DNA from: a virus
Direction: 5' to 3' (one strand)
Virus record (IMG/VR): IMGVR_UViG_3300017971_000190
Coordinates: 124,001-188,000 of that record
Length of the DNA stretch: 64,000 nucleotides
Shown: one piece after another, positions 1-64,000 of the stretch
Layout: every line of letters begins with the position of its first letter
How positions within the stretch are numbered: the first letter of the stretch is position 1
Made by a program: the position numbers and the translations under genes
The notes under the pieces: model-generated
What the model saw: only the letters and a program-made list of their open reading frames with translations
Database searches by the model: none
What the model was told of the DNA's origin: nothing

Positions 1-66
1 ATGGAAAATGTAGATAGTATGGATAATTTTCTCGATTATATCGAAAGTGAGAAAATAGATAAATAG
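1..66 (+). CDS. 3' end of a gene cut by the window edge
   Basis: An open frame runs from base 1 to a TAG at 64-66 and encodes 21 acidic residues ending in SEKIDK. An ATG lies at base 1, but the frame may continue upstream of the window, so this may be either a C terminus or a very short protein. The next gene starts 3 bases later, which fits an operon. No function can be assigned. Confidence 0.4.
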   Translation: MENVDSMDNFLDYIESEKIDK

Positions 67-69
67 ACA

Positions 70-249
70 ATGCCTGTGCCACAACCAAAAACAAAATGGA
101 GACCTCTTCACCTTTTTACTCGTAATATGACATGTTGGTACTATAGAAAACTTAACTCAGAAATATTTGACCCTATGTTTCAATTGTGGCAGAGATATCA
201 AAATAAAGTTGAAAAACTGATGATTTTAGGACAGTTAAATTTAAAATGA
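70..249 (+). CDS. small hypothetical protein, 59 aa
   Basis: ATG at 70 and TGA at 247-249. The stop overlaps the ATG of the next gene (ATGA), which points to translational coupling. The protein is basic and aromatic (KWRPLHLF near residue 9, TCWYYRKL near 21, then an amphipathic C-terminal stretch). I do not recognise a family. Its place directly ahead of the Ntn-hydrolase gene is the only context. Confidence 0.5.
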   Translation: MPVPQPKTKWRPLHLFTRNMTCWYYRKLNSEIFDPMFQLWQRYQNKVEKLMILGQLNLK

Positions 250-824
250 CGTGTATTATAGGTCTTAAAAAAGACCAGCATATTTATATAGGAGGAGATA
301 GCTGTGGATCTGATCAGTTTAGTTACAGAGATTGTTATTTAGACCGTAAAGTTTGGAAAATAGGAGATCAATTTATTTTTGGTGGATCTGGAAGTTACCG
401 CGCTATCCAAATATTAAAAACATATCTTCCTTATGACAAATCATTCTTAAGCAAAAGTAAAAACTGGAAAAAATTACCAAGTACATTTATGATTAGACAT
501 TTTATTCCGACTATCAAGAAATTGTTTGAACAACATGATTTTTCGCAAAAGAAAGATGAAAAATCTGAACAGAGTGCTAATCTTTGTATAGGTTTCAAAA
601 ACGGTTTGTTTTTATTTGGGGATGAATATGATATTTTAGAAATAAAGTCTTTTTGTACCATTGGAAGTGGCTATCAGTTATCTCAAGGTGCTATGTCCGT
701 TTTAATTGAAGACAAAAATTTAACACCCCAACAAATGATTAAAAAAGCGCTAACAGTAACAGCCAGGCACATGGGTTCGGTTACTCCTCCATTTCATATT
801 GTGAATATGAAGAATGTAAAATAA
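246..824 (+). CDS. proteasome/HslV-like Ntn hydrolase
   Basis: The 192-residue protein begins M-T-C-I-I-G and carries IYIGGDS at residues 13-19. Removing Met1 would expose Thr2. Counted from Thr2, Asp18 falls at position 17 and Lys35 at about 33, the spacing of the catalytic Thr1/Asp17/Lys33 set in HslV and proteasome beta subunits. FIFGGSGSYRA (43-53) matches the glycine-rich segment that follows in this fold. The length (about 190 aa) is right for a single beta-type subunit. No HslU-type ATPase lies nearby. A role in protein turnover or precursor cleavage is inferred. It overlaps the previous gene by 4 bases and is followed within 2 bases by the next. Confidence 0.72.
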   Translation: MTCIIGLKKDQHIYIGGDSCGSDQFSYRDCYLDRKVWKIGDQFIFGGSGSYRAIQILKTYLPYDKSFLSKSKNWKKLPSTFMIRHFIPTIKKLFEQHDFSQKKDEKSEQSANLCIGFKNGLFLFGDEYDILEIKSFCTIGSGYQLSQGAMSVLIEDKNLTPQQMIKKALTVTARHMGSVTPPFHIVNMKNVK

Positions 825-825
825 T

Positions 826-1146
826 ATGTCCACTAATCAAGAAAACAAAAACGGTTGTCAAATTTACAAATCCAAGACTTGTCCAGCCTGCGATAAAACA
901 AAACAAGCCATCGAACATTTAATCCAAAATTTGAGTAGTTCGAGTACAACTAGACAACCTGTTGATCCTTCTAAGCTTTGGAATATCATAACCGTACACT
1001 GTACAACAAAAGAAAGAATGGCTATTTGGGACCACATTGCAACCATTGCTCTTCAGGACGCTTTTAGAGCACTTTATGGACCTAAAGAATGGAAAGGTTT
1101 TGTAGCTAGAGCTAAACAGTTTCGATCTAAACAGGAGTTACCTTGA
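826..1146 (+). CDS. small CPxC-motif protein, possibly glutaredoxin-like
   Basis: The 106-residue product has CQIYKSKTCPACDKTKQAI at residues 11-29, resembling the beta strand, CPxC and helix at the start of thioredoxin/glutaredoxin folds. The rest lacks a clear cis-Pro motif and is shorter and more helical than usual. A redox role is therefore a guess, and a metal-binding CxxC is the alternative. The start is one base after the previous stop. The stop overlaps the TTG start of the next gene. Confidence 0.5.
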   Translation: MSTNQENKNGCQIYKSKTCPACDKTKQAIEHLIQNLSSSSTTRQPVDPSKLWNIITVHCTTKERMAIWDHIATIALQDAFRALYGPKEWKGFVARAKQFRSKQELP

Positions 1147-1385
1147 GACGACCTCCAAAACAAAAACCTCTCCATTATTGGTGTAGTCTTTTTCCTCATT
1201 ATCCCATTTTTAAGGCTAAAAAGTGTTTTAATTGTAAACAGTATTTTCAGTTCGAGTGGGGGTGGCGGTGGTTAAGAGATTTGCAGCTAGTAGCTACTGA
1301 AGTTGGTTATCTTTGTAAAACTTGTGCTTCTACTCGTCAAGAAGCGCTAGATGTACTTAAGTGGCAAAAGACAGAAGAGTGTTAA
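1143..1385 (+). CDS. small zinc-ribbon-like protein, 80 aa
   Basis: Translation appears to begin at a TTG (1143) overlapping the preceding TGA. The product has two cysteine pairs, CFNC near residue 29 and CKTC near residue 58, separated by a Trp-rich segment (WGWRWLRDLQL). This is typical of a single zinc-binding ribbon. Function is unknown. Its position in a tight plus-strand operon suggests co-expression with the Ntn hydrolase and deacetylase genes. Confidence 0.55.
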   Translation: MRRPPKQKPLHYWCSLFPHYPIFKAKKCFNCKQYFQFEWGWRWLRDLQLVATEVGYLCKTCASTRQEALDVLKWQKTEEC

Positions 1386-1386
1386 A

Positions 1387-1854
1387 ATGGTTCAAAGAGT
1401 TCACATAAATTTCTCTCTGTTCCCCTCCTACTCAGAGCTGCAAGGATCTCCCATAGAAGTAATTAAATTAGAATACGCCTTGTCTAAGAAAAGGTTAGAA
1501 GTCTACAGTTCTTTTATGCCCACCTTTAAAAGAACTAAATTACTTTTAGACACCATGGCAATTACTTTTCCACTTTTAGCTGTTGGAGCCATTTCTGTTT
1601 CTCTTCCTTATCTGGCAGCTTCACTTATGTTTGTATTTATTCCAATTTCATTTATACAACGACACGCAAGTGAAAGAGCAGCTGTTTGTTCCGTTGGTGT
1701 CAAAAGAGCTACTCATCAATGGCAACAATGGGGAAGAGTTTACAAAGGAGAGGATTTAGAAAACTTAAAAGCTAGACATTTAAGAAAAGAAGACAAAGCT
1801 ATTTATGCTGATTTTCTTCCTTACATAAAATACGATTTGAAAGACAGAGATTAA
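1387..1854 (+). CDS. membrane protein with a hydrophobic hairpin, 155 aa
   Basis: I start at the ATG at 1387 rather than an upstream in-frame TTG, because that leaves only a 1-base gap after the previous stop. Residues about 55-90 form two closely spaced hydrophobic segments (AITFPLLAVGAISV and LAASLMFVFIPISF) joined by a short Pro-containing turn, so both termini probably face the cytoplasm. The C terminus is charged. There is no recognisable family. A lysis or membrane-remodelling role is possible but unsupported. Confidence 0.55.
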   Translation: MVQRVHINFSLFPSYSELQGSPIEVIKLEYALSKKRLEVYSSFMPTFKRTKLLLDTMAITFPLLAVGAISVSLPYLAASLMFVFIPISFIQRHASERAAVCSVGVKRATHQWQQWGRVYKGEDLENLKARHLRKEDKAIYADFLPYIKYDLKDRD

Positions 1855-1856
1855 AA

Positions 1857-1982
1857 TTGAAATCGATCCTTCTGGTAGCTCTCACACTTATCTTGCTTGC
1901 CGCTGCTGTAACAGTTGTAAGTCTCATTATAATGCAACCAGTACCAGAAGCCAAAGACGGAGACGAAATAGATGAACTCTAA
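1857..1982 (+). CDS. 41-aa single-span membrane protein
   Basis: TTG start two bases after the previous stop, TAA at 1980-1982. After MKS comes a strongly hydrophobic run of about 23 residues (ILLVALTLILLAAAVTVV and onward), then an acidic tail, EAKDGDEIDEL. It overlaps the next start (ATG 1972) by 11 bases, consistent with coupled translation. It could be a small inner-membrane or spanin-like subunit. No lipobox or signal-peptidase site is obvious. Confidence 0.5.
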   Translation: MKSILLVALTLILLAAAVTVVSLIIMQPVPEAKDGDEIDEL

Positions 1983-2205
1983 AATAGAGCCGTATAGTTT
2001 AAGAAACACCCTCAAAAAAGTTGGGCCTGGACATTTTGTAGTTCTTCAGCCTCCTAAAAAGAGAATAAATAATCCTGTACCTGAAAAAGATCGTGATCCA
2101 ACTAAACGGTATTGTGTTTGCGGTAGAAAATTAAATTACAACAATAAATCTGGCACTTGCGCTGTTTGTCTTAGAAAACTTCACTTTAGAACAATGGCAA
2201 GATAG
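1972..2205 (+). CDS. small zinc-ribbon protein, 77 aa
   Basis: A basic, proline-rich N terminus (LQPPKKRINNPVPEKDRDP) is followed by RYCVCGRKLNYNNKSGTCAVC, a CxC...CxxC arrangement that should bind one zinc. The start lies inside the end of the 41-aa membrane protein gene. I cannot assign a function. Small basic zinc ribbons in phages often bind nucleic acid or host polymerase, but nothing here proves that. Confidence 0.5.
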   Translation: MNSKIEPYSLRNTLKKVGPGHFVVLQPPKKRINNPVPEKDRDPTKRYCVCGRKLNYNNKSGTCAVCLRKLHFRTMAR

Positions 2206-2240
2206 CGCCCACATATTTATTTAAGTTACCTTCTAGTAAG

Positions 2241-2900
2241 ATGGAAAATGTTGCTCTTTCTAGCACTTTGGTGCTGTTGTCTATTTTTCAAACCCAACTA
2301 CCAAGTACCACCATTAAATTGTGTCGAAAAAACATTTGCGTTGAACATCGTTTAATTTGGACTACTGATGACCACCCTAACCGATGGACTCCAGCTTTTC
2401 TAAAACTTTTTAAACAATATCATAAGAAAGCCATCTTTTTCGTTAATACGTATCTAATTTCAAACAGCTATCGATATCCTCACGATAAAAGATTACAACG
2501 TTATGTGAGTTATTACAAAGCAATTAAGAAATCAGGGCATATATTTGGTAATCATGGCCACACTCACGTTGACTTGTGCACAGTTAAAAGGAAACGACTA
2601 CGACTAGAACTAGGATTGCCACAGAAATTACTTCAAAAAGAAATCAAAGTCACTCCTGCATTTTGGCGACCACCTAACGGTACACTTTGTAAAACAGCAC
2701 TAGTAGAAGCTAAACGAAGAAAACTAAAACTGCTATTGTGGGGTGTTAGCGACTACAAAGTAAGTATTAAAAGAATGAAGTATTTAATTTATGTGAGAGC
2801 TTTTACTCTCAAAAAGAAAAGTACTGTTTTACTTTTTCACCACAATGTTAGAAAGTTGAAGACTTTTCTACAGTGGAGCAAAAAACATGCCAACCAATAA
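2241..2900 (+). CDS. polysaccharide deacetylase (CE4/NodB-like)
   Basis: The NodB motifs are in order. TTDDHP (41-46) corresponds to the TFDDGP motif with the catalytic and metal-binding Asp pair. HGHTHVDL (105-112) supplies the two metal-binding His (H105, H109). WRPPNG (142-147) is the RxPxG motif, and STVLLFHHN (194-202) carries the terminal Leu-His motif. Family enzymes remove N- or O-acetyl groups from chitooligosaccharides, peptidoglycan or capsule. The first 20 residues are hydrophobic (VALSSTLVLLSIF), so export is possible, though no signal-peptidase site is clear. The predicted protein overlaps the next gene by 14 bases. Confidence 0.75.
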   Translation: MENVALSSTLVLLSIFQTQLPSTTIKLCRKNICVEHRLIWTTDDHPNRWTPAFLKLFKQYHKKAIFFVNTYLISNSYRYPHDKRLQRYVSYYKAIKKSGHIFGNHGHTHVDLCTVKRKRLRLELGLPQKLLQKEIKVTPAFWRPPNGTLCKTALVEAKRRKLKLLLWGVSDYKVSIKRMKYLIYVRAFTLKKKSTVLLFHHNVRKLKTFLQWSKKHANQ

Positions 2901-3291
2901 CAATTTACTTAAACAGCTTTTAGAGAATAGCCAAAAATTGCTAGAGGCTTACAGGCGAACTAAAGATGAAAGTATCTTAAGCATTGTTGAAAATATGATT
3001 CAACTCATGCTGGAAGAAGTAAACAAAGAAGAAGACCTTCCTAAAAAAGAAACTACTTGGATTGAGGATTTATTAAAGCAAGCTCGGGAGTTAGATATTC
3101 CAGTTTGTCCTGGCCCAATTAAATTACCTCCAGCTGATTTTGGTGGAGTTTACGTTTACGCAGCTCCAGGTTTGGATATGATGGGACCAGCTGCTTATGC
3201 TGCCCCTCCTATAATTTCGACTGGTGGAGGTAAACTTGTACAAACTTGGGTGTCTGATTCTACAGATACAGATACTTACGAAACAGAGTGA
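2887..3291 (+). CDS. hypothetical protein, 134 aa, helical N terminus and Ala/Pro/Gly C terminus
   Basis: Residues 1-75 are charged and helical (LLKQLLENSQKLLEAYRR). The second half is low-complexity and rich in Pro, Ala, Gly and Tyr (YVYAAPGLDMMGPAAYAAP), ending in an acidic Ser/Thr/Asp tail. The start overlaps the deacetylase gene. It is the last protein gene of the plus-strand run before the RNA segment. No family is recognised. Confidence 0.5.
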   Translation: MPTNNNLLKQLLENSQKLLEAYRRTKDESILSIVENMIQLMLEEVNKEEDLPKKETTWIEDLLKQARELDIPVCPGPIKLPPADFGGVYVYAAPGLDMMGPAAYAAPPIISTGGGKLVQTWVSDSTDTDTYETE

Positions 3292-3335
3292 TTCCTAGTT
3301 AGTTTGTGGTGAAGCTAAGTTTTCTCATTTTGAGC

Positions 3336-3364
3336 TTGACAACAGTACTGCAAGGTGCTACGGT
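3336..3364 (+). promoter_or_regulatory. sigma70-type promoter candidate
   Basis: TTGACA (3336-3341), a 17-base spacer, then TACGGT (3359-3364). The -35 is perfect and the -10 keeps the TAnnnT pattern. It would start transcription near 3371, just ahead of a hairpin-rich stretch with no reading frame. Confidence 0.45.
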
Positions 3365-3534
3365 AAGACCACTATGATGCAGAGACTCGAACAGGTACCG
3401 TTCCCAACGTGCTCAGGAAAGCACCGTAACTGGCAGCTCCCCAGTTACGCTACAAACCTGGTCATGGGTTATTTGTTCGACAACTCTAGAACCAGGAGCA
3501 AACCAGGTGGCTGAAGAAGCCTAGCGCAATCTCA
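3365..3534 (+). ncRNA. candidate structured RNA 1
   Basis: No protein-coding frame is visible, but hairpins are dense. GTAACTGG/CCAGTTAC (3426-3433 with 3441-3448) closes a 7-base loop. ACCTGGT/ACCAGGT (3456-3462 with 3502-3508) forms a longer-range stem. A GTGC/GCAC hairpin lies just upstream at about 3410-3425. A promoter precedes the segment and an intrinsic terminator follows, so a transcript of roughly 190 bases is plausible. I do not recognise it as tmRNA, 6S or RNase P RNA. Its neighbourhood to tRNA genes resembles where large ornate phage RNAs are found. Confidence 0.4.
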
Positions 3535-3564
3535 AGCCACCTAGATACCCTAGGTGGCTTTTTT
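3535..3564 (+). terminator. intrinsic terminator
   Basis: AGCCACCTAG (3535-3544), a 5-base loop, CTAGGTGGCT (3550-3559), then six T residues (3559-3564). This is a perfect 10-bp stem followed by a U tract, in the plus orientation. Confidence 0.85.
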
Positions 3565-3580
3565 AATGCCTTCTGGTAGT

Positions 3581-3813
3581 CTGAGTAGTAGATAGGTAGA
3601 AACGGCGTAGAGAGGCGATACTCAGGACCAGACGAACCGTGTCAAACCCTCTTTTGGTTTCGACTGAAAGTGTGGAGCGGTAGACAGGCACATTAAAATC
3701 AAGATTGCTTTAACCAGGCTAGTTGGAGAGCCTGAAAAGAGGAGGTGCGTAGCAAATAACACAACTAAAAACTAGGGGTAGGTCATCGCCGAAGACAGAC
3801 AAAATCCTACCCC
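3581..3813 (+). ncRNA. candidate structured RNA 2 upstream of the tRNAs
   Basis: Some 230 bases without a convincing reading frame between the terminator and tRNA-Arg. CTGAGTA/TACTCAG (3581-3587 with 3619-3625) and GGGGTAGG/CCTACCCC (3775-3782 with 3806-3813) are clear inverted repeats, and shorter stems lie between them. It could be a second RNA, the leader of the tRNA transcript, or processing hairpins. The second stem ends 4 bases before the mature tRNA-Arg, as a processing element might. Confidence 0.3.
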
Positions 3814-3817
3814 GACT

Positions 3818-3890
3818 GGGTCGGTAGCCTAGTGGATAAGGCCCTGGATTTCTAATCCAGTTCACGTGAGTTCAAATCTCACCCGGCCCC
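3818..3890 (+). tRNA. tRNA-Arg (anticodon TCT)
   Basis: Acceptor GGGTCGG (3818-3824) pairs with CCGGCCC (3883-3889), leaving C3890 as discriminator. CCA is not encoded. The anticodon stem CTGGA/TCCAG holds loop TTTCTAA with TCT at positions 34-36. The T arm is GTGAG-TTCAAAT-CTCAC. It reads AGA/AGG, codons used in the Arg-rich tags of the virion block, which may be why it is kept (inference). Confidence 0.93.
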
Positions 3891-3893
3891 TTT

Positions 3894-3920
3894 GGTGCGG
3901 TAGCTCAGTTGGTAGAGCAG
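3894..3920 (+). pseudogene. truncated tRNA 5' half
   Basis: A 7-base acceptor strand GGTGCGG, TA, then a textbook D arm GCTCAGTTGGTAGAGC and A26. The sequence then leaves tRNA consensus: no anticodon stem closes and no T arm or CCGCACC strand occurs before the next tRNA. It appears to be the 5' half of a tRNA gene interrupted by foreign sequence. Confidence 0.6.
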
Positions 3921-3941
3921 TGGTAACAAAAATTAAGGTCT

Positions 3942-4061
3942 TTACTTATCATTCCAATAGCCTCTGGGCGGTTTTTTAATACCTAGTTTTTTGCATTGTT
4001 TTGCGATTGCTGCATCAGATACTCCAAATTTTTTAGCTAATGTAGATGCCTGTACCACATA
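3942..4061 (-). pseudogene. remnant of an HTH-domain (homing-endonuclease-associated) gene
   Basis: On the minus strand, about 39 codons ending at a TAA (3942-3944) encode LAKKFGVSDAAIAKQCKKLG followed by a PPRGYW motif. This is the common phage HTH module with the pattern VS..A..K.C...GI..PPxGYW, often seen at the C terminus of HNH or GIY-YIG endonucleases. No start codon or upstream domain exists, because further upstream the frame runs into tRNA-Tyr. It is best read as a decayed fragment inserted between two tRNA genes. Confidence 0.5.
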
Positions 4062-4065
4062 TTTA

Positions 4066-4147
4066 GGCGCGTTCGGATAGCGGCAATTCCGACTGGCTGT
4101 AAACCAGTTGCCTTCGGGTTTCGATGGTTCGAGTCCATCACGCGCCA
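4066..4147 (+). tRNA. tRNA-Tyr (anticodon GTA)
   Basis: Acceptor GGCGCGT (4066-4072) pairs with ACGCGCC (4140-4146), discriminator A4147. Anticodon stem ACTGG/CCAGT holds loop CTGTAAA, giving GTA. A long class II variable arm and a GATGG-TTCGAGT-CCATC T arm are present, as expected for bacterial tRNA-Tyr. CCA is not encoded. Confidence 0.93.
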
Positions 4148-4154
4148 TAAAATA

Positions 4155-4182
4155 TTGACAAAAATTATTTTTCTGTCATAAA
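4155..4182 (+). promoter_or_regulatory. sigma70-type promoter candidate for the cREC gene
   Basis: TTGACA at 4155-4160 and CATAAA at 4177-4182 with a 16-base A/T-rich spacer, directly after tRNA-Tyr and 23 bases before the next ATG. An AGAGGTG ribosome-binding site follows at 4194-4200. Confidence 0.5.
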
Positions 4183-4204
4183 AAGACAATAAAAGAGGTG
4201 TAAC

Positions 4205-4498
4205 ATGAAAGTATTCTTAGATGATGAACGCGAAACACCCCAAGGCTGGACACGTGTCTACTGGCCCATTGAAGCAATCAAACTATTGCAATCGGGACAG
4301 GTTGAAGAAATTAGTCTGGATCATGACCTTGGAGATGACGTTAGAGGTACTGGTTATGATGTTTTGCTTTGGATTGAGGAAGAAGTAATTCTTAAAGGAT
4401 TCAATCCTCCAGTCATCAAAATACACTCAGCTAATGAATCTGCTAGAATTAAGATGCAGTTGGCTGTAAGAAGTATTGCAATGCATTCAGCCAGGTAA
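4205..4498 (+). CDS. cyclic-phosphate-processing receiver-domain protein (cREC)
   Basis: A 97-residue stand-alone receiver-like domain. LDDER (5-9), SLDHDLGDD (37-45), TGYDVLLWIEE (49-59) and HSANESARIKM (74-84) match the cyclic-phosphate processing receiver family, predicted to act on 2',3'-cyclic phosphate ends in RNA repair. The conserved acidic residues and the HSAN motif are intact. A good ribosome-binding site (AGAGGTG) and its own promoter precede it. Its place immediately after tRNA genes fits an RNA-repair role, for example against host tRNA-cleaving defences, but that is inference. Family assignment is firm; activity is not experimentally secure. Confidence 0.85.
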   Translation: MKVFLDDERETPQGWTRVYWPIEAIKLLQSGQVEEISLDHDLGDDVRGTGYDVLLWIEEEVILKGFNPPVIKIHSANESARIKMQLAVRSIAMHSAR

Positions 4499-4537
4499 TT
4501 CCACAGATGCTAAACTCAGAAGAAATTGGTTACTACC

Positions 4538-4864
4538 ATGTCTACTACTCCTGTAGATTCCGCTGTTGCTATGACCATGCACGAAGCTACAGAAATAACT
4601 GTACGCATCGGCAAACCACCTAATCATATCCAAGTCGAGCTGGTCTTCACTTTCCTTCCCACTCAACAAGATGCTGTAGAAGCCATGAGGCATTTCCTGA
4701 CAGATCAGGAATTCCTTGACGGAGTAGCTCTGCATTTTATGCAGGCCATACAGGAAATCCCCCTTCCTAGACGACAAGATTTTAATGAAAAAGAGATAAA
4801 CGGGAAGGAGACTAGTATCTGGCACCTACCACTACTTTTCTTCCATCATAACATTAGTAAATAG
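4538..4864 (+). CDS. hypothetical protein, 108 aa
   Basis: I choose this frame over a minus-strand frame of similar length covering the same bases. Its product is compositionally balanced, with an alternating beta-like segment (ITVRIGKPPNHIQVELVFTF) and a helical middle, and it follows the cREC gene. The ATG at 4538 (MSTTPVDS) seems better than one four codons earlier. The 3' end overlaps the convergent Nudix gene by 33 bases. Function is unknown. Confidence 0.5.
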   Translation: MSTTPVDSAVAMTMHEATEITVRIGKPPNHIQVELVFTFLPTQQDAVEAMRHFLTDQEFLDGVALHFMQAIQEIPLPRRQDFNEKEINGKETSIWHLPLLFFHHNISK

Positions 4865-5470
4865 CTTTAACAAGTAATGCCCACCTTTAACCGCTATCAA
4901 TTCCGACCAAGTTTCATACGTGTAAATACTAGAATCTAAAACCAAGTCTGTAGTTTTAATAAATTCCCCTTTTAGGGTTTCTTTTTCCTTTACTTCAGCA
5001 TCTTTTACCATCACTGCCACTACCCACCCAAAGTGAACACTTCCCACACTATTAGTGTCGTCGTTTAAAATACCTATGGGTGCTGAAGATTGAAACTCTG
5101 AAATAATCAATTCCTCATGTAGCTCTCTTAAAACACAATTATCAATTAAGCTACCTTTTTGATTACTATCCACAGGATTAATGTGTCCGCCTACTCCAAT
5201 GCTGGCTTTACCGTGAAGGCGCTCCTCACCCCCTCCTTCCAATCGTTGATACCGAAACAACAGTAATTCTCCACTAGAAGATTTTTTAATTACGAGACAG
5301 TACGGAATTATCTGTTTGAGACTGCTGTCCTCTTCAGCATGATCTCTGTTTACAAAAAACCCTTTATAATTTATCATCTTAATATGATTAGGATCAAATA
5401 AAGGTAAAAATCCATTTGGAGTTGTAGTTGTGAATAAATCGCTACGACGCACTACATATACAAATTCCAT
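4832..5470 (-). CDS. Nudix hydrolase
   Basis: The 212-residue protein has GVGGHIN (92-98) and RELHEEL (115-121), the core of the Nudix box. This supplies the glutamates that bind divalent metal for hydrolysis of a nucleoside diphosphate-linked substrate. The N-terminal 80 residues form an extra region before the fold. Substrate cannot be predicted. It is the first of the long minus-strand series and overlaps the convergent plus-strand gene at its 3' end. Confidence 0.85.
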   Translation of the reverse strand: MEFVYVVRRSDLFTTTTPNGFLPLFDPNHIKMINYKGFFVNRDHAEEDSSLKQIIPYCLVIKKSSSGELLLFRYQRLEGGGEERLHGKASIGVGGHINPVDSNQKGSLIDNCVLRELHEELIISEFQSSAPIGILNDDTNSVGSVHFGWVVAVMVKDAEVKEKETLKGEFIKTTDLVLDSSIYTYETWSELIAVKGGHYLLKLFTNVMMEEK

Positions 5471-5493
5471 ACTTTTATCCTTTTCTACTACTA

Positions 5494-6219
5494 CTACAAA
5501 ATGGTGCTCAAATGAGGTTTAAGAAAGGCTTTAACCTTTTTGCTTTTCTTGCTAGCCGCTGAAAAAACTCTTCGAAGCAGGCTTTGCTCCTCTTCTACTG
5601 TAATAGTTCCTGCTACAACTTCGTGGTGTAAATAAAATACTACCATACTCAGTATATCTAAAGCCAAAGCTCCTTTAATTCCTTTGTAATCCTTGGCGTT
5701 GACCATTGCAGCTACATCAGGTCTTACTCTACCTGGAAGAGTTGTTAATTTAGAAAAATAGTCTTCCATTTTATTTTTAGTAGCGTCCACAGCTTTTCGA
5801 TTAGTTAACAGAGAAATGAGTTCAATGTTGTTTCTTTCGTCTACAGTTCGAGGATAAATTCCAGATGAGCCAAATACTGAAGGCATGGGTACACCATAAC
5901 GTAGACAATTGTAGTACAAAACAGGTAAAGTGAATCCGTCTCCCCAAAATGTAATCATATAATTTGGTTGTACTCCTTCATAACGAGCTGCAAATTCTGC
6001 CAAAATATCTTCTGAATCCTTTTCTTTTTCTGGATTAATTGTTAAGTTTCCGCAACGCACACTAAGTTTTTTAGCAGAGCCATTCAGATAGATGTAACTA
6101 ATACCAACTATTTCGTGATCAATAGGATGACCAAAACGTTCCTTTCCTTTGGGAGTGTCAACAGCTGTAGCTAAATGTACAGCACAATGGTTAAAAGTAG
6201 TCGCGGTGTCTTCGGACAT
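5494..6219 (-). CDS. PolB-type 3'-5' exonuclease-like protein, active site degenerate
   Basis: The middle and C-terminal parts resemble the predicted 3'-5' exonuclease family related to PolB. Residues 88-108 read TFWGDGFTLPVLYY, comparable to the family's FNGxxFDLPVL. A later stretch, DYKGIKGALALDILSMVVFY, aligns with the final motif containing a conserved Asp. However the N-terminal DxE strand is not recognisable and the motif II Asp is replaced by Thr. Either the active site is rearranged or the protein is a non-catalytic relative. 241 aa. Five bases separate it from the upstream zinc-protein gene. Confidence 0.55.
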   Translation of the reverse strand: MSEDTATTFNHCAVHLATAVDTPKGKERFGHPIDHEIVGISYIYLNGSAKKLSVRCGNLTINPEKEKDSEDILAEFAARYEGVQPNYMITFWGDGFTLPVLYYNCLRYGVPMPSVFGSSGIYPRTVDERNNIELISLLTNRKAVDATKNKMEDYFSKLTTLPGRVRPDVAAMVNAKDYKGIKGALALDILSMVVFYLHHEVVAGTITVEEEQSLLRRVFSAASKKSKKVKAFLKPHLSTIL

Positions 6220-6224
6220 GAGAT

Positions 6225-6578
6225 TTACTTTCTCCTGGAGCGTTTTTGGTGATGTAGTCTACTGTAGGATTTAGAGAACTGTTGCTTTTGCTTATTTTTA
6301 TTGTGGTCTCTTTGTCTAGCTTTCTTATCACCCAACCATGGAGCTGAAGAGATTAATTCTTTAAGATGTTTTTCTATTTTTTGTTTAGAAGCTGAATAAC
6401 ATCTTAGCTTTATTTCTCGCGCTGGAAGTCCTGAACACTCAGGACAAACCATTTCTGTATCATAACCGCAAGTACAATCACCAGTCTGACAAGCACATGT
6501 GGTAGAACTGTAGCTAAGCACAGCTCTGCTTTCTAAAAGAGTATTACAACGTGGGCACCTGTAACCCGAACTTAACAT
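6225..6578 (-). CDS. multi-cysteine zinc protein with basic tail, 117 aa
   Basis: CPRC (8-11), a CxC/CxCG cluster (about 28-38) and CPEC (about 45-48) suggest one or two zinc sites. The last 45 residues are strongly basic (DHNKNKQKQQFSKSYSRL, then KRSRRK), compatible with nucleic-acid binding. No family name. It is part of a row of five or six small cysteine-rich genes between 6225 and 7437. Confidence 0.55.
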   Translation of the reverse strand: MLSSGYRCPRCNTLLESRAVLSYSSTTCACQTGDCTCGYDTEMVCPECSGLPAREIKLRCYSASKQKIEKHLKELISSAPWLGDKKARQRDHNKNKQKQQFSKSYSRLHHQKRSRRK

Positions 6579-6587
6579 ACCAATGTC

Positions 6588-6854
6588 TTAGTGTAAATTG
6601 GAATTGCCTTCTGGATCATCGTCATCGCTACCATTTTCAGGGTCAAAAGAAACCCCTTCAAAATAGGCACCTTCTTTGCTCCAGTGTTTAACCATATTTT
6701 TACGTTTTAAAGTGAAAAAGGAAAGTATGTTACGGCAACAAATTTCGCAAATGGACACTCCCTCATTAGTGGTAACTAGACTTCTACAATCTCCACCACA
6801 GAAACTACATTCATCATCGTCAATAACCATATTGTCATTATCTTGAGACACCAT
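6588..6854 (-). CDS. ClpX-type zinc-binding-domain protein, 88 aa
   Basis: ECSFCGGDCRSLVTTNEGVS followed by ICEICC matches the C4 zinc-binding domain at the N terminus of ClpX (CSFCGK...ICDECV), here without an AAA+ module. The C terminus is acidic (GSDDDDPEG). In ClpX this domain binds adaptors and substrates, so a free copy could interfere with or redirect the host protease. That is inference from the family. Confidence 0.6.
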   Translation of the reverse strand: MVSQDNDNMVIDDDECSFCGGDCRSLVTTNEGVSICEICCRNILSFFTLKRKNMVKHWSKEGAYFEGVSFDPENGSDDDDPEGNSNLH

Positions 6855-6912
6855 GAGAAAATTATTTTCTTTCTTTTAGTAGTAGTTCAAGTATTGGACA
6901 AAATTGAAACGC

Positions 6913-7023
6913 TTAGTAGCCATAAAGACAATTTCCTGTTTGAAGTACGATAGCTCCTGCCAGAGCTAAAATAATAATGGTCCAAGTAGTAAGGATATTA
7001 CGCCTCGTCTTCTCTGCTGACAT
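6913..7023 (-). CDS. 36-aa single-span membrane peptide
   Basis: The frame starts MSAEKTRRN, followed by a hydrophobic stretch of about 19 residues (ILTTWTIIILALAGAIVL) and a short C terminus ending GNCLYGY. A cytoplasmic positive N terminus fits an N-in topology. It overlaps the end of the upstream zinc-ribbon gene by 26 bases. No strong Shine-Dalgarno is visible, so the call rests on the clean membrane segment. Confidence 0.4.
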   Translation of the reverse strand: MSAEKTRRNILTTWTIIILALAGAIVLQTGNCLYGY

Positions 7024-7225
7024 GAGAGGAAGTACTTTCTTTATGCTGACAATTACAAGTAGGAATCCAAGAGGTAGAAGGAGGATTATTTGCTGTCGAT
7101 TTTACTCTTATTTCTTCGTACTCCAGACCGCAATAGGAACAAGTTGGAACAGTTTTTAACCCGGTTCCTTGTTTTTTATTATTTCTCATCTTTCGTGAGA
7201 AAGAGAAATTAAAAAGCCGCTTCAT
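6998..7225 (-). CDS. small zinc-ribbon protein, 75 aa
   Basis: CSYCG (29-33) and CNC (about 57-59) with intervening EYEEIRVKS could form a zinc ribbon. The start at 7225 is favoured by its ATGA overlap with the stop of the upstream FmdB-like gene. The N terminus is basic (MKRLFNFSFSRKMRNNKK). Function unknown. Confidence 0.5.
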   Translation of the reverse strand: MKRLFNFSFSRKMRNNKKQGTGLKTVPTCSYCGLEYEEIRVKSTANNPPSTSWIPTCNCQHKESTSSHVSREDEA

Positions 7226-7437
7226 GGTTTATTTTTCTTCCTACTGTTACTTGTCCTAGTACCATAACCAGTATTTGCCCAATCGCCTCGAAGTGAAAAA
7301 TCACAAAGACTAATGAGCTGTTCTGTTTTTGTGCTCCTACACTTTTTACAACGGCACGGTTTGGTACGGTCTTTAATCTTGCGTTCTACTTCAAAAGTGG
7401 CATCGCACTTGAAACAGCGAAATTCGTAAATTGGCAT
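7222..7437 (-). CDS. FmdB-type zinc-ribbon protein
   Basis: MPIYEFRCFKCDATFEVERK at the N terminus, CRCKKC about 20 residues later, and a C-terminal SLRGDWANTGYG segment match the FmdB putative regulatory zinc-ribbon family, which has MPIYEYxCxxCG and a similar terminal pattern. 71 aa is the normal length. Family members are presumed regulators. The target in a phage is unknown. Confidence 0.75.
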   Translation of the reverse strand: MPIYEFRCFKCDATFEVERKIKDRTKPCRCKKCRSTKTEQLISLCDFSLRGDWANTGYGTRTSNSRKKNKP

Positions 7438-7444
7438 ATTAAAT

Positions 7445-7750
7445 TTAATATTCTAAAGCTTCATAGCAAAATTCGGGAGCAAGCACAGCTTCATCTGGCA
7501 TGGGGACAAGATAAGGAGTCCAACTGCCATCCCAACTACGAATACGACTCGTTCCTTTTTCATAGACTTTAACATTTGGTTCCCAACCAACTTGCATCAT
7601 AGGAAGAAATAGGGTTGGATTTCCTTCAGCTTTCCAATTTGGAGGTGTTAAAAAAGAAAGTAGGTTGTCTTCTTTTTCATCCTCCTCTTTTCCAACCACA
7701 GCCATTGCCATGTCAATATGCATTACAATTTCTTTAGTTGTTTCTGACAT
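7445..7750 (-). CDS. hypothetical protein, 101 aa
   Basis: Acidic N-terminal third (KEEDEKEDN) followed by a Trp/Pro-rich region (TPPNWKAEGNPTLFLP, SWDGSWTPYLVPMPDE). It sits 7 bases from the helicase-domain gene upstream, in the same operon. No recognised family. Confidence 0.5.
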   Translation of the reverse strand: MSETTKEIVMHIDMAMAVVGKEEDEKEDNLLSFLTPPNWKAEGNPTLFLPMMQVGWEPNVKVYEKGTSRIRSWDGSWTPYLVPMPDEAVLAPEFCYEALEY

Positions 7751-7757
7751 TTTATTT

Positions 7758-8402
7758 TTAATCCAAAACTTTCCAACCGTTTTTCTTAGCTACTCTACTA
7801 TTCTTCTTTGCACAATTTTCTAACCAGGGGTGTTTATCAACATAGTAACGAATCACAGTATCTTTCCTAATTGGTTTAATACTACCTACTACTTTACAAA
7901 TTCTAATAGGTTCAGGTAGCAAACAACGTCGTTCAAATGACGCTATTGTAGGTGTGAGAATGTGTACAGTATTAAACCACTTGCTAAGTGGATCTTTTAC
8001 AATATTACAACCTTGCATTTCTACCATACATTCTAACAATTTTGTAGACAAAAATAAATCAACATTTCCTGTTTTTATTTTATCTAAAATAGTTGCTCTA
8101 TCTGTACCGTTTAAATTGCCATGAAGATATGCAACCTGAAAAGAAGCTTGGAACTTAGTAAGTAGTTTCTCTAACAAACTTTTTCGTTCAGCAATTGCAA
8201 TTACTTTTCTATCAACTTCCAGATCTTTTTGGATAAGATCCCTAGCTTGTCTATAACGATAAAAGGAAATTTGAGTCATAACTTGACTCCAACGATAATG
8301 GACAGGCAGTTTATTTCCTCTTATATCATGTTCCCAAATCATAGGTGTAAAATCTGTTTTAATAAAATGTACTGTCATAGAATTTTCCTTTTTCTCTGTC
8401 AT
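7758..8402 (-). CDS. stand-alone SF2 helicase C-terminal domain
   Basis: Residues about 50-160 follow the RecA-like second lobe of SF2 helicases: RKVIAIAERKSLLEKLLTKF (motif IV region), VAYLHGNLNGTDRATILDKI, and NVDLFLSTKLLECMVEMQGC (motif V region). The motif I and II lobe is absent, and the neighbouring upstream gene does not supply one. Motif VI is only loosely matched (ERRCLLPEPIR). The protein may act with a separately encoded lobe, be a regulator, or be a decayed helicase. 214 aa. ATGA overlap with the upstream gene. Confidence 0.6.
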   Translation of the reverse strand: MTEKKENSMTVHFIKTDFTPMIWEHDIRGNKLPVHYRWSQVMTQISFYRYRQARDLIQKDLEVDRKVIAIAERKSLLEKLLTKFQASFQVAYLHGNLNGTDRATILDKIKTGNVDLFLSTKLLECMVEMQGCNIVKDPLSKWFNTVHILTPTIASFERRCLLPEPIRICKVVGSIKPIRKDTVIRYYVDKHPWLENCAKKNSRVAKKNGWKVLD

Positions 8403-8749
8403 AACAACCCTAAAATCTCTAGTTCAACTCCAATTTCTAAAAAATGAAAATCTCCTATGTGACCAAAAATAGTTTTAACACTATAAGCTTCGTAATATTT
8501 AATTTGATCTACTATAGATCCGTATTTTTCTTTGTCCCCAAAATGTAAATCATCATGGCTATAAAAGCAAATGCTATTATCTTTTGCACTGCGAAAAACT
8601 TGGAAAATTTCAGGAGTTTCTTCTTCTCCTTTAATACAAAGAAGACTGTGACTAAACGGTTTAGCCCAAGCTAAGCAATCTGCTCGAAGTCGTCTGTAGC
8701 CCATACTAAGAGCTGCTACTTCAAGTTCTTTTAGTTCTTCGCTATTCAA
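8399..8749 (-). CDS. hypothetical protein, 116 aa
   Basis: Mixed alpha/beta composition with several His and acidic residues (FYSHDDLHFGDKEKY, FGHIGDFHFLEIG). It overlaps both neighbours (8 bases with the exonuclease gene, 4 with the helicase-domain gene), so it is firmly in the operon. No family recognised. Confidence 0.5.
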   Translation of the reverse strand: MNSEELKELEVAALSMGYRRLRADCLAWAKPFSHSLLCIKGEEETPEIFQVFRSAKDNSICFYSHDDLHFGDKEKYGSIVDQIKYYEAYSVKTIFGHIGDFHFLEIGVELEILGLL

Positions 8750-9335
8750 TCTTTTTACCTTTTAAAACTGAAAGCATGAGTCGAATGCTTTGTCGGGCAT
8801 CTTTGCACGGGTCATGTGCAGGAAGTTCGTCTTCTCGTCGTTTATAAGTGGCTATAGGATCGTAACCGTGAGCAAGAAGAACACTTGCAACATCAATTAA
8901 AGGAAGAGGGCTATGGGTCATATCTCTATGACCAACTGAATGCAACATCTCCAAAATAAAATTGAACTCGACCGGGAAAGGACAATCTGATACTGCAATT
9001 AAATTAGGATACTTGAAGAAACAAACATCCCAAACCTCTTTGTAGAACCTTTGATAAAAATCAATAATACCTTTGCAGTTAGCCCAAAGCGGTGGAAGAG
9101 CTGGAATTACATTTTCTAGTACCCAATATTCATCTTTGTGATTAATTTCCCACCTAGTAGAATCGTTACTCGCGTAATCCCAATAAAGCAAATTTGAGAA
9201 AATTTTAAAATCCCAACCGTAAATACCACTTTCTAGTTCTGCGCCACTTTCATCTACTAAACAAAATCCTACAGCGAAAGGAGGCCCAAATAGGCCCAAA
9301 CTTTCAACATCTAGAGAAAGGTAATGTTGTCTCAT
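8742..9335 (-). CDS. DnaQ-like (DEDDh) 3'-5' exonuclease
   Basis: YLSLDVESLGLFGPPFAVGF at the N terminus gives the DxE motif, a central AVSDCPFPVEFNF segment gives the second acidic motif, and AHDPCKDARQSI near the C terminus gives the His and Asp of a DEDDh site. These residues bind two metal ions for exonucleolytic cleavage. I start at the ATG at 9333-9335, 1 base after the upstream stop. A TTG seven codons earlier is the alternative. 197 aa. Confidence 0.7.
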   Translation of the reverse strand: MRQHYLSLDVESLGLFGPPFAVGFCLVDESGAELESGIYGWDFKIFSNLLYWDYASNDSTRWEINHKDEYWVLENVIPALPPLWANCKGIIDFYQRFYKEVWDVCFFKYPNLIAVSDCPFPVEFNFILEMLHSVGHRDMTHSPLPLIDVASVLLAHGYDPIATYKRREDELPAHDPCKDARQSIRLMLSVLKGKKIE

Positions 9336-9336
9336 T

Positions 9337-9717
9337 TTAAATATTATTCTCCTCAAATTTAATACCGTGCTTAATTAAAATTTGACAAACAGGTTTGCTC
9401 AATTCAGGGTGATCTATGAGCCCCACTAAATTCTCGATAATTCTAACAAACTCGTCCGCTCGTTTAGGAGAACCTGTCATAAACATATACCTGTACGGTT
9501 GAATCATACTATTTACTAGATCGTTGTTCAACGCTTCTAACTCTAAAAATGCTTCCTGAACGTGTTTAGTTGCTATATCAATACAAGTGGGGAATTCAGT
9601 TCCCCACGTTGGATCACTGATTATTACACGTTTAGTACCATCATCACCTTGAATGTAAATATGGTGAAAAGTTTGTGCCTCTTCTTTGAAATTACTCAAG
9701 TCAAGTTTGCTCTTCAT
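9337..9717 (-). CDS. hypothetical protein, 126 aa
   Basis: Start taken at the ATG at 9715-9717, just past the upstream stop and preceded by GAGG. A TTG eight codons earlier is possible. The N-terminal half is beta-rich (FHHIYIQGDDGTKRVIIS) and the C-terminal half helical. No family recognised. Confidence 0.5.
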   Translation of the reverse strand: MKSKLDLSNFKEEAQTFHHIYIQGDDGTKRVIISDPTWGTEFPTCIDIATKHVQEAFLELEALNNDLVNSMIQPYRYMFMTGSPKRADEFVRIIENLVGLIDHPELSKPVCQILIKHGIKFEENNI

Positions 9718-9721
9718 AGCC

Positions 9722-9925
9722 TCACACCAATTCCTTTTCAATGGCCATTTTTTCAGTGATAATTAAATTACCACTTGTTCCTTTCTTGTAGGTTTCAGAG
9801 TCGTCATGAATTGCCCACTTAGGAATCCAAACATCGTCACCATAAATATTAACCAGAATGGCTTTTTCGCTATCCCAATTGCATTCAATACCTTCAAACT
9901 CTACGTAACCTTCATAGTCACCCAT
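9722..9925 (-). CDS. small conserved protein with an IPKWAI motif, 67 aa
   Basis: Compact beta-type protein. ILVNIYGDDVWIPKWAIHDD and GNLIITEKMAIEKEL resemble a widespread small protein type with a W-IPKSQI-x-D-S-E pattern and a C-terminal LxIxEWIAxxKGL. Function of that type is unknown to me. ATG overlap with the upstream gene. Confidence 0.55.
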   Translation of the reverse strand: MGDYEGYVEFEGIECNWDSEKAILVNIYGDDVWIPKWAIHDDSETYKKGTSGNLIITEKMAIEKELV

Positions 9926-10241
9926 TGCTTCTTCTCCACGAAAAACCGTGTTCTTTGAGAATGGTTATCGCCTTTTCTCGATTAAGATTGGGATCTTCTA
10001 CCAATTCAAAAACAGCTTCTATGACGTTATCACTAATGATAGGACCAGTACATCCTCTCCACTCTTCTTTAGTCACAGCCAGTTGCTTTACTTTATCACT
10101 ATGCTCAAAATACATTCCAACAGGAGTATCTGCTGGATTAGCTATTTCGAGTGTACCTTCATCCATTTGCATGGTTAGGGTACTATCTTCACCTGTTTTG
10201 ATTGTTACTTCACTACCGTACACTTTAGTTCTGTCTGCCAT
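9918..10241 (-). CDS. hypothetical protein, 107 aa
   Basis: Starts MADRTKVYGSEVTIKTGEDS. The first half is beta-rich, then comes a helical segment (NLNREKAITILKEHGFSWRR). The opposite strand is open over the same bases but encodes an unlikely Ser/Leu-rich product, so this frame is preferred. Overlaps both neighbours. No family. Confidence 0.5.
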   Translation of the reverse strand: MADRTKVYGSEVTIKTGEDSTLTMQMDEGTLEIANPADTPVGMYFEHSDKVKQLAVTKEEWRGCTGPIISDNVIEAVFELVEDPNLNREKAITILKEHGFSWRRSNG

Positions 10242-10461
10242 TTTCTACCTCTAAAAACAAGGATCCGTCAGCACTAAAACCGTCAAAAAACTCACTACCT
10301 TCCTTATTATTTTCATTTTTGGGAATTTCAATTTGATCAACTTTTTTGATGGTATCTTCAGCGCATTTTGCAGAAAAAGAATCAACCACAATAATGTCAT
10401 CAGATTTTTTCTTTTTAAACGCTTCTTCCACATCTTTTATAAATTGAGATAGGTAATCCAT
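10225..10461 (-). CDS. hypothetical protein, 78 aa
   Basis: A charged helical N terminus (FIKDVEEAFKKKKSDD), then an acidic, low-complexity C terminus. Ribosome-binding sequence AGAGGTGAAAG lies upstream of the ATG at 10461. No recognised family. Ten bases downstream of the HU-like gene, in the same orientation. Confidence 0.5.
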   Translation of the reverse strand: MDYLSQFIKDVEEAFKKKKSDDIIVVDSFSAKCAEDTIKKVDQIEIPKNENNKEGSEFFDGFSADGSLFLEVENGRQN

Positions 10462-10470
10462 CTTTCACCT

Positions 10471-11010
10471 CTAAAAAAGTAGAGAATCACCGTCATCAAA
10501 ATCACCTAGTAAACCCCCTCCGGTTTCATCTTCACTAGTTTTAACTTCTTCCTTTTTATTTTCTATTTCTACTTCAATACTACCTGTTTCAATTTGTTCT
10601 GTAACGTCTACGTTGTTAATTTTAACAGAAGCTTCATTTGTAATAGTAGCATCAGTTTCCAACTCGGAGGAGACTTTATTAGTATTTAAATCTGATTCAT
10701 TCCTTTCAGGTTCCCCTTCCATTACTTTTTGCCCCACACTTTTTACCCAGTCACGATCTGGTTCTTCTACCTGTACAGTCTCTTTATCATTAATTGCCTT
10801 TTTCAATTGGGTAAAAGGTTTAAATCTAACTACCTCTACAATTCGCTCCTCTTCCCCGGTATCCTTACCAAAACGTTTTCCTCCTACTAGAATTTCAGTT
10901 GTGTAGAACTTTCCAAAACCAGCAATTTTAATTTCACTACCTGAAACTAATTCGTTGGTAATAATGGCAGTTGCCACTTGCAACACTTCTGTCATATCTT
11001 TGTCGATCAT
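10471..11010 (-). CDS. HU/IHF-like DNA-binding protein with acidic tail
   Basis: Residues 5-75 match the HU/IHF fold: a helical N terminus (EVLQVATAIITNELVSGSEI), IKIAGFGKFYTTE (the GFGxF turn), then a TGEEERI segment and VRFKPFTQLKKAIN. The usual beta-arm Arg/Lys pattern is present in part. About 100 further residues are Glu/Asp/Thr-rich and end GDFDDGDSLLF, an unusual acidic extension that could modulate DNA binding or recruit partners. AAGGAG precedes the ATG. Confidence 0.72.
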   Translation of the reverse strand: MIDKDMTEVLQVATAIITNELVSGSEIKIAGFGKFYTTEILVGGKRFGKDTGEEERIVEVVRFKPFTQLKKAINDKETVQVEEPDRDWVKSVGQKVMEGEPERNESDLNTNKVSSELETDATITNEASVKINNVDVTEQIETGSIEVEIENKKEEVKTSEDETGGGLLGDFDDGDSLLF

Positions 11011-11097
11011 GGGAATTTTTCTCCTTTGATTTTTGAAAGGTGGGGAAGCAAAAGTGCTCCGTAATTAAAGTTATAGGATGGTTTTACAAATCAAGCT

Positions 11098-12471
11098 TCA
11101 GATTGTAGCAGGTTCACCTTCGTCAGTCAAACTAGAAATAAGAGCTTTCTGCTGAGCAGTCCATAAGGAACTCTTAGTACTTAGCAGCCTAAGCTTTAGG
11201 TCAGCTAAAGGTACTCTTAAAAATTGACTAGCTTGCTTCCCCAGTTGTTTGGGGGTCAAAATAGCGAAGTCTCTTCCCTTTGCAGTTAAGAAACGATTAA
11301 AAAGAGGGTGAGGAGTTTCACTTGTTACTATTTGGGCAAAAGTTCCTAATTCCTTGTCTATAATTTCCAGTTGGGAAACCAACTCTGTAGCTTTTTTCTG
11401 CTGCTCACGACTACTACCAGCTTTTGAATCTGGAATAACATCTATCAGTCTAAACCCATCTTCACCTCTTTCTTGAAGTAAGCTAGTACGAGTAAGCTGA
11501 AAATCGTCTAAATCTTCAGGATTAAAATCAATAAGAGGCAGTCTTCTTTTTTTTTGGCCAGTTTGTTTAATTTGTTCTCTTGCTATAACAGCATCGTTTT
11601 TAGTAGCATAAAGGCAATCTACCCAAACAAAACGAACTTTGCCGGTCTTTTTAAAGAGAGCGTGTATTTTACAACGTCCACTAGGAGTTACTTCTCTAGC
11701 AGATAAAGTACTACTGATAAGTACTTTTTTAACACACAATTTTTTGGGATTAAGATACCAAGCGTAGCGGGATTGAGCTTTTTGGTGGGTACGTTCTATG
11801 ACACGTTTTTTAGGTCTACCGTAAGCTCCTGCTATGTTGTTGACTCTGTTTTTTAAACTTCGTTGTATTTTCTTAACCATATGTTCTTCTTCTAAATTGT
11901 CTACCTCATAATGACGTACTAACCGAACAGCATGAAGACTCAAATCACTTACAAAGTCTTCTCTGTCCTGCCCACCATCGTAATTAGTAATAAAAGAAAG
12001 TTGGGTTCTGCAAAGTTTTTTAATATTGGGAATAACCTGACGGACATAGGCGTTCACACCAGAAGGTGTATGTACTGGAATAGTATTACGACTTTTTACA
12101 ATTTGATTTCTTTCTTCTTTTGTAAGAGTGGAAACAGCCCAAAGGAGATCTAACTCGTGAAGCTCTAAAGCTTCTGCTATCATTTTATACCTACGTCTGG
12201 TTTTTCTTGGATAACTAGACATAGTATGAATACCTTTAAATAGTGTATTTTTAATTATACTATCATCTAGTTCTTCTTTTAAAAATAGAAAGGAAGAAAT
12301 TTGCTCTTTATAGCCTTCAAGGATAATTTTGACGGCTTTTCGATACTGACGCTTTCCAATAAAACGGCAAATATACAGAACTATAACTTTGGATACGGAT
12401 TGAAGACAGGTGTCTACCAGGTCGTCTTTTTCGAGCTGTTTGACGACAGAAAGGTAGAGAGAATCCACCAT
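11098..12471 (-). CDS. large basic protein with sigma-factor-like segments, 457 aa
   Basis: Residues about 165-225 (DREDFVSDLSLHAVRLVRHY, KKIQRSLKNRVNNI) resemble sigma70 region 2. A C-terminal stretch (LTPKQLGKQASQFLRVPLAD) looks like a helix-turn-helix, which would suit region 4. The central part is basic and unfamiliar. A phage sigma-like transcription factor is the best guess. It is uncertain, because promoter-melting residues cannot be judged by eye. A consensus promoter lies 60-90 bases upstream, so this gene heads its own transcript. Confidence 0.45.
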   Translation of the reverse strand: MVDSLYLSVVKQLEKDDLVDTCLQSVSKVIVLYICRFIGKRQYRKAVKIILEGYKEQISSFLFLKEELDDSIIKNTLFKGIHTMSSYPRKTRRRYKMIAEALELHELDLLWAVSTLTKEERNQIVKSRNTIPVHTPSGVNAYVRQVIPNIKKLCRTQLSFITNYDGGQDREDFVSDLSLHAVRLVRHYEVDNLEEEHMVKKIQRSLKNRVNNIAGAYGRPKKRVIERTHQKAQSRYAWYLNPKKLCVKKVLISSTLSAREVTPSGRCKIHALFKKTGKVRFVWVDCLYATKNDAVIAREQIKQTGQKKRRLPLIDFNPEDLDDFQLTRTSLLQERGEDGFRLIDVIPDSKAGSSREQQKKATELVSQLEIIDKELGTFAQIVTSETPHPLFNRFLTAKGRDFAILTPKQLGKQASQFLRVPLADLKLRLLSTKSSLWTAQQKALISSLTDEGEPATI

Positions 12472-12531
12472 AATGGCTCTCCTCCGAGGTACGTCTGCTG
12501 GTTTTTCAGTCGCTAGTTCTAGGTTGGAGAT

Positions 12532-12560
12532 ATTATACGGTGGTAGGACTAAGAGGTCAA
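12532..12560 (-). promoter_or_regulatory. strong sigma70-type promoter
   Basis: On the minus strand TTGACC (12560-12555), 17-base spacer, TATAAT (12537-12532). This is the best promoter match in the window. It drives the gene starting at 12471 and probably the operon down to 4832. The rest of the gap (12472-12735) has two copies of GTAGGAGTTA (plus strand, near 12620 and 12645) but no convincing gene. Confidence 0.75.
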
Positions 12561-12735
12561 GAAAAATCGAACATTTTTAATTTATCAATAATTACAACAA
12601 CTTACGCCATGTAGGTATATGTAGGAGTTATTATTAGGTGGTAGGAGTTACAAGTAGATCTGAAAAATGCCATCCTACTGAAGCAAAAGAAGGCGGAAAG
12701 AGCGGAGCGGAAGAAAACGATTCGAATACTAAAGA

Positions 12736-13080
12736 TCAGATAGGGTCTATATTTGCAGTATCTTCTAATTTTTTCAAACGTGAATCAAGTTCTTTCACAC
12801 GGTCTAAAATGGAAAGACCTTCTACATGCTGAGCAGTAATCTTTTTGTGCAAGTTAACTATTTCTTCTCTTGCAATGTCCAACCTTTTTCTATTTTGCTC
12901 GATTTGCATGGTCCCCTCTTCTAGGCGCATGGCCAAATCTTCAAACAAATTGAAAATCTGTTCTATAGTGTTACCAGTCTCAGTTACACGGTGTACCAGA
13001 GACCGCATTTCTACATTAACTAGGTCTCTGTAGATTTCTATAGTAGATTTATTTTTTACTTCGGTACTTTTTTCGCTCAT
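12736..13080 (-). CDS. coiled-coil protein, 114 aa
   Basis: Almost entirely helical with heptad-like hydrophobics (IEQIFNLFEDLAMRLEEGTM, then a long E/R/K-rich stretch to LDSRLKKLEDTAN). No membrane segment. It is the last gene of the virion block before the promoter at 12532. Function unknown; a structural or assembly role is plausible from position. Confidence 0.5.
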   Translation of the reverse strand: MSEKSTEVKNKSTIEIYRDLVNVEMRSLVHRVTETGNTIEQIFNLFEDLAMRLEEGTMQIEQNRKRLDIAREEIVNLHKKITAQHVEGLSILDRVKELDSRLKKLEDTANIDPI

Positions 13081-13130
13081 GGTGGGTAATTTTGCTTTCT
13101 ACTAACTTTCCCACTACCACGTTCCCACCA

Positions 13131-14639
13131 TTAACCTTGTTGTCCTCTTAACCCAGGTACTATTTCTCTCAAAGCATTAAACACTTGTTCTCTATCAGTT
13201 TTTAGATAATTTGTAAAACCAGGGTTAGCCTCTAAGAATTTAGTTGCTGCGTCTTTATTTTCTTTAATGTAGCGTACAAATGCTTTAGGGTCTTTATCTA
13301 CTAAATCAGCCAATTCTTTCCATTGTTCTTTTTGTTGAACTTCGGGTGCTTTTTCAAATTCTTTCTTCATTCGTTTTGCATACTCATCTACCACTTCTTC
13401 TATATTTTGTTTGGGTTGGCTACGCTCTTGGCTCATCCCAGGATTCGCAGCTTGTTCGAAAAATTTACCAAGGTATACATCTGCCATTACTAAAGCTTTA
13501 GCAAGCTGGGGATTAGTAGTAACATAGGTTTTATCACACAAATCTGCCATACCAGCTTGAAAAAATTTCAAGTTATTTGGAGCACGCACAAAAGAGAATG
13601 CAAATGGGTAAGGAGCATCAATAGTTACTTGAAGGTGTCCATCAGTAGTATAATCAACCAGGTAGTCTCCTTTATATTTTCCATCGGTCAATTTATTAAT
13701 CTGCTGTTCTATCATAGCTTTGGAAGGTTTAAATTGTTTTCCAAGTAAAGCTTGTTTGTATTCCTTAACCATATTGGTCCAAAAAGTAGGATCAATTTGT
13801 TTAACAATTTTTTCAAAATCGGAGGCTTGTTCTTTACTTAAAAATCCATTATCATCTTCAGCAATTTTACGAGCTGCACCTATAGCATTATTTTTATCTT
13901 CGTACAGGGCTTCTGGGTTGTGGTCTAACATAGGTTGAAGAACAACACCCAAAGCCCAATCAATGGCTTCAGCTGTACTTTCCTCTCCTTCAAATTTCAC
14001 ATTCACCGGAGTTTCAGCAGCTGTCGCAGGACGGGTATCAACTTTTTGTAGAGTAGCGATAGATTGAAGCAGTGTGGTTATTTGTTGTGGATTTATTGCA
14101 GCATAGGCTAAACCACAAACCTCAAAAACAACCTCATTTAAACGTGTGTCAGTAGTAGAAAACAAAGTCTCTGGATTATTGATTATGTTTCTAATTTCCT
14201 CTCCCCATTTTGTGCTATAATCAAAGAGAAGAGTTGCCCCCCTGATATTGTTGCTACCAACGTTGACTACAATATCAACACCGTCTTTTTCTACAAAGAG
14301 ACCGTCTTTAATAATTCCATAATTCTGAACACCATTTTCTCTTAATATCTCTTCAGCTGATTTCCACATGCTTTCTACAGCTTTAGGAAGCTCAGCTTGA
14401 TTTAAAGTATTTTTAATTGTTTTAAGTTCTTCTTCAGCGCTTTCTGGAGGAGCTGTCATTTGTTGTTCTTTTTGCTGCTCCTCTTGCTTTTGTTTAACTC
14501 GTTCAATAGCTGGACCTAAATCTAAACCTTTGTTTTCTGGAGCTGCTTCTCCCCCTCCTGGACTCAATTTTTGTTTGAGTTCTTCTGCAGGATTATCTTG
14601 GGCAGTTTTAAACCGCCTCCTGAGTGGTCTAATTTTCAC
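13131..14639 (-). CDS. tagged virion-block protein, 502 aa
   Basis: Begins MKIRPLRRRFKTAQ, the basic-Ala tag typical of this block. A Gln/Glu-rich linker follows (VKQKQEEQQKEQQ), then a large globular region without recognised motifs (VDIVVNVGSNNIRGATLLFD; YLVDYTTDGHLQVTIDAPYP). The C-terminal 100 residues are helical and charged. Probably an internal virion protein, inferred from tag and location. Only 2 bases separate it from the next gene upstream. Confidence 0.55.
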   Translation of the reverse strand: MKIRPLRRRFKTAQDNPAEELKQKLSPGGGEAAPENKGLDLGPAIERVKQKQEEQQKEQQMTAPPESAEEELKTIKNTLNQAELPKAVESMWKSAEEILRENGVQNYGIIKDGLFVEKDGVDIVVNVGSNNIRGATLLFDYSTKWGEEIRNIINNPETLFSTTDTRLNEVVFEVCGLAYAAINPQQITTLLQSIATLQKVDTRPATAAETPVNVKFEGEESTAEAIDWALGVVLQPMLDHNPEALYEDKNNAIGAARKIAEDDNGFLSKEQASDFEKIVKQIDPTFWTNMVKEYKQALLGKQFKPSKAMIEQQINKLTDGKYKGDYLVDYTTDGHLQVTIDAPYPFAFSFVRAPNNLKFFQAGMADLCDKTYVTTNPQLAKALVMADVYLGKFFEQAANPGMSQERSQPKQNIEEVVDEYAKRMKKEFEKAPEVQQKEQWKELADLVDKDPKAFVRYIKENKDAATKFLEANPGFTNYLKTDREQVFNALREIVPGLRGQQG

Positions 14640-14641
14640 GA

Positions 14642-15907
14642 CTAGTCAACTACTTCAGATTTACCAGCAAATTTTTCGAGTTCTTTAATAAGTAAATCTC
14701 TCATTGAAAGACAACGGTCTTTTAAGGTATCTAAGAATTGGAGATAAGCAGTAGAACTTTTTCCTTTAGCCCCACCTTCTACAATTTCAGCTCTGGCATC
14801 ATTAATATTTATGATGGTACCATTAACGTCTGTAAGGTTAGCGAGTACAAATTCTAACATTCCTTCTGGAGATACATTAAATGCTTTAGCTCTAACAATC
14901 TTTTGGTTGGCTTTTTTAATTTCATCACTACGTAAAATGGATGAAGCTACTTTTTCAACATCAACTTCATCAACAGGAATGTCTACTGGTTCAGGATGAT
15001 CATTTCGTCGGTGGTAATAACGAGGGGTACGTACCGGATTAAGCTCGTTTCTTTTTAAGCGGTCTTTCCAGCCTAACACAGCCACATAATCAATCCAACG
15101 GATTGCACACATGAACATGAGAAGGTCTTCCATGTCAGGAGAATCCAGCTCATAATCTTTTTGGAAAATGACAGCAAAGTCTTCTAGTTGCAAACCACTA
15201 CGCCCACCCATCCCAGGCTCGCTAGGAAGTTTAGTATATCGCATATCCTGGTATTGCTGCCAAAAATCTTTAGCTAAGTCTTTTAGTTTTTTAGTGACTT
15301 TACCGGAGAATAATTTAGGGTCTGGTTCAGGCCAGATATCTTTATTTACGTCATGGTAGGGATCCATGGGGTAATTGTAACGTTTAGGCCGCTCTGGACT
15401 ACCATCAGGGTAAATATTTTCGTTTGGATTTCCTTCTGGTTTGTACTGGGTCATATCGTCAAATTCAATGGAGGCTCTATGACGTTGACGACGTATAAAT
15501 TTAGAGCTAGTGCTACTCATTTTTCCACCCTTCTGAAAATTGTAAAAACGCGGGCCTATTGTCCTACGCATGGTGGGTTGGTAAAGGATGTCTACAAGTG
15601 TATTGGGGTAATTTGGATCTGGCGGAAAATAACTATCTGGTAGAGTATTGCGAATTGGTAGCTGATCACGATTGGGACTATCCAATCGTAACATGTCAAC
15701 AGCACTACTAGGAATTTCGTAGTCAGGAGCTTCTTCTAAGGTAATCTTAGATGATTTGGGAAGACTGTAATTTTTAAGTGTATTAAGCTCTGGAAAATAA
15801 AGAGTAATGAGAAGTTTATCACCCTTCTTTTCAGTTGAAACTAAGAGCGCTTCGTGACCTTCTAAATCAATACCTTCGATTTGATTTACAAGTAAGTTAT
15901 CTTTCAT
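14642..15907 (-). CDS. two-part virion-block protein with internal tag, 421 aa
   Basis: The N-terminal part (to about residue 128) has a beta-rich SH3-like start and a Pro-rich region. Then GGKMSSTSSKFIRRQRHRAS occurs inside the frame: a GGGTGG-like ribosome-binding sequence (15525-15532), ATG (15518-15520) and a basic tag ending in RAS. The C-terminal part contains WQQYQDMRYTKLP and FMCAIRWIDYVAVLGW. It looks like two genes joined in frame. No family recognised. Confidence 0.5.
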   Translation of the reverse strand: MKDNLLVNQIEGIDLEGHEALLVSTEKKGDKLLITLYFPELNTLKNYSLPKSSKITLEEAPDYEIPSSAVDMLRLDSPNRDQLPIRNTLPDSYFPPDPNYPNTLVDILYQPTMRRTIGPRFYNFQKGGKMSSTSSKFIRRQRHRASIEFDDMTQYKPEGNPNENIYPDGSPERPKRYNYPMDPYHDVNKDIWPEPDPKLFSGKVTKKLKDLAKDFWQQYQDMRYTKLPSEPGMGGRSGLQLEDFAVIFQKDYELDSPDMEDLLMFMCAIRWIDYVAVLGWKDRLKRNELNPVRTPRYYHRRNDHPEPVDIPVDEVDVEKVASSILRSDEIKKANQKIVRAKAFNVSPEGMLEFVLANLTDVNGTIININDARAEIVEGGAKGKSSTAYLQFLDTLKDRCLSMRDLLIKELEKFAGKSEVVD

Positions 15908-16388
15908 AATCTTTTCCTAAAGCAGCTAAAACTTCTTTTTCCTCTTTTTCAAACTGACTTCTTTTTTCTGGTTTAGAAATTATGAGAGAAGTGAAGCAAG
16001 CTTTAACTACAGAGGAAGCTTCATTTTCGTTTAAATTATCTTCTTTCAATACTTTGGTTAGCTGAGAAACTGTTCCTATATCTTTATGATTTAGTACTTT
16101 TTTAAAATCTGTACTTAATTTAATTGGATCTGGAATAGGAGGCCAAAGTCGATGAAATTCAGAACGGAGAAACGTTTGAGCTTTCTTGTCTTTCAATTCC
16201 AACTTGCAAAGGCAAACTTGCACCTCTTCACCAGTGGAAGCCAGACGTACAATGACCTGAGGAGGTTCTAGCTCTCTGTGGCTGCCTTCGTGGTAAGAAC
16301 CCCCCACAAGAGCGAGAGAAACTACTGTTCCTGCCCCTTGGGGGGTGTTTACCTTTTGCCCCAGTTCAATGATTGGAAAAGTGCTCAA
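15897..16388 (-). CDS. protein with N-terminal SH3/KOW-like barrel, 163 aa
   Basis: Residues 8-65 (LGQKVNTPQGAGTVVSLALV ... VIVRLASTGEEVQVCLCKL) have the G-x-V-x-T-P-x-G-x-G-x-V pattern of small SH3-like barrels. The remainder is helical (KVLNHKDIGTVSQLTKVL). Overlaps the next gene downstream by 11 bases. It has no basic tag, unlike most neighbours. Role unknown. Confidence 0.5.
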   Translation of the reverse strand: MSTFPIIELGQKVNTPQGAGTVVSLALVGGSYHEGSHRELEPPQVIVRLASTGEEVQVCLCKLELKDKKAQTFLRSEFHRLWPPIPDPIKLSTDFKKVLNHKDIGTVSQLTKVLKEDNLNENEASSVVKACFTSLIISKPEKRSQFEKEEKEVLAALGKDYER

Positions 16389-16400
16389 GTCACTAATCCT

Positions 16401-16709
16401 CTAGTCATAGTACTCGTCTTCCCGAGCACGAAGACGATTAGCAAACATAGTAAGAGAAGCCACAGAATTATGTACACCTCTAAAATTATCTACAGCTGCA
16501 TCAATACGATCTAATAATTCTCGCGTATTTTCCTTATTTAAATAAGGTGCTCTATCATGTAAGCTTTTTAAAATAACTTCAGCGTCACTAAGATAGGAAG
16601 GGGTGTTTTGGATATAATCTTGAAGTTGTTCAATCATATATTGAATTTGATTTTGTTCAGCCATCCTACGTCTTAGATTAATATTTCCTCTTCTACGTCG
16701 TCTTACCAT
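16401..16709 (-). CDS. tagged small helical protein, 102 aa
   Basis: N terminus MVRRRRRGNINLRRRMAEQ carries two basic clusters. The rest is helical (YMIEQLQDYIQNTPSYLSDA; TRELLDRIDAAVDNF). It may start at the second cluster's Met (RRRMAEQ). Function unknown. Inferred internal virion or core protein. Confidence 0.5.
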   Translation of the reverse strand: MVRRRRRGNINLRRRMAEQNQIQYMIEQLQDYIQNTPSYLSDAEVILKSLHDRAPYLNKENTRELLDRIDAAVDNFRGVHNSVASLTMFANRLRAREDEYYD

Positions 16710-16720
16710 TTTAATTTCTC

Positions 16721-17623
16721 CTAGTAATCTTCCATTGCTAGATCTTCTTCTACCGCTTCACGAAGATCTTCTGTGATGTCGTCATCATATACAGCAAAGC
16801 CACGGTCTTCCAAATAATCTTCCAATTCACGACGGCTCCACATGCGGACAGGTTTGTCAACATCATAGTAAGCTGTGCGTCTACGGCGTCTCATACTGCT
16901 TTGCTTATACCTAGTGCGCCAATCTTTCATATACTTCTTAGGAACAAACTCTTCGTAACTTTCAGGTGCAACGTCTACTTCTCTTTCAAAATCATCTCTA
17001 AGTTCTTCAGCAGCAAGTAAACGAATATCTTTAGGGAACATTTCAAACCAGCGAGCACCAGGCCCGCCAAATTCACGTGCATAATCCTTGGCAGCAGATT
17101 CTACGACGTACATAAAAGCTTTTACAGCTAAGTCATGATCGTAATTTCCAGCCGACATTTTGCGAGTTAAGTTCTTCTCAATAGATCGTTTTTGACGGTA
17201 AATAGGTTCTGTATTATCAACCCACATAGTTAATTCACGAGCCACACTCTCGTCACTGTCAAAACCACCGCGTCTACGGCGTCTAGCAGCAAATCGGTTA
17301 CGGTTGCTGATTCTACGTTCTGCACGTCTTCGTCTACGACGAGGAGGACGTAAGCGCCTACCAGCTTCCAGCACAATCTCACCCGGTTGTTTCAGTCCTG
17401 GTTTATCTTTTTCAGGAACAGTGGTGTACTCTTTCCCCCTGCTAGGAGCACCTTTTTCACGGGTGTAATAAGTCTCCTCAATAAAGTCAGGGGCAGTATC
17501 CTTTGGAGGAACTTTGTACTTGGGATTAGCTTCATCTAAAGCTTCAAATCCGCCAGCACTATGACGACGTCTACGACGACGGGGTGAAAAAGGACTGGTT
17601 GTTCTACGACGACGGTGTCTCAT
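16721..17623 (-). CDS. multi-tag protein, 300 aa
   Basis: Four separate basic clusters: MRHRRRRTTSPFSPRRRRRR at the start, RRLRPPRRRRRRAERR (about 90-105), RFAARRRRRGG (about 110-120) and SSMRRRRRTAYYDVD (about 243-257). Between them lie a Pro-rich linker, a helical domain (ELTMWVDNTEPIYRQKRS, AFMYVVESAAKDYAREFG) and an acidic C-terminal module. This is the densest concentration of tags in a small protein, as expected for several short cargo modules fused together. Confidence 0.5.
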   Translation of the reverse strand: MRHRRRRTTSPFSPRRRRRRHSAGGFEALDEANPKYKVPPKDTAPDFIEETYYTREKGAPSRGKEYTTVPEKDKPGLKQPGEIVLEAGRRLRPPRRRRRRAERRISNRNRFAARRRRRGGFDSDESVARELTMWVDNTEPIYRQKRSIEKNLTRKMSAGNYDHDLAVKAFMYVVESAAKDYAREFGGPGARWFEMFPKDIRLLAAEELRDDFEREVDVAPESYEEFVPKKYMKDWRTRYKQSSMRRRRRTAYYDVDKPVRMWSRRELEDYLEDRGFAVYDDDITEDLREAVEEDLAMEDY

Positions 17624-17648
17624 GGTTTTCCTTTCCTGAGTTTTTCTT

Positions 17649-17990
17649 TTACAGTCTTGAGATTAATTCTTTACGATCGTACATAAGAAGATCTTGTAAC
17701 ATAGCAGTCATAAATTCGTATAGTTCTCTAGCAATAGTTTGCCCAAAATTTGTTGGTTCGTCATATTCATCAAATATGACATTCAACATTTCTTCATCAT
17801 CAGTAAAATATTCATCAAATATTTTATTGTAAATCATTTTGTCAAACGAAGTGGTATCTTTTATAGTATAAAAATCCTTAATAAGAAGTTGAAAAAGTTG
17901 CAATCTTTCTTCTACGCCTAGTTGTAAAAGTAAATCAACAGCAACTTCAGTTGGACTTTGCGCTAAAGCAAATCGCCTTCTACGCCTCAT
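17649..17990 (-). CDS. tagged protein, 113 aa
   Basis: Starts MRRRRRFALAQSPTEVA. The mature part is hydrophobic/helical then acidic (LLLQLGVEERLQLFQLLIKD, YFTDDEEMLNVIFDEYDEP). The ATG lies inside the end of the upstream gene (11-base overlap). No known family. Confidence 0.5.
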   Translation of the reverse strand: MRRRRRFALAQSPTEVAVDLLLQLGVEERLQLFQLLIKDFYTIKDTTSFDKMIYNKIFDEYFTDDEEMLNVIFDEYDEPTNFGQTIARELYEFMTAMLQDLLMYDRKELISRL

Positions 17991-18744
17991 TTTCTTTTTC
18001 CTCCTCTTTCAAACCTTGTTTCCCTAACAGTTGTTCTTCTAATTCTTCAAGAGAGGTCAACGGAAATTTAATATCGTCTAGTTCTACACCAATCCCGTCT
18101 TCAGGCACATCCAACATTTCGTAAGCTTCATCGTCACTACCTGCTGGATTTAGGTTCCAACGAATCTCAGTTTCAACGTAGTCTGCGGCTTGCTTCAAAG
18201 CAGCTTCGTCTAATTCTTCTTTGCCCTCTTTAGCTACCTGACTTAAAGCACTGGTAATCAAATCTTCAACAGTTTCAAAAGGAAAATCATTTTCGTCTAA
18301 ATGAACAAATACTATTTCGTCAGGGGGTAAATCAAAAGCTTTGTCTACTTGCTCTGGAACATCATCAGTAAAATCTAAAACCAGGCTTATGTCCAGCTCT
18401 GCGTTGACTTCTTCTTTTTCTTCAGCTTTTACCAGTTCGTAACGGTAACCTCTGTAGTCAAAAAATCCCTGCCGTTTAATTTGAACCAGTTGACGAGAGG
18501 TTAAACCTTTAAGCGAAGCACTTTTTTCTTCTGGAAAATTGAGAATCTTTTTGAAGAATTTTTTAACTTTACTATCTTGTTTAGGAGGAGCTTTTTTGTT
18601 TTTGAAAACGGGTCTTTTTTGAGGCGTACCTTTACCCTTTTCTTTTTCTTCTCGATACCGTTCCTGAGTAACAGGTGTAGAAGGTAAACCCGCTTGAGGA
18701 GATCTACAACCACACTCTTTTTTAGACTCTTTTATTTTCACCAC
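17980..18744 (-). CDS. basic-then-acidic protein, 254 aa
   Basis: Residues 1-85 are Lys-rich (KKFFKKILNFPEEKSAS, KNKKAPPKQDSK) and include CGC near residue 11. From about residue 108 the protein becomes strongly acidic with repeating hydrophobic/acidic segments (ELDISLVLDFTDDVPEQ; GVELDDIKFPLTSLEELEE). The bipolar charge resembles a core or packaging protein. No family recognised. Confidence 0.5.
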   Translation of the reverse strand: MVKIKESKKECGCRSPQAGLPSTPVTQERYREEKEKGKGTPQKRPVFKNKKAPPKQDSKVKKFFKKILNFPEEKSASLKGLTSRQLVQIKRQGFFDYRGYRYELVKAEEKEEVNAELDISLVLDFTDDVPEQVDKAFDLPPDEIVFVHLDENDFPFETVEDLITSALSQVAKEGKEELDEAALKQAADYVETEIRWNLNPAGSDDEAYEMLDVPEDGIGVELDDIKFPLTSLEELEEQLLGKQGLKEEEKENEA

Positions 18745-18752
18745 TTACCTCT

Positions 18753-20099
18753 TTAGTAAATCTCATCCTCGTCCATATCAGGGTTCATTTGTCGTACTTC
18801 ATCTAAGTAATCTTCGTAATCAGCTTCAACTTCAGCCCAAGCTGCCTGACCATCTTCAAGAGTATCATAATAAGTTACGTAAACAAAACCTTGGTTGTCT
18901 TCGGCAAGAATTGCAGCCTGAAAAGTCCAATCACCTTCCGGTTGTTTTACTAGCACACCTTCAGGTATTTCAAGCAATTCGTGATAACCAAAACCGTCTG
19001 CACTACCTACTTGCGCACTTCCCCAACCTTCTCCAGACCACTCATAAACTTGTTCATCGATGTTGCTGTTGAATTTACCAATTCCGCTGTAGTTGGGATC
19101 GTAAGTAAGAACTTCAGCAGCAGCTTGACGACGTTTCATTGTTTTTCTTCTTTTAATAGAGGCATCATAATAACCAGTAATTCCTTCCCAACCACCTGCT
19201 TCGTTGTAAGCATCACTCAATGCATCGACTACTTCTCTGTAAGACATATCAAAATCATCATCGTCAATATAATAATTTATAATATAATCTGCACCAAAAT
19301 GAACTGCATGTTGGAATTCAACCCCTTCACTGACTGACTCTCCAACCATTTTAAGTGCCTCTTGGAATGGATCATTTGCAGCTTGACGTTTTGTAGTACC
19401 TGTCATCATTCTACGCAGCTCATCATATACATCTACTTTTTCTCTGTCAACAAAAGCTTGCGCCAACTCTATCCAATCAACGTATCCAAATCCAGCTAAA
19501 TCATAGTTTTGTTTAAAATACTTATCCATATCTTCCCCTAGATATACAACACCTGGAGCGTATTCGTACTCTTCTAATTCAGGGCCAACTTCAATATCTG
19601 CATCTGTAGCAATATTTAAAAGCATATCAAACATTGTTTTTTCGAGTTGTTTATCATTATAAATCTCTTCTAACAGTTTTTTGGTTCCATAACTTGCATC
19701 AGCTTTTCTCTTATGTCGTATAAAAGAAGCTCTCCGTCTAGTTCGTTCCTCATAAACTCCACGAGGGGCTTTTTGCAGTAAATCCTTTATAGGCATGTAT
19801 TGGAAATCATAAAAATCAGGATACTTAAGCCAGGTACCATCTTCCTGCAAAGTAGCTTTAACACTCAGTTCTGCAATCACTGTACCCGTCTTATCTCTCT
19901 TGTAGTCTACAATTTTTCCGTAAGATCTTTCTCCAGTTTTAGGGTGAATAAATTCTACCATTTGTCCCATTTTAAAACCATGTAGCTCTTTAGGACCTAT
20001 TATACCTCGTGGGCCTTTGTATTCTTTTTGAACACGACGCATGTGTTCGCTTTTATCAAAAACAGATCTACGGCTATGGTTATAACGACGATGTCTCAT
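18753..20099 (-). CDS. polyprotein-like virion-block protein, 448 aa
   Basis: Tag-like clusters divide the chain: MRHRRYNHSRRSVF at the start, RTRRRASFIRHKRKADAS (about 120-137), TKRQAANDP (about 238-246) and KRRKTMKRRQAAAEVL (about 317-332). The first module contains a barrel-like segment (FKMGQMVEFIHPKTGERSYG). Later modules are acidic, ending DEDEIY. A weak AGAAG plus ATG (19137-19139) precedes the last cluster. No enzyme motif seen. Confidence 0.5.
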   Translation of the reverse strand: MRHRRYNHSRRSVFDKSEHMRRVQKEYKGPRGIIGPKELHGFKMGQMVEFIHPKTGERSYGKIVDYKRDKTGTVIAELSVKATLQEDGTWLKYPDFYDFQYMPIKDLLQKAPRGVYEERTRRRASFIRHKRKADASYGTKKLLEEIYNDKQLEKTMFDMLLNIATDADIEVGPELEEYEYAPGVVYLGEDMDKYFKQNYDLAGFGYVDWIELAQAFVDREKVDVYDELRRMMTGTTKRQAANDPFQEALKMVGESVSEGVEFQHAVHFGADYIINYYIDDDDFDMSYREVVDALSDAYNEAGGWEGITGYYDASIKRRKTMKRRQAAAEVLTYDPNYSGIGKFNSNIDEQVYEWSGEGWGSAQVGSADGFGYHELLEIPEGVLVKQPEGDWTFQAAILAEDNQGFVYVTYYDTLEDGQAAWAEVEADYEDYLDEVRQMNPDMDEDEIY

Positions 20100-20111
20100 G
20101 GCTTAAAACTC

Positions 20112-20483
20112 CTAAGCGCCCACAGCACTTTTTAGTTCTCTGATTTTTCTGGCTGCATAGGTCTTAGCCCCGTAGCGCCAAAGCAGCCTTAATTCCTGTT
20201 TCAGTGTCTGTCTATCACTTACTACCATTTTTAAAATAGCATATATTTTATTGGTAATAACAGCAGGTTTCATTTTTGCAAGTTCTTCTTTAGACCCTAT
20301 ATTGGCTTTAATAAGAACTAAAGCCAAACCAAGTACCAGTGACAAACTAAGAAAGGATATGTTTTGTTCAATAACTTGGAGGAACAGAGTTTCAACATCT
20401 TTTTGACTAGGCGGTTCTGTCCCTTCTTGCTGCTGCTGTTCTTCATCCCCTTCAGCAGCTTTTTTAAACCGTCTTACTTTCAT
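20112..20483 (-). CDS. tagged membrane-segment protein, 123 aa
   Basis: I take the ATG at 20481-20483, which overlaps the upstream TGA and puts MKVRRFKKAAEG at the N terminus. An ATG 4 codons earlier is possible. A Gln/Glu-rich linker is followed by one hydrophobic helix (FLSLSLVLGLALVLIKANI) and a basic C terminus. A membrane helix behind a virion-type tag could suit a protein that enters the host envelope during DNA ejection (inference). Confidence 0.5.
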   Translation of the reverse strand: MKVRRFKKAAEGDEEQQQQEGTEPPSQKDVETLFLQVIEQNISFLSLSLVLGLALVLIKANIGSKEELAKMKPAVITNKIYAILKMVVSDRQTLKQELRLLWRYGAKTYAARKIRELKSAVGA

Positions 20484-21811
20484 TTTATTTTCCAATTTTT
20501 GTGAAGAGAGGAGAATTTACGCTGACTGGCCAGCCAACGCTTTTTCGTTGTAGGGTCTCCCAAATCTGGAATTAAAATGTCATTTCCATCTTTGAGACTG
20601 GGAGGAACAAATCCTTCTTTCAAAAGCTTTTTCAATTTAGCTGCTCCCTTATTTTTTTGAGGAGCAGCTTTCTTTTTTAGAATTTTAGCCACTCGTCCAT
20701 AAGGGATTATTTCAGCAGGAGCTTTAGTGGGGCGAAACAATACAGCTGTTTCGTTAGTGTGATTAGCCACAATAATTTTAGAACAAGAGCTGTTGGCAAT
20801 AACTGCAAAATGGTCATCTTCAAAAGTGTCAGGAATATTCTCTACTGCCCAAATAATGCTAGCTTCTTTCAGAAATTGAGAATTGACTTCTTTTACAGAA
20901 CCACCTCTTTTACTGATTTGAATTGCTTGCTCTTGTTTGCGCGCGTGTTCTTCATCAGGGTGACGCCCTAATAATTTAGTAGGATCTTTTTTGCTGTAGA
21001 GACAAACCCGTTGTTCACTCTTAGGACGTTTTGGGTCAATATCTTTTTGTCTACAAGGTTTAATAGTAGCAATTCTTGGTCTTCTAAAACGTTTCACTCT
21101 TGCCTCCTTTTCACCCGTAGGCAAAGATTCATCATCTAAAGCCAACATAAGGTCACTAGCATCTTCTAACAGTTCAGGAACTATATCTTCGTGTTCTCCT
21201 GGTAAATCTTCCAAGTCTCTCAAAATTTCAATGGCTTCATTTACTTTTTCAGCAGCCTCACCAAATTGTTCTTCCACCGTAACACTCAGTCTAACTTTAG
21301 GAAAGTCTGGACTGTGAATATAATCTACTTCGTAAGGTTTAACCAATTTTTCAATTTCAAACAATTGATCTGGGTCAATGTAAGTAGAACCAAAAGTTCT
21401 AATTGAAATACCGTAATCCCCAGAGGGTAAATTGGCAATTCCAAGGACTGTGTTAGGAGGAATAAATGGAGTATGTTTTAATTCTTTAATTAGTTTTTTA
21501 ATTTCCCATTGCTCAGGACTAAAAGCTAAACGAGCTTCTTTTTTAGCTTCCTCTTCAACACCTAAATCTTTTTCCATTTTTGCCAGACCAATATAGTAGT
21601 CTGGACTTTCCATAAGATGAACCCAAGCTATTTTACCTGTTAGATTTGGATCATCTTTAGTAACATTAACACGTTCATCTACTTTAGAACCGTGTTCCAG
21701 TTCAACTTCTAAACCTTTTAAAAATTCTTCAGCTGGAAAAGGACTGGTGTCCCAATCAATTCCAATATCTTCTCCAATTTTAATTGCATCTTCAAGAGTG
21801 AAAGTAAGCAT
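20480..21811 (-). CDS. DUF5661-domain fusion protein, 443 aa
   Basis: Residues 4-85 match DUF5661: FTLEDAIKIGEDIGIDWDTS, VELEHGSKVDERVNVTKDDP and GKIAWVHLMESPDYY. A tag-like KRFRRPRIAT (about 240-249) separates a second module with CLYSKKDPTKLLGRHPDEEH, a short motif I have seen in other phage multidomain proteins. The C terminus is Lys-rich. DUF5661 has no known function. The fusion around a basic-Ala junction follows the pattern of the block. Confidence 0.65.
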   Translation of the reverse strand: MLTFTLEDAIKIGEDIGIDWDTSPFPAEEFLKGLEVELEHGSKVDERVNVTKDDPNLTGKIAWVHLMESPDYYIGLAKMEKDLGVEEEAKKEARLAFSPEQWEIKKLIKELKHTPFIPPNTVLGIANLPSGDYGISIRTFGSTYIDPDQLFEIEKLVKPYEVDYIHSPDFPKVRLSVTVEEQFGEAAEKVNEAIEILRDLEDLPGEHEDIVPELLEDASDLMLALDDESLPTGEKEARVKRFRRPRIATIKPCRQKDIDPKRPKSEQRVCLYSKKDPTKLLGRHPDEEHARKQEQAIQISKRGGSVKEVNSQFLKEASIIWAVENIPDTFEDDHFAVIANSSCSKIIVANHTNETAVLFRPTKAPAEIIPYGRVAKILKKKAAPQKNKGAAKLKKLLKEGFVPPSLKDGNDILIPDLGDPTTKKRWLASQRKFSSLHKNWKIK

Positions 21812-21816
21812 GATTT

Positions 21817-22062
21817 TTAGAATCCCATTTCTTCAACTACTTCCCGAAAATAGTCTAGTGCGTTAATAGCACGCCACGCTGCCTTTGTAGCTTCATCAGC
21901 ACCATAAAGATTCATCATACTTTTAACATCTTTAATTTCAGCAATTGCTGTATCAATTTTTCCTAGTGCTTTTCTGCTATTCAACACTCTAACATCACTT
22001 CTTACTAAACGTCTACGGCGTCTTAAATTAGTATGGTAACCTGTTCTCTTTCTCAAACTCAT
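21817..22062 (-). CDS. tagged small protein, 81 aa
   Basis: MSLRKRTGYHTNLRRRRRLV followed by a helical domain of about 55 residues (KIDTAIAEIKDVKSMMNLYG). The basic region is DNA- or scaffold-binding in character. Sits between the capsid-gene terminator and the DUF5661 gene. No family. Confidence 0.5.
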   Translation of the reverse strand: MSLRKRTGYHTNLRRRRRLVRSDVRVLNSRKALGKIDTAIAEIKDVKSMMNLYGADEATKAAWRAINALDYFREVVEEMGF

Positions 22063-22094
22063 AATAAATAACTCCTTTTCCTGAACTCTTAAAA

Positions 22095-22137
22095 GAAAGG
22101 CCGAAGATAAAAGCTAAAAGCGTTTCTTCGGCCTTTC
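22095..22137 (-). terminator. terminator downstream of the major capsid gene
   Basis: GAAAGGCCGAAGA (22095-22107) pairs perfectly with TCTTCGGCCTTTC (22125-22137). Read on the minus strand, the 13-bp stem is followed by TTTTAAGAG. It lies 35 bases beyond the capsid stop codon and would limit expression of the downstream genes relative to capsid. Confidence 0.7.
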
Positions 22138-22171
22138 CAATCAGAACTCAGAAAGCTCTAATTTGTAATTA

Positions 22172-23311
22172 CTACGGCTGGCGAATACCCTTCGAAACCG
22201 AACGGGAGTTGGCTACCGTGAGCGCCTCATGCTGGTACAGGAACCAACCGCGACGAGCACGACCAATAACCGCCTGGTTGATGACTTCCGACTTAAGCGA
22301 AACCATCATCGATTTGGTACCCAAAGCCTGCGGAGCACCGAGGAAGTAAACTTCACCGTCGTCAAGCACCTTCAACGTCGGGTAACGGAAACCGTCCGTC
22401 AGAAGCTCAACATCACCAAGTTTACCAAGGCGTCCCTCCATGGCGAGTTCATGCTTCTCGATAGGAGAGTACCAGCTCTGCCAATCTGTATCAGCAAAAA
22501 GGTCATTCATAATATCGATAGCAATAATCGCGTGAGGAACGCTGATGCCCTGGCTAACCACTTGCGTCTTCAGCTGCGTGAAAGCCGTAGGTGTGAAGTT
22601 CGCAAACAATAGAATGTCGTTCGGAGCCTGTGCAGCGTTGTCCAAGAGGTACTTGAGGGTACGGTCTTCACGAGTAAGAGTAGCCTCAACAGCATCCTGA
22701 TACTTCTCTTCGAGGATCTGAGCACCAGCCTCGAAAATTTCCTTCTCCCGCATGATAACGTTAGCTTCGATCTCGAAACCATCCGGGAAAATCCAACCCT
22801 GCTTGACAACGGATTCAGCTACCGTACCGTCATCAACCATGACCCACGCAACAACATCCTTACGATGGATACGTACACGTGCAATACCACCCTCTTTGAC
22901 ATCCTGGTGAGCCAGAATTTTGTCAGCGAAAGCAGTACGACCCATGGTTTCATAGATGTCATCGGAAAATACTTCACCGAGTACTTGCCAAGGACCATCC
23001 GGCTCCATGGTGTTTTTGGACTCAAACGCGGCTTTGACGAGGTGCCCGTCAGAAAGCCAGTCGTCCATATGGTTAGGAGTAGGAGCAGTAGGAGTTAACT
23101 CACCGCTACGCAGCTGCGTAACGAGAGATTCCATGGTCTCCCACAATTCCTTTTTATTGCTGGCGTTGTACTCACCAGTACGCTCATCGATCAGCGGTGT
23201 AGTAGCCGACGTAATGATTTTACCGGAACGCGGGTTCCGCTTCATCATGTAACCAGCTTCCTCAACAGAGGCACCACGACGATCTAGGAGGGTGTTTTTT
23301 CCGTAAGGCAT
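22172..23311 (-). CDS. probable major capsid protein
   Basis: 379 aa, with features expected of an HK97-fold capsid subunit. A polar N-terminal arm (with GASVEEAG after DRR), a long helix rich in Glu (EKEIFEAGAQILEEKYQDAV), a beta-rich domain and a C-terminal region with EVYFLGAPQALGT. Codon choice is visibly richer in C and G at third positions than neighbouring genes, as is usual for the most abundant virion protein. It is flanked by a good terminator and an abundant-looking neighbour. The fold assignment rests on context and composition, not on a catalytic motif. Confidence 0.7.
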   Translation of the reverse strand: MPYGKNTLLDRRGASVEEAGYMMKRNPRSGKIITSATTPLIDERTGEYNASNKKELWETMESLVTQLRSGELTPTAPTPNHMDDWLSDGHLVKAAFESKNTMEPDGPWQVLGEVFSDDIYETMGRTAFADKILAHQDVKEGGIARVRIHRKDVVAWVMVDDGTVAESVVKQGWIFPDGFEIEANVIMREKEIFEAGAQILEEKYQDAVEATLTREDRTLKYLLDNAAQAPNDILLFANFTPTAFTQLKTQVVSQGISVPHAIIAIDIMNDLFADTDWQSWYSPIEKHELAMEGRLGKLGDVELLTDGFRYPTLKVLDDGEVYFLGAPQALGTKSMMVSLKSEVINQAVIGRARRGWFLYQHEALTVANSRSVSKGIRQP

Positions 23312-23341
23312 TTTTTTCTCCTTTTAGGTGTCCCTGTTAAA

Positions 23342-24148
23342 CTACACGTTGAATTCGATACCGAGGTACGGGTCGCCCGGCTCGGGTGCCTTAAAGACAC
23401 GACCACCCGGAAGAAGAGTACCTGCGACTTCGAGTACCGCGGTAGAAACCTTGCCGTCAGCGCCAAGCACCGGTTGATCACCAGCTACGACACTATCGAC
23501 AACCCAGTTAGCCCGAGCATCGTACATCATCGTGTAGATGTAGCAATGCTTGACGCCAACACTCATAATCCCGAAGAGAGACTCACAACCACGGTTGGGG
23601 CCACTCTCGCGTAGATACATATCACGTTCTTGAGCGGTAAGATTCCACCTGTACGTGACAATAATATCTACAGCAGCATCAGCAACGTTGAACGTCATAA
23701 TGCCAGTAGCGTAATCGATTTCTACTACACCAGCACCTGCAGGCGGAACACCAGGAGCATTAATTGTAAACGCTACACCAGTTGCAGCGTAAACAACTCT
23801 TGCTTCTGCAACAGCAGGAGCACCACCGTCATCCAGCATATTAACGATGCCGAGATTAATGGTGGGAGCAGCTACGTTCGGAATTGTGAGTTCCGCACAC
23901 GCAGCCCAAATATAGCCTTCAATCGCGCTAAACTGAGCAACACCAGCGAAAATTTCGTCGGCAGCACCCGTGCACGGAGAGACTACTTCCTCATTGTTAC
24001 CACCGTCAGCTTTTACGAGGAAAGTACCCTCGTTGACGATGTTGGCACCAGTGGCGATTGTGTACTGCAGCTTGTCCCCGTAACGACTACGAGTATAGTC
24101 CTGCATTTCAAATCCGCCAGCGCCAGGTTGAACGTCTTTCATACCCAT
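23342..24148 (-). CDS. probable head decoration or second abundant capsid protein
   Basis: 268 aa, Ala/Gly/Val-rich and beta-type throughout (GVVEIDYATGIMTFNVADAA), with the same C/G-ending codon preference as the adjacent capsid gene. AAAAGGAG lies ahead of the ATG. The pairing with the capsid gene under a long leader suggests stoichiometric co-expression. Decoration protein is inferred from position and composition; no family is recognised. Confidence 0.55.
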   Translation of the reverse strand: MGMKDVQPGAGGFEMQDYTRSRYGDKLQYTIATGANIVNEGTFLVKADGGNNEEVVSPCTGAADEIFAGVAQFSAIEGYIWAACAELTIPNVAAPTINLGIVNMLDDGGAPAVAEARVVYAATGVAFTINAPGVPPAGAGVVEIDYATGIMTFNVADAAVDIIVTYRWNLTAQERDMYLRESGPNRGCESLFGIMSVGVKHCYIYTMMYDARANWVVDSVVAGDQPVLGADGKVSTAVLEVAGTLLPGGRVFKAPEPGDPYLGIEFNV

Positions 24149-24392
24149 TGGATCGTTCTCCTTTTACCGGTTAAACAGGTTTCTTGTTACCTACCGTAAT
24201 TGCGTTGGGGTAGCACAAAACACCAACTTTAATTTTCTGCGTAATTTTGGTAAAGACTGTGCTGTCGTCTTCAAGGGAGGCAGGTAAAAGGAAACGAACT
24301 AGGTAGAAATGGCTAATTTTGCCGTAATTAAGGACCTTTTACTACCTAAAAGAGAGTAACTTTGTTTAAGGGTTTGTGATAACTTTTCAAAA
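24149..24392 (-). promoter_or_regulatory. long structured leader of the capsid-gene pair
   Basis: 244 bases without a gene. Inverted repeats GTAAAAGG/CCTTTTAC (24284-24291 with 24335-24342) and AGGTAG/CTACCT (24301-24306 with 24342-24347) could pair in alternative ways. AATTACG occurs three times on the minus strand. I could not find a consensus promoter, though one is expected here for the highly expressed capsid genes. A phage-specific promoter is possible. Confidence 0.35.
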
Positions 24393-25019
24393 CTAAGTCA
24401 TTGGTCCATACTCGTCAATTTCTTGCTCCGCTTCATAGAATTCTTCTTCATACTCTGCCATCATATCTTCAGCTAAAGCTTCTGCATAACTACTAGCTTC
24501 TGCTTGAGTTTCGGCTAAGTCTTCCTGATAGTACTCTAAATAGGAAGAACACTCTTCTTCAACTAGTTTTCTAATCTCATGTACAAATTTAGAAAGGAAA
24601 TCCTCAGGAAATGCATAAGTACTATTCATTTCCAAATTGCGCAGAAATTCACTTAGGAAGTCGTATTCAACTTCCTCTTCTAAAGGCTTTCCAAAAAAGT
24701 AGCGATCTGCGTAGATAGTAGAAATTTCTTTCAAGAGGCGTTGAGTCATTTCTGGAATGGCTTCAGAACCGGCATATGTAGACCAGTAGTTCTTAAGTTC
24801 GGTTTCTAAAGTATCTTTAATTTCTGGTACCCATTCAGTTGGGTCAGGAATATGTTTTTCCAACCAACTACGGTATTTACTAAGCAATTCTTTTTGAGAA
24901 GTAGTAAGAGCATCTCCCCACTGAGGAACAAAGTCAGAAGAAGAAATAAAATGCTCCCAATCAGGAAGGTCAGGTTTACTTCTTTTAGTTTGCTCGATTA
25001 ATTGAGGAACGTACAACAT
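24393..25019 (-). CDS. acidic helical protein, 208 aa
   Basis: Start chosen at MLYVPQLIEQ (25019), preceded by TAGGAGAATTAGC. A longer frame would overlap the previous gene by 89 bases. The protein is helical and acidic, especially the last 50 residues (AETQAEASSYAEALAEDMMA, then EEEF...EIDEYG). No family. It may be a core or assembly component by location. Confidence 0.55.
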   Translation of the reverse strand: MLYVPQLIEQTKRSKPDLPDWEHFISSSDFVPQWGDALTTSQKELLSKYRSWLEKHIPDPTEWVPEIKDTLETELKNYWSTYAGSEAIPEMTQRLLKEISTIYADRYFFGKPLEEEVEYDFLSEFLRNLEMNSTYAFPEDFLSKFVHEIRKLVEEECSSYLEYYQEDLAETQAEASSYAEALAEDMMAEYEEEFYEAEQEIDEYGPMT

Positions 25020-25029
25020 GCTAATTCTC

Positions 25030-26340
25030 CTAAAAGGCGTTTTCAAGTCCTTGAATATGTCGTCTGTAACGACTACGTGTTTTGTTTGTTGCTGCTTTTT
25101 TAAGTTTCTTTTTAACACTCCTCATTGGTCTGGGTCTAATTTTAGATTTAATTTGTGATTTTTTCTTTTTAAGAACCATGTGTAATTTTGTTTTGACAGG
25201 TTTACTTTTAGATCTTCCTACACCACCTAAACCAGTTCCGCCTCCTCCAGCAGCTTTTGGTTTTGTAAATTTCTTTTTAATTTTTTCTTTTTTAATATTC
25301 TTAATACATTGTTTCTTGAGGAATGCTATAACGACTTTGGCTTGTTTATATTCTTCTCGTTCACTCTTTAATTCGGTTTGAAGACGTTTGATTGTTTGCT
25401 CGGCTTTAGTGTGGTCTTTTTCCATAGACATAAGGGCGACTTTGAGTTTCTTAACTAACTTCTTATTTTTACTAGTTTCATCTTGCAGCCCACCTAACAG
25501 TTTTTTGAATTTAGCAGTTTTAACTTTCATAGTAGAACGGAGGTCTTCAGCTTCTGAAAGAGCTTTCTTAAGCATTTTAGCTTGTTGACGTAATTGTCGT
25601 TGGAAATAGTGTCTAAGCCTTTTTTCTCTATAAAGGCGTGTGACGTAAAATATTCTAATTGTTCTTTGTCTACTTAATTCTTCTTGGGCATCGTCTATTT
25701 TCTTTTTTAATCTGCCACGTTGCCAAACCGAAAGACGCTTGTTTTTCTTATATTTGGTCTGCATCTTCTTCAATTTAGCAGAGGTTTCAGTCTCATTGGT
25801 TTTAGCCTCTTTAACTTTATCAAGAAGATCCCCAATTAGCACGTCACTTTCAGCTAATCTTTTTCTCAAACCACGAATGGGGGTAAGTTTTTCAAACATG
25901 GTATCCATAGTCTTTTCAGCTTCTATGAGCTGAATTCCAAACACCATGTAATTCTCATTTACCATTCGTGCTAGTAGACCTAAACGGTAAAGAGCTGTAG
26001 GGTCTTTAAAATCGGCTTTTTTGGCTACATCAGTAATTTCTTTAAAGAGCTGGAGCTGTAAATTGCGTTGCCTGAGTTTATTTTCTACTTCCCTTTTTCT
26101 TAGTTCACTTTTTTCTTGGGCTGTTTTGTAACCACAACTAACAGCGTAGCTACTAAGAGGAACAGCAGCTCCGAGCACAAGCGCAAAGATGCAACGAATA
26201 ACCCAAATAGTTAGTTTTTGTCCCCACGTTTCGGCGTGAGGAGGTAGCGGTAGAGTCTCTAGTACTTCTGTTATAGGTTTAGAAAAACCGTTGTTGAAGT
26301 CTTCATTATGCGGGGGAGTTTTTTCGTTTTCGTCAGACAT
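25030..26340 (-). CDS. membrane-anchored coiled-coil protein with basic tail, 436 aa
   Basis: One hydrophobic segment near residues 48-68 (VIRCIFALVLGAAVPLSSYA) is followed by long coiled coil (about 75-340, many Lys/Glu/Gln heptads). A Gly-rich hinge (AAGGGGTGLGGVG) and a very basic C terminus come last (KKKKSQIKSKIRPRPMRSVK, KKLKKAATNKTRSRYRR). The end resembles the basic-Ala tags in reverse position. It might bind DNA or the core and the membrane, for example during ejection. This is inference; no family is recognised. Confidence 0.55.
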   Translation of the reverse strand: MSDENEKTPPHNEDFNNGFSKPITEVLETLPLPPHAETWGQKLTIWVIRCIFALVLGAAVPLSSYAVSCGYKTAQEKSELRKREVENKLRQRNLQLQLFKEITDVAKKADFKDPTALYRLGLLARMVNENYMVFGIQLIEAEKTMDTMFEKLTPIRGLRKRLAESDVLIGDLLDKVKEAKTNETETSAKLKKMQTKYKKNKRLSVWQRGRLKKKIDDAQEELSRQRTIRIFYVTRLYREKRLRHYFQRQLRQQAKMLKKALSEAEDLRSTMKVKTAKFKKLLGGLQDETSKNKKLVKKLKVALMSMEKDHTKAEQTIKRLQTELKSEREEYKQAKVVIAFLKKQCIKNIKKEKIKKKFTKPKAAGGGGTGLGGVGRSKSKPVKTKLHMVLKKKKSQIKSKIRPRPMRSVKKKLKKAATNKTRSRYRRHIQGLENAF

Positions 26341-26341
26341 T

Positions 26342-29113
26342 TTAATTTATGTTCTCCCTCACTGCTAAATAGACTTCAAAAGAATTTCCTTCTGAAACAA
26401 TAACTAATTCTACAGTTTCTCCCATAACCGATTGCCAATAAACAAAATCGTTATCATCAGTAACTGTTCTTAAACCAAATTTTTTAGCATGTTCATTTAT
26501 AGTTTGTTTTGTGCTATCAAAAATTAAACGTGAAACCATTCTATCTTTTATCGTGCTAAAAAACACAGCAAATACATTTGGTTCATAAACCTCCCAATCA
26601 ACAATAGGATCGATTAGTTCGTATATTTCCTCTGCCAAGGTTGAACTGCTGCTAGCTTGCCTTTTAATAAAACTAGAAACTCTAGCCTTTTTAGTTATTA
26701 TGTTTTGCAAATCTTTAATAGCTCCTAGGTTGCTTCCTCTCCCACTAGGCCCGTAAATGTAAGCGCGGGCCTCTTCTACATTTCCTTTGCTCAGTTCACT
26801 AACAGCCAAATCTACGTCAGTTGGTTTAATTCCCAGAGCTGCTAGCATGGTACTAACATTTTCCAGTTTCTTAATTTCACTTTCAGACTCATGGCCAAAA
26901 TCAATACCTTTTAAGTAGTCTACTATTTTCACTAGAGCTTCATCTTTAGATAAAGCCCGCCGATAAAGATTGCCTTTTCTATTTTGAATTGTAGCTCCTA
27001 CTAACTGTTCCTGAATTAAATCTTCTAAGTCAAACTCGTGTTCAATATCTTCTTCCAGAAGATGAACATCGTTATCAATAAGATTATGTTCTAAGTATTC
27101 TTCAACAGTTGAAAAACTGGGGTGGTCAATAGGACTATTGAGAGGAGCACTGACTAGTTCGTTAAATTCAGAATCATCTAAAACAACAAGAGTGTTCTTT
27201 GGTCCTTTAAAAGTAAAAGTATCTCTTAAACCATGCGGTGATTCTGCCCACTCGTACCACATGGTAACTGTAATAGGATCACTATTAGTATGAACAATTT
27301 TAGTAAAGGGGAAATTGCCCCACCAACCTTGGTCTGGTTCTAGGTCTACAAAACCAGAAGAAAAATCAGGTTTCCAAGTAGCATCATCCCAATCTGAAAG
27401 ACGTATAAATTGCACGGTGTTATTCTCCCTGTTAGCTGTTCTTATGGGGGAAGTTGGAAGAATAGTAGCTAACCAACTTCGTACAATAGGATAAATTCCT
27501 TTTTCACCAAATGCGACCCAATAACCAATAGCCTCGCAAAAAGCTTCTTCACTATTTTTCCCAGCATAGCCACTTATGGGATGTTTAGGAACACTGAGGT
27601 AACGTTCTCCTTCAGCTATTTTTTCTTCCACATCTTTTTTAGTAGCACGTTCAAACCAATGTCTGTAAGCAGGACTATGGTAAAGAGTATTTAATTGAAG
27701 ATAGGTAGTAGTATCTCCTTTGGAAAGATAATAATCATCTTGCATAAAGAGACCATAGGTATCTTTTCCCTGCCAATTATCTAAAATCTTTTGAAGGTCT
27801 AAAGTTTGTTCGTAATCTCCACTAATTGCTTTACGCCAAAATTCTTGATCTTTTCTACTAAGGTAAGTACTCCAAATATGGTGTCCCATTTCGTGAGCAA
27901 CTACTCTAACAAATCTGCTAACAACATCTTTCCTTTCTCCAATAAAAGCACTCATGTAAAGTTCTACAAATTTTCTTTGGTACTCTCCAGCTTTGTCAAG
28001 GGAAGTATCAAACCGAAGAACAAAAGGAAGAGGATTTTTAAGAAGAAGTGGGAGGCGTTCTTGCGCGTCTTTTCTATATTGTTTAAACCCTTTTTCTGCT
28101 AAACCTAAAAGGTTGGGGTGCTTGTCACCTAAGCCACCTTGACCATATCCTTTAAGTTGGACGTCAAAACCATCAATACTGTAGTTTTGTACGTCAAGAA
28201 CTTCTACATACGGAGATAGTTCTTCTGGCTCTCCGTATTCTTTGTAGTGTGGGTACTGCTCTATAAATTCTTTTAAAACTTTCCAAAGCTCTCTAGCTTT
28301 ATGTTTAACTCTGTTGGACCACTTGATTACTTCTTGTTCATAATCATAGTAGCGACTTCTTGGACCATGATATTCATCTGCTCGCATGAGAGGAGGAGCC
28401 AATTCAAGGTAAAAGTCCCACCCTGTTTTTCTAAATCTTCCTCCCCAGTATTCTACATTTCTTTCATTTAAGCCAAGATAGTATTTAAGATATTTATTAG
28501 TAAAACGTTCAAAAAACAATTCGTGGAAATTTTTAGCAAAAGCGTTTCCAACTTTTTTAAACTCTAAAGCAGAATCATAATCATGAACAACGTTTATATT
28601 TTTCATGTAACGAAGAAATTGCTTCCGCAAAGAGGAAACAAAATTCTCGTCAATTGGTACTATTTTTGCTAGATGTTTTCGTTTTAATGTAGCATTTTTA
28701 ATGTTGGTGTTATTCAAATTTGTATAATCTTCTACAGTAAGTATTTTTGGATTCAAAATCTGATTTCCTACCGTACTTTGCATCCCCTCAATATAAATAG
28801 CATCGTAATTTTTAGTTTTGGCTTCTTTTATCCAACGTGAAACTGCATCAATTAAATTTTCACCACGACGCATATTTCGTATTGTACGCTTAATCCAACG
28901 TGACGAAGGTTTTACAGTTAATTTAAACACAATACCATGTGGGTTGTAAGCTGCTGCGTAATCGAATGTATCAGCCGTACTAATAGTTGAAATGGGGCTG
29001 TGCTGAAATGTAGTTATATCTCTAGAGCTTCTAGGTAGCAAAAGTCCTTTACTTAGAATTGATTCTAAGCGATTTGTGGGACTTGAGTGATATTGTATTC
29101 TAGGAGAGCGCAT
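26342..29113 (-). CDS. ADP-ribosyltransferase-like/zinc metalloprotease polyprotein, 923 aa
   Basis: I start at the ATG at 29111-29113, 1 base after the upstream stop; a TTG nine codons earlier also exists. Residues 1-130 (IQYHSSPTNRLESILSKGLL, later YAAAYNPHGIVFKLTV) resemble the N-terminal strand and loop of ADP-ribosyltransferase or KptA-like folds (YHxT...L..IL..GL). A second domain has HEMGHH near residue 405, a zincin HExxH site, with EEAFCEAIGYW about 115 residues later offering a third ligand. C-terminal modules are preceded by NLYRRALSKDE and SFIKRQASSSS. A virion-borne effector cargo is inferred. Confidence 0.6.
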   Translation of the reverse strand: MRSPRIQYHSSPTNRLESILSKGLLLPRSSRDITTFQHSPISTISTADTFDYAAAYNPHGIVFKLTVKPSSRWIKRTIRNMRRGENLIDAVSRWIKEAKTKNYDAIYIEGMQSTVGNQILNPKILTVEDYTNLNNTNIKNATLKRKHLAKIVPIDENFVSSLRKQFLRYMKNINVVHDYDSALEFKKVGNAFAKNFHELFFERFTNKYLKYYLGLNERNVEYWGGRFRKTGWDFYLELAPPLMRADEYHGPRSRYYDYEQEVIKWSNRVKHKARELWKVLKEFIEQYPHYKEYGEPEELSPYVEVLDVQNYSIDGFDVQLKGYGQGGLGDKHPNLLGLAEKGFKQYRKDAQERLPLLLKNPLPFVLRFDTSLDKAGEYQRKFVELYMSAFIGERKDVVSRFVRVVAHEMGHHIWSTYLSRKDQEFWRKAISGDYEQTLDLQKILDNWQGKDTYGLFMQDDYYLSKGDTTTYLQLNTLYHSPAYRHWFERATKKDVEEKIAEGERYLSVPKHPISGYAGKNSEEAFCEAIGYWVAFGEKGIYPIVRSWLATILPTSPIRTANRENNTVQFIRLSDWDDATWKPDFSSGFVDLEPDQGWWGNFPFTKIVHTNSDPITVTMWYEWAESPHGLRDTFTFKGPKNTLVVLDDSEFNELVSAPLNSPIDHPSFSTVEEYLEHNLIDNDVHLLEEDIEHEFDLEDLIQEQLVGATIQNRKGNLYRRALSKDEALVKIVDYLKGIDFGHESESEIKKLENVSTMLAALGIKPTDVDLAVSELSKGNVEEARAYIYGPSGRGSNLGAIKDLQNIITKKARVSSFIKRQASSSSTLAEEIYELIDPIVDWEVYEPNVFAVFFSTIKDRMVSRLIFDSTKQTINEHAKKFGLRTVTDDNDFVYWQSVMGETVELVIVSEGNSFEVYLAVRENIN

Positions 29114-29114
29114 T

Positions 29115-31967
29115 TTACGGCCAATAAATAAAATGGCCAACAGTTATTAAATTCTTTATCAAGTCTCCTATAAAATTTTCATTACTGTAATCAAGATAAT
29201 CAAGGTAATCAGAAGCTAATTCATTCCACGCAAATACATCATTATCATCACAGAGCTGATCTTCAATAATGTCAGTATCTTGGCCACTTTCTTCAACTTC
29301 ATCTGCAACAATAGAACGACGAACTAATTTTACTCTTTTTTTCAGCTCTTTCTCACTAACAGCATAGATTTCAACCAACGGAGTATCATCACCATAACGG
29401 TCACACCAATCAATATTGGCAACGTAGACTTTTTCTGGTTGAGCTGTTCTTCTACGTTTAACTCTACCCATAATAGCACTTGGGGGATATTCAACTCCGT
29501 AGGGACTTACACGTGCAATAAGTTTACCATTTACACCGTTAACATAGAAACCAATAATGTCATCACTTACAGCTGCTTCGTAAAAAGGTTTATTTCCTAC
29601 AGTATGAAAATAGTCAAATTCATCATCCCACCGTTCTAGACTAGGGTAAAATAATTCATCAATGATAGCCATTGCCATTTGCCAAACAGCTGGACCTCGT
29701 TTGAGGTTTAGCATGTAGGCAATAGCTTCTCCAATTTCATTTTCTGGTTTCATTGCTTTTCTTACCCTTCCCTTAACTAAATAACTACTCCCCATGGTAA
29801 CACTGTGTGGAAAAATAACACTAAAAGGAACAACATGAGCAACTAACCTGTTGTTTCTGTAGAATTGTATACTTTCATCGGTGACTTCAGCATACCAGTG
29901 AATATTGGCAGGATAAAACTGTCCTAACCCAATGTATGTTTCTCCAAATTCACCGCTGTCTTCCCAAGAAAACATTTCGTCTAAAATGGTTTCAGCAGCT
30001 CGCCAAACAGCTGGACCACGTTTAAGTCCCAACATGAAATCAATTGCAGAGGCAATTTCATCTTCTTGAGGCATTGCTTTCCTCACTTTCGCAGTGGTTA
30101 CCTCAAATGAACCTCTATTCCAACTGACTGTTCCAATCAGTTTAGAACCCTTGTAGATTTTAAATTTGTAACCTGGATAATTCTCTGCTAATATGGTAGC
30201 TTCATCGTGGGCTTCTTCTTCAGTCCTAGCAGGATTATAAACTTTAAGCTCCCCATTTTCAACTCTGTAAGGTTCGTCTCTATAATGTCTACCTTTTGCC
30301 ATTTTGGTTTGTCCTTTCATACTATCTAAATACTGTTTAAATACCCAAGCAATTTCATTTTTAACATTAATATTTCTATAGGTTCTTCTTCCTGTAATAG
30401 GTTTAGTAATTTCAAAACGAGGAGCACCAGCTTTTGCTCTAATTTTAAACTCTAACCAATCTTCTTTTGTAGCTGCATTCCATTTACGTTTAATACTCAC
30501 ATCTAATCCACTATGTTCATCTTCCCACGTAACCCAACCTTCCCAATGATCACTTCCGTCTTTGTACCCATCTATTTTAACACTTTCAACTACACGTCCT
30601 TTTGCAACTTCTTCTTGTAACCAAGTAGCATTTTTCATTTCTGGAAATATAGTAGATAAAGTGTTTAAAGCATTTTGATCTTGAATGATAATACTATAAT
30701 AACCAGGATTTGATTTTGATGGTTTAATTCCCCAAGAAACTGCTAAATGAGTTTTAGACTGTTTTGTTTTTCCTTCAGCTATAGTGCGATGTACCAGTAA
30801 ATCAGCTTCTTCAGCTAATTCAATACAAACACCATCATCTACCCCTTTTTGATCTCTAATGGCAGCATGAATTTCATCCAACTTTTCTAAAAAGGGAAAT
30901 TCGTACATCAGTTCTTCAACAAAAATTTCAGCACCCTGACAGTCAGAAATACGGTCAGCAGATTCATAACTGAAAAATCTTTTGTCAGCAGGATTTACTT
31001 CTACAGCTTTAATTATAGCCTTTTTATTTTTGCTAGAAATCCAATCAATTAAGTCGTAAATGGTTTCTTCTTGCTCCGGAGAGAATTTCCACTTGCTGCC
31101 TACATTCTTCTCTGCCCACTTTCTAGCACTTCCTTCACCCAGTTCTTCAGCCATGGCAGACCAATCAGCTACCATTTCAGCTAAATCAATAAGCTCCATG
31201 TCTGTAGGAGAGCTGTGAGCTTCTGGGTGATGTAAGTTACGATGAACGTGTTTATCACTAGCGTCAGAGGCTAAATCATACTGAGCTTGCAAATCAGAAG
31301 GTACAGAATCTTCTTCATTTTTAACGCGGTAGTACTCTGTAATCCAAATATAAGGTAATACTAGCTCTGAATCACTGTATTTGTCTTTATCGTGCTCTCT
31401 AGCTCGCTTAGCAAGTTCAGAACTTTCCAATCCAGGAAAGCCTTTCAACTTTTTCATATACTTGCTTACGCGATTAATATGCTCTTGGGTTCTTTGTTTA
31501 AAGAACGAAACCATTTCTGGATTGGGTTTTTTAAAATTGGACATTTTAGCCTGGTATCTTTTATTGATGTGTCTTTGGGGCCATTCAAAATCTCTTTCGC
31601 TGTGACCAAAGTAACGAACCTCAACAGGTACATCACCTAAACCAGCTTGTATAGCTGCTTTAATGCGGTGGTTACCTTCATAGACGAACGCTTTTGGTTC
31701 TCCACTTACCCACTCTACTACAATAAAGACTGGGTTAAGAATACCTTGACGTTTGACGTTTTCTACAAATTTTTTCCAAGCTGCTTCGGGATAATTACCA
31801 AAGTACCTCTCCCCATTTTCGTAGTGCCAATCTCTTCTTTCACCTTTTTTACCGAGAATTTGTGCAGCTATAATGAGTGGTAGAGTTCCTTTTTCTTTCT
31901 TAGTAATGTGATTATTATCTTGGTATCTTCCCTCTCCCTCAAATGTAGTTTTAAGATTGGGAGTCAT
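29115..31967 (-). CDS. ParB-like/DUF5662/tandem-repeat polyprotein, 950 aa
   Basis: Residues about 20-135 are ParB-like (FVYEGNHRIKAAIQAGLGDV, ending in a basic NKRYQAK junction). A DUF5662-like domain follows from MSNFKKPNPEMVSFFKQRTQ with REHDKDKYSDSE and HHPEAHSS. A module with DCQGAEIFVEELMYEFPF is shared with the protein at 38963-40981. After MKGQTKMAKGRHYR come two tandem copies of a roughly 105-residue domain, each starting (K/R)VRKAM and containing LKRGPAVW. Finally VKRRRTAQPEK introduces the last module. Internal ATGs with AGG/AAAGGA sequences lie at 31542-31544 and 30300-30302. Confidence 0.6.
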   Translation of the reverse strand: MTPNLKTTFEGEGRYQDNNHITKKEKGTLPLIIAAQILGKKGERRDWHYENGERYFGNYPEAAWKKFVENVKRQGILNPVFIVVEWVSGEPKAFVYEGNHRIKAAIQAGLGDVPVEVRYFGHSERDFEWPQRHINKRYQAKMSNFKKPNPEMVSFFKQRTQEHINRVSKYMKKLKGFPGLESSELAKRAREHDKDKYSDSELVLPYIWITEYYRVKNEEDSVPSDLQAQYDLASDASDKHVHRNLHHPEAHSSPTDMELIDLAEMVADWSAMAEELGEGSARKWAEKNVGSKWKFSPEQEETIYDLIDWISSKNKKAIIKAVEVNPADKRFFSYESADRISDCQGAEIFVEELMYEFPFLEKLDEIHAAIRDQKGVDDGVCIELAEEADLLVHRTIAEGKTKQSKTHLAVSWGIKPSKSNPGYYSIIIQDQNALNTLSTIFPEMKNATWLQEEVAKGRVVESVKIDGYKDGSDHWEGWVTWEDEHSGLDVSIKRKWNAATKEDWLEFKIRAKAGAPRFEITKPITGRRTYRNINVKNEIAWVFKQYLDSMKGQTKMAKGRHYRDEPYRVENGELKVYNPARTEEEAHDEATILAENYPGYKFKIYKGSKLIGTVSWNRGSFEVTTAKVRKAMPQEDEIASAIDFMLGLKRGPAVWRAAETILDEMFSWEDSGEFGETYIGLGQFYPANIHWYAEVTDESIQFYRNNRLVAHVVPFSVIFPHSVTMGSSYLVKGRVRKAMKPENEIGEAIAYMLNLKRGPAVWQMAMAIIDELFYPSLERWDDEFDYFHTVGNKPFYEAAVSDDIIGFYVNGVNGKLIARVSPYGVEYPPSAIMGRVKRRRTAQPEKVYVANIDWCDRYGDDTPLVEIYAVSEKELKKRVKLVRRSIVADEVEESGQDTDIIEDQLCDDNDVFAWNELASDYLDYLDYSNENFIGDLIKNLITVGHFIYWP
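29452..30089 (-). repeat. tandem duplication of a ~105-residue domain
   Basis: Two successive copies, from KVRKAM (30089-30072) and RVRKAM (29768-29751), share the pattern VRKAM..E.EI..AI..ML.LKRGPAVW..A..I.DE.F and a later FY.N...(L/I)..V.P. The copies have diverged at the protein level, so the duplication is not recent. Each copy carries its own basic-Ala junction. Confidence 0.7.
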
Positions 31968-31968
31968 T

Positions 31969-33117
31969 TTACTTTTTACAACTGCTAAACAAAGCTGCTA
32001 CCTGATCGTCACTTAGAGGGCTCGGCTGACCCTTGACTTTCCAACCATCCTTATTTCGCTCGAAACTAACAGCATCATTTCCTGTGCAAGGCATTCCAAA
32101 ATAATCACACAAACATTTTTGACTTATGGAAAATTTCTTAGGTGTCTTTTTAGCCGTTTTAACTTTAGCATTTCTACCTTTCAAATCTATAGGTTTATGA
32201 CTGCATTTTAGTAAATTTACCAGGTAGGCTTTTCTCAACTCGTGATCTAGAACAATCCATTGGTGAGCTTCTTTATCAAACTGTTCAGCGGTTACACGTT
32301 TACTACCGTTAGCTTCTACTTCTTTGATAGCTTCAGCTGCGTAATTAACAGCTCCTCCAGCTGTGTTTGGATAAATACAACCATTACCCATTTTTGTACT
32401 GGCGTTTGTTTTAACGTTAATTGTACCACCACCCATATCTACTGATTCAAACTGCTTCTTAGTTTTAAAAATCCAATCTTTGAATTTCTTAGCAGCTTCA
32501 TCACTTTGTTTAACAAGAGGATTGTACTGAGCAACTAATTTAGCAGGTAACTCCACTCCTACAGTAATTGCTGTGAAAGGATTAGCAGCCACATTTTGTT
32601 GAGCTTCTTTAACTGTTTTACAATGGTCTAAAAGAGGAGTAACAAACTGATTGTAGAATTGTTTGGCAAATTTTTTAGTGACAGGTAGAACAGCCAGTTG
32701 TTTAATGAATTCTTCTTGCTTCAAAACCTCATTGTAAGAGGGATCAATTTCTACTTTGGGAGCCTGAAGAGCAGTTCTCTTAAAAGAGGCTTCTTTCTGG
32801 TTTTGTACCCACTTTAGCATTTCACTTTGGGTGTAGTTTGAGGGTTTAACAAGTGCTTTGTAAGTAGCAACAACAGTATCTGGTAGACCTAATGACCACA
32901 TAGCAACTTCAACAGGATCTGAATTGAGTTTTTTACCAGCAGTGTCTACTTGATTACATAGTTGCAGTAGAGCAGACCCATAATAATCAATGATGGTTTT
33001 GGCGTGTTTAACGAAAGTTTGATCCTCTTTAAAAGCTTTAAGCTTTTCAGAAGACAGACCTTCAAATGCTTTGGAGAGATCAAGTTCTTGAGCTATTCTC
33101 AATTTTCTAATTTTCAC
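31969..33117 (-). CDS. tagged virion-block protein, 382 aa
   Basis: N terminus MKIRKLRIAQELDLSKAF has the basic-Ala tag. A second one, ASFKRTALQAPKVEID, occurs near residue 110. The rest is helical, with a Gly/Asn-rich patch (VDMGGGTINVKTNAST) and a Lys-rich, Cys-containing C terminus (FSISQKCLCDYFGMPCTG). No family recognised. Confidence 0.5.
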   Translation of the reverse strand: MKIRKLRIAQELDLSKAFEGLSSEKLKAFKEDQTFVKHAKTIIDYYGSALLQLCNQVDTAGKKLNSDPVEVAMWSLGLPDTVVATYKALVKPSNYTQSEMLKWVQNQKEASFKRTALQAPKVEIDPSYNEVLKQEEFIKQLAVLPVTKKFAKQFYNQFVTPLLDHCKTVKEAQQNVAANPFTAITVGVELPAKLVAQYNPLVKQSDEAAKKFKDWIFKTKKQFESVDMGGGTINVKTNASTKMGNGCIYPNTAGGAVNYAAEAIKEVEANGSKRVTAEQFDKEAHQWIVLDHELRKAYLVNLLKCSHKPIDLKGRNAKVKTAKKTPKKFSISQKCLCDYFGMPCTGNDAVSFERNKDGWKVKGQPSPLSDDQVAALFSSCKK

Positions 33118-33128
33118 GGTTTTCTCCG

Positions 33129-33302
33129 TTATCTCAAAATGAGCGTTCGAGCTGTGGGAGGAAGAGTAAACACCTCGTCCAGTATTTCTTCTAGCTCTTT
33201 AACGTCTTCTAGTGATTTAGCTACGAGAGCTTTCACCTCTTCAAGGGTAATGGTACTTTTTCTACCCCTATTTTCAAAATCAAATTCAAATTGAAAACTC
33301 AT
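33129..33302 (-). CDS. 57-aa acidic helical protein
   Basis: ATG at 33300-33302, TAA at 33129-33131. Sequence starts MSFQFEFDFENRGRKSTITL and continues as a charged helix (EEVKALVAKSLEDVKELEEI) ending RTLILR. Good protein-like composition in a gap that would otherwise be empty. No strong Shine-Dalgarno. Function unknown. Confidence 0.5.
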   Translation of the reverse strand: MSFQFEFDFENRGRKSTITLEEVKALVAKSLEDVKELEEILDEVFTLPPTARTLILR

Positions 33303-33306
33303 AGTT

Positions 33307-33957
33307 TTAATACTGTAGGGTTAATTCTCTATATTGAGGAGCATATTTAAATTCAAGCCAACGGTCCATTAAATCGGCTGCTCTATAACGCTCTTTTTTT
33401 TGTATTTTTTCCAAAACTAGATCAAGTTCATCCGTATACCAAAAACCCATTTCTTTAAGATCTTGTTGAAAGTTAGCAATAGTATCGTAAGCTTTATTTG
33501 CGCTTACACGATCTTCATTATCTAAAAAATTACGTAAGGTAGATCTAACGGATCGTTCATAATCAAAAAGTTGAATTCTTTCTTCTTTAGATAATAGATC
33601 ATCAGATGCTGCAGTTACACTCCTCTGCATCATAAGTTTAGCTAATCTTCGTGCTCCAACTTCTTTCCAAAGTTCTTGGACATTTTTATATAAGAGATTA
33701 TTGTCAAGAATTACAATAAAATCATCTGTTGTATCTAGCAAAATTTCTAGTACATGATTTGGGTTGTGTGTAACCAATCTGTAGCCCACTTGAACATCCC
33801 GAGAAAAACCGATCTCTCCCATTAGATGAGGATGTACATAATCATACACGGGTTCAGGTTCAAATACTCTAGTTTCGTCAAAAGCATATCGTTCTTCAAT
33901 GTCAATTAAGACATCAGTGATAAAATCATCAATAGTATTTAGTTGTTGTTTATTCAT
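33307..33957 (-). CDS. hypothetical virion-block protein, 216 aa
   Basis: The start at 33957 (MNKQQLNTIDDF) is chosen because GAGAGGAG precedes it and it overlaps the upstream stop by only 8 bases. Helical, acidic; contains MMQRSVTAASDDLLSKEERI near residue 110, a weak tag-like junction. No family. Confidence 0.5.
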   Translation of the reverse strand: MNKQQLNTIDDFITDVLIDIEERYAFDETRVFEPEPVYDYVHPHLMGEIGFSRDVQVGYRLVTHNPNHVLEILLDTTDDFIVILDNNLLYKNVQELWKEVGARRLAKLMMQRSVTAASDDLLSKEERIQLFDYERSVRSTLRNFLDNEDRVSANKAYDTIANFQQDLKEMGFWYTDELDLVLEKIQKKERYRAADLMDRWLEFKYAPQYRELTLQY

Positions 33958-34249
33958 AATCTTTATTCTCCTCTCGGACAAATCGAAGACCATCTTTGTT
34001 AAGTCTGTACCACACGTCATTTCCATACAAGATTTTGTTACCTTTACGTAACATACGAGTACCACATAAAAGGCGTCTACCAAGATTGGTTTTTGTGCTA
34101 TCTGTATAATAGCTACGTGTAGATAAATCCGTCATATTTAGAATACCATGATCTTCTACCCGGATTGTGTGGTAAGTCTGGTATTTACCTTTATAAATAG
34201 ACCAAAGCTGTGTCGTCTCTACTTTACTATGTAATCTTTTAGAGTCCAT
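33950..34249 (-). CDS. hypothetical protein, 99 aa
   Basis: Basic, beta-rich protein (YQTYHTIRVEDHGILNMTDL; GNKILYGNDVWYRLNKDGLR). It is an exception in this block, with no Arg-rich tag beyond MDSKRLHSK. Overlaps the following gene. Function unknown. Confidence 0.5.
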   Translation of the reverse strand: MDSKRLHSKVETTQLWSIYKGKYQTYHTIRVEDHGILNMTDLSTRSYYTDSTKTNLGRRLLCGTRMLRKGNKILYGNDVWYRLNKDGLRFVREENKDYE

Positions 34250-34258
34250 AATATTTCC

Positions 34259-35110
34259 CTATTCTAAAAATCCAGCTCTGCTCCACTGGTCAATCATTTT
34301 CTTCACAGCTTCAGTAGCACTATTTCCTTCTGTATAGTCAGCAACACCGTAGGCTCCATCGTAAGGTTTACCTTCCATTTCACTCAGGTAGGCTTTGTAT
34401 TCGAAAAAGTCGGGTAGTCCACCGCCTTCTTCACTTTCGGGATCGTCATAGAATCCTGTTTGGTAAATATCTATGGTAGCTACTGGTGCATCTGCTCTAC
34501 CAACATCGTGCCAACGTGGTTCTTGAGCAGAAACCTTTAATCTATTAGCTGGAACCGGTGTGTCAATTACTGCAATGTCAGCGTACTCTAACTGTCTTAG
34601 AGCTTCTTGAAGAGGTTTTCCTTTTAGGAGCTGGGAAAGTGATTTAACTCCTTCTTCACCGAAACCAGCATGGTACTCTAAATCTGTACCCCAATCTTCT
34701 TGAACTACTTCTGCCAATTCATCCAGTACACGGTCTTTAGAATGATGTTCCAAAGGAGTAATATAAAGCTGAGTAGGTTCTTCTAAGTAGTTTACCCAAA
34801 TATAAGCTACTTCATCTTCAGAAGTAATGGCTACTTTTTTACGTCGCCTTACACTAGCTGTGGCTTCTAATCCTACAACACCAGCCATGGTATCATTCAA
34901 TTCTAAAAACGAATCTAGAATTTTGTCTTCAACAACTCCGTCTAGTTTATGGAGGATTTTGTTGCTCTGATCGAACTGCTTACCCATGGTTGCTTTGTAA
35001 GCATCTGTGAGCGTTTTAACGATTTTGCCGCTTGCAGTTTCAAACTGCTGTAGCAGCTGTTGCAGCTGGGCTTCTCGGCGTTGGCTTGCTAAGTGCCTGC
35101 GATTTTTCAT
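34259..35110 (-). CDS. tagged two-module protein, 283 aa
   Basis: Start taken at MKNRRHLASQRREAQ (35110, AGGA upstream), which places the tag at the N terminus. An ATG 11 codons earlier is possible. A helical first module is followed by SVRRRKKVAITSEDE (about 87-101) and a second acidic module (YIWVNYLEEPTQLYITPLEH). The C terminus contains DIYQTGFYDDPESEEGGG. No family. Confidence 0.5.
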   Translation of the reverse strand: MKNRRHLASQRREAQLQQLLQQFETASGKIVKTLTDAYKATMGKQFDQSNKILHKLDGVVEDKILDSFLELNDTMAGVVGLEATASVRRRKKVAITSEDEVAYIWVNYLEEPTQLYITPLEHHSKDRVLDELAEVVQEDWGTDLEYHAGFGEEGVKSLSQLLKGKPLQEALRQLEYADIAVIDTPVPANRLKVSAQEPRWHDVGRADAPVATIDIYQTGFYDDPESEEGGGLPDFFEYKAYLSEMEGKPYDGAYGVADYTEGNSATEAVKKMIDQWSRAGFLE

Positions 35111-35144
35111 TTTCCTGATTGTCCCTTCAATTGCGATAGCCATG

Positions 35145-35399
35145 TTAGTCTATCCAATGTCTAGTGTTTGTTACACGCCTTACTACCTCATCATAGAGAT
35201 AATCGTCATCGTTTTTAGATAAATCATTTTCTGTAATACCAAACTTGGCTAGTAGTGCATAGTATTTATCTTGAGCGCTTGGAGTGTCCATTATTTGAGC
35301 CAGCAAAATAGATAGTCCTTGCCTGAATCCTAAATTGTTAAATAAGTTCTCTACAACGTCAGCTATATTTGGTCCTAGTGCTTGTCTTCGTTTTCTCAT
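35145..35399 (-). CDS. tagged small protein, 84 aa
   Basis: MRKRRQALGPNIADVVENLF starts with a tag, then a helical domain (GFRQGLSILLAQIMDTPSAQ) and an acidic end. Five bases from the upstream gene. No family. Confidence 0.5.
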   Translation of the reverse strand: MRKRRQALGPNIADVVENLFNNLGFRQGLSILLAQIMDTPSAQDKYYALLAKFGITENDLSKNDDDYLYDEVVRRVTNTRHWID

Positions 35400-35404
35400 T
35401 TGTT

Positions 35405-35860
35405 TTAGCCTTGTGAATTATTTGTTATTTCAATGTAGTAGGCTTCAGCTCCGCTACTTTTGTTACTGGACCTAAAACGTTGTAGAAAAGTCAAAACCTC
35501 GTGAATGGCCATTACTTTGTTAGCTCCAGAAGGGTAAGGTTGTGATCCGTCTCTAGACCAAAGCCAACCCAAACCCTCTTTTTTGCTTCCTATTTTAATG
35601 TACCACAGCTCTCCAGCTGCAGCAGCTTCCTCAGCCTTTACCAATTTTTCAGGGTCAATATCACCTTTTATTTCTTTGGGAATTTGTTTAATAGTTTTTG
35701 TAAATCCAGCTTCTCGGCCAGGAAGGTTTTCTCCTGTTTTGCTGCGGAGCAAAGCAAACACATGAAAAAGAATTCCGTCCCAACGGAAAAAACGATCATC
35801 GTAGACTACACTCTGGGCAGTCTTTTTAATGTAAGTTTTGCTACCTACTTTGATTTTCAT
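35405..35860 (-). CDS. virion-block protein, 151 aa
   Basis: MKIKVGSKTYIKKTAQSVVY begins with a weaker form of the tag. A globular alpha/beta domain follows (FRWDGILFHVFALLRSK; AGELWYIKIGSKKEGLGWLW). The C terminus, MAIHEVLTFLQRFRSSN, is helical. No family recognised. Confidence 0.5.
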   Translation of the reverse strand: MKIKVGSKTYIKKTAQSVVYDDRFFRWDGILFHVFALLRSKTGENLPGREAGFTKTIKQIPKEIKGDIDPEKLVKAEEAAAAGELWYIKIGSKKEGLGWLWSRDGSQPYPSGANKVMAIHEVLTFLQRFRSSNKSSGAEAYYIEITNNSQG

Positions 35861-35861
35861 T

Positions 35862-36695
35862 TTATCCTCCCATGACGTCTAGTTCAACTTCAAAAATAAC
35901 TGTTTCATCTGCTGCGTGTACTTCAGCACTGTAGGGATAGTCACTTTCTTCTGCCCACTCCATGTTTAGACGACGAGGTGGATCCATATCAAGGTCATAA
36001 ACAAAATACTCATTCACAAATCGTTTGATTTTAGGTTTAAGTGTTTGCAGTAGTTCTCTACTGTTCACCACAGCAGAAAGTAATTGGTGTTTTGAAGCAT
36101 TGCTTAGATAACGGAAAAGCACTCGTCTTTGTTTACCAGCTAAACTAGCCAAACTTTGTCCACTTACTGCGAATCTAACAGTAACAAGAGATATGAAGTC
36201 ATTGTCTTCTGGTTCTTGGCCACTTGCAAATTCTATACCTTTTAGCTCTACATCGGAAGGATTTAAAACAGCAAACCTATGGCGTCTCCTTAGCATGCTT
36301 GCAGCCTTTGGCCTTTCTACCACTGTTTCTGTGGTATCCTTTTTCAATTTTGTTTCTTGCTCGCCCCACCACTGAACAGCCAATTGCCACACTTTTTGCT
36401 CTAACAGACTTTGAAGAATGCTAAAAAGGTCAAGATAGTTCAACTCCTTAATAGGAGCAGTACCTAGTTTTTCGTTGTAGAAAAGAAGTTCGATTAATTC
36501 ATTACCTGTTAGGTCATCTAAAGATGGTTTTGTTTTGAAAGCTGTGTTGGCATCTTTACCACTATCAACTTCTTTTTGCACCTTTTTAAGATAATCGTCT
36601 ACCAGCTTTTTTAAATCCGGACTGGGAGAGAAGGTTTGCGTACCTATTTCTCCTGGTTTAACTACTCTTGTGTATGCTTTTCTTTTTGGTCTCAT
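35862..36695 (-). CDS. tagged two-module protein, 277 aa
   Basis: First tag MRPKRKAYTRVVKP. An internal one, KAASMLRRRHRFAVLNPSDV, appears near residue 130, where AAAGGC and an ATG (36294-36296) form a weak embedded translation start. The second module is beta-rich (FISLVTVRFAVSGQSLASLA; SAEVHAADETVIFEVELDVM). No family. Confidence 0.5.
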   Translation of the reverse strand: MRPKRKAYTRVVKPGEIGTQTFSPSPDLKKLVDDYLKKVQKEVDSGKDANTAFKTKPSLDDLTGNELIELLFYNEKLGTAPIKELNYLDLFSILQSLLEQKVWQLAVQWWGEQETKLKKDTTETVVERPKAASMLRRRHRFAVLNPSDVELKGIEFASGQEPEDNDFISLVTVRFAVSGQSLASLAGKQRRVLFRYLSNASKHQLLSAVVNSRELLQTLKPKIKRFVNEYFVYDLDMDPPRRLNMEWAEESDYPYSAEVHAADETVIFEVELDVMGG

Positions 36696-36707
36696 GCTTA
36701 ATTCCTT

Positions 36708-36944
36708 TTAATAACTAGGAACAATGTGCATATACAACTCTGGAGGAAGCAGGTGTTCTAAATCCATGGGGTTACCTACAAAACAAAACTGGCTTACTTC
36801 TACCCTTTGTTCTTTACCATTTTTAACTGTACTACCTACCAGGGTTTCAGTATTAAACCAAACAATATTTTCAACCCTCTCTCCATTTTTATCTAACACA
36901 CGAAGAGTTTTCTTTAGTCTAATGTTATTGTTATCAATTATCAT
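36708..36944 (-). CDS. small protein, paralogue of its upstream neighbour, 78 aa
   Basis: Beta-rich with the pattern VENIVWFNTETL ... EQRVEVSQFCFVGNPMDLEH LLPPEL. The next gene upstream encodes the same pattern (RRVQITKFLFLGDKSLELF LPDSL). Tandem gene duplication with divergence. No tag and no family name. Confidence 0.5.
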   Translation of the reverse strand: MIIDNNNIRLKKTLRVLDKNGERVENIVWFNTETLVGSTVKNGKEQRVEVSQFCFVGNPMDLEHLLPPELYMHIVPSY

Positions 36945-36951
36945 AATTAAC

Positions 36952-37215
36952 TTACTCCAAATTTTCCACTCTGTAGTCTCTCAAACTATCAGGAAGAAAC
37001 AACTCTAGGCTTTTATCTCCAAGAAAGAGAAATTTGGTAATTTGAACTCTCCGTTCACTTCCATTTTCTTCCATGACGTAAGCCAACATTTGAAGTGTAT
37101 CAAAACAAATAAGATAGTCTGTAATAGGTAAACCTTTTTCATTCCACAAACAAAGAGAAGCCAAAAGCTCTGGTGTAACTTTACTAATTAACAAAATAGA
37201 CTCATAGGGTAGCAA
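36952..37215 (-). CDS. small protein, paralogue of its downstream neighbour, 87 aa
   Basis: Shares the order of elements with the 78-aa neighbour: an NxKG turn, a hydrophobic strand, ERRVQITKFLFLGD, then LFLPDSLRDY. Overlaps the upstream gene by 14 bases. Function unknown. Confidence 0.5.
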   Translation of the reverse strand: MLPYESILLISKVTPELLASLCLWNEKGLPITDYLICFDTLQMLAYVMEENGSERRVQITKFLFLGDKSLELFLPDSLRDYRVENLE

Positions 37216-38677
37216 GCATTTTTAAAACTTCTACAGCATCTTCTATTTTTTCGTCCGCTTCTCTAAACATGGTTAAAAGCTCCTCTAATTGAGGACCCTC
37301 AAATTTTTTACTATTGCCGTAGGCCATGCGCAAAAGTACAGGGAGTCTATCTAAAATAGGAGTAAGACCACCAACTATACTACGAATGTCATCTTCGACA
37401 TCTTCATACTCATATCGTACAGCAACTTTTCTTCTACGTCGTCTCAACATTGCTTTTCTCCTGTTCGCTACCAAAGGTTCGTACTTTTTGTTTTCTTCTA
37501 CCGCTTGAGCAGCAGCTTCAAAAGCTGGCCCTAAAACTGCATTTTCAATATCTTTAAGATAGTTGTAAATATTTTCTTCGTTTTCAGATCCGGGCGTTAA
37601 TTTAAAAAGTATACCAGAAATTTCTCTGGAATAGTCATAATAATCTAAAGAACTAACGTCTCCTGTTCCACTTGTTTCAGCCCATGTTACAACTTGAGCA
37701 ATTTCGTAAATCCAATTTTCTACAAGTTGATCAAACTGACTCCAGAGATATTCTCCCGCTTCACTGTCAACAAACCAATCTTCATACTGGTTTAATTTGT
37801 TTTCTATAAAGGGAGTAATGGCCTCAACTACGGCCTCCTCTACTTGAGGATCGTTGTCGTAAAACTCTGCTCTCCTCTTAACACTGGCTGCTTTCTGTTC
37901 TGCTTGCTCATCTTCTTCAGCACTGTACTGCAAAACTTGGGCGGCAAATTTTTCTAGCTCTTTAAGTACTTTGGAGGTTGTCTGCTTAGCAGCTGTACCT
38001 GCTGTTTTGAATAGCTCTGCTTTTAGTTTACTAGCTTCGTCTGTGGGATCTACTTTTTTAAGCTTCTTTTTACTTTTCTTGCTTAAACCATGTTCCCAAA
38101 TAGATTTAGCCAGAGCACCAGTTACCTTACCCAATTTTCTTTCAACGGTAGTTTTCTGACTTCCCCACGTATCAGGATCTACACTTTCTAGCACACCTTT
38201 AAGAGCAGTAAAATAAGCAATACGGTCAATAATATCATAAGCGTGGGTTCTATCTAAAATCTCTTCTGTAGATTCTCCGGTAGTAACGCTTATCCATTTA
38301 TCTACAACTTCAACAGCAGCATTGTAGACAAAATCAAAAGAGCCCATGAGGAGTTTGGATCCAGCTTTTACTGCTTGATCTACATATTCTTTTTGAGCCC
38401 CAGCTTCCTGACCTTTCATGAAGCTTTTTAAAAGGTCTGTTACTGTTTCTCCAAATAGATTTTTCCCTTTGTGCTTTTTGAATTCTTCTATTTTAGAGGG
38501 GTTAATAGCTGCTTGAACAATAAAATAAGCAAGTCTTTTATTTACTAAAGCTTTAAAAGCAGGGGATAATTTTTTAGGAGAAGCAATTGCAGCTCGGCAA
38601 ACTTTACCAAGCTCGAAAAAATGAGAGGGATTTTCTAAAAATGGTAAAAAATCCCGAACTGCTATATTGATAGACAT
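37202..38677 (-). CDS. fused virion-block protein with embedded start, 491 aa
   Basis: A long helical first module (to about residue 265) ends at KAASVKRRAEFYDND. The second module ends at ANRRKAMLRRRRRKVAV. Here AACAGGAGAAAAGCAATG encodes NRRKAM: a consensus AGGAG (37458-37462) seven bases before an ATG (37448-37450), followed by a classic tag. The last module is helical and acidic. The arrangement indicates that a separately translated tagged gene was joined in frame to its upstream neighbour. Confidence 0.55.
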   Translation of the reverse strand: MSINIAVRDFLPFLENPSHFFELGKVCRAAIASPKKLSPAFKALVNKRLAYFIVQAAINPSKIEEFKKHKGKNLFGETVTDLLKSFMKGQEAGAQKEYVDQAVKAGSKLLMGSFDFVYNAAVEVVDKWISVTTGESTEEILDRTHAYDIIDRIAYFTALKGVLESVDPDTWGSQKTTVERKLGKVTGALAKSIWEHGLSKKSKKKLKKVDPTDEASKLKAELFKTAGTAAKQTTSKVLKELEKFAAQVLQYSAEEDEQAEQKAASVKRRAEFYDNDPQVEEAVVEAITPFIENKLNQYEDWFVDSEAGEYLWSQFDQLVENWIYEIAQVVTWAETSGTGDVSSLDYYDYSREISGILFKLTPGSENEENIYNYLKDIENAVLGPAFEAAAQAVEENKKYEPLVANRRKAMLRRRRRKVAVRYEYEDVEDDIRSIVGGLTPILDRLPVLLRMAYGNSKKFEGPQLEELLTMFREADEKIEDAVEVLKMLATL

Positions 38678-38693
38678 GAATCTTTAATCCTTC

Positions 38694-38948
38694 CTATGCT
38701 GAGGGAAAAGCGGCTTGAACCAGACGAAAAGCTTTTTGGGCATCTACGGTATCAGGTACGTTTAACATGGTAAATGTAATTTGGGTGTCACCAGTTTTTT
38801 TAATATTAATAGATGGAACCCCATTAAACATTCTAGTTTCAAATCCGTTTTCCGTTTCTAAATCAATACTGTATTTAGTACACACAGCTTCTAAAGCTAC
38901 CATTTGAGCTTCTTCTAAATCTACTACCTTGGTTACTTCTGCTGTCAT
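38694..38948 (-). CDS. hypothetical protein, 84 aa
   Basis: Small alpha/beta protein (VTKVVDLEEAQMVALEAV; SINIKKTGDTQITFTMLNV). No tag. Fourteen bases from the upstream gene and fourteen from the downstream one's start region. No family. Confidence 0.5.
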   Translation of the reverse strand: MTAEVTKVVDLEEAQMVALEAVCTKYSIDLETENGFETRMFNGVPSINIKKTGDTQITFTMLNVPDTVDAQKAFRLVQAAFPSA

Positions 38949-38962
38949 GATTTTTAACCTTT

Positions 38963-40981
38963 CTATTTTCTGCGGTGTTTACGTGGTCTATGACGCCATT
39001 TTTTACCCTCTACACGATCTGCCAAACTAGCACAGAATGCCCCCGGATCTGTAATCTCTGGATCACCTTGTAGTTCTTCAACACAAGAACTAACGCTACC
39101 ACCCATACTATTCCAGTAGCTCTCTAAACTATCTTTGTCCCACCCCTCAGGTAAACTTTCCCACTTTCTACCCGTTCTATGAGGACGACCACGACCACAA
39201 CAAGAAGTGCGATGACGATGATGGCTTTGGGAAAACGTAGCTGATACTAAATTCATGTTACTGCAATAAAAAGCTAAACGGTTTGCTTCGGTGTCGTTTT
39301 TGGGGGCTAAATCATTAAATTCGTCACCGCTTTCATTTTCTGCGTGCCACCCTGAATTGTCTTTGTAAATTAAAACCCACATATCTTCTTCAATATTAGA
39401 CAGTCTACGATCATAAAAATCATAAAGACAAGACAATGGCACATCAAATTCTGAATAATCTGAAAATGAATCAGCTTTTCTGTGACGTTTTCTAGCAATA
39501 CGCTTTGCGTAAGCTTCTCGTTCAGCATCATATTCGGAGACGTAGTCTTTGACTACACTCCAAATGGCGTCACTTTCTTTTTTATTGTAGTGAAGGGTGG
39601 TATCACCAAGGTGTTCTACTACTGCTTTGACAATAGTATCAACTTCATGCCCCAGCTCAGCTCCGCGTTCAATTATGCGAGCTACGTGAGGATCTCTTTT
39701 CCAATTAATCATTTGTGAAGCTGTAGATGCATATCTATAGTCAATTTCTTCAAGTGTGGCATCAATATCTTTGAAGTAAAGAGTAGGGTAATAATGATTC
39801 TCATTGGCCCATTCTTTTATGAACTCAATAGCTTCATCCTGGTTATTAAATACACCAATTAATTCGTCATCAATTTCAAGTTGCACTTCAGAACCAAATT
39901 CATCGGTGTAACGAAGAAAAGCATCACCTCTACCAGCAAGTCTACGTCGTCTTCGTCTAAAGTTACCCTTACGGTCTTTTTTCCTACTAATCATAATTTT
40001 GCCCTTTTCGCTTTTAGTTAAAGCAGTTGTTTCCTTTTTGTCGTATTCTTTTCGGTAAACCCTTTTACCGTAAACGTTATCCACGTACCAATCTTTAACA
40101 CCATACTGCTTAGCCCACTTCTTTAACTCAGAGACACTTATAAATTCCAACTCTTTTTTCTGTTTAGCTTTATCTTTTGGTACATCATCACCGTACTTAT
40201 CTTTTTTAGCCAATCCACCAGCCACTTCAGCTTTGCTAGGATTACCAGGAACTAATAAGTATTGTTGGCGTCTACGGTGCCAGTACACTTTCCCGGTTTT
40301 AACCTCTTCTGGATCTCCCCACCGCTCCAACTCTTTAATAAGAGGTTTTTCTCCAGAGAACCAATGTATTCCTTTAATTTCAGTTGCTACTCTACGACGA
40401 CCCATTGTATTAAAATTCCCTTTATGAGTTTTGAAATTACTACCGGAATTAAAAGGATCTATGCGGTCAATTTCCAAATAAATTTCAAAAAGGTCGGGTT
40501 CAAGTACGTGACCAGCACTATTTACTAACCATATTTTAGACACTTCAGGATAGTCACCGTCTCTATTTAAAGCTGGTTTAGGTAAACCATCCCAGTAAAC
40601 TGTTGCGCTCAATTCTTCTTCTGACAATTCAGTTAACAGGTCTTCAGCATTCCAATCTAAGCCTGTTTGGTCTTCAACTGTATAAGAAGGATCTATTACT
40701 TGTTCCAGCACTTCTCTTAGAGTTGTGGGGTTTGTTTGCGCTTGTTTTAAAATCATGTTTTCAGCTTTCCTGGCTAACTCTACACAGACACCGTCATTTA
40801 CACCGTTTTGTTGTCGAATTAAACTGTGAAGCTTATCTAAATCTTCACGATAAGGGTAACGGTACATAAGCTGTTCAATGTAAATTTCCGCACCTTGACA
40901 ATCCACAACAGAATTAGAGTTAGGATACCAGGTTACCCGAGGAGTAAACGGATAAACAGGACCAGTGTAAGCTTTTTTCAT
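38963..40981 (-). CDS. multimodule virion-block protein, 672 aa
   Basis: After MKKAYTGPVYPF, a module with DCQGAEIYIEQLMYRYPYRE and NGVNDGVCVELARKAE is homologous to one in the 950-aa protein at 29115-31967. Junctions follow at TMGRRRVATEIKG, GKIMISRKKDRKGNFRRRRR (with AAAAGGGC and ATG 39992-39994 embedded) and ARKRHRKADSFSDY. The C terminus (GGSVSSCVEELQGD, then FCASLADRVEGKKW) is a short phage motif of the GG...C...FCASLxDRVxG type. Ends in a basic RHRPRKHRRK. Likely fused internal virion cargo (inference). Confidence 0.55.
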   Translation of the reverse strand: MKKAYTGPVYPFTPRVTWYPNSNSVVDCQGAEIYIEQLMYRYPYREDLDKLHSLIRQQNGVNDGVCVELARKAENMILKQAQTNPTTLREVLEQVIDPSYTVEDQTGLDWNAEDLLTELSEEELSATVYWDGLPKPALNRDGDYPEVSKIWLVNSAGHVLEPDLFEIYLEIDRIDPFNSGSNFKTHKGNFNTMGRRRVATEIKGIHWFSGEKPLIKELERWGDPEEVKTGKVYWHRRRQQYLLVPGNPSKAEVAGGLAKKDKYGDDVPKDKAKQKKELEFISVSELKKWAKQYGVKDWYVDNVYGKRVYRKEYDKKETTALTKSEKGKIMISRKKDRKGNFRRRRRRLAGRGDAFLRYTDEFGSEVQLEIDDELIGVFNNQDEAIEFIKEWANENHYYPTLYFKDIDATLEEIDYRYASTASQMINWKRDPHVARIIERGAELGHEVDTIVKAVVEHLGDTTLHYNKKESDAIWSVVKDYVSEYDAEREAYAKRIARKRHRKADSFSDYSEFDVPLSCLYDFYDRRLSNIEEDMWVLIYKDNSGWHAENESGDEFNDLAPKNDTEANRLAFYCSNMNLVSATFSQSHHRHRTSCCGRGRPHRTGRKWESLPEGWDKDSLESYWNSMGGSVSSCVEELQGDPEITDPGAFCASLADRVEGKKWRHRPRKHRRK

Positions 40982-40996
40982 GATGAAGGTTTTGTT

Positions 40997-41293
40997 TTAA
41001 CTTTTTTGGGCAATTGATAAATCAGTTTTGGTTGTGTCTTTGGTGTTGTGGGTTTGACCGCCGTTACTTTTAATGAAATCTTCGACAAGGTCCCAAGCTC
41101 TTTCTTCATCACCACTAAAAGTGGCAGGTAAAACTGCCAGTTCTAAGGTGAGCTGATTATCAGCCCACCAAAAATGGAAAACGACGTCGTGGAAAAGTAG
41201 TCTGCCTTCAACTTCATCTAGACCACTGGCGTTCTCTTCTTGCAAACGCTCGAAAAAGTGGTCTTTAATATTTAGGAATGTTTTGCTTTCCAT
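40997..41293 (-). CDS. hypothetical protein, 98 aa
   Basis: Compact alpha/beta domain (GRLLFHDVVFHFWWADNQLT; ELAVLPATFSGDEERAWDL) with a polar Thr/Lys-rich end. No tag. In the same operon as the flanking fused proteins. No family. Confidence 0.5.
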   Translation of the reverse strand: MESKTFLNIKDHFFERLQEENASGLDEVEGRLLFHDVVFHFWWADNQLTLELAVLPATFSGDEERAWDLVEDFIKSNGGQTHNTKDTTKTDLSIAQKS

Positions 41294-41298
41294 TTTAA

Positions 41299-41859
41299 TT
41301 AAACGCAGCTAGGGAGGACAGCTCCACAGCTAGGACAACTGGTGATTTCTGAATCCCGAGGCGCTGGATTTCCACAATAGCGACAATCACACTTAGTTTC
41401 CCGTTGCAGGTAAAAAGGAATATTTTCAGTGTTAATTATTAAACCAGCCTTGACATAATTTGGTTTTCCTCTAAACCTTATCCGTCTAATAGTTTCTATT
41501 CTAGCTGTGGTGGGGTTTCCCTCAATAGCAATAGACAAATCACTACCAGGGCGAACTTTAATCGCTTTACTATTTAAAGTTTTTGCGGGAGCGTCGAGCC
41601 TCCGGAACCGGAACGGTGTTGAATATGAGATAGCTACTACCCTTCTACCATGCTCTAAAAGCTGTTCTTTACTTATGGAGGTGGAAACCACAATTGTGGA
41701 ACTGTCAGCAGCTGCTGTTTTCTCTTTGCCTTTCTCCTTAATTAAAGAGAGGAGAGCAGCAGCATTTTTTCTAGACCACTTGGTACCTGTTTCAGGCCAC
41801 AACCTTAAGAGAGTGGGAAACAGCTTTCTGAAGTCTTTTGTGGTGAAGTGAAGGAGCAC
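41299..41859 (-). CDS. protein with C-terminal zinc ribbon, 186 aa
   Basis: CDCRYCGNPAPRDSEITSCP followed by SCG near the C terminus provides two CxxC pairs of a zinc ribbon. The upstream part is beta-rich and basic (RLDAPAKTLNSKAIKVRPGS; IETIRRIRFRGKPNYVKAGL). Function unknown. Confidence 0.55.
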   Translation of the reverse strand: MLLHFTTKDFRKLFPTLLRLWPETGTKWSRKNAAALLSLIKEKGKEKTAAADSSTIVVSTSISKEQLLEHGRRVVAISYSTPFRFRRLDAPAKTLNSKAIKVRPGSDLSIAIEGNPTTARIETIRRIRFRGKPNYVKAGLIINTENIPFYLQRETKCDCRYCGNPAPRDSEITSCPSCGAVLPSCV

Positions 41860-41864
41860 GTGTT

Positions 41865-42146
41865 TTACCTTCTAAAACGTCTGCGTCGTCTAACCGAACC
41901 ACCCCGTTGTCTAAACCGTTGTTCGTTAATAGCAGTTTTTAATTTTGCAGCAGCATCTTCCAACCACTCTTCTAAGGTCTCGGCTTCATTATCTGTTAAA
42001 AGATCTGGTCTAAGTCGAGCCTGGTATACAAACTCTGCAATGTCTTTTGCGTCTCTTTCAATGAGTTTGGCAAGTTGTCTAATGTGACGAAAGGCGAATT
42101 CTCTATCACTGAGGGCTAAATGTCGTCTTCTGCTTCTTCTTAACAT
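41865..42146 (-). CDS. tagged small protein with basic C terminus, 93 aa
   Basis: Start placed at MLRRSRRRHLALSDREFAF (42146). AGAGAG lies upstream, and a longer frame would overlap the preceding gene. The core is helical (HIRQLAKLIERDAKDIAEFV). The C terminus GGSVRRRRRFRR is a second basic cluster, so the protein is bracketed by tags. No family. Confidence 0.5.
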   Translation of the reverse strand: MLRRSRRRHLALSDREFAFRHIRQLAKLIERDAKDIAEFVYQARLRPDLLTDNEAETLEEWLEDAAAKLKTAINEQRFRQRGGSVRRRRRFRR

Positions 42147-42180
42147 TTTTAAGTCTCTCTCTCTTAAAGAGGTTGTTTTC

Positions 42181-44010
42181 TTACAGTCCGCGTTTGTACA
42201 CATCTACACTATTTACTAATTCCCAAATTTTATCTGTTAATTCAAAAATAAAATTGGGTCCGGGATTTTCAATGTCCCCAGAATTAACACCTTCTTTAAC
42301 CAAGTTTTTCATAATGGTCATAATATGTAAACTAGCATCCTCTCTAGCATCTAGGTAGCTTCGTGAAGGTTTGTAAGTTAAATCAGATTTTCTACGTCGT
42401 TTACTACTACGAGCAATAGATGGTCTGTGAGGAAAGTAAGACCTTATGAAATCTTGAACATCACTTCCCCCGTATACTACGTCGCCTTTTACATCGGTAA
42501 TGGATTCATCTGATCCTAGTTCACCATACAACCAAGATTCTAATTCTTCATCCTGCATCATTGTAGCAACATCTTTTTCTATGTTACCTGTTAAATTAAC
42601 ACCGGGAAGGATGTAAAGCGTACCATATTCGTCTTCTGTTACTTCTATTTGTGAAGGGTCAAAAGCGGCTTTTCTACGTCGTCTTAAACTAGAAGTTCTA
42701 ATTGTGTCTTTAACCACTGGGTAACCGTATGGTAACTCCTGGTAAAATCTTCTACGTGGGGTTATTTTTTTCAGATACCTAACTATGCTTTCTTCTCTAC
42801 GACTACTATAACCGTCTATGGCATAAATATTGTCACCTTTTTTAACAGCAATTACTGTACCACCCAAACCCATACTTTCTAGTTTTTCGCCGTCTGTCCA
42901 TAAGGTTCCGACTCTACCACCGTCGTTAGGAACACCTTCAACAAAATCGTTTACCACTCTTTTATCAGCTGGTTTAAGTGCTGCTGTTCTAACTTTACTT
43001 TCCCTGACAACATACTCACTACGACTACTACACATAGTATATAACTCTGCGGCTTCAAGGTCGTTTAGTCTTGGAATAGTTTTTTGAATATCTCCTGTTG
43101 GGTCGTTACCATAATCAGTATTGGCGATCCATTTACCAGCTACGTGGAGCATATCTATAGGAAAGTTTTTAGTTACCCCAAATTGAGTTGGTTCCATTCG
43201 CAGAAAATCAAAGAGGCAAACAGCGCCTACTTCAAATTCAAGAGGAGCTACTCTGTCTGCACGACGTTCCTTGTGTAATTTACCAACTGTAGTTCTACGT
43301 TTGCGTCCCATGATTTTGTTTCCTTTTCGTTGACTGGTAACTGGCATTTTAGGTGGTCTACCAGTAATGAGTGCTCTGGTGATGTCTGTTACTCTGTTAG
43401 GTCTTCTTACCTTCATGGCTGCTAAAGCGCTTTCTTTAACTAGTTCTTCGTTGTCGTAGGGATCAGCTGGGAAAGGGTGAGGTACGTCACCCTCTAATTG
43501 TGCCACCCAACTGGAGGCTTCGTCATCCCAGTAAACGGAAATAACATCGTCGTCCATGGAAAAACCTTTTTTGTCTTGTGGTCCGTACCTCAGCATGACG
43601 GTAGGAATTAACTCGTCTAGAGGTAACTCTTCACTGATAAGGTAATAGTCTTCGTGAGGGTAGTCTTCTTTTAATTTCTTAGTTAGTTTATTTCTGGCTT
43701 CTTCAACGCAACTTACAAAAGCGCTACCAAAAACACCGCGTTCACCACCAGAAAGACGATTATACTGTTCATCTAACCAACGGTCTGGAGCAGAGAGAAA
43801 ATCAGGTTCTTCTCCACTAATTATAGAGCGTATGAGATGCATCCCGTTCGCCAGCCCATGCATGTAGGGGTTGACGTTCCAAGTACCGGGGCTACACTGA
43901 ATGGCGAGTAAATCGTCAATGCTGTCTAACAAGGCTTTGGTTTCGTAGGTAGTAGGTGGTTCTACTTTAACATGTGGACGAGAAATAAAGTTGAAATCAC
44001 CCCACGGCAT
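42181..44010 (-). CDS. five- or six-module virion-block polyprotein, 609 aa
   Basis: The N-terminal module includes CSPGTWNVNPYMHGLANGMH and FLSAPDRWLDEQ, a pattern I associate with recurring phage multidomain proteins. Junctions: MKVRRPNRVTD (about 200), KGNKIMGRKRRTTVGKLHKE with AAAGGA and ATG (43309-43311) embedded, KVRTAALKPADK, LRRRRKAAFDPSQ and SKRRRKSDLTYKPS. No enzymatic motif recognised. The series of short modules behind repeated basic-Ala peptides is the clearest example of polyprotein layout. Confidence 0.55.
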   Translation of the reverse strand: MPWGDFNFISRPHVKVEPPTTYETKALLDSIDDLLAIQCSPGTWNVNPYMHGLANGMHLIRSIISGEEPDFLSAPDRWLDEQYNRLSGGERGVFGSAFVSCVEEARNKLTKKLKEDYPHEDYYLISEELPLDELIPTVMLRYGPQDKKGFSMDDDVISVYWDDEASSWVAQLEGDVPHPFPADPYDNEELVKESALAAMKVRRPNRVTDITRALITGRPPKMPVTSQRKGNKIMGRKRRTTVGKLHKERRADRVAPLEFEVGAVCLFDFLRMEPTQFGVTKNFPIDMLHVAGKWIANTDYGNDPTGDIQKTIPRLNDLEAAELYTMCSSRSEYVVRESKVRTAALKPADKRVVNDFVEGVPNDGGRVGTLWTDGEKLESMGLGGTVIAVKKGDNIYAIDGYSSRREESIVRYLKKITPRRRFYQELPYGYPVVKDTIRTSSLRRRRKAAFDPSQIEVTEDEYGTLYILPGVNLTGNIEKDVATMMQDEELESWLYGELGSDESITDVKGDVVYGGSDVQDFIRSYFPHRPSIARSSKRRRKSDLTYKPSRSYLDAREDASLHIMTIMKNLVKEGVNSGDIENPGPNFIFELTDKIWELVNSVDVYKRGL

Positions 44011-44012
44011 TT

Positions 44013-44282
44013 TTAGTCTCCGTAAACACCCACCAAACGATACTCGGTTATGGTTACTAAATTACCGTGATAAAGAAGATCGTTTTTCCTACCTGTTGGT
44101 TCTGCCTCTAAGCCGTAGCCTTGATTTTCACCAAAATAATTTTCATCAAACCAGATCACACTTTGAAGCTCTCTTGCAACACTGTAAGGGTCTTCCAATT
44201 CATCTTCTTTAACCCAAAAGGTTGTTCCTTCAGATAAACGAGCTTTTGTAGCTGCTACTCTACGGCGTCTTCGTTTTAGCAT
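44013..44282 (-). CDS. tagged small protein, 89 aa
   Basis: MLKRRRRRVAATKARLSEGT, then a domain of about 70 residues (VARELQSVIWFDENYFGENQ; NLVTITEYRLVGVYGD). TAGGAG precedes the ATG. A free-standing example of the tagged modules seen in the polyproteins. Confidence 0.55.
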   Translation of the reverse strand: MLKRRRRRVAATKARLSEGTTFWVKEDELEDPYSVARELQSVIWFDENYFGENQGYGLEAEPTGRKNDLLYHGNLVTITEYRLVGVYGD

Positions 44283-44309
44283 TGCTAAATTCTCCTAAAA
44301 AGTCGGTTC

Positions 44310-44663
44310 TTATGGCATATCTAAGTACGCCCAACCTTTACTATCAAGTTCGTCTTCTATTTCTTTTTGTGAAAGGATTAACCCTTCTCTGCTTCCAACA
44401 TCACGTAGTAGTTGTTTTAAATCCGTTATTGGTTGTTCTCCAGACCACTTAACCTTAAAGTTTTCTTCATCGCCTAAATCTGTATGACTAAAAATTGCCG
44501 CTATGCCAATAGCATCGTCAATTGCTTCTTGTAGTTGTCTTGAGTTTATCGCTACTATTTCAAATACGTAAGGTTTAGATTTATCTTTCGAGGTAAATAC
44601 TTCTAAATAAGTGTAAACATATGTATATTCAGCAGCCATTCTGCGTCGTCTTCGTCTTAACAT
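44310..44663 (-). CDS. tagged small protein, 117 aa
   Basis: MLRRRRRRMAAEYTYVYTYL is nearly identical in its first 11 residues to the next tagged protein downstream. The body is alpha/beta (YLEVFTSKDKSKPYVFEIVA). AAAGGAGACAGTGCC precedes the ATG. No family. Confidence 0.55.
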   Translation of the reverse strand: MLRRRRRRMAAEYTYVYTYLEVFTSKDKSKPYVFEIVAINSRQLQEAIDDAIGIAAIFSHTDLGDEENFKVKWSGEQPITDLKQLLRDVGSREGLILSQKEIEDELDSKGWAYLDMP

Positions 44664-44679
44664 GGCACTGTCTCCTTTG

Positions 44680-45003
44680 TTATTTGTAATAACGATTCCA
44701 ATAGGTTGTATTATATAGATTAGTGGTAAGCATTGAAACTAAAATATTGCGTAGAGGAGATTTGGCAGACCGTTTTTCTGGCCAAATGACAGGAATACCA
44801 GAAAGAGTCAGTTCTTCTACAATTTGAAACAATTCTTCCATATCAAGTCTGTAAAAAAAATCATCTAGTTGGGTATGACTAAGATCCACATGATGATCTG
44901 TAAATTCAGTGAACACTTCTAAAAGAGTAGGAGAAGCTTTCAAAATAACATCCGATGCTGCTCCTCTAAAACAGGTATTTTTGTGTAATCTTCGCCTTAA
45001 CAT
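44680..45003 (-). CDS. tagged small protein, 107 aa
   Basis: Start chosen at MLRRRLHKNTCFRGAAS (45003), preceded by AAAGGAGGTAAAATC. The frame continues upstream as KGGKIM, which is only the ribosome-binding site read as peptide. The body is helical (FTEFTDHHVDLSHTQLDDFF). No family. Confidence 0.5.
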   Translation of the reverse strand: MLRRRLHKNTCFRGAASDVILKASPTLLEVFTEFTDHHVDLSHTQLDDFFYRLDMEELFQIVEELTLSGIPVIWPEKRSAKSPLRNILVSMLTTNLYNTTYWNRYYK

Positions 45004-45017
45004 GATTTTACCTCCTT

Positions 45018-45236
45018 TTATCCCTGAGAACACCAAACAGAACCGTTACCGTCTTCATCAGCGTCCATCCAAACCTCACCAAAGGCTTCACTGGCTTCAG
45101 TTAGCTGTGTGGCTTGAGGTTCAGACCAGTCACCAGCTTCATCTAAAAATTCATCAAACAGGTAACGAAGTTGTGCACTAGCTTCAAAGGGAGAAACAGC
45201 AGCTAATCGTCTTCTACGTCTATGTCGTCTTAGCAT
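45018..45236 (-). CDS. tagged small protein with a GDWxxP/EASEAF module, 72 aa
   Basis: MLRRHRRRRRLAAVSPFEAS begins at 45236 after GAAAAGGAACTGTC. The body, AGDWSEPQATQLTEASEAF, matches the C terminus of the next gene upstream (DGDWPDPLDRQMYEASEAF), so the small protein is a detached copy of that terminal module. Family function unknown. Confidence 0.55.
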   Translation of the reverse strand: MLRRHRRRRRLAAVSPFEASAQLRYLFDEFLDEAGDWSEPQATQLTEASEAFGEVWMDADEDGNGSVWCSQG

Positions 45237-45277
45237 GACAGTTCCTTTTCTCTCAGCTAATATTACGTTGTTTCGCT

Positions 45278-46882
45278 TTAACAAGCTACACCCCCTTCAC
45301 CAGAAGAGTGTCCATAAAGATCCATTTCAAAAGCCTCACTAGCTTCGTACATTTGTCGGTCTAATGGATCTGGCCAATCACCATCCATGAAGCCAGCTCC
45401 CGTACCTTGGGCGGTCATAGCAAAATCGTGACCTGCATCAGCAGGACTTCCGGCTTCCATAATTGCATCACCAAAATGAATCCAAAATTCGGCGCAGTTT
45501 TCTTCCATCTGGCTATAACAATCATTATCAATATCATTGGAACCGAAAACAGAATCCATTGGAACACCTTCATCATCGCCATAAGCAGTACTAACAAATA
45601 ACAAACCTTCTACGTAAGCATCAAAGAATTCTTTAAAAGCAGCATCTTGTTCTTTACCACGCAAGGAACTAGGTTTCGGTTTATATCGACCATGCTGCGC
45701 TATAATGGCTTTAGTATTGCGGAGCAGTTTTTCGATACGATTTAATTCTTCATCGGATGTATCGTCTTCTAACCCTTGTGTGTACCTTACTAACCATCTT
45801 TCCAAAGTCGATTCTAAAGCATTCAATTCGTCAATAGAAGCTTTAGTTCGTCCAAGATCTTGTGGCCGGTGCGATACTAATCTAGAACCAAGAGCATAAA
45901 CTGGATCGCTCTGTCCACTATGGAACCACAAAATAACTTCGGGATCTAATTGAGTAGAAGTGACAGGAATAAAATAATCAGAACCTAAATCACCAGCTTT
46001 TCGTTTTCGGTCAAAAGGGCGACGGGTACCTTTCCTTTCTTTTTTGGCAACTGGAAAATATCGTTTAGCCCACTTTTCCAAATCAGCAGCAGAAACTTCT
46101 TGAACCACAGCGTAGTCTTTGGTCAGTTTCTTAGCCAAAACTACTTGAGCTTTTTGCATGTAACGGAAAGCAGCCTGAGCTGTTTTAATACCTTTTCTCC
46201 TCAGCTTGCTCACACCACCTGTGACTTTAACCAGATCTTTAATTTCCAATTCGGCTTCTTTAGCCACTTCACCCTTCTTAAGCCTTACTGGTTTTTTGCT
46301 TTTCCAGCGACGAGGACCCTTTTTAAATCCTGCTTCCCCTTCTCCCATAAGGTCTTCAAAACCAACTTCCCCCTCACCTTCAGCAGGAGCAGCTTCCTCA
46401 CCTTCAGCAGGTGCTTCCTCCTCTGGTTCAGCTACCGGCTCCTCTTCTACCTCTTCCACTTCTTCTACACCAAAGAGTTCGTCATCACTTTCAGAAGAAT
46501 CTTCTTCTGTGCTTTGAATAAATTCAGCAGCAGCACTGCTAGCTAAATCTTCTAAAGAATCACTTATTTCTCCCATACCCTCTTTCATGACAGACTGAAC
46601 AACCTCTTTAATGAACTCACCAAAGTGTTTGGCTGCCTCTTCCTTACCTCTTCTTCCTAACTCGTCACCAATTTCTTCAGTGAGATCGTCAATAGCGGTT
46701 TGGAAAATCTCTTTTAGACCGTCTTTAATGGTGAGCACACTATTGCTGTACAACTTAGTACCAGCAGCGTTGAATAGTGAAGTCAAATCTGGCCCCATGC
46801 GGCGTTCCAATTTGCTACTTACGCTACCAGGTTGGGTGCTATCAGCTGCTTTTCTCAAAGTGGTTTTGGTTTTTCGTGCCAT
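45278..46882 (-). CDS. virion-block fusion with GHDF...GxGAGF module, 534 aa
   Basis: N terminus MARKTKTTLRKAADSTQ has the tag. The first module is helical and ends in a highly acidic Glu/Pro/Ala tract (EEPVAEPEEEAPAEGEEAAP, residues about 145-175). Junctions SKLRRKGIKTAQAAF and FDRKRKAGDLGSDYF follow. The C-terminal module includes MEENCAEFW, AGHDFAMTAQGTGAGF and GDWPDPLDRQMYEASEAF. This resembles a widespread phage domain with GHDFWLTRNGHGAGFWD, here with several core residues changed. Function of that domain is unknown. Confidence 0.55.
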   Translation of the reverse strand: MARKTKTTLRKAADSTQPGSVSSKLERRMGPDLTSLFNAAGTKLYSNSVLTIKDGLKEIFQTAIDDLTEEIGDELGRRGKEEAAKHFGEFIKEVVQSVMKEGMGEISDSLEDLASSAAAEFIQSTEEDSSESDDELFGVEEVEEVEEEPVAEPEEEAPAEGEEAAPAEGEGEVGFEDLMGEGEAGFKKGPRRWKSKKPVRLKKGEVAKEAELEIKDLVKVTGGVSKLRRKGIKTAQAAFRYMQKAQVVLAKKLTKDYAVVQEVSAADLEKWAKRYFPVAKKERKGTRRPFDRKRKAGDLGSDYFIPVTSTQLDPEVILWFHSGQSDPVYALGSRLVSHRPQDLGRTKASIDELNALESTLERWLVRYTQGLEDDTSDEELNRIEKLLRNTKAIIAQHGRYKPKPSSLRGKEQDAAFKEFFDAYVEGLLFVSTAYGDDEGVPMDSVFGSNDIDNDCYSQMEENCAEFWIHFGDAIMEAGSPADAGHDFAMTAQGTGAGFMDGDWPDPLDRQMYEASEAFEMDLYGHSSGEGGVAC

Positions 46883-46912
46883 GATATTGAAGTCCTTTCT
46901 GACTTTTGTTTC

Positions 46913-49900
46913 TTAGCTTCTACGGCGACGAGCAAAAACGCCTACGCCGGGAATTTTCAGTTTTGCAGGGGGAATTGTTTTAGTTTCGTAGCGATTTAAA
47001 CGAGCTTTACGATTTGAAGCGCTGTAACTGTGCTCAACAGGTTCCACCTCGTCTAAACGCACACCTTGCACTATCTCATTGGTTTCTGGATTAAAAAGAA
47101 CAAGTAAAATACCTTCAGGAGCACCACTTTCAGCATCGGCATCATAATACTGCCAAATATCACCATCATAGTAAAATTGTTTTCCAACTTCAATACCAGC
47201 AATATCTCTTCCATAAGATTTATAGAGGTGTATGTCTTCTTTAACTCTAGCTACATCCTGATCATTTAAAACATGACGAAGGTAAGGAGCTGCTTTTCTT
47301 TTTCTCACCGAAGCAAACCTACCTTCTTCAAACTGTTTCACTAATTTTCTCAGTTCCCCAGTTAAAATAGCGGTAGTTTCGTGTTTGTCTCCACGACCAA
47401 TAATACGCGGTTTAACGTTCCAAATAAATTGTTCCAACTCTGGTCCTGGATTACGTTTTAAATCAACACCAATGATCATATCAAAACCACGAGGAAGACG
47501 GTTGTTAAATGCTTCTCCGTAAACAACGTCGTCCATGGCTTCTAAAAAATAAGCCCAGCCACGTTTGTACTCTGTATTGTAGTGGTTTAAAATCTTCTCG
47601 GCTAAGTCATAGTAGTAATCAGCCTGTTTAATTCTAGTCTTACCTGTGGTGGGAGGCAATTTGTAGAGAGGTTTAGATTTTAGGCCAAACTCGGGATCAA
47701 TATCAATGCGTTTACTGGCAAAGGTGTCTGATGCTATAGCTTCAGCTACCTCAAAAGTGGGAAGATTATCCCAAGCATTGCCATTATAAGTTTCGGTAAA
47801 CATTTCGCTACCTGCTTCTTCTCCATGCTCTTCTACCAATTCATCATAGTGTTCTCTATAATGCTCAAAATTCCACATTTCTAAAGTTTCAAAAGCTTGC
47901 TGAATACAACTTTCAGCACTTTCATAACTGTCCACTACTACAGCTGCAGCGGGATTAAATCCGCTACCATCGTGAACAATGGCTACGTTGACAGTTTCAG
48001 AATCGGGATCAAGATAACCTTCTCCGTCTACCACTGAAACCCCTTTTAACATGGACTTAAATTGTTCTAGATCACCCCTAGCTGTACGTTTTCTAGTTTT
48101 AGCCGTTGCAGCAAAAACTCCCGGAAAAAGCCTTCTAGCACGGTCGTTATCCATTACACTAATGTGCCAGGAACCATGGTCTGGAAGACGCGACGTACTC
48201 CACGGTGCGTTCTTTTCATGACTAAGAGCGTCTTCAGCCCAAACACTGACAGTAGGCCCTTGAAGAAAAACAGCGTAGTCGCCACGAGTGGTCACTTTAC
48301 CAGGAAATTGGCTGAAAATGCGTTTCAAAAGGGGGATGGGATCTCGTCCGTCATCCCAGGCAAAATCTACACGGTAAGTACCGTACTGAGGACCGTCAAA
48401 ATAAGCCCTTACAGGTTGAGGACCACTGAGGTGACTAACACCTCTAAAATCAAAATCGTTGAGATCAGCTGCAATTTGATCAGCTGTGGTTCTAATTTCT
48501 TCCAGGTTAGCTTGGCGTTTACGGTATCTCATTGATTTACCCTTTGTCAAGAGTGGGTTTTTAGACCCCACACTCATTGTGTCTTCGAGGAAGATGGTTA
48601 CCCAATTTTTAAATAAATCTAGTTCAGAATATCTTTCGTTTTCTAGTTTATCATTGCGTAGGCTACTATCTTTGGGATCCCAAAACCAACCTGTACCATC
48701 ATTAAGAAGATACCCTTCTACAGCCGTTCCTACGTTGACAGCAATTTTGTTTGAATCAACTTGCTGAAACTTAACAGTTGGATATTCTATTTCTTGGAAA
48801 CGTTTTACCAATTCCTTAGTCATTTCGTCTCTTGGTTTAATAGGAACAATATCAGTCTTAACTCCGCTTTCTCTAGCAGCGTCGTAGACAGCAGAGTCAA
48901 AGTGGGAGAGTTCTTCCTCACTTAAAAATTCTCCATCACTACGTTCAATAAGTGCAGTGGTAATAAACATTTTAGAAGAGCTGCTATCAAATAATACTAA
49001 AGAATCGTCAACAACTTGAGTTTCATATGGCTTACTCCAACCGACGTTAGGCTCAGTGACTAGAGGCATGGAAGCTATGGCAAAGTCAACAGCAGCTGGA
49101 AAAGAGGAAAAAGTCTGCTTGTCTTTTTGCCCCTCTTGCTCAACTCTGTATTTGTCTTCAGACCATTGGGTATAAGTAACAGTTACGGTGTAAGTAGGCT
49201 CATAGTCACTTTTCCTAATTTTCATGTTGCCCAACCTTTTGTAATCTGAGGGCTCAAAAACCCGTTCTCCGGTTTTGTCCGGAAGTAAACTAGAGTACCA
49301 CTCTGGCTCTAGTTTGTACATGCGACCCTTACTGGTTTTTAAATTTCTAGCAATTGGTACACTGCGTACAATAGGATTGGTAGTAATAAAGTATTCTAAT
49401 TTAATAGGAGTTTTTCTACTAAATGAAGTATATTCCATGCGACCGTTAAAACGGTCTAAATCTTCTTGAGCACCATAAGAGCGACAAACTAAAATCCAAG
49501 TACCATCTTTAATAATGACATTTACTGCTTTATTTAATGGTTTACCCGCATCCATGGTTTGTTTGCCAATGTCTTCACTAAGGGGTACATCTAAACCAAG
49601 ACCGCGAAGTCTTTTTACTTCAGAACGGAAGTGGGCACCATGTTGATCTCGTTCCCACCTATCTTCTCCACTTTGCATGAACTTAACGTGTATTAATTCA
49701 TGCCCTAAAATGCCAAGAAATGTCTCTCTGTCTAAATCGTAACGGTTGCTAATTTCCAGGCTCGTAACTTTGGTTTCTCCAGTGTTACGATTACGTCTTC
49801 CTTTTACTAAACCGTACTGGCGGTAGAACCGACCGTACTTGAAATGGAAACTTAAACTGAGTTCACCATTAAAGTACTTACGGTTCAGCTCTTCAGCTTC

Positions 49901-50005
49901 TCTTTTTAAATTGAAGCGTTCCCAGTCTTTTTTAGCGTAGCGGTTAAACACTTGCTTAGAACTTTTTACGAGGTAACGGTACTTCCAGCTCACCACCAGA
50001 GGCAA
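46913..50005 (-). CDS. SprT-like metalloprotease polyprotein, about 1030 aa
   Basis: The N-terminal domain has LNRKYFNGELS and GILGHELIHVKFMQ with HGAHF 16 residues on. This is the SprT-like zinc site (HExxH plus a downstream His) near residues 102-125. The start is unsure: TTG at 50005 overlaps the upstream gene by 50 bases, while GTG at 49949-49951 follows its stop. Modules continue after NMKIRKSDYEPTYTV (ATG 49223-49225 with AAAGG), SMRYRKRQANLEE (ATG 48530-48532 with AAAGGG), KTRKRTARGDLEQF, KTRIKQADYYYD, SVRKRKAAPYLRH and SNRKARLNRY. Other modules are unrecognised. Confidence 0.62.
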   Translation of the reverse strand: MPLVVSWKYRYLVKSSKQVFNRYAKKDWERFNLKREAEELNRKYFNGELSLSFHFKYGRFYRQYGLVKGRRNRNTGETKVTSLEISNRYDLDRETFLGILGHELIHVKFMQSGEDRWERDQHGAHFRSEVKRLRGLGLDVPLSEDIGKQTMDAGKPLNKAVNVIIKDGTWILVCRSYGAQEDLDRFNGRMEYTSFSRKTPIKLEYFITTNPIVRSVPIARNLKTSKGRMYKLEPEWYSSLLPDKTGERVFEPSDYKRLGNMKIRKSDYEPTYTVTVTYTQWSEDKYRVEQEGQKDKQTFSSFPAAVDFAIASMPLVTEPNVGWSKPYETQVVDDSLVLFDSSSSKMFITTALIERSDGEFLSEEELSHFDSAVYDAARESGVKTDIVPIKPRDEMTKELVKRFQEIEYPTVKFQQVDSNKIAVNVGTAVEGYLLNDGTGWFWDPKDSSLRNDKLENERYSELDLFKNWVTIFLEDTMSVGSKNPLLTKGKSMRYRKRQANLEEIRTTADQIAADLNDFDFRGVSHLSGPQPVRAYFDGPQYGTYRVDFAWDDGRDPIPLLKRIFSQFPGKVTTRGDYAVFLQGPTVSVWAEDALSHEKNAPWSTSRLPDHGSWHISVMDNDRARRLFPGVFAATAKTRKRTARGDLEQFKSMLKGVSVVDGEGYLDPDSETVNVAIVHDGSGFNPAAAVVVDSYESAESCIQQAFETLEMWNFEHYREHYDELVEEHGEEAGSEMFTETYNGNAWDNLPTFEVAEAIASDTFASKRIDIDPEFGLKSKPLYKLPPTTGKTRIKQADYYYDLAEKILNHYNTEYKRGWAYFLEAMDDVVYGEAFNNRLPRGFDMIIGVDLKRNPGPELEQFIWNVKPRIIGRGDKHETTAILTGELRKLVKQFEEGRFASVRKRKAAPYLRHVLNDQDVARVKEDIHLYKSYGRDIAGIEVGKQFYYDGDIWQYYDADAESGAPEGILLVLFNPETNEIVQGVRLDEVEPVEHSYSASNRKARLNRYETKTIPPAKLKIPGVGVFARRRRS

Positions 50006-50216
50006 TGGCTTTAAGTAGGTCTTCTACGTGTTTAACACCTTCTGAAAATTCCCATTTCATTCCTTCAAGAGTATCAACTATAGCCTTCTTTCTTCCTAAT
50101 TTTAAATTCTCTGCAAGGGCTTCTACATGCCAGTCTAAACTCTCCATTACGTCGTCAAGATTTTCTAACAGATCTTTGGTACTGTAAACTTCAACGTTGT
50201 TTTTAAAGTAAGGCAT
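49956..50216 (-). CDS. small helical protein, 86 aa
   Basis: MPYFKNNVEVYSTKDLLENL and a long helix (DVMESLDWHVEALAENLKLG), ending LPRKKF. Directly downstream of the protease gene and overlapping the frame of the SprT polyprotein. No family recognised. Confidence 0.5.
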   Translation of the reverse strand: MPYFKNNVEVYSTKDLLENLDDVMESLDWHVEALAENLKLGRKKAIVDTLEGMKWEFSEGVKHVEDLLKAIASGGELEVPLPRKKF

Positions 50217-50248
50217 TGTTGTTGTCCTTTTTGTGGCGTTTAAACAAA

Positions 50249-51100
50249 TTAACCGTGGATATAGCTACTTAAACTTGTAACATTTGCTTGGTCATTATTA
50301 GAAATTGCCGAATCCTCTATAAAATAGAGATCTCTTAAAATCTCCCAAACTATATAGTCACCAATAACTTGTCCTTTACCTTCTCCATTAGCTACATGTT
50401 CGCAGGTAACGCGCCCATCACTGATATAGCCACAATCTGGGAGACTACATTCTGTCTTCTCTACAAGACATCCCATACTATGACCAATTATTTCTCGTTT
50501 TTCTATTCGCTTAGCTAATTTAGAATCTTTGCTACGATCAAATCCTTTGAGTAACTTAACATGCGGTCTGCCCATAAAAGGAACCATAACAGCATCAAAA
50601 ATAGCGCCTTTAGCTTTAGTTGGATCTTGATTATCATGATCCTGATGCGCTGGTTTACCAATAAAAGTTTGGTAGGTCATTCTACTCATAGGTATTTTCC
50701 ACTTTAACATTTCGTCCATGGTAAATCCATCCATATTTCTATTTGGGTACCCAATAACAAGTGCGGGAGACTCTGTTATAATATAATCTGAGATTGATGG
50801 ACTACAATCATAAGCTTCACTAGCACTCTTCAACCAACTAATATCCAGAGTATCGCAGCTGCAATTTTTTAAATCTGCCCCAGCAACACGCAATTTTCCA
50901 CGGGGGTCTTTAAATTGCTCCAGTTTATGCCCTTCGATAATGAGAGGTTCAGGTACGTAAATCTGATTACGGGCATCGTACCGTTCTGCCACATAAGCAT
51001 CTCCCCGAACTACCATTCCTTCATAGTTGCCATCTTTATCGTAACTGGCATAGTGACCATCAACACGGGGTAGGCTTACATGACCGTTAATGTGAGGCAT
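50249..51100 (-). CDS. prohead maturation serine protease
   Basis: 283 aa. FIGKPAHQDHDN (147-157) carries the candidate catalytic His (H152 or H155) and GHSMGC (206-211) the nucleophile Ser208, in the order and spacing of phage capsid maturation proteases. A cysteine cluster (C211, C218, C223, C233 with H235) probably binds zinc and sets it apart from the HK97 type. AAAAGGAAAAG precedes the ATG. It lies between the core protein and the cargo genes and is the natural candidate for cutting the basic-Ala sites (inference). Its own cleavage specificity cannot be read from sequence. Confidence 0.8.
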   Translation of the reverse strand: MPHINGHVSLPRVDGHYASYDKDGNYEGMVVRGDAYVAERYDARNQIYVPEPLIIEGHKLEQFKDPRGKLRVAGADLKNCSCDTLDISWLKSASEAYDCSPSISDYIITESPALVIGYPNRNMDGFTMDEMLKWKIPMSRMTYQTFIGKPAHQDHDNQDPTKAKGAIFDAVMVPFMGRPHVKLLKGFDRSKDSKLAKRIEKREIIGHSMGCLVEKTECSLPDCGYISDGRVTCEHVANGEGKGQVIGDYIVWEILRDLYFIEDSAISNNDQANVTSLSSYIHG

Positions 51101-51123
51101 GAAACTTTTCCTTTTAAACCGAA

Positions 51124-51165
51124 CCGGTTGGGGTGAAGCGTTTTTGTTTTCTTCACCCCAACCGG
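51124..51165. other. perfect 15-bp hairpin between core-protein and protease genes
   Basis: CCGGTTGGGGTGAAG (51124-51138) and CTTCACCCCAACCGG (51151-51165), 12-base loop. On the plus strand it is followed by ATTTTTAA. On the minus strand, the direction of transcription, only TTCGGTTT follows. It may act as a weak or bidirectional terminator or as an mRNA-processing or stability element that sets the core/protease ratio. Confidence 0.6.
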
Positions 51166-51210
51166 ATTTTTAACTGTCTACTAATTACTGATTAAAGAAG
51201 GCTGGTTTGG

Positions 51211-53049
51211 TTACTTACCCGTTTTACGTTTAAACGCATCGTAACCAACGGTAAGGGCGCTAGCAGTGCGATTAGAAAGACGACCCTTCATACGCTGACG
51301 CCAGTAATTGGGATCCCACTTCCTACCGCTAGCAGTACGTTCTTCTGTTTCATCAACAACAGGAGTACCATGACCTGTGGTAATGGGAACAGAGCGGGGC
51401 ATTTGCCTGTTTTGCTGGACGGAGGCGGCAACGGGAATTGCTTCTTCCTCAGCAGCGTAGCCGGGGTGACGCCATTCCATGCTAGCGATTTCAGCAGTGT
51501 GGTGAGCCATTACGTCTTGAGGTGCACCTAACAGCTCATCAGCTTTGTTAATAAGCATTTCGAGGTAGGAAGCCCCACTCTTACGGAAAGCGCCTTCTAT
51601 TTTATTAACACACGTATTGGTGTCAATACCAAGGCTGTTAAACTGGTTAACGAGAGCTTCTTTAAGAGCATTCTCACCCCAATAATTCTTAACAGAGCCT
51701 TCAGCGACAACAGCCATGATATTCATGAACTCGTCTTTGAGGTCTGCCAGGGTAGCACGGCGCTCAGCTTGAATTTCTTCAGCTAACTGAGCCCTAACCT
51801 CAGAAGCAATCTCGTTTTCGTAAGCAGCTGTGGCATAGAAACGAGCGTTTACACTTTTAAGAGTCTCCTCAACACCAAACGTAGTAAAGCCTTCTTTAAT
51901 GCGGTCAATGTAGCTCGGTTTGAAGAATAGACCCTTAAACTCATTAGTAAGGTCAGTGTCAGAAAGGTGAATTTCTGCTACCGGATGACCCATAGCGAAA
52001 ATAGCGTAGAGGGGGTCCTCTTTGAACAATTCGTAATTCTCGTCTTCAGGATTAACCCCAAAAGGAATGAAATCGAAACGAGCATTTTTAAGAGATTTTA
52101 AGTCACGTGTATTGTACACTCTCTCCATAAGAGGTTTACCAGCTTCTGTAGGACCACAACCCTCTTCGTCTTCAGCTCCACATTCTTTAGAAGAAGCTGT
52201 TTCACCCTCGCTCTCTTCTTCTCCCTCTTCGCCTTCTTTGCCCTCTTCTTCCTTTTCTTCTTCCTCTTCTTCTTCATCTTCCTCTTCACCATCTTCAACA
52301 GGAACACACTTCATTTCCTGTCCCTCAGGGCAGCCACCTTCTTCCTCTTCACCTTCCATACCCTCTTCTTCTTCAAGTTCGAGGCCCTCTAAATCTAAAT
52401 CATCTAGATTTAGATCTTCAAACTCGAATCCCATTTCCTCAGCAGGCTCGTCTTCATCTTCTTCCGCTTTGCGACGGCGGTCAAAAATGGGATGACGAGG
52501 TTTGTCTTCACTAAAACGACGGCGACGGCGACGAGAGAAAGGACTCTCATCATCTTCCTGTGCACGGCGACGGCGACGAGGAGAACGTAAGTCCTCATCA
52601 TCGAGATACAGGTTTTCAGAGGTCCGACTACGACGACGAGGAGGCGTTGGAAGCCGATCTGCTAAACGGGAGCGGCGAGTTCTACGTTTTCTAAGACTCA
52701 TGGTTCTTTTTCCTTTACCGGCAAAATTTGCGGTAGGTTGATTTATTGCTTGCTCGTCAATCAACTCTTCACTAAGAGAACCTGGTGAGGTTTTTTCATT
52801 AAGTAAGAGTCGATAAGCTTTTGGGTGTTTGAATTTAAGCATCTGCAATATTACGTCTGCACGTTCGGGATCTACTGCAGATACCTCTTTAATGAATTCT
52901 TTAAGGTCTAAGATAGCTAAATCTTCGGCTAGTTGATCACATTTTCGCCAAAGCTTGTTATCATCAACCTTTAAATGTGGTGACGGTGCTCTCGCACGGG
53001 GAGGTGGTATTTCACCTACCCTCTTTCTAATTTTCCTTTTTCTCGACAT
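51211..53049 (-). CDS. prohead core (scaffold) protein with multiple basic clusters
   Basis: Start chosen at MSRKRKIRKRVGEIPPPRA (53049), after TTAGGAGAAGAC. After a 120-residue helical part, an embedded AAAGGA and ATG (52699-52701) precede MSLRKRRTRRSRLADRLP and five basic clusters within about 85 residues (PPRRRSRTS, SPRRRRRAQ, SRRRRRRFS, DRRRKAE). A Glu/Asp tract of some 100 residues follows, then a helical C-terminal half. Acidic/helical composition and location next to the protease and portal match phage core proteins such as T4 gp22. The clusters resemble the cargo tags, suggesting a shared assembly or cleavage signal. Confidence 0.62.
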   Translation of the reverse strand: MSRKRKIRKRVGEIPPPRARAPSPHLKVDDNKLWRKCDQLAEDLAILDLKEFIKEVSAVDPERADVILQMLKFKHPKAYRLLLNEKTSPGSLSEELIDEQAINQPTANFAGKGKRTMSLRKRRTRRSRLADRLPTPPRRRSRTSENLYLDDEDLRSPRRRRRAQEDDESPFSRRRRRRFSEDKPRHPIFDRRRKAEEDEDEPAEEMGFEFEDLNLDDLDLEGLELEEEEGMEGEEEEGGCPEGQEMKCVPVEDGEEEDEEEEEEEKEEEGKEGEEGEEESEGETASSKECGAEDEEGCGPTEAGKPLMERVYNTRDLKSLKNARFDFIPFGVNPEDENYELFKEDPLYAIFAMGHPVAEIHLSDTDLTNEFKGLFFKPSYIDRIKEGFTTFGVEETLKSVNARFYATAAYENEIASEVRAQLAEEIQAERRATLADLKDEFMNIMAVVAEGSVKNYWGENALKEALVNQFNSLGIDTNTCVNKIEGAFRKSGASYLEMLINKADELLGAPQDVMAHHTAEIASMEWRHPGYAAEEEAIPVAASVQQNRQMPRSVPITTGHGTPVVDETEERTASGRKWDPNYWRQRMKGRLSNRTASALTVGYDAFKRKTGK

Positions 53050-53131
53050 AGATTTGTCTTCTCCTAATGTTGTGAACAACTTTCAGGTCGGCATGTTGGT
53101 TGGTAATTAGTGGGCCTTCCTGAAACTACTG

Positions 53132-53329
53132 TTATAGTAAAACTCCCAATTGTTTGAGAGCATTTCTTATTTTGTAATAAGGGCTATCAGCAAGTAATTT
53201 TTTTCGAGCTACATCTATTTTTTCATTGGTTGCTAAAACATGGAGAATTTCTGCTTGTTCTCCAATAAAATCCCAAAGGCGATCTTCTGTCGTCTTTGCT
53301 GTTACTTTTTTAACTCTTCGTACTCTCAC
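53132..53329 (-). CDS. tagged small protein, 65 aa
   Basis: MRVRRVKKVTAKTTEDRLWD starts with the tag. The remaining 50 residues are helical (FIGEQAEILHVLATNEKIDV). Six bases separate it from the next gene upstream. Possibly a core accessory protein by location. Confidence 0.5.
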   Translation of the reverse strand: MRVRRVKKVTAKTTEDRLWDFIGEQAEILHVLATNEKIDVARKKLLADSPYYKIRNALKQLGVLL

Positions 53330-53335
53330 TACAGT

Positions 53336-53764
53336 CTACTTTCTCAAGTTTTTAACGAGGTAGTTCATCAAATCTGAAAGGGTTTGAAAACTCTCTTCTC
53401 CAGCACTTTTTCTGGCACCTCTAGTCCAACTACAACTGATAGGGAAATTGCAGCTACCAGCAGCTGATAAATTCACAACAGCTTTGTTACTTGTTGTAGA
53501 ACTGAGTTGAAGATGTATAGCAAAAGAGTTAGTACCAACAGAAGATACATAGACGTTTTTAGCATGCAACCGTTTTTTAAGCTCTTCGCCAATAAGACTA
53601 AACGCTTGAGCACATGTAGCTACTTCATAACAAGAAAAAGCATCCAGTATGGTACCAGTACCCGTATTTTTTCTATTGCAACAATTTCCAAGAATATTGT
53701 ATGCTGCCCCTATATTTCCTGCTTGTCCAGGCAATAGACGAGACCAACCACAACCAGTAGACAC
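53336..53764 (-). CDS. Cys/Ser-rich hypothetical protein, 142 aa
   Basis: GTG start at 53762-53764 preceded by GGAGAACGCAC. Several cysteines (GCGW, NCCNRKN, FSCYEVATCAQAF, GSCNFPISC) and a Ser/Thr-rich middle give a possible disulphide- or metal-bound fold. The C terminus is helical. The 133-base gap upstream holds no gene I can see. Function unknown. Confidence 0.5.
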   Translation of the reverse strand: MSTGCGWSRLLPGQAGNIGAAYNILGNCCNRKNTGTGTILDAFSCYEVATCAQAFSLIGEELKKRLHAKNVYVSSVGTNSFAIHLQLSSTTSNKAVVNLSAAGSCNFPISCSWTRGARKSAGEESFQTLSDLMNYLVKNLRK

Positions 53765-53897
53765 GTGCGTTCTCCAGGCTAAAGGTACAGATTCACCCTG
53801 TTTAGGGTCAAATCACACTAAAATTACCTTCTCCATAGAAGATAAATTGGTTTTACAATTTTTGAGGAAGGAAAAGGAGGGAAAAGGAATGAAGGAA

Positions 53898-54278
53898 CTA
53901 GTCAAAAGAAAGAGTAATTGGTTCTACAAGCTCTCCATCAGCTATATAAGCTCTAAATACAATAGGAGCTTCACCGAATTCGTCTAAAATAGAAAGTGGC
54001 CTACCTTCAGGAAACTTCAAAAAACCTTTAATGTTGAAACCAGATTCAGGTCCCCCATAGTCACTTTCCAATTCGGTCCCTATGAGAGTAACAGGAGTAC
54101 CGTATTGAGTTTGCAGCACTCTAATAATAAGCTGTTCAAATTCTTTCCAGTTGGCTTGAGGACTGTCTTCAAACTTGTCCACTAATTCTTCTTCAGTGGG
54201 GCCTTCTTCTGGAGGATCTTGTGCTATTTTAATTCTCTTGTAACGTAGAGAACCGATAGCTATATTTTCTTTTGACAT
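53898..54278 (-). CDS. tagged protein adjacent to portal, 126 aa
   Basis: MSKENIAIGSLRYKRIKIAQ contains the tag (RYKRIKIAQDPPEE) about 10 residues in. The body is alpha/beta (FEQLIIRVLQTQYGTPVTLI; FNIKGFLKFPEGRPLSILDE). Six bases downstream of the portal gene. No family. Confidence 0.5.
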   Translation of the reverse strand: MSKENIAIGSLRYKRIKIAQDPPEEGPTEEELVDKFEDSPQANWKEFEQLIIRVLQTQYGTPVTLIGTELESDYGGPESGFNIKGFLKFPEGRPLSILDEFGEAPIVFRAYIADGELVEPITLSFD

Positions 54279-54284
54279 GTGTTG

Positions 54285-56603
54285 TTAACCTAATTCATCT
54301 CTACGGACATACCCCGTAAGAGTTTTATTATGAGGAAGACTTCTCTCTCTATTAGAGAGAATGTTCCTAAATTGATCAACAGAAAGTGGCCTTATTTCAT
54401 TTTCATTGTGACCACTTAATCTAGCCAGGGCGACTAATTCATTAGCAATCGCTTTTGTCATTCTACCATTCATGCGGGTAGTAATATATTTACTGAGTAG
54501 ACTATAGATTTCAGAACTGAGTTCAACAGGAGGAATATAACCTAATCGTATAGCTATATAAAGTATGGATTGCGCTTGAATATCATTAAATCCTTCTTTG
54601 CGTAAGCCTTTATAAAGAGTAGAAGCTAATTTAATTCTTTCATCTTCGTGAGGATCTGTTTGAGCCACCTTGTAAAGTACTTGTGCAATACGTCTTTTTG
54701 GTAAAGAGAAAAATGTTTCATTTTCATCCCAAAGCGGAAGTTCACTCAATAAACCAATAATATCTTTTCCAAGTATTCGATAGTTAGATTTCTTAACACG
54801 ATGAGGAGCAGCGTAAACTTCTTTGGTCGGTTTTTTGGGTTCAACTGGAAAACGAGCATGGTCTAAAGCAGCTCCAGCACCTTCTTCACCAGCAGGCGCT
54901 TCGGCAGGGGGGGCAGGTTCTTCACCGAAACCACCCCCGGGTTCTTCACCGAAACCACCACCAGGTTCTTCTCCAAAATCAAATCCTTCTTCCTCTCCAA
55001 AACCACCACCACCTAAACCACCTTCTTCTCCTTCACCCCCAACGTAAGTATCGTTTTCATCAAAACCCATTTTAGTACGAAGTTCAGCAACAGCTCGTTT
55101 ATACTCGTACATTTTCTTACGAGTTTCTAAATCGCTTTTTGAATTTTCTAGTTCTTCATCAATATCTAAACCGCCTGCTTGGTAGAAGGTACGCATATTT
55201 AAAATGCCACCCTCTTCTTTAAGAGTGCGAAGAAGCTCCATATAAGCTTCATCACGAGTAGGAGTAAGAGGTCTACTCCACTCGATTTTGGGAATGATTA
55301 AATCACTAACAGCTTTATTTTTGGGTCTAGCGATTCTGTAACGGTGATTTATTTCTGCCGTTTTCCTTTTAACAAAATCTTCTTGTTCTGACAACTGACG
55401 ACACATTTTATCAATTATAATTTTTTTGGTAAAATAAGAACGAAGGTATTGTAGTTTTTCAATAAAGACCGTTCTAATGGTCTCCATACTATTCCAATTA
55501 CTTTCACCAGTAACCAGTGTTTCACTAACTCCTAAAGCCCTCATTTTTCCTTCAACAAGGAAAGGCCATTCGTCAGAGAATTTCCAGTAATCAGCAGAAC
55601 CACCACCAACACTGGTAACTTCAACATCTTTTTTGGTTACAACTTTAGCTCCAACTGGATCTTCTTCACTAGCGAAGAACAGATCTAACAATTCTTGAAG
55701 CTCTTCAGGAGTAGCTCCTTCAGGACCAGTAATATGAAGGAGGGGGCCAGCTCTACGACGAGCACCAGCAATAGATGCGTTATAAATAGCACTTTCATAA
55801 ACCTTAAAAATGAGAACTCTGTTAAGATAACTACTGCCTTTACAATCCCAAGAGAAAGCACGACGGGGAAGGAAAATAGTATTTTCAGGAGACAGCGGAA
55901 TCTGCTTTCCAGCTGCCATTAATTTAACAATTACTGGATCTATTTGAAGACGATCTTCCACCACTCGGGGGTCTTTAGACGTTGCCCAAGATCTTTGTTC
56001 AGCTGTTGGTTGAATATCGATAATGGCGTTCCCACCAGGAGTTTCAGGATACTGAATAGAAAGGAAATTCAAATTGTGCGCAATTACTCCATCCCAATAA
56101 TTAAGGCTATCGTTATAAAGCAGGTGAGCTACAAATTTACCAAAAGTAAGGAAGTCATGTAACAACTCTGGCATAAGAGGAATCATGCCACTAGAGTAAA
56201 GAGCATCTTCAAAAAATTGTTTTTGATAGGAATCAACTACACCGCTAACAATGATATCTTCAGAAAAAGCAAGATCTTTCCAGTATTCTAAAGTAGGACT
56301 AACAATTGGATCAAATGTAGCAATTTCCTCGTACATTTTATTCTGACTGGCGCTATCACCAGGAAGAAATTGCTCTCCTAAAGTAGGAGCTTCAGCGCGA
56401 TCTGTAACAGGGCTATATTCTTGATTTAAATTACCAGCAGCTGGGGTTAAAGAATTACCATAACCAAAACCGCCAACACCATAGCCTCTTCGTTGTATAG
56501 CTCCCAAACGCTTTTTACGTTGTGTGCTACTAGCTCCGATAGCTCTTCTAGAAGAGCCTCTTCGGAGTCTCCCTTTTGTAAGGTCATAACGGATGTTAAA
56601 CAT
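54285..56603 (-). CDS. portal protein
   Basis: 772 aa. Recognised by the overall portal pattern: an N-terminal region leading to LEYWKDLAFSEDIIVSG, a beta wing (NLNFLSIQYPETPGGNAIID), a hydrophobic stem/clip region (FLVEGKMRALGVSETLVTGE, then NWNSMETIRTVFIEKLQYLR) and a helical C terminus. The N terminus is basic (GRLRRGSSRRAIGASSTQRK), similar to the cargo tags. A Gly/Glu/Pro repeat region precedes the extra C-terminal 200 residues, which are unusual in portals and may be a fused domain. It lies between the terminase and protease genes. Confidence 0.8.
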   Translation of the reverse strand: MFNIRYDLTKGRLRRGSSRRAIGASSTQRKKRLGAIQRRGYGVGGFGYGNSLTPAAGNLNQEYSPVTDRAEAPTLGEQFLPGDSASQNKMYEEIATFDPIVSPTLEYWKDLAFSEDIIVSGVVDSYQKQFFEDALYSSGMIPLMPELLHDFLTFGKFVAHLLYNDSLNYWDGVIAHNLNFLSIQYPETPGGNAIIDIQPTAEQRSWATSKDPRVVEDRLQIDPVIVKLMAAGKQIPLSPENTIFLPRRAFSWDCKGSSYLNRVLIFKVYESAIYNASIAGARRRAGPLLHITGPEGATPEELQELLDLFFASEEDPVGAKVVTKKDVEVTSVGGGSADYWKFSDEWPFLVEGKMRALGVSETLVTGESNWNSMETIRTVFIEKLQYLRSYFTKKIIIDKMCRQLSEQEDFVKRKTAEINHRYRIARPKNKAVSDLIIPKIEWSRPLTPTRDEAYMELLRTLKEEGGILNMRTFYQAGGLDIDEELENSKSDLETRKKMYEYKRAVAELRTKMGFDENDTYVGGEGEEGGLGGGGFGEEEGFDFGEEPGGGFGEEPGGGFGEEPAPPAEAPAGEEGAGAALDHARFPVEPKKPTKEVYAAPHRVKKSNYRILGKDIIGLLSELPLWDENETFFSLPKRRIAQVLYKVAQTDPHEDERIKLASTLYKGLRKEGFNDIQAQSILYIAIRLGYIPPVELSSEIYSLLSKYITTRMNGRMTKAIANELVALARLSGHNENEIRPLSVDQFRNILSNRERSLPHNKTLTGYVRRDELG
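54916..54975 (-). repeat. 24-bp tandem repeat in the portal gene
   Basis: About two and a half copies of a 24-base unit encoding GEEPGGGF in succession. It forms a flexible acidic/glycine linker between the conserved portal body and its C-terminal extension. Confidence 0.65.
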
Positions 56604-56655
56604 TCAAATCACCTAAATACTGGTGCACCAATAGTTTAACAAAGTTAGAAAGAGA

Positions 56656-56741
56656 TTCACTGCTCACAAGAAGCCCTAGAAGTTCATATTTCAAAATTTT
56701 TCTATGGAGGGCTTTTGTCCCTCCTGCTTGTAAGCAGTGAA
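56656..56741 (-). promoter_or_regulatory. mutually exclusive hairpins ahead of the portal gene
   Basis: An outer stem joins 56656-56664 to 56733-56741 (TTCACTGCT/AGCAGTGAA). Inside, GGAGGG/CCCTCC (56706-56711 with 56719-56724) and AAGCCCT/AGGGCTT (56671-56677 with 56708-56714) share bases 56708-56711 and cannot form together. The segment lies 6 bases after the upstream stop and 53 bases before the portal start. A regulatory switch or attenuator controlling portal expression is possible. Confidence 0.45.
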
Positions 56742-56746
56742 CCAAA

Positions 56747-57130
56747 CTAATCTTTCCATAACACAGCACGACAAGTTGAGCAGTACATTACTTCTTCCCC
56801 TTTTCTAATTTTAGGGTAACTAACGTTTTTATCGGTTTTGCACTTGGGGCAAATGCCTTTATCTCGCATTTCTTTGATGGCTTCAAAAGCACTTGCTCCA
56901 CTTTTAGGAGAAGCAGCTGTTACGATAGAAGCTTTTCGAAGTTTAGGAATTTCAATTATTTTAGCAATTCGTTTACTTACGATTATGAAAGCAGTTTGAC
57001 GGTCTTTTTCATTTTTTAGATTTTCAAATCCAGCTACCTTTAAACTACCTACTATTTTTTCTTTTGCACTGTGTGTAAGTTGAACATCAGCCCGATCTGC
57101 AGCCAGTGCAACAAATTCGTAAAGGGTCAT
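56747..57130 (-). CDS. protein with C-terminal zinc ribbon, 127 aa
   Basis: Helical N-terminal 80 residues (FVALAADRADVQLTHSAKEK), then GICPKCKTDKNVSYPKIRKG and MYCSTCRAVLWKD, a two-CxxC zinc ribbon. Located between the terminase and portal genes. A packaging-related role is possible from position only. Confidence 0.6.
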   Translation of the reverse strand: MTLYEFVALAADRADVQLTHSAKEKIVGSLKVAGFENLKNEKDRQTAFIIVSKRIAKIIEIPKLRKASIVTAASPKSGASAFEAIKEMRDKGICPKCKTDKNVSYPKIRKGEEVMYCSTCRAVLWKD

Positions 57131-57132
57131 TG

Positions 57133-59463
57133 TTAAAACCTTCCTCTGTTACCACCATTGTGGGATTGTCTTCTGGTTTGTTGTCGTCCTTGAGGGGAAC
57201 GTCCTCTGCCTGATCGTCTAGCTCTACCACCACCGTAAATATATTTAGGAATATTAAACATTCCTGCAATTGGTTTATTGGCTCTTTTAAACCCCATTGC
57301 TTCCATACCAGCTCTACGGTATTTGAAACGGCTTTTCTTTTCAAATTCCTTTTTGTAAGATTTTATAAATCTGTGGGCTAGAACTGTAGTTCTAAAAAGG
57401 TCATCATTGCCAATATCGGGTTTAAATAATTTACGATTAAAAACATTAACAGTAAGTATTTGAGCTAGACAGTGAGAACGAGGGTACATAGATCTCATCG
57501 CCAAATCTCTAGTTTTTAAAATAGAATCAATGTCGCTATCTTGAGTATTAAATCGTATCTTATTTCCGCCTAGGTCATGACGGAAATTTTTGAAATCGTT
57601 AAAAGTCAAGCTGTAACGTTCGCTAATTACGTTGTGTTTAGTTCTTAAATCATAAAAAGCATGAGCACTTTGCCAACGGTCATACGCTACATAGAGTACA
57701 TTGAATGAGTTAACAATAGGAACAATTACATTATCGTATGCCCAAGCTAAATCTACACTCATACCGTTTCTAGGAGCTACCTCCATTAACTCTTCAATGT
57801 ACGCACCATCCAACTCGGGAAGGTAACGAGCAAAAGTAAGAGCAAATGAATTCTTCTTTTCTCCGTTGTCAACAGCTAAAGCATAAGCATAGAGGTTGTT
57901 CTTTTTAGGAATTTTTACTTCTGGTTGAAGTGTTTGTAATCCTAAGTCGCTTTCATTTTCTTTTATGACGTAAGTAAAAGCTGGCTCTGGTTCGGTCATC
58001 TCATAAACTAAATCTTCTAGTAGAGTTTGATCTTTAAAAAACGGGTTACTTGCCTTTGGAGGAATAGCATAGAAATCACGGAGAATATCTTCTTCCGGTT
58101 CTCCTGCAAATTCGTCTCTGATTGCTTCTTCTGTTTGTTTAGGGTTAACTTCCCAGGTAGCAAAATGCGTATAGTAAATTCGAGGATTTTTAGCAGCCAC
58201 TTCAGCCCGTTGCATGATCGGGTCTCCGATAGAAGACGGGCTACTAATGTTTGCCATTATTGCGTCTATGGCATTATAATCTCCATTTTTACGTCTAATA
58301 TCTGCTGCTGCACGAAGTGTTCTTAAATTATTTGTAAGAGAACGGAAAATAGCCGAACCATCTCGTACTCTTCTTTTTCTACCTTGATCATCATAATTAA
58401 ACCATCCAAGCTCATCTATGATATTTATGAGACCTGTTTTTCCGCGAAGATTGGAACTGTTAGCTGCTGCCATAGAAAGAGCAAGACGTTTGCTAGGAAA
58501 GGTAAGAAATGTTTGCCCACTTTGAAAAAGATCTAAACCTAAACGTCTACCCTCATCTTTAAGGTAAGAGGCCACACTTTTAAACCAAGGACTACTGCGC
58601 AAAGCATCGCAAAACGGTACCCAAGAAAATTCGCTGCTCTGTTTGAGTGTAGGTGATACAAATGTACCACTCACAATTTTATTAGCAGGCTCATCAAAAT
58701 AAGCCATTGGATTTTCAAGGGCAAGATAACGATGAATATGGTATGTAGCTACAAATGTAGAAGCACTGTGACTTTTACCGCTCCGCTGTCCCCAAATAGA
58801 GCACAGTTCATTAGGAGGTACAGGTCTTAATCTGGAAAGTGCATAATCTCCGTAATCATTATATTTGTGGAATTTTGGATCCACAATCCATTCCTGCAAC
58901 ATCTCTGTTCTGTTACGTTTGCAGACAGGACAAACACCATGTTCTAAAAGAACAAAACGCTCCATAAGCTCGCCATAATTAGCATCTACTGGAACGTCAA
59001 AAATATAATCTAAATCTGAACAACTATAACAAGCATCTCTATTAAAATGAACAACTACTTGAAATTGTTTTGCATAAGGTTTAGTAGAACTGTTTAAAAA
59101 AGAGGGACTAATAATCCAATCTATAATGTTAGACGCTTCTGGGAATTTTTGGTCTGCAAAAACTCCCATATCAAAATTAGAGTCAATAGCTTTCTCAATT
59201 AAATCTTCCGGATTAGGTAATTTGTCAGGATCTGAAGGAAGGGAGTCAAAATTAACTACATCGTAAACAACATTGAAAAAGTCAATTTCTTCTATTGTAG
59301 GAGTAGGTAACTCGGTAGTAATTAATTCTGCGACTAATGGTGATTTCTTTTTCTTTTTACGACGTTTTTTCTTTTTTGTTTTAGTCTTGTCCTTTTTAGA
59401 TGCACTTTTGGGCATCTCCTGAACAGCATTGATTTTAGGAGAAAGGAAATCTACTTTTTTCAT
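57133..59463 (-). CDS. terminase large subunit (packaging ATPase/nuclease)
   Basis: 776 aa. Walker A GQRSGKS (225-231), Walker B INIIDE (346-351) with catalytic Glu, and a nuclease domain opening with YALAVDNGE (527-535), whose Asp is expected to bind metal. The N terminus has a Lys-rich tract (KTKTKKKKRRKKKKK) and an inserted zinc site (C145, C148, C178, C181) ahead of the ATPase. A C-terminal Gly/Arg-rich tail (GGGRARRSGRGRSP, RRQSHNGGNRGRF) may bind DNA. Powers DNA translocation into the prohead and cuts the concatemer. Confidence 0.9.
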   Translation of the reverse strand: MKKVDFLSPKINAVQEMPKSASKKDKTKTKKKKRRKKKKKSPLVAELITTELPTPTIEEIDFFNVVYDVVNFDSLPSDPDKLPNPEDLIEKAIDSNFDMGVFADQKFPEASNIIDWIISPSFLNSSTKPYAKQFQVVVHFNRDACYSCSDLDYIFDVPVDANYGELMERFVLLEHGVCPVCKRNRTEMLQEWIVDPKFHKYNDYGDYALSRLRPVPPNELCSIWGQRSGKSHSASTFVATYHIHRYLALENPMAYFDEPANKIVSGTFVSPTLKQSSEFSWVPFCDALRSSPWFKSVASYLKDEGRRLGLDLFQSGQTFLTFPSKRLALSMAAANSSNLRGKTGLINIIDELGWFNYDDQGRKRRVRDGSAIFRSLTNNLRTLRAAADIRRKNGDYNAIDAIMANISSPSSIGDPIMQRAEVAAKNPRIYYTHFATWEVNPKQTEEAIRDEFAGEPEEDILRDFYAIPPKASNPFFKDQTLLEDLVYEMTEPEPAFTYVIKENESDLGLQTLQPEVKIPKKNNLYAYALAVDNGEKKNSFALTFARYLPELDGAYIEELMEVAPRNGMSVDLAWAYDNVIVPIVNSFNVLYVAYDRWQSAHAFYDLRTKHNVISERYSLTFNDFKNFRHDLGGNKIRFNTQDSDIDSILKTRDLAMRSMYPRSHCLAQILTVNVFNRKLFKPDIGNDDLFRTTVLAHRFIKSYKKEFEKKSRFKYRRAGMEAMGFKRANKPIAGMFNIPKYIYGGGRARRSGRGRSPQGRQQTRRQSHNGGNRGRF

Positions 59464-59467
59464 ACTC

Positions 59468-59650
59468 TTAAATATCTTCTAAGTCTTCAAGATTTATTTC
59501 TTCTTCTTCGTCTTCAACCAACTCTTCTTCATTTGGACTGTCTGCTGTCAACCTTTTCAGTTCTTTAGCCTCTTCTTTTAATTTAATTCTTATTTGTTTA
59601 AGTTCTCTGGTATTTAATGCTTTGTGCAAATCGGTTATAGGAAGATTCAT
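59468..59650 (-). CDS. small acidic protein, 60 aa
   Basis: Start chosen at MNLPITDLHKALNTRE (59650) because GAGGGGGCAACAG lies immediately upstream. Charged helix (LKQIRIKLKEEAKELKRL) and an acidic C terminus (EDEEEEINLEDLEDI). Four bases ahead of the terminase gene. Function unknown. Confidence 0.5.
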   Translation of the reverse strand: MNLPITDLHKALNTRELKQIRIKLKEEAKELKRLTADSPNEEELVEDEEEEINLEDLEDI

Positions 59651-59683
59651 CTGTTGCCCCCTCATGCGCTACGAACCAGTTCC

Positions 59684-60202
59684 TCATCTACCTCTCTTAC
59701 CTGCTTGCTGTAGAATAGCATCGTAGACTTTATCTAATTTATCTACAGCAGTGATAAGTAAATCACTCTCTTTTTCAAATAATTCTGCCATATTAAATAT
59801 AGTTTTCTTTAACGACTGTGAAAAATACCAAACAGGAATACCATCTCCATCTTTAATATCGTGAAGTTTATCTTGAGTTTTTGCCAACTCTAAAAGTTGA
59901 TTAAGTGTTAGTATTTGTTCTGAGGAGCTTTTTTGAAGTTCTCTTATCTTGCGATCCATGTCCGCCATACCAGCATCAAATTCAGCACGAAGAAGAATTC
60001 TATTTTCACCTTTATCATCTACCCAATGAATAGGTTTTTCATTTTTGTTTCTTCCACGTTCGCTTAACCAAGTAACAAATTTAAGAAGGCCAAGCACAAA
60101 ACCAGCAATGAAGGTGGCAATACCAATTATTGCTCCCCAGTTCATCGTTGGATTTTTTGCAGTTTCTGCTGCTAAAGCAGGTAGTAAAAGTAACAGTAAC
60201 AT
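59684..60202 (-). CDS. membrane-associated protein, 172 aa
   Basis: A signal-peptide-like start (MLLLLLLPALAAETAKN) is followed closely by a second hydrophobic segment (AIIGIATFIAGFVLGLLKFV). A charged, helical, probably coiled-coil region then runs to the end (MADMDRKIRELQKSSSEQIL). Next to a lytic transglycosylase region, so lysis or envelope roles are possible. No family recognised. Confidence 0.5.
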   Translation of the reverse strand: MLLLLLLPALAAETAKNPTMNWGAIIGIATFIAGFVLGLLKFVTWLSERGRNKNEKPIHWVDDKGENRILLRAEFDAGMADMDRKIRELQKSSSEQILTLNQLLELAKTQDKLHDIKDGDGIPVWYFSQSLKKTIFNMAELFEKESDLLITAVDKLDKVYDAILQQAGKRGR

Positions 60203-60234
60203 AATCCTAATCCTTCCTACCGCGTGTGTTACCT

Positions 60235-60894
60235 TTACTCCTCTTCCAACGTCTCCTCTGTATCCTCAGGCTCAAACTCACGGTTTGTAAGCAGCTCAAC
60301 AAAAATGGTAAGGTGTCTTTCTGCCTCCTCATTAACAACTGGACTGTTTACCATAAAACCAGCAACAGCTTTCATAAAATCAATATCGATTTCAGATTGA
60401 ACTTCCTCTGTTGCACCTTCTTCAAGCTCTTCACTATAGCTCAAATCTACAAGAATTTGTTTTTGAAGTTTTCCAATAGCGTAAGCAACCGAGGGGCACT
60501 CAGTTTCAACTACTTCTTCATTTCGGAGAACATCAAAAGTGGTACCAGAATCAGGGCTTGAGATGGAGTAGGTATTTTCTCCGTAAGTAGCTGAAAAAGG
60601 GACTTTAAGAGGTTTGACTTCATTTTCAGCTGTGCGAAATTTGTCCCCAACATTTTTAAGCGTGAGAGTTAAAAAAGAACTGTTTCTTTTCACAGAAACA
60701 TTTTCTGTAGATCCCAAAACCTGTTTAGCACACAGTGTCAACAGTTTCCCAACTCTGACAGGATCTTTAGAACAATAAATAGTAAGACGAGATTTATTCT
60801 TAGAAAGGGACGACGCAACTGTTACTTCGCGGAGATCACTTTTCTTAACAACCAAAAACAACCTATCTTTAATGCTGTGAAGTATTTTTTCCAT
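60235..60894 (-). CDS. hypothetical protein, 219 aa
   Basis: Start uncertain: ATG at 60894 (MEKILHSIKDRLF) or GTG at 60921. Neither has a strong ribosome-binding site, and a hairpin lies just upstream of both. The protein is beta-rich in the middle (RLTIYCSKDPVRVGKLLTLC; KVPFSATYGENTYSISSPDS) and acidic at the C terminus (EFEPEDTEETLEEE). No family. Confidence 0.5.
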   Translation of the reverse strand: MEKILHSIKDRLFLVVKKSDLREVTVASSLSKNKSRLTIYCSKDPVRVGKLLTLCAKQVLGSTENVSVKRNSSFLTLTLKNVGDKFRTAENEVKPLKVPFSATYGENTYSISSPDSGTTFDVLRNEEVVETECPSVAYAIGKLQKQILVDLSYSEELEEGATEEVQSEIDIDFMKAVAGFMVNSPVVNEEAERHLTIFVELLTNREFEPEDTEETLEEE

Positions 60895-60926
60895 AACGAA
60901 CCAATCTAGGGTAGAGCACACAACTA

Positions 60927-60952
60927 GGATTTACACTCTAAAGTGCAAATCC
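60927..60952 (-). promoter_or_regulatory. hairpin upstream of the 219-aa protein gene
   Basis: GGATTTACACT (60927-60937) pairs with AGTGCAAATCC (60942-60952) over 11 positions with one mismatch and a 4-base loop. No T run follows on the minus strand. It sits within 6 bases of the GTG start and could restrict ribosome access or mark an mRNA processing site. Confidence 0.4.
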
Positions 60953-60983
60953 CCATCCTCTCTTATAGAATAACTTAAAAGTG

Positions 60984-62015
60984 CTACTTTTTCGTTAAAA
61001 GTAGCTTTTCGGTGGGTTTCTTAGTTTTAGAGGGTGGGTAAAATTTGGTTCGAATAGATTTTATACGAAAGCATCTTCTACAACTACGTTTACTACGAAT
61101 CTTGTTTCTAGCTCCATAGTAAAAACAGCTGAGTTTTGTCCAGTAAGCTGCAATAGCAAAACACTTTCGTTTACCCCTTTTACAACCTTTGTATTCTGCG
61201 TACCAAATAGCTTTACTGGGATAGTGACTGATAAACATGCGGTTACAACGATAAGAACTTCTACAACGATTACGGGTTTTATAGTATGTACCTTGATTGT
61301 ATCGATTCATAACACAACGGTTGAGAGGTTGATTGGATTTAAAGTTGGTTTTACAAAAAGATACATGTCTAGCTAATTCTTTTGCACTTTTTAAAAAGAC
61401 CAAATTATAATCGCTGGCATAACGTTTGCACATACGTCGCACATACGCAGCTTTTCCATAAATGCGGTGCTGGGTAATTCCGCAATCTGCACCACAAGCC
61501 CGTCTACCCCCGAAAGGAAGAGGTTGTCCACAACGTGCATCTATGAGTTGAAGAGGACGGAAATCACTTTCCATACGTCCTACAGCAATAAGGAATGTGG
61601 CATCTATACCAGTTGCTTTTTCTGCCTTCAAAGCAGCTGTGACAATTCTTTCACGTTTCTTTTGAGATTTCTTAGCATGCTTAAAACAATACCTTAAACG
61701 ACGATTACACTTTTTAAAGAGATATTTGCTTTTCTTTTCCCAACGTTTGCAACGGTGCCGTTGCAGACAGTCTTTACGGGAAACCATAACTCCCTTGTCT
61801 TCAATAGCCTCAACAGATTTAAGCAGCTCTTTTCTTCTCTCTTCTAAATTGACTTTCGATTTCTTAGCCACTATACCATCAAATAAATGATCTACTTTTT
61901 CTACCACGTCTTTCTCTTTTAAACTATCTCCTGTGGGAGGCTCTGCAACAACAGAAGTAGGGAGTAAAAAACAAAGTAAAATGAAGAATAACGAAAACGT
62001 TGCTGATTTTCTCAT
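60984..62015 (-). CDS. secreted lytic transglycosylase-like protein, 343 aa
   Basis: Signal peptide MRKSATFSLFFILLCFLLPT with SVVAE as likely cleavage region. A goose-lysozyme/SLT-like core follows: TGIDATFLIAVGRMESDFRP places a candidate catalytic Glu149, and CGADCGITQHRI resembles the G-x-x-Q motif. The sequence is unusually Cys- and Arg/Lys-rich (about twenty Cys, for example CNRRLRYCFKHAKKS and GCKRGKRKCF), implying disulphides and strong envelope binding. Probable role in peptidoglycan cleavage at lysis or entry. Confidence 0.6.
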   Translation of the reverse strand: MRKSATFSLFFILLCFLLPTSVVAEPPTGDSLKEKDVVEKVDHLFDGIVAKKSKVNLEERRKELLKSVEAIEDKGVMVSRKDCLQRHRCKRWEKKSKYLFKKCNRRLRYCFKHAKKSQKKRERIVTAALKAEKATGIDATFLIAVGRMESDFRPLQLIDARCGQPLPFGGRRACGADCGITQHRIYGKAAYVRRMCKRYASDYNLVFLKSAKELARHVSFCKTNFKSNQPLNRCVMNRYNQGTYYKTRNRCRSSYRCNRMFISHYPSKAIWYAEYKGCKRGKRKCFAIAAYWTKLSCFYYGARNKIRSKRSCRRCFRIKSIRTKFYPPSKTKKPTEKLLLTKK

Positions 62016-62112
62016 GGTAAAGTATTCCTTTCTTCCTTACGGTTACGATTGTTTTCCCTTTACAAAAGGAGGGAGTTAAACTGTGAAGGGAAAAGGTGAG
62101 AACAGAACGTTC

Positions 62113-62796
62113 TCAGTGAAGCGTTGGGAGGGAGCTGTCTTTTTCTTTTTTTGAGGCGGAAGTTTTCTTTTTCTTACTCACCTTTTTGGCGCTGTTTTGT
62201 TCAGCAATAACGCTAACCAATTTTGGTTTGAGTCTTTCTTCTCCAGCCTCAATTATGAAAAAGCGAGTGCTAATTTTTTTCCAAGTGTCTTTAACCAATT
62301 TTTGAACTTTGGTATCGTAGCGATTGGTAAGTAACTCTCTTAATTCTTGATCAAAAATACCACCTTCTTCAATTAATATTTTAGCCATTTCACTAAGCAA
62401 CGGTCTTAGAACCTGACCATGCACAGCATTTACTAAATCTTCATTGGGACGCATACGTTCAATACCAGCAGCATATTCACGTACTTCTCGAATTAAATCC
62501 TTGTAAAAAATAGAAGCTCCAACACGTTGTTCATCACTACCAAATCTGTAATCGTTTCTGGCTTCTTCCAAATCTTTTAAAAGGGTATCGAGAATAGTTT
62601 GAAGGGTCTCTATGCCACTTTTAGGAGGGGTTTTAGGAGCACCACCTAGACAGTTATTGTAGTGGCGTAAAATGGCCCGGGGTGGTAAATCGTACTTCTC
62701 TGCCAACTGCTCAACAGACAGTTTTCCTCTCTCAATAGACTTGTTAAGCCGTTTGAGTTTTTTGAGTTTCAGTTTTTGGCAGAGTTTGCAGCTCAC
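62113..62796 (-). CDS. HTH protein, candidate terminase small subunit
   Basis: Residues 1-50 have CKLCQKLK, SVEQLAEKYDLPPRAILRHY and NNC, a common zinc-stapled HTH (CxxC...RHxxxC). The middle is helical (LQTILDTLLKDLEEARNDYR) and the C terminus Lys/Ser-rich. A DNA-binding head plus oligomerising helices, placed upstream of the large terminase gene, suits a terminase small subunit. The function is inferred; another DNA-binding role is equally compatible. The gap 62016-62112 carries only short hairpins. Confidence 0.45.
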   Translation of the reverse strand: MSCKLCQKLKLKKLKRLNKSIERGKLSVEQLAEKYDLPPRAILRHYNNCLGGAPKTPPKSGIETLQTILDTLLKDLEEARNDYRFGSDEQRVGASIFYKDLIREVREYAAGIERMRPNEDLVNAVHGQVLRPLLSEMAKILIEEGGIFDQELRELLTNRYDTKVQKLVKDTWKKISTRFFIIEAGEERLKPKLVSVIAEQNSAKKVSKKKKTSASKKEKDSSLPTLH

Positions 62797-62805
62797 GAAA
62801 ATCCC

Positions 62806-63177
62806 TTAGAACATGTGACTAGGCAGCTTCATACCAAGTGCGTGAGCTGCTTTGAAAATGTTGTTACGCATGAGGGAGAGACCCCACCGATCGCCATTTT
62901 CAATTACAGATCTCATGCGATTAAATGCTTCTAGTTCATTTCTGGTTAACTCGAATTTATTGTAGAAGTACTCATAAACTTTATTTAACAATTCAACAGA
63001 CTGTTCATCTTTATCTAAAACATCAACAGTATCCACATACGCAGTTACATCTACAAGGGCTTCGATAGCACTTTCAGCTCTTCGTTGCCTAGCAGCTAAA
63101 CGTGAGCGACGAATACGTTTACGTCGCCTCCAGGAAGAATTATTTTTTGCCAATCTTGGTCGTCTGCGTTTTAACAT
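62806..63177 (-). CDS. tagged small helical protein, 123 aa
   Basis: Start placed at MLKRRRPRLAKNNSS (63177), preceded by AAGGAGATACTC, which the longer frame would read as KEILM. A second cluster RRRKRIRRSRLAARQRRAES follows. The body is helical and acidic (YVDTVDVLDKDEQSVELLNK). No family. Confidence 0.55.
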   Translation of the reverse strand: MLKRRRPRLAKNNSSWRRRKRIRRSRLAARQRRAESAIEALVDVTAYVDTVDVLDKDEQSVELLNKVYEYFYNKFELTRNELEAFNRMRSVIENGDRWGLSLMRNNIFKAAHALGMKLPSHMF

Positions 63178-63187
63178 GAGTATCTCC

Positions 63188-64000
63188 TTAAAGTTCTTCG
63201 CCTTCGTAACCATGAAGGTAATTTCTTAGTTCATACATATCTTCTTCATCTGCAAAGAAAACAAGAGCTAGCCTACCTGTGTCTTCATCCAAAGTAATTT
63301 CGTAACTTCCAGCTGGGAGTTCGCTGTAACCACTGTTCATAGGCATAACAATATAACGGGTAAGGGCACTTTGTAAATCTTCTTCACTGGCTTCAGAACC
63401 CAACTTTTTACGTAAATCGTAGTGTTTGACTACAGTCCAAAACTCTTCATCACTAGCGTTGGCAGGTAAAATTTCGTCTACCTCAAATTCCATAGAGTCA
63501 GCTTCGCCTTCATAGGCGTCACTGTAATTGAGGTGGTTAAGTACGTGGCCATCGAAAACAGCTACGTCGTCTTGGAGATCGTAACGAGCCATAATCTTCC
63601 TCCGTTTGAAAGAGGCTTCCATTTCCCACGGAATAGGTTTAACAGGCTTCTTTTTACGACGACGTTTTCTTTGTTTTAGAGCTTTATCTGTAACAGGCCA
63701 CAACGTTTTCTTCTCTAAAGCCAACTCAAAAATATCAGCAATAATTTTGTCGTGAAGATACCATTTATCATTTTTATCATAACCTTCTTCCAAACGCTCT
63801 TTAGCAAGTCTATTAGACGTATCCTTATTTCGTCTAAGGTCATTAAAATCTCTATGTGCTGCTAACCAAGCAGCTCTTTCATCTATTTGCTGTTCGGTTA
63901 AATCAACAGGCATAATATCGCCATGAGGCATATGAGGTTTATCGTACCAATCAACTGGTCTCTCATTGTCAATTATACGTGCTTTTTTTCGGAAAGTAGA
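63188..64000 (-). CDS. fused virion-block protein, N terminus beyond the window
   Basis: The frame stays open from 63931 to the window edge (upstream codons read DNERPVDWYDKPH), so the gene is probably 5'-truncated here. An N-terminal helical part with RKRRRKKKPVKPIPWE is followed by EASFKRRKIMARYDLQDD. GGAGG (63599-63603) and an ATG (63590-63592) lie in frame at this point, the strongest embedded ribosome-binding site in the window. The C-terminal module is acidic (GEADSMEFEVDEILPANASD). No family. Confidence 0.5.
   Translation of the reverse strand, partial: STFRKKARIIDNERPVDWYDKPHMPHGDIMPVDLTEQQIDERAAWLAAHRDFNDLRRNKDTSNRLAKERLEEGYDKNDKWYLHDKIIADIFELALEKKTLWPVTDKALKQRKRRRKKKPVKPIPWEMEASFKRRKIMARYDLQDDVAVFDGHVLNHLNYSDAYEGEADSMEFEVDEILPANASDEEFWTVVKHYDLRKKLGSEASEEDLQSALTRYIVMPMNSGYSELPAGSYEITLDEDTGRLALVFFADEEDMYELRNYLHGYEGEEL

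Follow-up and report, generated by a model that had tools for sequence, protein, structure and literature searches.

Phage T4 carries a capsid-targeting sequence, a short N-terminal peptide of 10–19 residues, on the otherwise different proteins IPI, IPII, IPIII and Alt, and this sequence is processed by gp21 (PMC9026906). The inner-body and ejection proteins of phiKZ and SPN3US bear propeptides that are mostly 100 residues or longer and are cut after motifs ending in Glu (PMC5694885, PMC10052503). For DarB, a head-internal defence protein of P1, N-terminal residues are sufficient for loading of a reporter (PMC9024508). We analysed a window of 64,000 nucleotides, positions 124,001 to 188,000 of IMG/VR virus record IMGVR_UViG_3300017971_000190, in which proteins of the head-gene block share an Arg-rich N-terminal tag. 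By analogy with T4, we give a probability of about 0.7 to the reading that this tag is a signal for prohead loading and processing, working like the T4 capsid-targeting sequence and specific to each phage.

A preliminary description of the window had claimed such a tag for some two dozen proteins. A basic run followed by a hydrophobic-Ala ending was found at the N terminus of 16 minus-strand head-block proteins; the larger total is a loose one, since about 23 Arg-rich N termini are counted only when the Ala ending is dropped as a criterion, the ending being absent from about seven (genes 16721, 18753, 21817, 35862, 44680, 51211 and 54285). Genes were numbered there by their low ends, a usage kept here; on the minus strand the tag lies at the high end. 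All ten peptides listed at that time were present in the translations, and the genes at 4832–12471 were indeed without the tag. In order of position (a slash marks the end of the tag), the tagged proteins are those of genes 13131–14639 (502 aa; MKIRPLRRRFKTA/Q, 14601–14639), 16401–16709 (102 aa; MVRRRRRGNINLRRRMA/E, 16659–16709), 17649–17990 (113 aa; MRRRRRFALA/Q, 17961–17990), 20112–20483 (123 aa; MKVRRFKKAA/E, 20454–20483), 31969–33117 (382 aa; MKIRKLRIA/Q, 33091–33117), 34259–35143 (294 aa; (MAIAIEGTIRK)MKNRRHLA/S, 35087–35143, with an ambiguous start at 35143 or 35110), 35145–35399 (84 aa; MRKRRQAL/G, 35376–35399) and 35405–35860 (151 aa; MKIKVGSKTYIKKTA/Q, 35816–35860). They are followed by 41865–42146 (93 aa; MLRRSRRRHLA/L, 42114–42146), 44013–44282 (89 aa; 44250–44282, reading MLKRRRRRVAA/T and not MLRRRRRRVAA as first given), 44310–44663 (117 aa; MLRRRRRRMAA/E, 44631–44663), 45018–45236 (72 aa; MLRRHRRRRRLAA/V, 45198–45236), 45278–46882 (534 aa; MARKTKTTLRKAA/D, 46844–46882), 53132–53329 (65 aa; MRVRRVKKVTA/K, 53297–53329), 53898–54278 (126 aa; MSKENIAIGSLRYKRIKIA/Q, 54222–54278) and 62806–63177 (123 aa; MLKRRRPRLA/K, 63148–63177, then a second copy, RRRKRIRRSRLA/A). 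The 300-aa protein of gene 16721–17623 begins with a double Arg-rich N terminus (MRHRRRRTTSPFSPRRRRRRHSA, 17555–17623). The tags are about 8–23 residues long up to the Ala boundary. Genes 13131, 31969 and 53132 start with GTG. In 44310, 45018, 62806, 41865 and 20112 the longest open frame offers an earlier possible start than the tag Met, though most of these Mets are preceded by a well-spaced Shine-Dalgarno-like sequence.

With tag patterns set post hoc, after the sequences had been seen, at least four Arg in residues 2–13 were found for 12 of the 54 block genes and for 1 of the 224 other genes of the 221,679-bp genome (Fisher p = 1.1e-8). Among the block genes, 15 N termini had at least three Arg, against 2.3 expected from random internal positions. 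A stricter motif, at least four Arg within the nine residues before the hydrophobic-Ala ending, was N-terminal in 12 block genes and in none of the other genes of the genome. Outside the window, one similar N terminus was detected at genome position 27611 (MTLRRRRRRIRT). De novo pairing of N termini gave only a modest excess in this phage (248 pairs against 159–182 for the null), because Arg runs pair with Lys-rich starts too; the Arg-count test is clearer. Arg codon usage in the tags is ordinary (AGA 45% against 37% in the genome, CGT 24% against 28%), indicating that the signal resides in the protein and ruling out an artefact of purine-rich DNA or ribosome binding. When 17 of the proteins were compared, the sequences behind the tags were unrelated, as had been proposed, save that 45018 matches 45278 over 40 residues; a paralogous family or recent duplication was rejected on this ground. 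A Sec or Tat signal peptide was likewise rejected by inspection, as the tags mostly precede polar or charged sequence with no long hydrophobic stretch. Searches of Pfam and PHROGs with the tagged proteins of this phage gave no family with a convincing score. Gene 26342 has an ART-like start (MRSPRIQYHSSPTNRL), and structure prediction without an alignment gave a poor model.

The prohead protease placed in this block by the preliminary description was recovered. Gene 50249–51100 (minus strand) matched the PHROG head maturation protease (E = 2e-38), with viral prohead proteases among the supporting matches, and its His155 and Ser208 are invariant; we take it as the candidate active processing enzyme. 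Its nearest solved fold was T4 gp21, a weak match (E = 0.09), and a sequence search of PDB found no relative of it. The protease, the major head protein (22172–23311) and the terminase large subunit (57133–59463), the latter two also on the minus strand, are untagged, indicating that the tag marks a subset of the block proteins; the portal protein (54285–56603, minus strand) has an Arg-rich N terminus without the strict tag. Capsid protein and prohead protease are usually processed as well, and the absence of the motif from both was counted against the loading and processing reading. With capsid, terminase and portal protein as single queries no close relative was found in IMG/VR, distant relatives being found by the capsid profile only, and a nucleotide search of known phages gave no match to this phage.

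In this phage as in T4, a short N-terminal peptide is common to otherwise different proteins, and the phage codes for a prohead protease, here with the head genes. An ADP-ribosyltransferase among the tagged cargo is a further likeness to T4, found in the relative JA29. In contrast to T4, the tag is Arg-rich, without sequence similarity to MKTYQEFIAE, and does not match the (Leu/Ile)-x-Glu site: Glu does not regularly stand at the presumed cut, following the Ala in few tags only (RMAE, KAAE). This lack of the Glu favoured before the cut by the proteases of T4, phiKZ and SPN3US was also counted against the loading reading. Sixteen tagged proteins and internal copies stand against the handful of tagged proteins in T4, and the tag is known here from sequence, targeting and cleavage being proposed by analogy. 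Jumbo phages phiKZ and SPN3US likewise have a prohead protease and carry many proteins inside the head, but no short tag common to many cargo proteins is described there. The DarB signal differs in lying between 9 and 30 residues and in being described for one protein, not many. The earlier interpretation was supported in part: its comparison with T4 was strongly supported as an analogy, with equivalents in at least six relatives, but the tag fits neither the T4 site nor the phiKZ and SPN3US propeptides.

In these relatives a short N-terminal peptide, with its own sequence in each phage, is common to unrelated proteins and clusters by the portal, protease, capsid or terminase genes. The peptides are MxIQAxxRLxA on 16 proteins of Achromobacter phage Motura (internal just twice in about 60,000 aa), MKIQLAVA on 13 proteins of Pseudomonas phage Lu11, MxILVSLSA on 7 proteins in 115 kb of Dickeya phage JA29, the RSL1-like MYDIKAAVxRL (several tagged proteins in Ralstonia phage RSL1), a tag on 4 proteins of BcepSauron, and MKIQLNAAxRLLA and MKIKISLSA on 11–15 proteins each in two metagenomic relatives; PaBG and NCTB gave few candidate tags only. 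The identical procedure applied to T4 recovered the established tag MKTYQEFIAE together with a variant of it. None of the equivalent tags among the relatives examined is Arg-rich, and a common function would therefore rest on position, sharing and gene context, not on sequence; this, the post hoc tag patterns and the few candidates in PaBG and NCTB were set against the loading reading. The cargo behind the tags includes an ART-PolyVal (ADP-ribosyltransferase) domain in JA29 (E = 2e-27) and a topoisomerase I in Lu11 (E = 2e-12), and part of it is, as judged from these matches, of the kind that phages inject. One cargo domain is found with different tags in different phages: the start W..L..QK.Y...HP.SKYA stands behind MKLNAAHRLLA in G014, behind MKIQIALS in G011, and behind other leaders in NCTB and BcepSauron. 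A literature search, mostly of papers open without subscription, found no description of such tags.

Nine block proteins also contain the tag motif internally; outside the block, the genome has one such case. These copies, all on the minus strand, are MLRRRRRKVA/V (37421–37450; residues 410–419 of the 491-aa protein 37202–38677), MLRRRHRFA/V (36270–36296; residues 134–142 of the 277-aa protein 35862–36695), FRRRRRRLA/G (39935–39964; ending at residue 349 of the 672-aa protein 38963–40981), MRRRRRTA/Y (16871–16894; ending at residue 251 of 16721–17623), LRRRRKAA/F (42664–42690; ending at residue 449 of the 609-aa protein 42181–44010), GRVKRRRTA/Q (29442–29468; ending at residue 842 of the 950-aa protein 29115–31967), VKRFRRPRIA/T (21068–21097; ending at residue 248 of the 443-aa protein 20480–21811), RRKTMKRRQAA/A (19119–19148; ending at residue 327 of the 448-aa protein 18753–20099) and RRTRRSRLA/D (52660–52686; ending at residue 130 of the 612-aa protein 51211–53049, then more Arg-rich repeats). 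The copy in 37202–38677 may be an internal start as well, with AGGAG 8 nt 5' of its Met. Neither the internal copies nor the lineage-wide extent of the phenomenon had been recorded in the preliminary description.

The predominance of internal copies in the block suggests a protease site. The tag might then be a recognition site only, for propeptide removal and polyprotein cutting, with the cargo loaded otherwise; the protease encoded in the block and the proteolytic processing of some virion proteins in the relative PaBG (PMC7412058) agree with this, as they do with the loading and processing reading. However, tags in the relatives are almost strictly N-terminal, as for a targeting signal, and cutting alone hardly explains why a dozen small proteins, unrelated to one another, share one N-terminal tag, so that we consider this alternative unlikely, albeit the strongest of those weighed. 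A combined proposal, in which lineage-wide, phage-specific head-loading tags on up to 16 unrelated cargo proteins are joined here by an Arg-rich tag doubling as an internal polyprotein cut site, with fused modules freed inside the prohead, is held tentatively, at somewhat short of even odds.

Slightly less probable is that the Arg-rich peptides act as DNA-binding arms and stay uncleaved; the tagged head proteins would hold or condense the packaged DNA, and binding to it would bring them into the head. The charge of the tags (+4 to +11), set before proteins that are mostly acidic or neutral, and the internal Arg-rich stretches in 16721 and 51211 are in line with such arms; but the conserved hydrophobic-Ala end is unnecessary for DNA binding, the tags are N-terminal on unrelated proteins, and tags in the equivalent genomic setting of relatives, such as Lu11 MKIQLAVA and JA29 MEILVSISA, carry few charges. 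Basic N-terminal peptides are able to target proteins within cells, and the tag could be a localisation signal for the membrane, the nucleoid or a phage replication compartment of the infected cell and not for the capsid. We regard this as improbable, since the tags have no hydrophobic signal core and are confined to the head block, as those of the relatives are to the vicinity of portal, protease, capsid or terminase genes. Block proteins are slightly higher in Arg overall (6.0% against 4.6%), but chance, composition or recent duplication is very hard to reconcile with the Fisher test (p = 1e-8), the excess over random positions, the ordinary codon usage and the near lack of homology behind the tags.

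Under the prohead-loading and processing reading, the basic N-terminal run would dock the cargo onto the prohead core or scaffold late in infection, and docking would carry unrelated proteins into the head. The siting of the tagged genes in the head block and the cargo families of the relatives are indirect pointers to a possible place of these proteins inside the virion. The co-encoded prohead protease would then cut at the conserved hydrophobic-Ala boundary, freeing mature cargo for injection along with the DNA. Internal copies in the nine larger block proteins would be extra cut sites for the same protease or fused tagged modules. Within the jumbo lineage of Motura, RSL1, Lu11, PaBG and JA29, the tag sequence would differ in each phage, the Arg-rich form being the version of this one.

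The best explanation of the Arg-rich form is thus a new variant of a phage-specific loading tag. For jumbo phages, head contents and injected proteins are covered by proteomics for few phages only, and sequence alone now permits a guess at the proteins probably packed in the heads and injected into bacteria. Should the tags serve for loading, the set of proteins that the lineage injects would be readable from its genomes, and many short orphan proteins, otherwise without a clue, would gain a functional hint. Short capsid targeting of the T4 style would then not be confined to T4-like phages; the signal would shift between phages while cargo domains persist, and new modular tags would be at hand to load proteins into large phage heads.

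The virus record to which bases 124001-188000 (the window) belong is 221,679 bp long, and gene calling over the whole record gave 278 genes, 54 in the head block (13131 to 62806) and 224 in the rest. At least four Arg within residues 2-13 were found in 12 of the 54 block genes against one of 224 elsewhere (p=1.1e-8), and basic residues followed by hydrophobic-Ala in 16 against 10 (p=6e-7). A stricter pattern was N-terminal in 12 block genes and none elsewhere in the record, and at least three Arg were present at 15 block N termini, against 2.3 expected from random internal stretches of the same block. The tag Arg codons matched genome-wide usage, and after removal of the first 19 residues from 17 tagged proteins, one weak relationship was detected among them. 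This enrichment, the ordinary codon usage and the near-absence of kinship behind the tags confirm the Arg-rich, Ala-ending tag of the preliminary description, indicating that head-block proteins carry a shared, phage-specific N-terminal label. The peptides listed there exist, apart from one misread residue in 44013 (block genes are named by their low ends), and the "two dozen" tagged proteins hold in a loose sense (about 23), with about 16 clear cases. Comparison of the tagged proteins with families gave no convincing match. The sole other gene of the record starting with a long Arg run, MTLRRRRRRIRT, is located at genome 27611-28147 (+; locus L005:8611-9147), and its protein gave no convincing match to families.

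The minus-strand block encodes the major head protein (22172-23311), a second virion protein (23342-24148), the head maturation protease (50249-51100), the portal (54285-56603) and the terminase (57133-59463). The nearest named relatives are jumbo phages including Motura, Lu11, PaBG, BcepSauron, JA29, NCTB and RSL1 (head protein about 25-32% identity); a nucleotide search of known phages gave no match. Two more major-head-protein-like proteins are encoded outside the window, at genome 205024-206025 (+; locus L002) and 65763-66479 (+; L003), and the phage may thus possess three capsid-protein paralogues. Their partial alignments to the major head protein show 28% (E=4e-25) and 35% (E=9e-8) identity, respectively. 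Just past the block is a patatin-like phospholipase (genome 192324-193220 (-), L011:12324-13220; Pfam E=2e-18).

N termini were compared all-against-all, without preset motif. The same test on T4 recovered its known MKTYQEFIAE tag, and the relatives were found to possess shared N-terminal tags of their own. The Motura tag, M-x-I-Q-A-x-x-R-L-x-A, is on 16 proteins (15 at genome positions 112891-145187); because tag patterns were written after inspection, internal counts are reported as controls, here two occurrences in about 60,000 residues. MKIQLAVA is shared by 13 Lu11 proteins, 12 of them at 154-170 kb, past the terminase at 141-144 kb, and MxILVSLSA by seven JA29 proteins within the 115 kb read. 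Among further relatives, the metagenomic G014 carries MKIQLNAAxRLLA on 15 of 77 genes read, and G011 carries MKIKISLSA on 12 genes, the majority between protease and portal. Six tagged proteins were found in G003, four in BcepSauron, MYDIKAAVxRL-type starts in an RSL1-like record (231,255 bp), and only a few candidate tags in PaBG and NCTB. Past the tag, most tagged proteins of any one phage show no kinship: the 17 pattern hits in Motura fall into 15 families, the 15 in Lu11 into 12 (two probable false hits included), the 11 in G011 into 10 and the 7 in JA29 into 7. Candidate tags of another relative, G001 (81,907 bp; loci L194-L198), start MR(K/R)V, as in MRKVVLAATP and MRRVTLSSVETAAVA, and may stand between the hydrophobic tags and the Arg-rich tag.

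The preliminary description, correct as to N-terminal tags, had overlooked internal copies of the motif in nine larger block proteins (16721, 18753, 20480, 29115, 35862, 37202, 38963, 42181 and 51211); the rest of the proteome (47,902 residues) has one copy (p=4e-5). Some look just like N-terminal tags in mid-protein, such as AMLRRRRRKVA/VRYEYEDV at residue 410 of 37202 and SMLRRRHRFA/VLNPSDV at residue 134 of 35862 (slash, presumed boundary). AGGAG precedes the Met of the 37202 copy, and therefore an internal start is possible there. Several Arg-rich repeats are present in 16721 and in 51211-53049 (-), the latter with RRSRLAD, RRRRRAQEDDE, RRRRRRFSED and RRRKAEEDED and a weak PHROG ATPase family match (E=3e-5). 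The internal copies would fit cleavage by a protease or, alternatively, the fusion of tagged modules. Two carriers without N-terminal tag contain DUF domains, DUF5662 in 29115-31967 (-) (E=2e-22) and DUF5661 in 20480-21811 (-) (E=1e-12); 38963 begins with a domain of 100 residues that is also present in 29115 (37% identity).

The best-supported reading is that the tag serves as a loading and processing signal working like the T4 capsid-targeting sequence. The N-terminal peptide would dock cargo to the core, the prohead protease would cleave at hydrophobic-Ala, and cargo would be injected along with the genome. For the block protease, His155 and Ser208 were invariant in 21 homologues. Its structure model (core good, mean pLDDT 77.9) matched T4 gp21 best among solved structures, albeit weakly (E=0.09); the best matches among predicted viral structures included PaBG and RSL1 proteins as well as several proteins annotated as prohead proteases. 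Published gels of PaBG showed processing of some virion proteins (PMC7412058). The T4-like interpretation is partly supported, equivalent tags being present in relatives; the T4 sequence and its Glu-containing cut site were, however, both sought in the tags and neither was found, and the tag is therefore not classed as a T4 capsid-targeting sequence. A pure protease site would agree with the internal copies, but the relatives' tags are nearly always N-terminal. DNA-binding arms might be proposed for an Arg-rich peptide, but the relatives' tags are almost uncharged. Restriction of the tags to the head block argues against a cell-localisation signal.

As to the cargo, a tagged 225-aa JA29 protein contains an ADP-ribosyltransferase domain (ART-PolyVal, E=2e-27). 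In Lu11, a topoisomerase I core is present in a tagged 561-aa protein (E=2e-12), and a 150-aa protein gave a weak ART match. T4 Alt, an ADP-ribosyltransferase with a short N-terminal propeptide, enters the host (PMC9026906, PMC5694885). An untagged 923-aa block protein (26342-29113 (-)) begins with MRSPRIQYHSSPTNRLESILSKGL, similar to the YHGT with which ADP-ribosyltransferases start; Pfam gave no convincing match for the protein and its fold model was poor. One cargo start, W..L..QK.Y...HP.SKYA, was found behind different leaders in G014, G011, NCTB and BcepSauron, a pattern that an exchangeable sorting label would produce. Judged from these sequence comparisons, the tag phenomenon extends to a lineage of relatives.

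Follow-up and report, generated by a model that had tools for sequence, protein, structure and literature searches.

The stretch of DNA analysed here (the window, 64,000 nucleotides) is part of a 221,679-base virus record and belongs to a jumbo myophage. Its genes and features are given in window coordinates and lie on the minus strand unless another strand is stated. The terminase large subunit (57133..59463; phrog_17415, E=2.8e-94), the portal protein (54285..56603; phrog_16240, E=8.4e-73), the putative core protein (51211..53049), the head maturation protease (50249..51100; phrog_18299, E=2.3e-38), the counterpart of the PaBG virion protein gp81 (23342..24148) and the major capsid protein (MCP; 22172..23311; 28% identity to PaBG gp80, E=1e-49) form the order terminase-portal-core-protease-gp81-MCP, which is common to the near relatives; there, as here, the core gene adjoins the protease gene and lies between those of the portal and the MCP. 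The terminase, portal and protease are of the PaBG/JA29/Motura/KoPa kind, with approximately 26-39% identity, and the MCP is PaBG-like. The near relatives are five IMG/VR loci with approximately 50% protease identity, L049 (G001), L050 (G002), L051 (G003), L052 (G004) and L053 (G005); scans of viral contigs with the terminase and of bacterial genomes with the MCP found no relatives. The neighbourhood of the core gene recurs, rearranged, in PaBG, JA29, Motura, Lu11 and HRDY3, where the core homologue adjoins the genes of a gp81-like virion protein and the MCP; the maturation protease gene is also close by in JA29, Motura, Lu11 and HRDY3. A second MCP-related protein (25% identical to the capsid protein of G001, E=6.6e-25), perhaps a vertex protein, is encoded away from the head module and outside the window, at G000:C1:204937-206025(+).

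The protease has the gp21/assemblin fold of T4 gp21. The top three matches of its model, which was built from 21 sequences, among solved structures are all T4 gp21 (5jbl, chains B, A and C; probabilities 0.99, 0.99 and 0.89; E 4e-3 to 8e-3), and the putative catalytic residues His155 and Ser208 are invariant in 21/21 sequences. The protease profile gave no match among the sequences of solved structures, the link being one of fold comparison only. Because of the predicted gp21 fold and the two invariant residues, a T4-like maturation step is likely. The PaBG capsid protein sheds approximately 20% of its mass at maturation (PMC7412058). A protein of 1030 residues (46913-50005) has a SprT-like N-terminal part (E=6.3e-5) and several tag-like junctions; SprT-like proteins are likewise encoded in the head region of PaBG and in that of Motura.

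The core protein belongs to phrog_20988, as a divergent member. Its last 302 residues, taken without the acidic tract, match this family (E=3.5e-11, over residues 60-241), as do PaBG gp82, JA29 gp132 and Motura gp186. It shares 31-38% identity with its near relatives, which are found down to E=1e-51, and an HMM made from them detects the core protein in 71 ORFs, which include 51 distinct ones. A BLASTP comparison with PaBG gp82 gave no match, and the link to that protein runs through profiles and near relatives only. The three named homologues and their Lu11 and HRDY3 counterparts are annotated as 'ATPase'. The label is apparently wrong, since a Walker A motif is absent here and from 70 of the 71 family ORFs, the remaining one having it, and no match to an ATPase fold was obtained; the membership of phrog_20988 is not in doubt. 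Searches of Pfam, PDB sequences and PDB folds showed no similarity to the T4 core proteins. The list of 14 virion bands of PaBG includes gp80, gp81 and gp83 and leaves out the core orthologue gp82 (PMC7412058), an absence that is weak evidence for a scaffold role. Taken together with the place of the gene and the anatomy of the protein, it makes ORF 51211-53049 most likely a prohead core or scaffold protein.

The protein comprises 612 residues, numbered from the ATG at 53049; the open frame reaches a TTG 10 codons further upstream, and the Shine-Dalgarno sequence belongs to the ATG. An N-terminal domain of 116 residues (52702..53049), with a basic start, RKRKIRKR (residues 3-10), as a sixth basic segment, matched only itself in a phmmer search over the fetched loci. 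It precedes five Arg-rich clusters, which span residues 120-194. Cluster 1 (RKRRTRRSR, residues 120-128; 52666..52692) is followed by LA, cluster 3 (RRRRR, residues 158-162; 52564..52578) by A-QEDDE, and cluster 5 (DRRRKA, 52465..52482, with RRRK at residues 191-194) abuts the acidic tract, so that an Ala stands within two residues after each of these, as in many cargo tags. No Ala follows cluster 2 (PPRRRSR, residues 136-142; 52624..52644) or cluster 4 (RRRRRR, residues 173-178; 52516..52533), which continues with FSED; an Ala after the cluster is a tendency rather than a rule. In the protein, four 6-residue windows have at least four Arg, whereas 5000 shuffles of it averaged 0.28 such windows and reached 3 at most.

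The acidic tract (residues 194-300; 52150..52470) holds 56 D/E and 5 K/R in 107 residues. Its best 100-residue window (197-296) has 55 D/E; in the same shuffles the count averaged 29.8 and never exceeded 40. Within the tract lies the Cys pair of CPEGQEMKCVP, the counterpart of CPxGCxP in the near relatives. The conserved C-terminal domain (P0001; 51211..52119) is modelled as a helix of 47 residues with additional helices and a small beta part. The pLDDT is mostly 75-95 over residues 10-215, with an overall pTM of 0.42; among viral models, its own family is the only clear match of the model, and it has no match among the solved structures of the PDB.

The cores of G005 and G004 also open with an Arg-rich stretch, which is followed by a DLNLDDIL-like acidic segment and the CPxGCxP pair, and those of G001 and G003 have SFSERLRLA and SFADRLRMA, respectively, ahead of the acidic part; these align with cluster 5, in an alignment that is weak around the clusters, where the sequence is of low complexity. 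Such similarities suggest that a basic segment ahead of the acidic tract is ancient, perhaps with a basic-x-Ala site, and has taken the form of pure Arg runs in this lineage.

An ATG embedded in the frame at residue 117 (52699..52701) could start a short form of 496 residues. Its anti-SD energy of -5.6 kcal/mol equals the median of the module starts (-5.6) and may be compared with -7.3 for the start at 53049 and -1.8 kcal/mol for other internal ATGs. The cores of G004 and G005 start at or past approximately this point in the alignment, and T4 gp21 is known to have a second start codon, Met45 (PMC9026906). A short form of the core is plausible. A general class of internal starts at the ATGs of internal tags was considered and dropped, the signal (p=0.039 only) being confounded by purine-rich Lys/Arg codons and two mis-called starts. 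The first-pass annotation had described this ORF as a core protein with five clusters like the cargo tags, an acidic tract of about 100 residues and an embedded start. Clusters, tract and embedded start are all confirmed, the first two beyond chance, and identity as a core protein is likely; the clusters differ in that 1, 3 and 5 have the Ala seen after many cargo tags and 2 and 4 lack it.

The same annotation had noted that many head-module proteins share a tag, and this also holds. Of the runs of three or more Arg, 37 fall in the head module (17,438 residues) and 14 in the other ORFs (52,830 residues), a concentration that makes the likeness of the core clusters to the module tags real. RRRR occurs in 13 head-module proteins, compared with 0.7 occurrences in shuffles, and unbiased counts against within-protein shuffles place RRRR, RRRxA, RRxRxA and MxRRR at the top of the head-module patterns. 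Of 87 basic clusters in the module, 35 have an Ala one or two positions further on, as do 10 of the 116 outside it (p=1.1e-7); part of this enrichment could come from helix or linker composition. An N-terminal basic tag that ends in Ala is carried by 16 of the 54 module proteins (shuffles: mean 4.8, maximum 10) and by 18 of 279 elsewhere.

Examples of such N-tagged proteins, presumably cargo, begin with MLRRRRRRMA-AEYTY (44310..44663), MLKRRRRRVA-ATKAR (44013..44282), MRRRRRFA-LAQSP (17649..17990) and MKIRKLRIA-QELDL (31969..33117). A small protein upstream of the core (53132..53329) starts with MRVRRVKKVTA-KTTEDRLW and, by its position and an alignment made by eye, matches LVYKGSRYRLA-ITEEGKLW of G003; a homology between this protein and the N-terminal domain of the core was rejected at 0.3 bits. 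Tags also occur in the interior of proteins. In a mosaic cargo protein (20480..21811) the internal tag KRFRRPRIA stands ahead of a domain that in G004 is a separate gene, starting with MKKVAIIKPC, which suggests that internal tags can mark module borders. A protein of 300 residues (16721-17623) has five Arg clusters that flank a domain (residues 117-247) 51% identical to a G005 protein. A cleavage between Ala and Ser ahead of the tags was also considered; it is not claimed, because the module shows no enrichment of TAS (6 occurrences, 3.7 in shuffles) and AS is rare ahead of internal tags (4/28 here, 3/11 in G003). In G005, AS precedes three internal YKG tags (KAASVFMYKG, KKASSMLTYKG and RNASNVLKYKG), a pattern that is weak in other genomes.

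The relatives have tags of other kinds in the corresponding region. In G003, [VIL]x[YFV][KR]GxxYxx[AV] is present in approximately 20 copies at the N-termini, in the interior and at the C-termini of head-module proteins, with Ala in 9/22 and Val in 9/22 at the third position past the Tyr. YKG-type tags are found at several places in G005 and make up most of its cargo tags, and in Motura MxIQAxxRL opens eight proteins, seven of which have Ala two residues past RL; look-alikes of the Motura tag occur in L069 and L112. From G003, G005 and Motura it follows that the type of tag changes while the core, protease and capsid proteins stay homologous. The replacement can be seen within one orthologue pair: the protein encoded at 53898..54278 has LRYKRIKIA-QDPPEE and its G001 orthologue LPVNKIVVA-QDPPEE, with A-QDPPEE kept and the residues ahead of it changed. 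Two other candidates were rejected: 'ETA' repeats of KoPa-5, spotted by eye, did not stand out in an enrichment test, and the apparent Arg-richness of the loci L094, L069 and L112 stems largely from spurious frames in contigs of 58-63% GC. Outside the head module of G003, four adjacent genes (contig positions 312082-313728, minus strand) have a common N-terminus like MKIRTGFVSNSSSSSF; the motif MKIRTGFVSNSSSSSF was not found in the present phage.

It had been proposed in the first-pass annotation that the acidic tract is the partner that Arg-rich tags should have in the core, that is, an electrostatic receptor, and that the core's own Arg clusters mimic or compete with the cargo tags. Oppositely charged sequences of such kind can associate by charge; core and presumed cargo do carry strong opposite charges, and the core clusters adjoin the tract. 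However, in a set of 48 homologous loci, the D/E count of the most acidic 100-residue stretch of each core ranges from 22 to 78 (median 52), and this acidity shows no correlation with the density of Arg runs in neighbour proteins (Spearman rho -0.09, p 0.53), in a test made coarse by spurious frames from GC-rich contigs, some of which entered the neighbour counts. The individual cases of Dickeya and G003 hold independently of it. The most acidic cores, of the Erwinia/Dickeya type (75-78 D/E per 100 residues), lie in loci with 1-3 Arg runs, and the tract is kept in homologues that have non-Arg tags or no recognised cargo tag, among them G003, G005 and Motura with their YKG or IQA tags. The Arg-rich core segment need not be a mimic either, since G005 has it along with cargo tags largely of the YKG type. 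The tract is better regarded as an ancestral trait of the family than as a special receptor for Arg tags; the idea that it exists in order to bind them finds no support, although the tract may add a local contribution. We consider the receptor explanation quite unlikely.

The Arg clusters could instead be basic patches of internal head proteins that bind DNA or RNA and condense the genome in the manner of protamines. Internal proteins of T4-related phages have been described as basic (PMC9026906), and the clusters here are near-pure Arg, with up to five in a single protein (that of 16721-17623). Such a role would nevertheless be difficult to reconcile with the uncharged or mixed tags of relatives in the same genomic region, or with an orthologue that sheds most of its basic residues yet keeps A-QDPPEE; it also leaves the position of the Ala without a role, and a scaffold that exits the head before DNA enters should need no DNA-binding patches. 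This makes the explanation unlikely. That the clusters are merely compositional, a functionless product of CGN codon-repeat expansion or drift of low-complexity linkers, is very improbable: the codons do favour it, in that CGT/CGC account for 23 of the 27 Arg codons of the core cluster region while AGA is the commonest Arg codon of the window, but the clusters are concentrated in one module, at N-termini and junctions and with an Ala bias, and the corresponding region of Motura and of G003 has recurrent tags that are different but no less strong. A more elaborate scheme is that of a lineage tag code, in which each lineage of this group of jumbo phages marks at least a dozen head proteins, at N-termini and the borders of mosaic modules, with a tag of its own (Arg run plus Ala, YKGxxYRLA or IQAxxRLxA) but retains a homologous scaffold and protease, and in which, in the present phage, the Arg tags also condense with the Arg/Glu-rich scaffold into an electrostatic, cargo-recruiting core. 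As a whole, this scheme is unlikely.

The reading that we favour, with a probability of roughly 0.58, is that ORF 51211-53049 is the main prohead core protein of the phage, a working equivalent of T4 gp22, and that its Arg clusters and those of the head-module proteins are lineage-specific capsid-targeting sequences that end in the cleavage site of a gp21-type protease. The C-terminal helical domain and the acidic tract would be the ancestral parts of the scaffold, and the C-terminal end of the Arg tags, a basic residue with Ala at about +1 to +2, would be where the gp21-type protease of the neighbouring gene cuts. Tagged proteins would enter the core by means of the tag; the shell would then close, after which the protease would cut behind the Ala of the tags and at similar sites of the core, the fragments would exit, and DNA would then enter. 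In T4, the capsid-targeting sequence (CTS) has 10 residues, of which separate ones govern targeting and processing, the core proteins are cut to pieces by gp21, and gp21 cuts after Glu (PMC9026906). The SPN3US protease gp245 also cuts after Glu, at AxE (PMC10052503, PMC5694885). Homologous proteases of giant phages vary in specificity (PMC5694885), and tags that change with the lineage fit this variation. A T4-like prohead core with capsid-targeting sequences, here in a variant form, is the best reading of the locus.

Comparison with the closest known systems brings out both the likeness and the divergence. PaBG gp82 has the homologous C-terminal domain, an acidic tract and the place beside the gp81 and MCP genes; it differs from the present core in having CxxC pairs on the N-terminal side of the tract and in lacking Arg clusters. 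With the T4 gp22 core (and its gp67, gp68 and gp21) the locus shares a core gene near those of the portal, protease and capsid, a gp21-fold protease and an expected fragmentation of the core, whereas the core protein here has no detectable link in sequence or fold to solved structures. The CTS of T4 IPI-III and Alt is likewise a short N-terminal sequence common to otherwise unrelated internal proteins and presumed to end in a processing site (PMC9026906). The sequences are unrelated, however: T4 is cleaved at L/IxE, in place of the Arg run plus Ala seen here, and the present tags are also internal, at module junctions, and differ in type among related phages. The head propeptides of SPN3US and phiKZ resemble the present system in a processed set of head proteins, multiple cuts per propeptide and a protease specificity that varies among relatives (PMC10052503, PMC5694885), but several of them exceed 100 residues and have Glu at P1, in contrast to the short tags and presumed P1 Ala of the present phage.

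A scaffold counterpart in giant phages had previously been unconfirmed (PMC5694885), and the family described here, which comprises about 50 distinct ORFs of IMG/VR, is a strong candidate for that role. The lineage tags offer a route, from sequence only, to list the likely packaged proteins of jumbo phages and to predict their maturation cuts; if they do target proteins, they would be novel packaging signals beyond the T4 CTS.

Two further genes of the window lie on the plus strand. The product of 246-824 is Ntn-hydrolase/proteasome-like (Pfam Proteasome, E=2.6e-4, just under the curated cut-off), and a similar-looking protein is encoded at 300955-301548 of G003. The product of 2241-2900 is a polysaccharide deacetylase (Pfam, E=2.8e-19).
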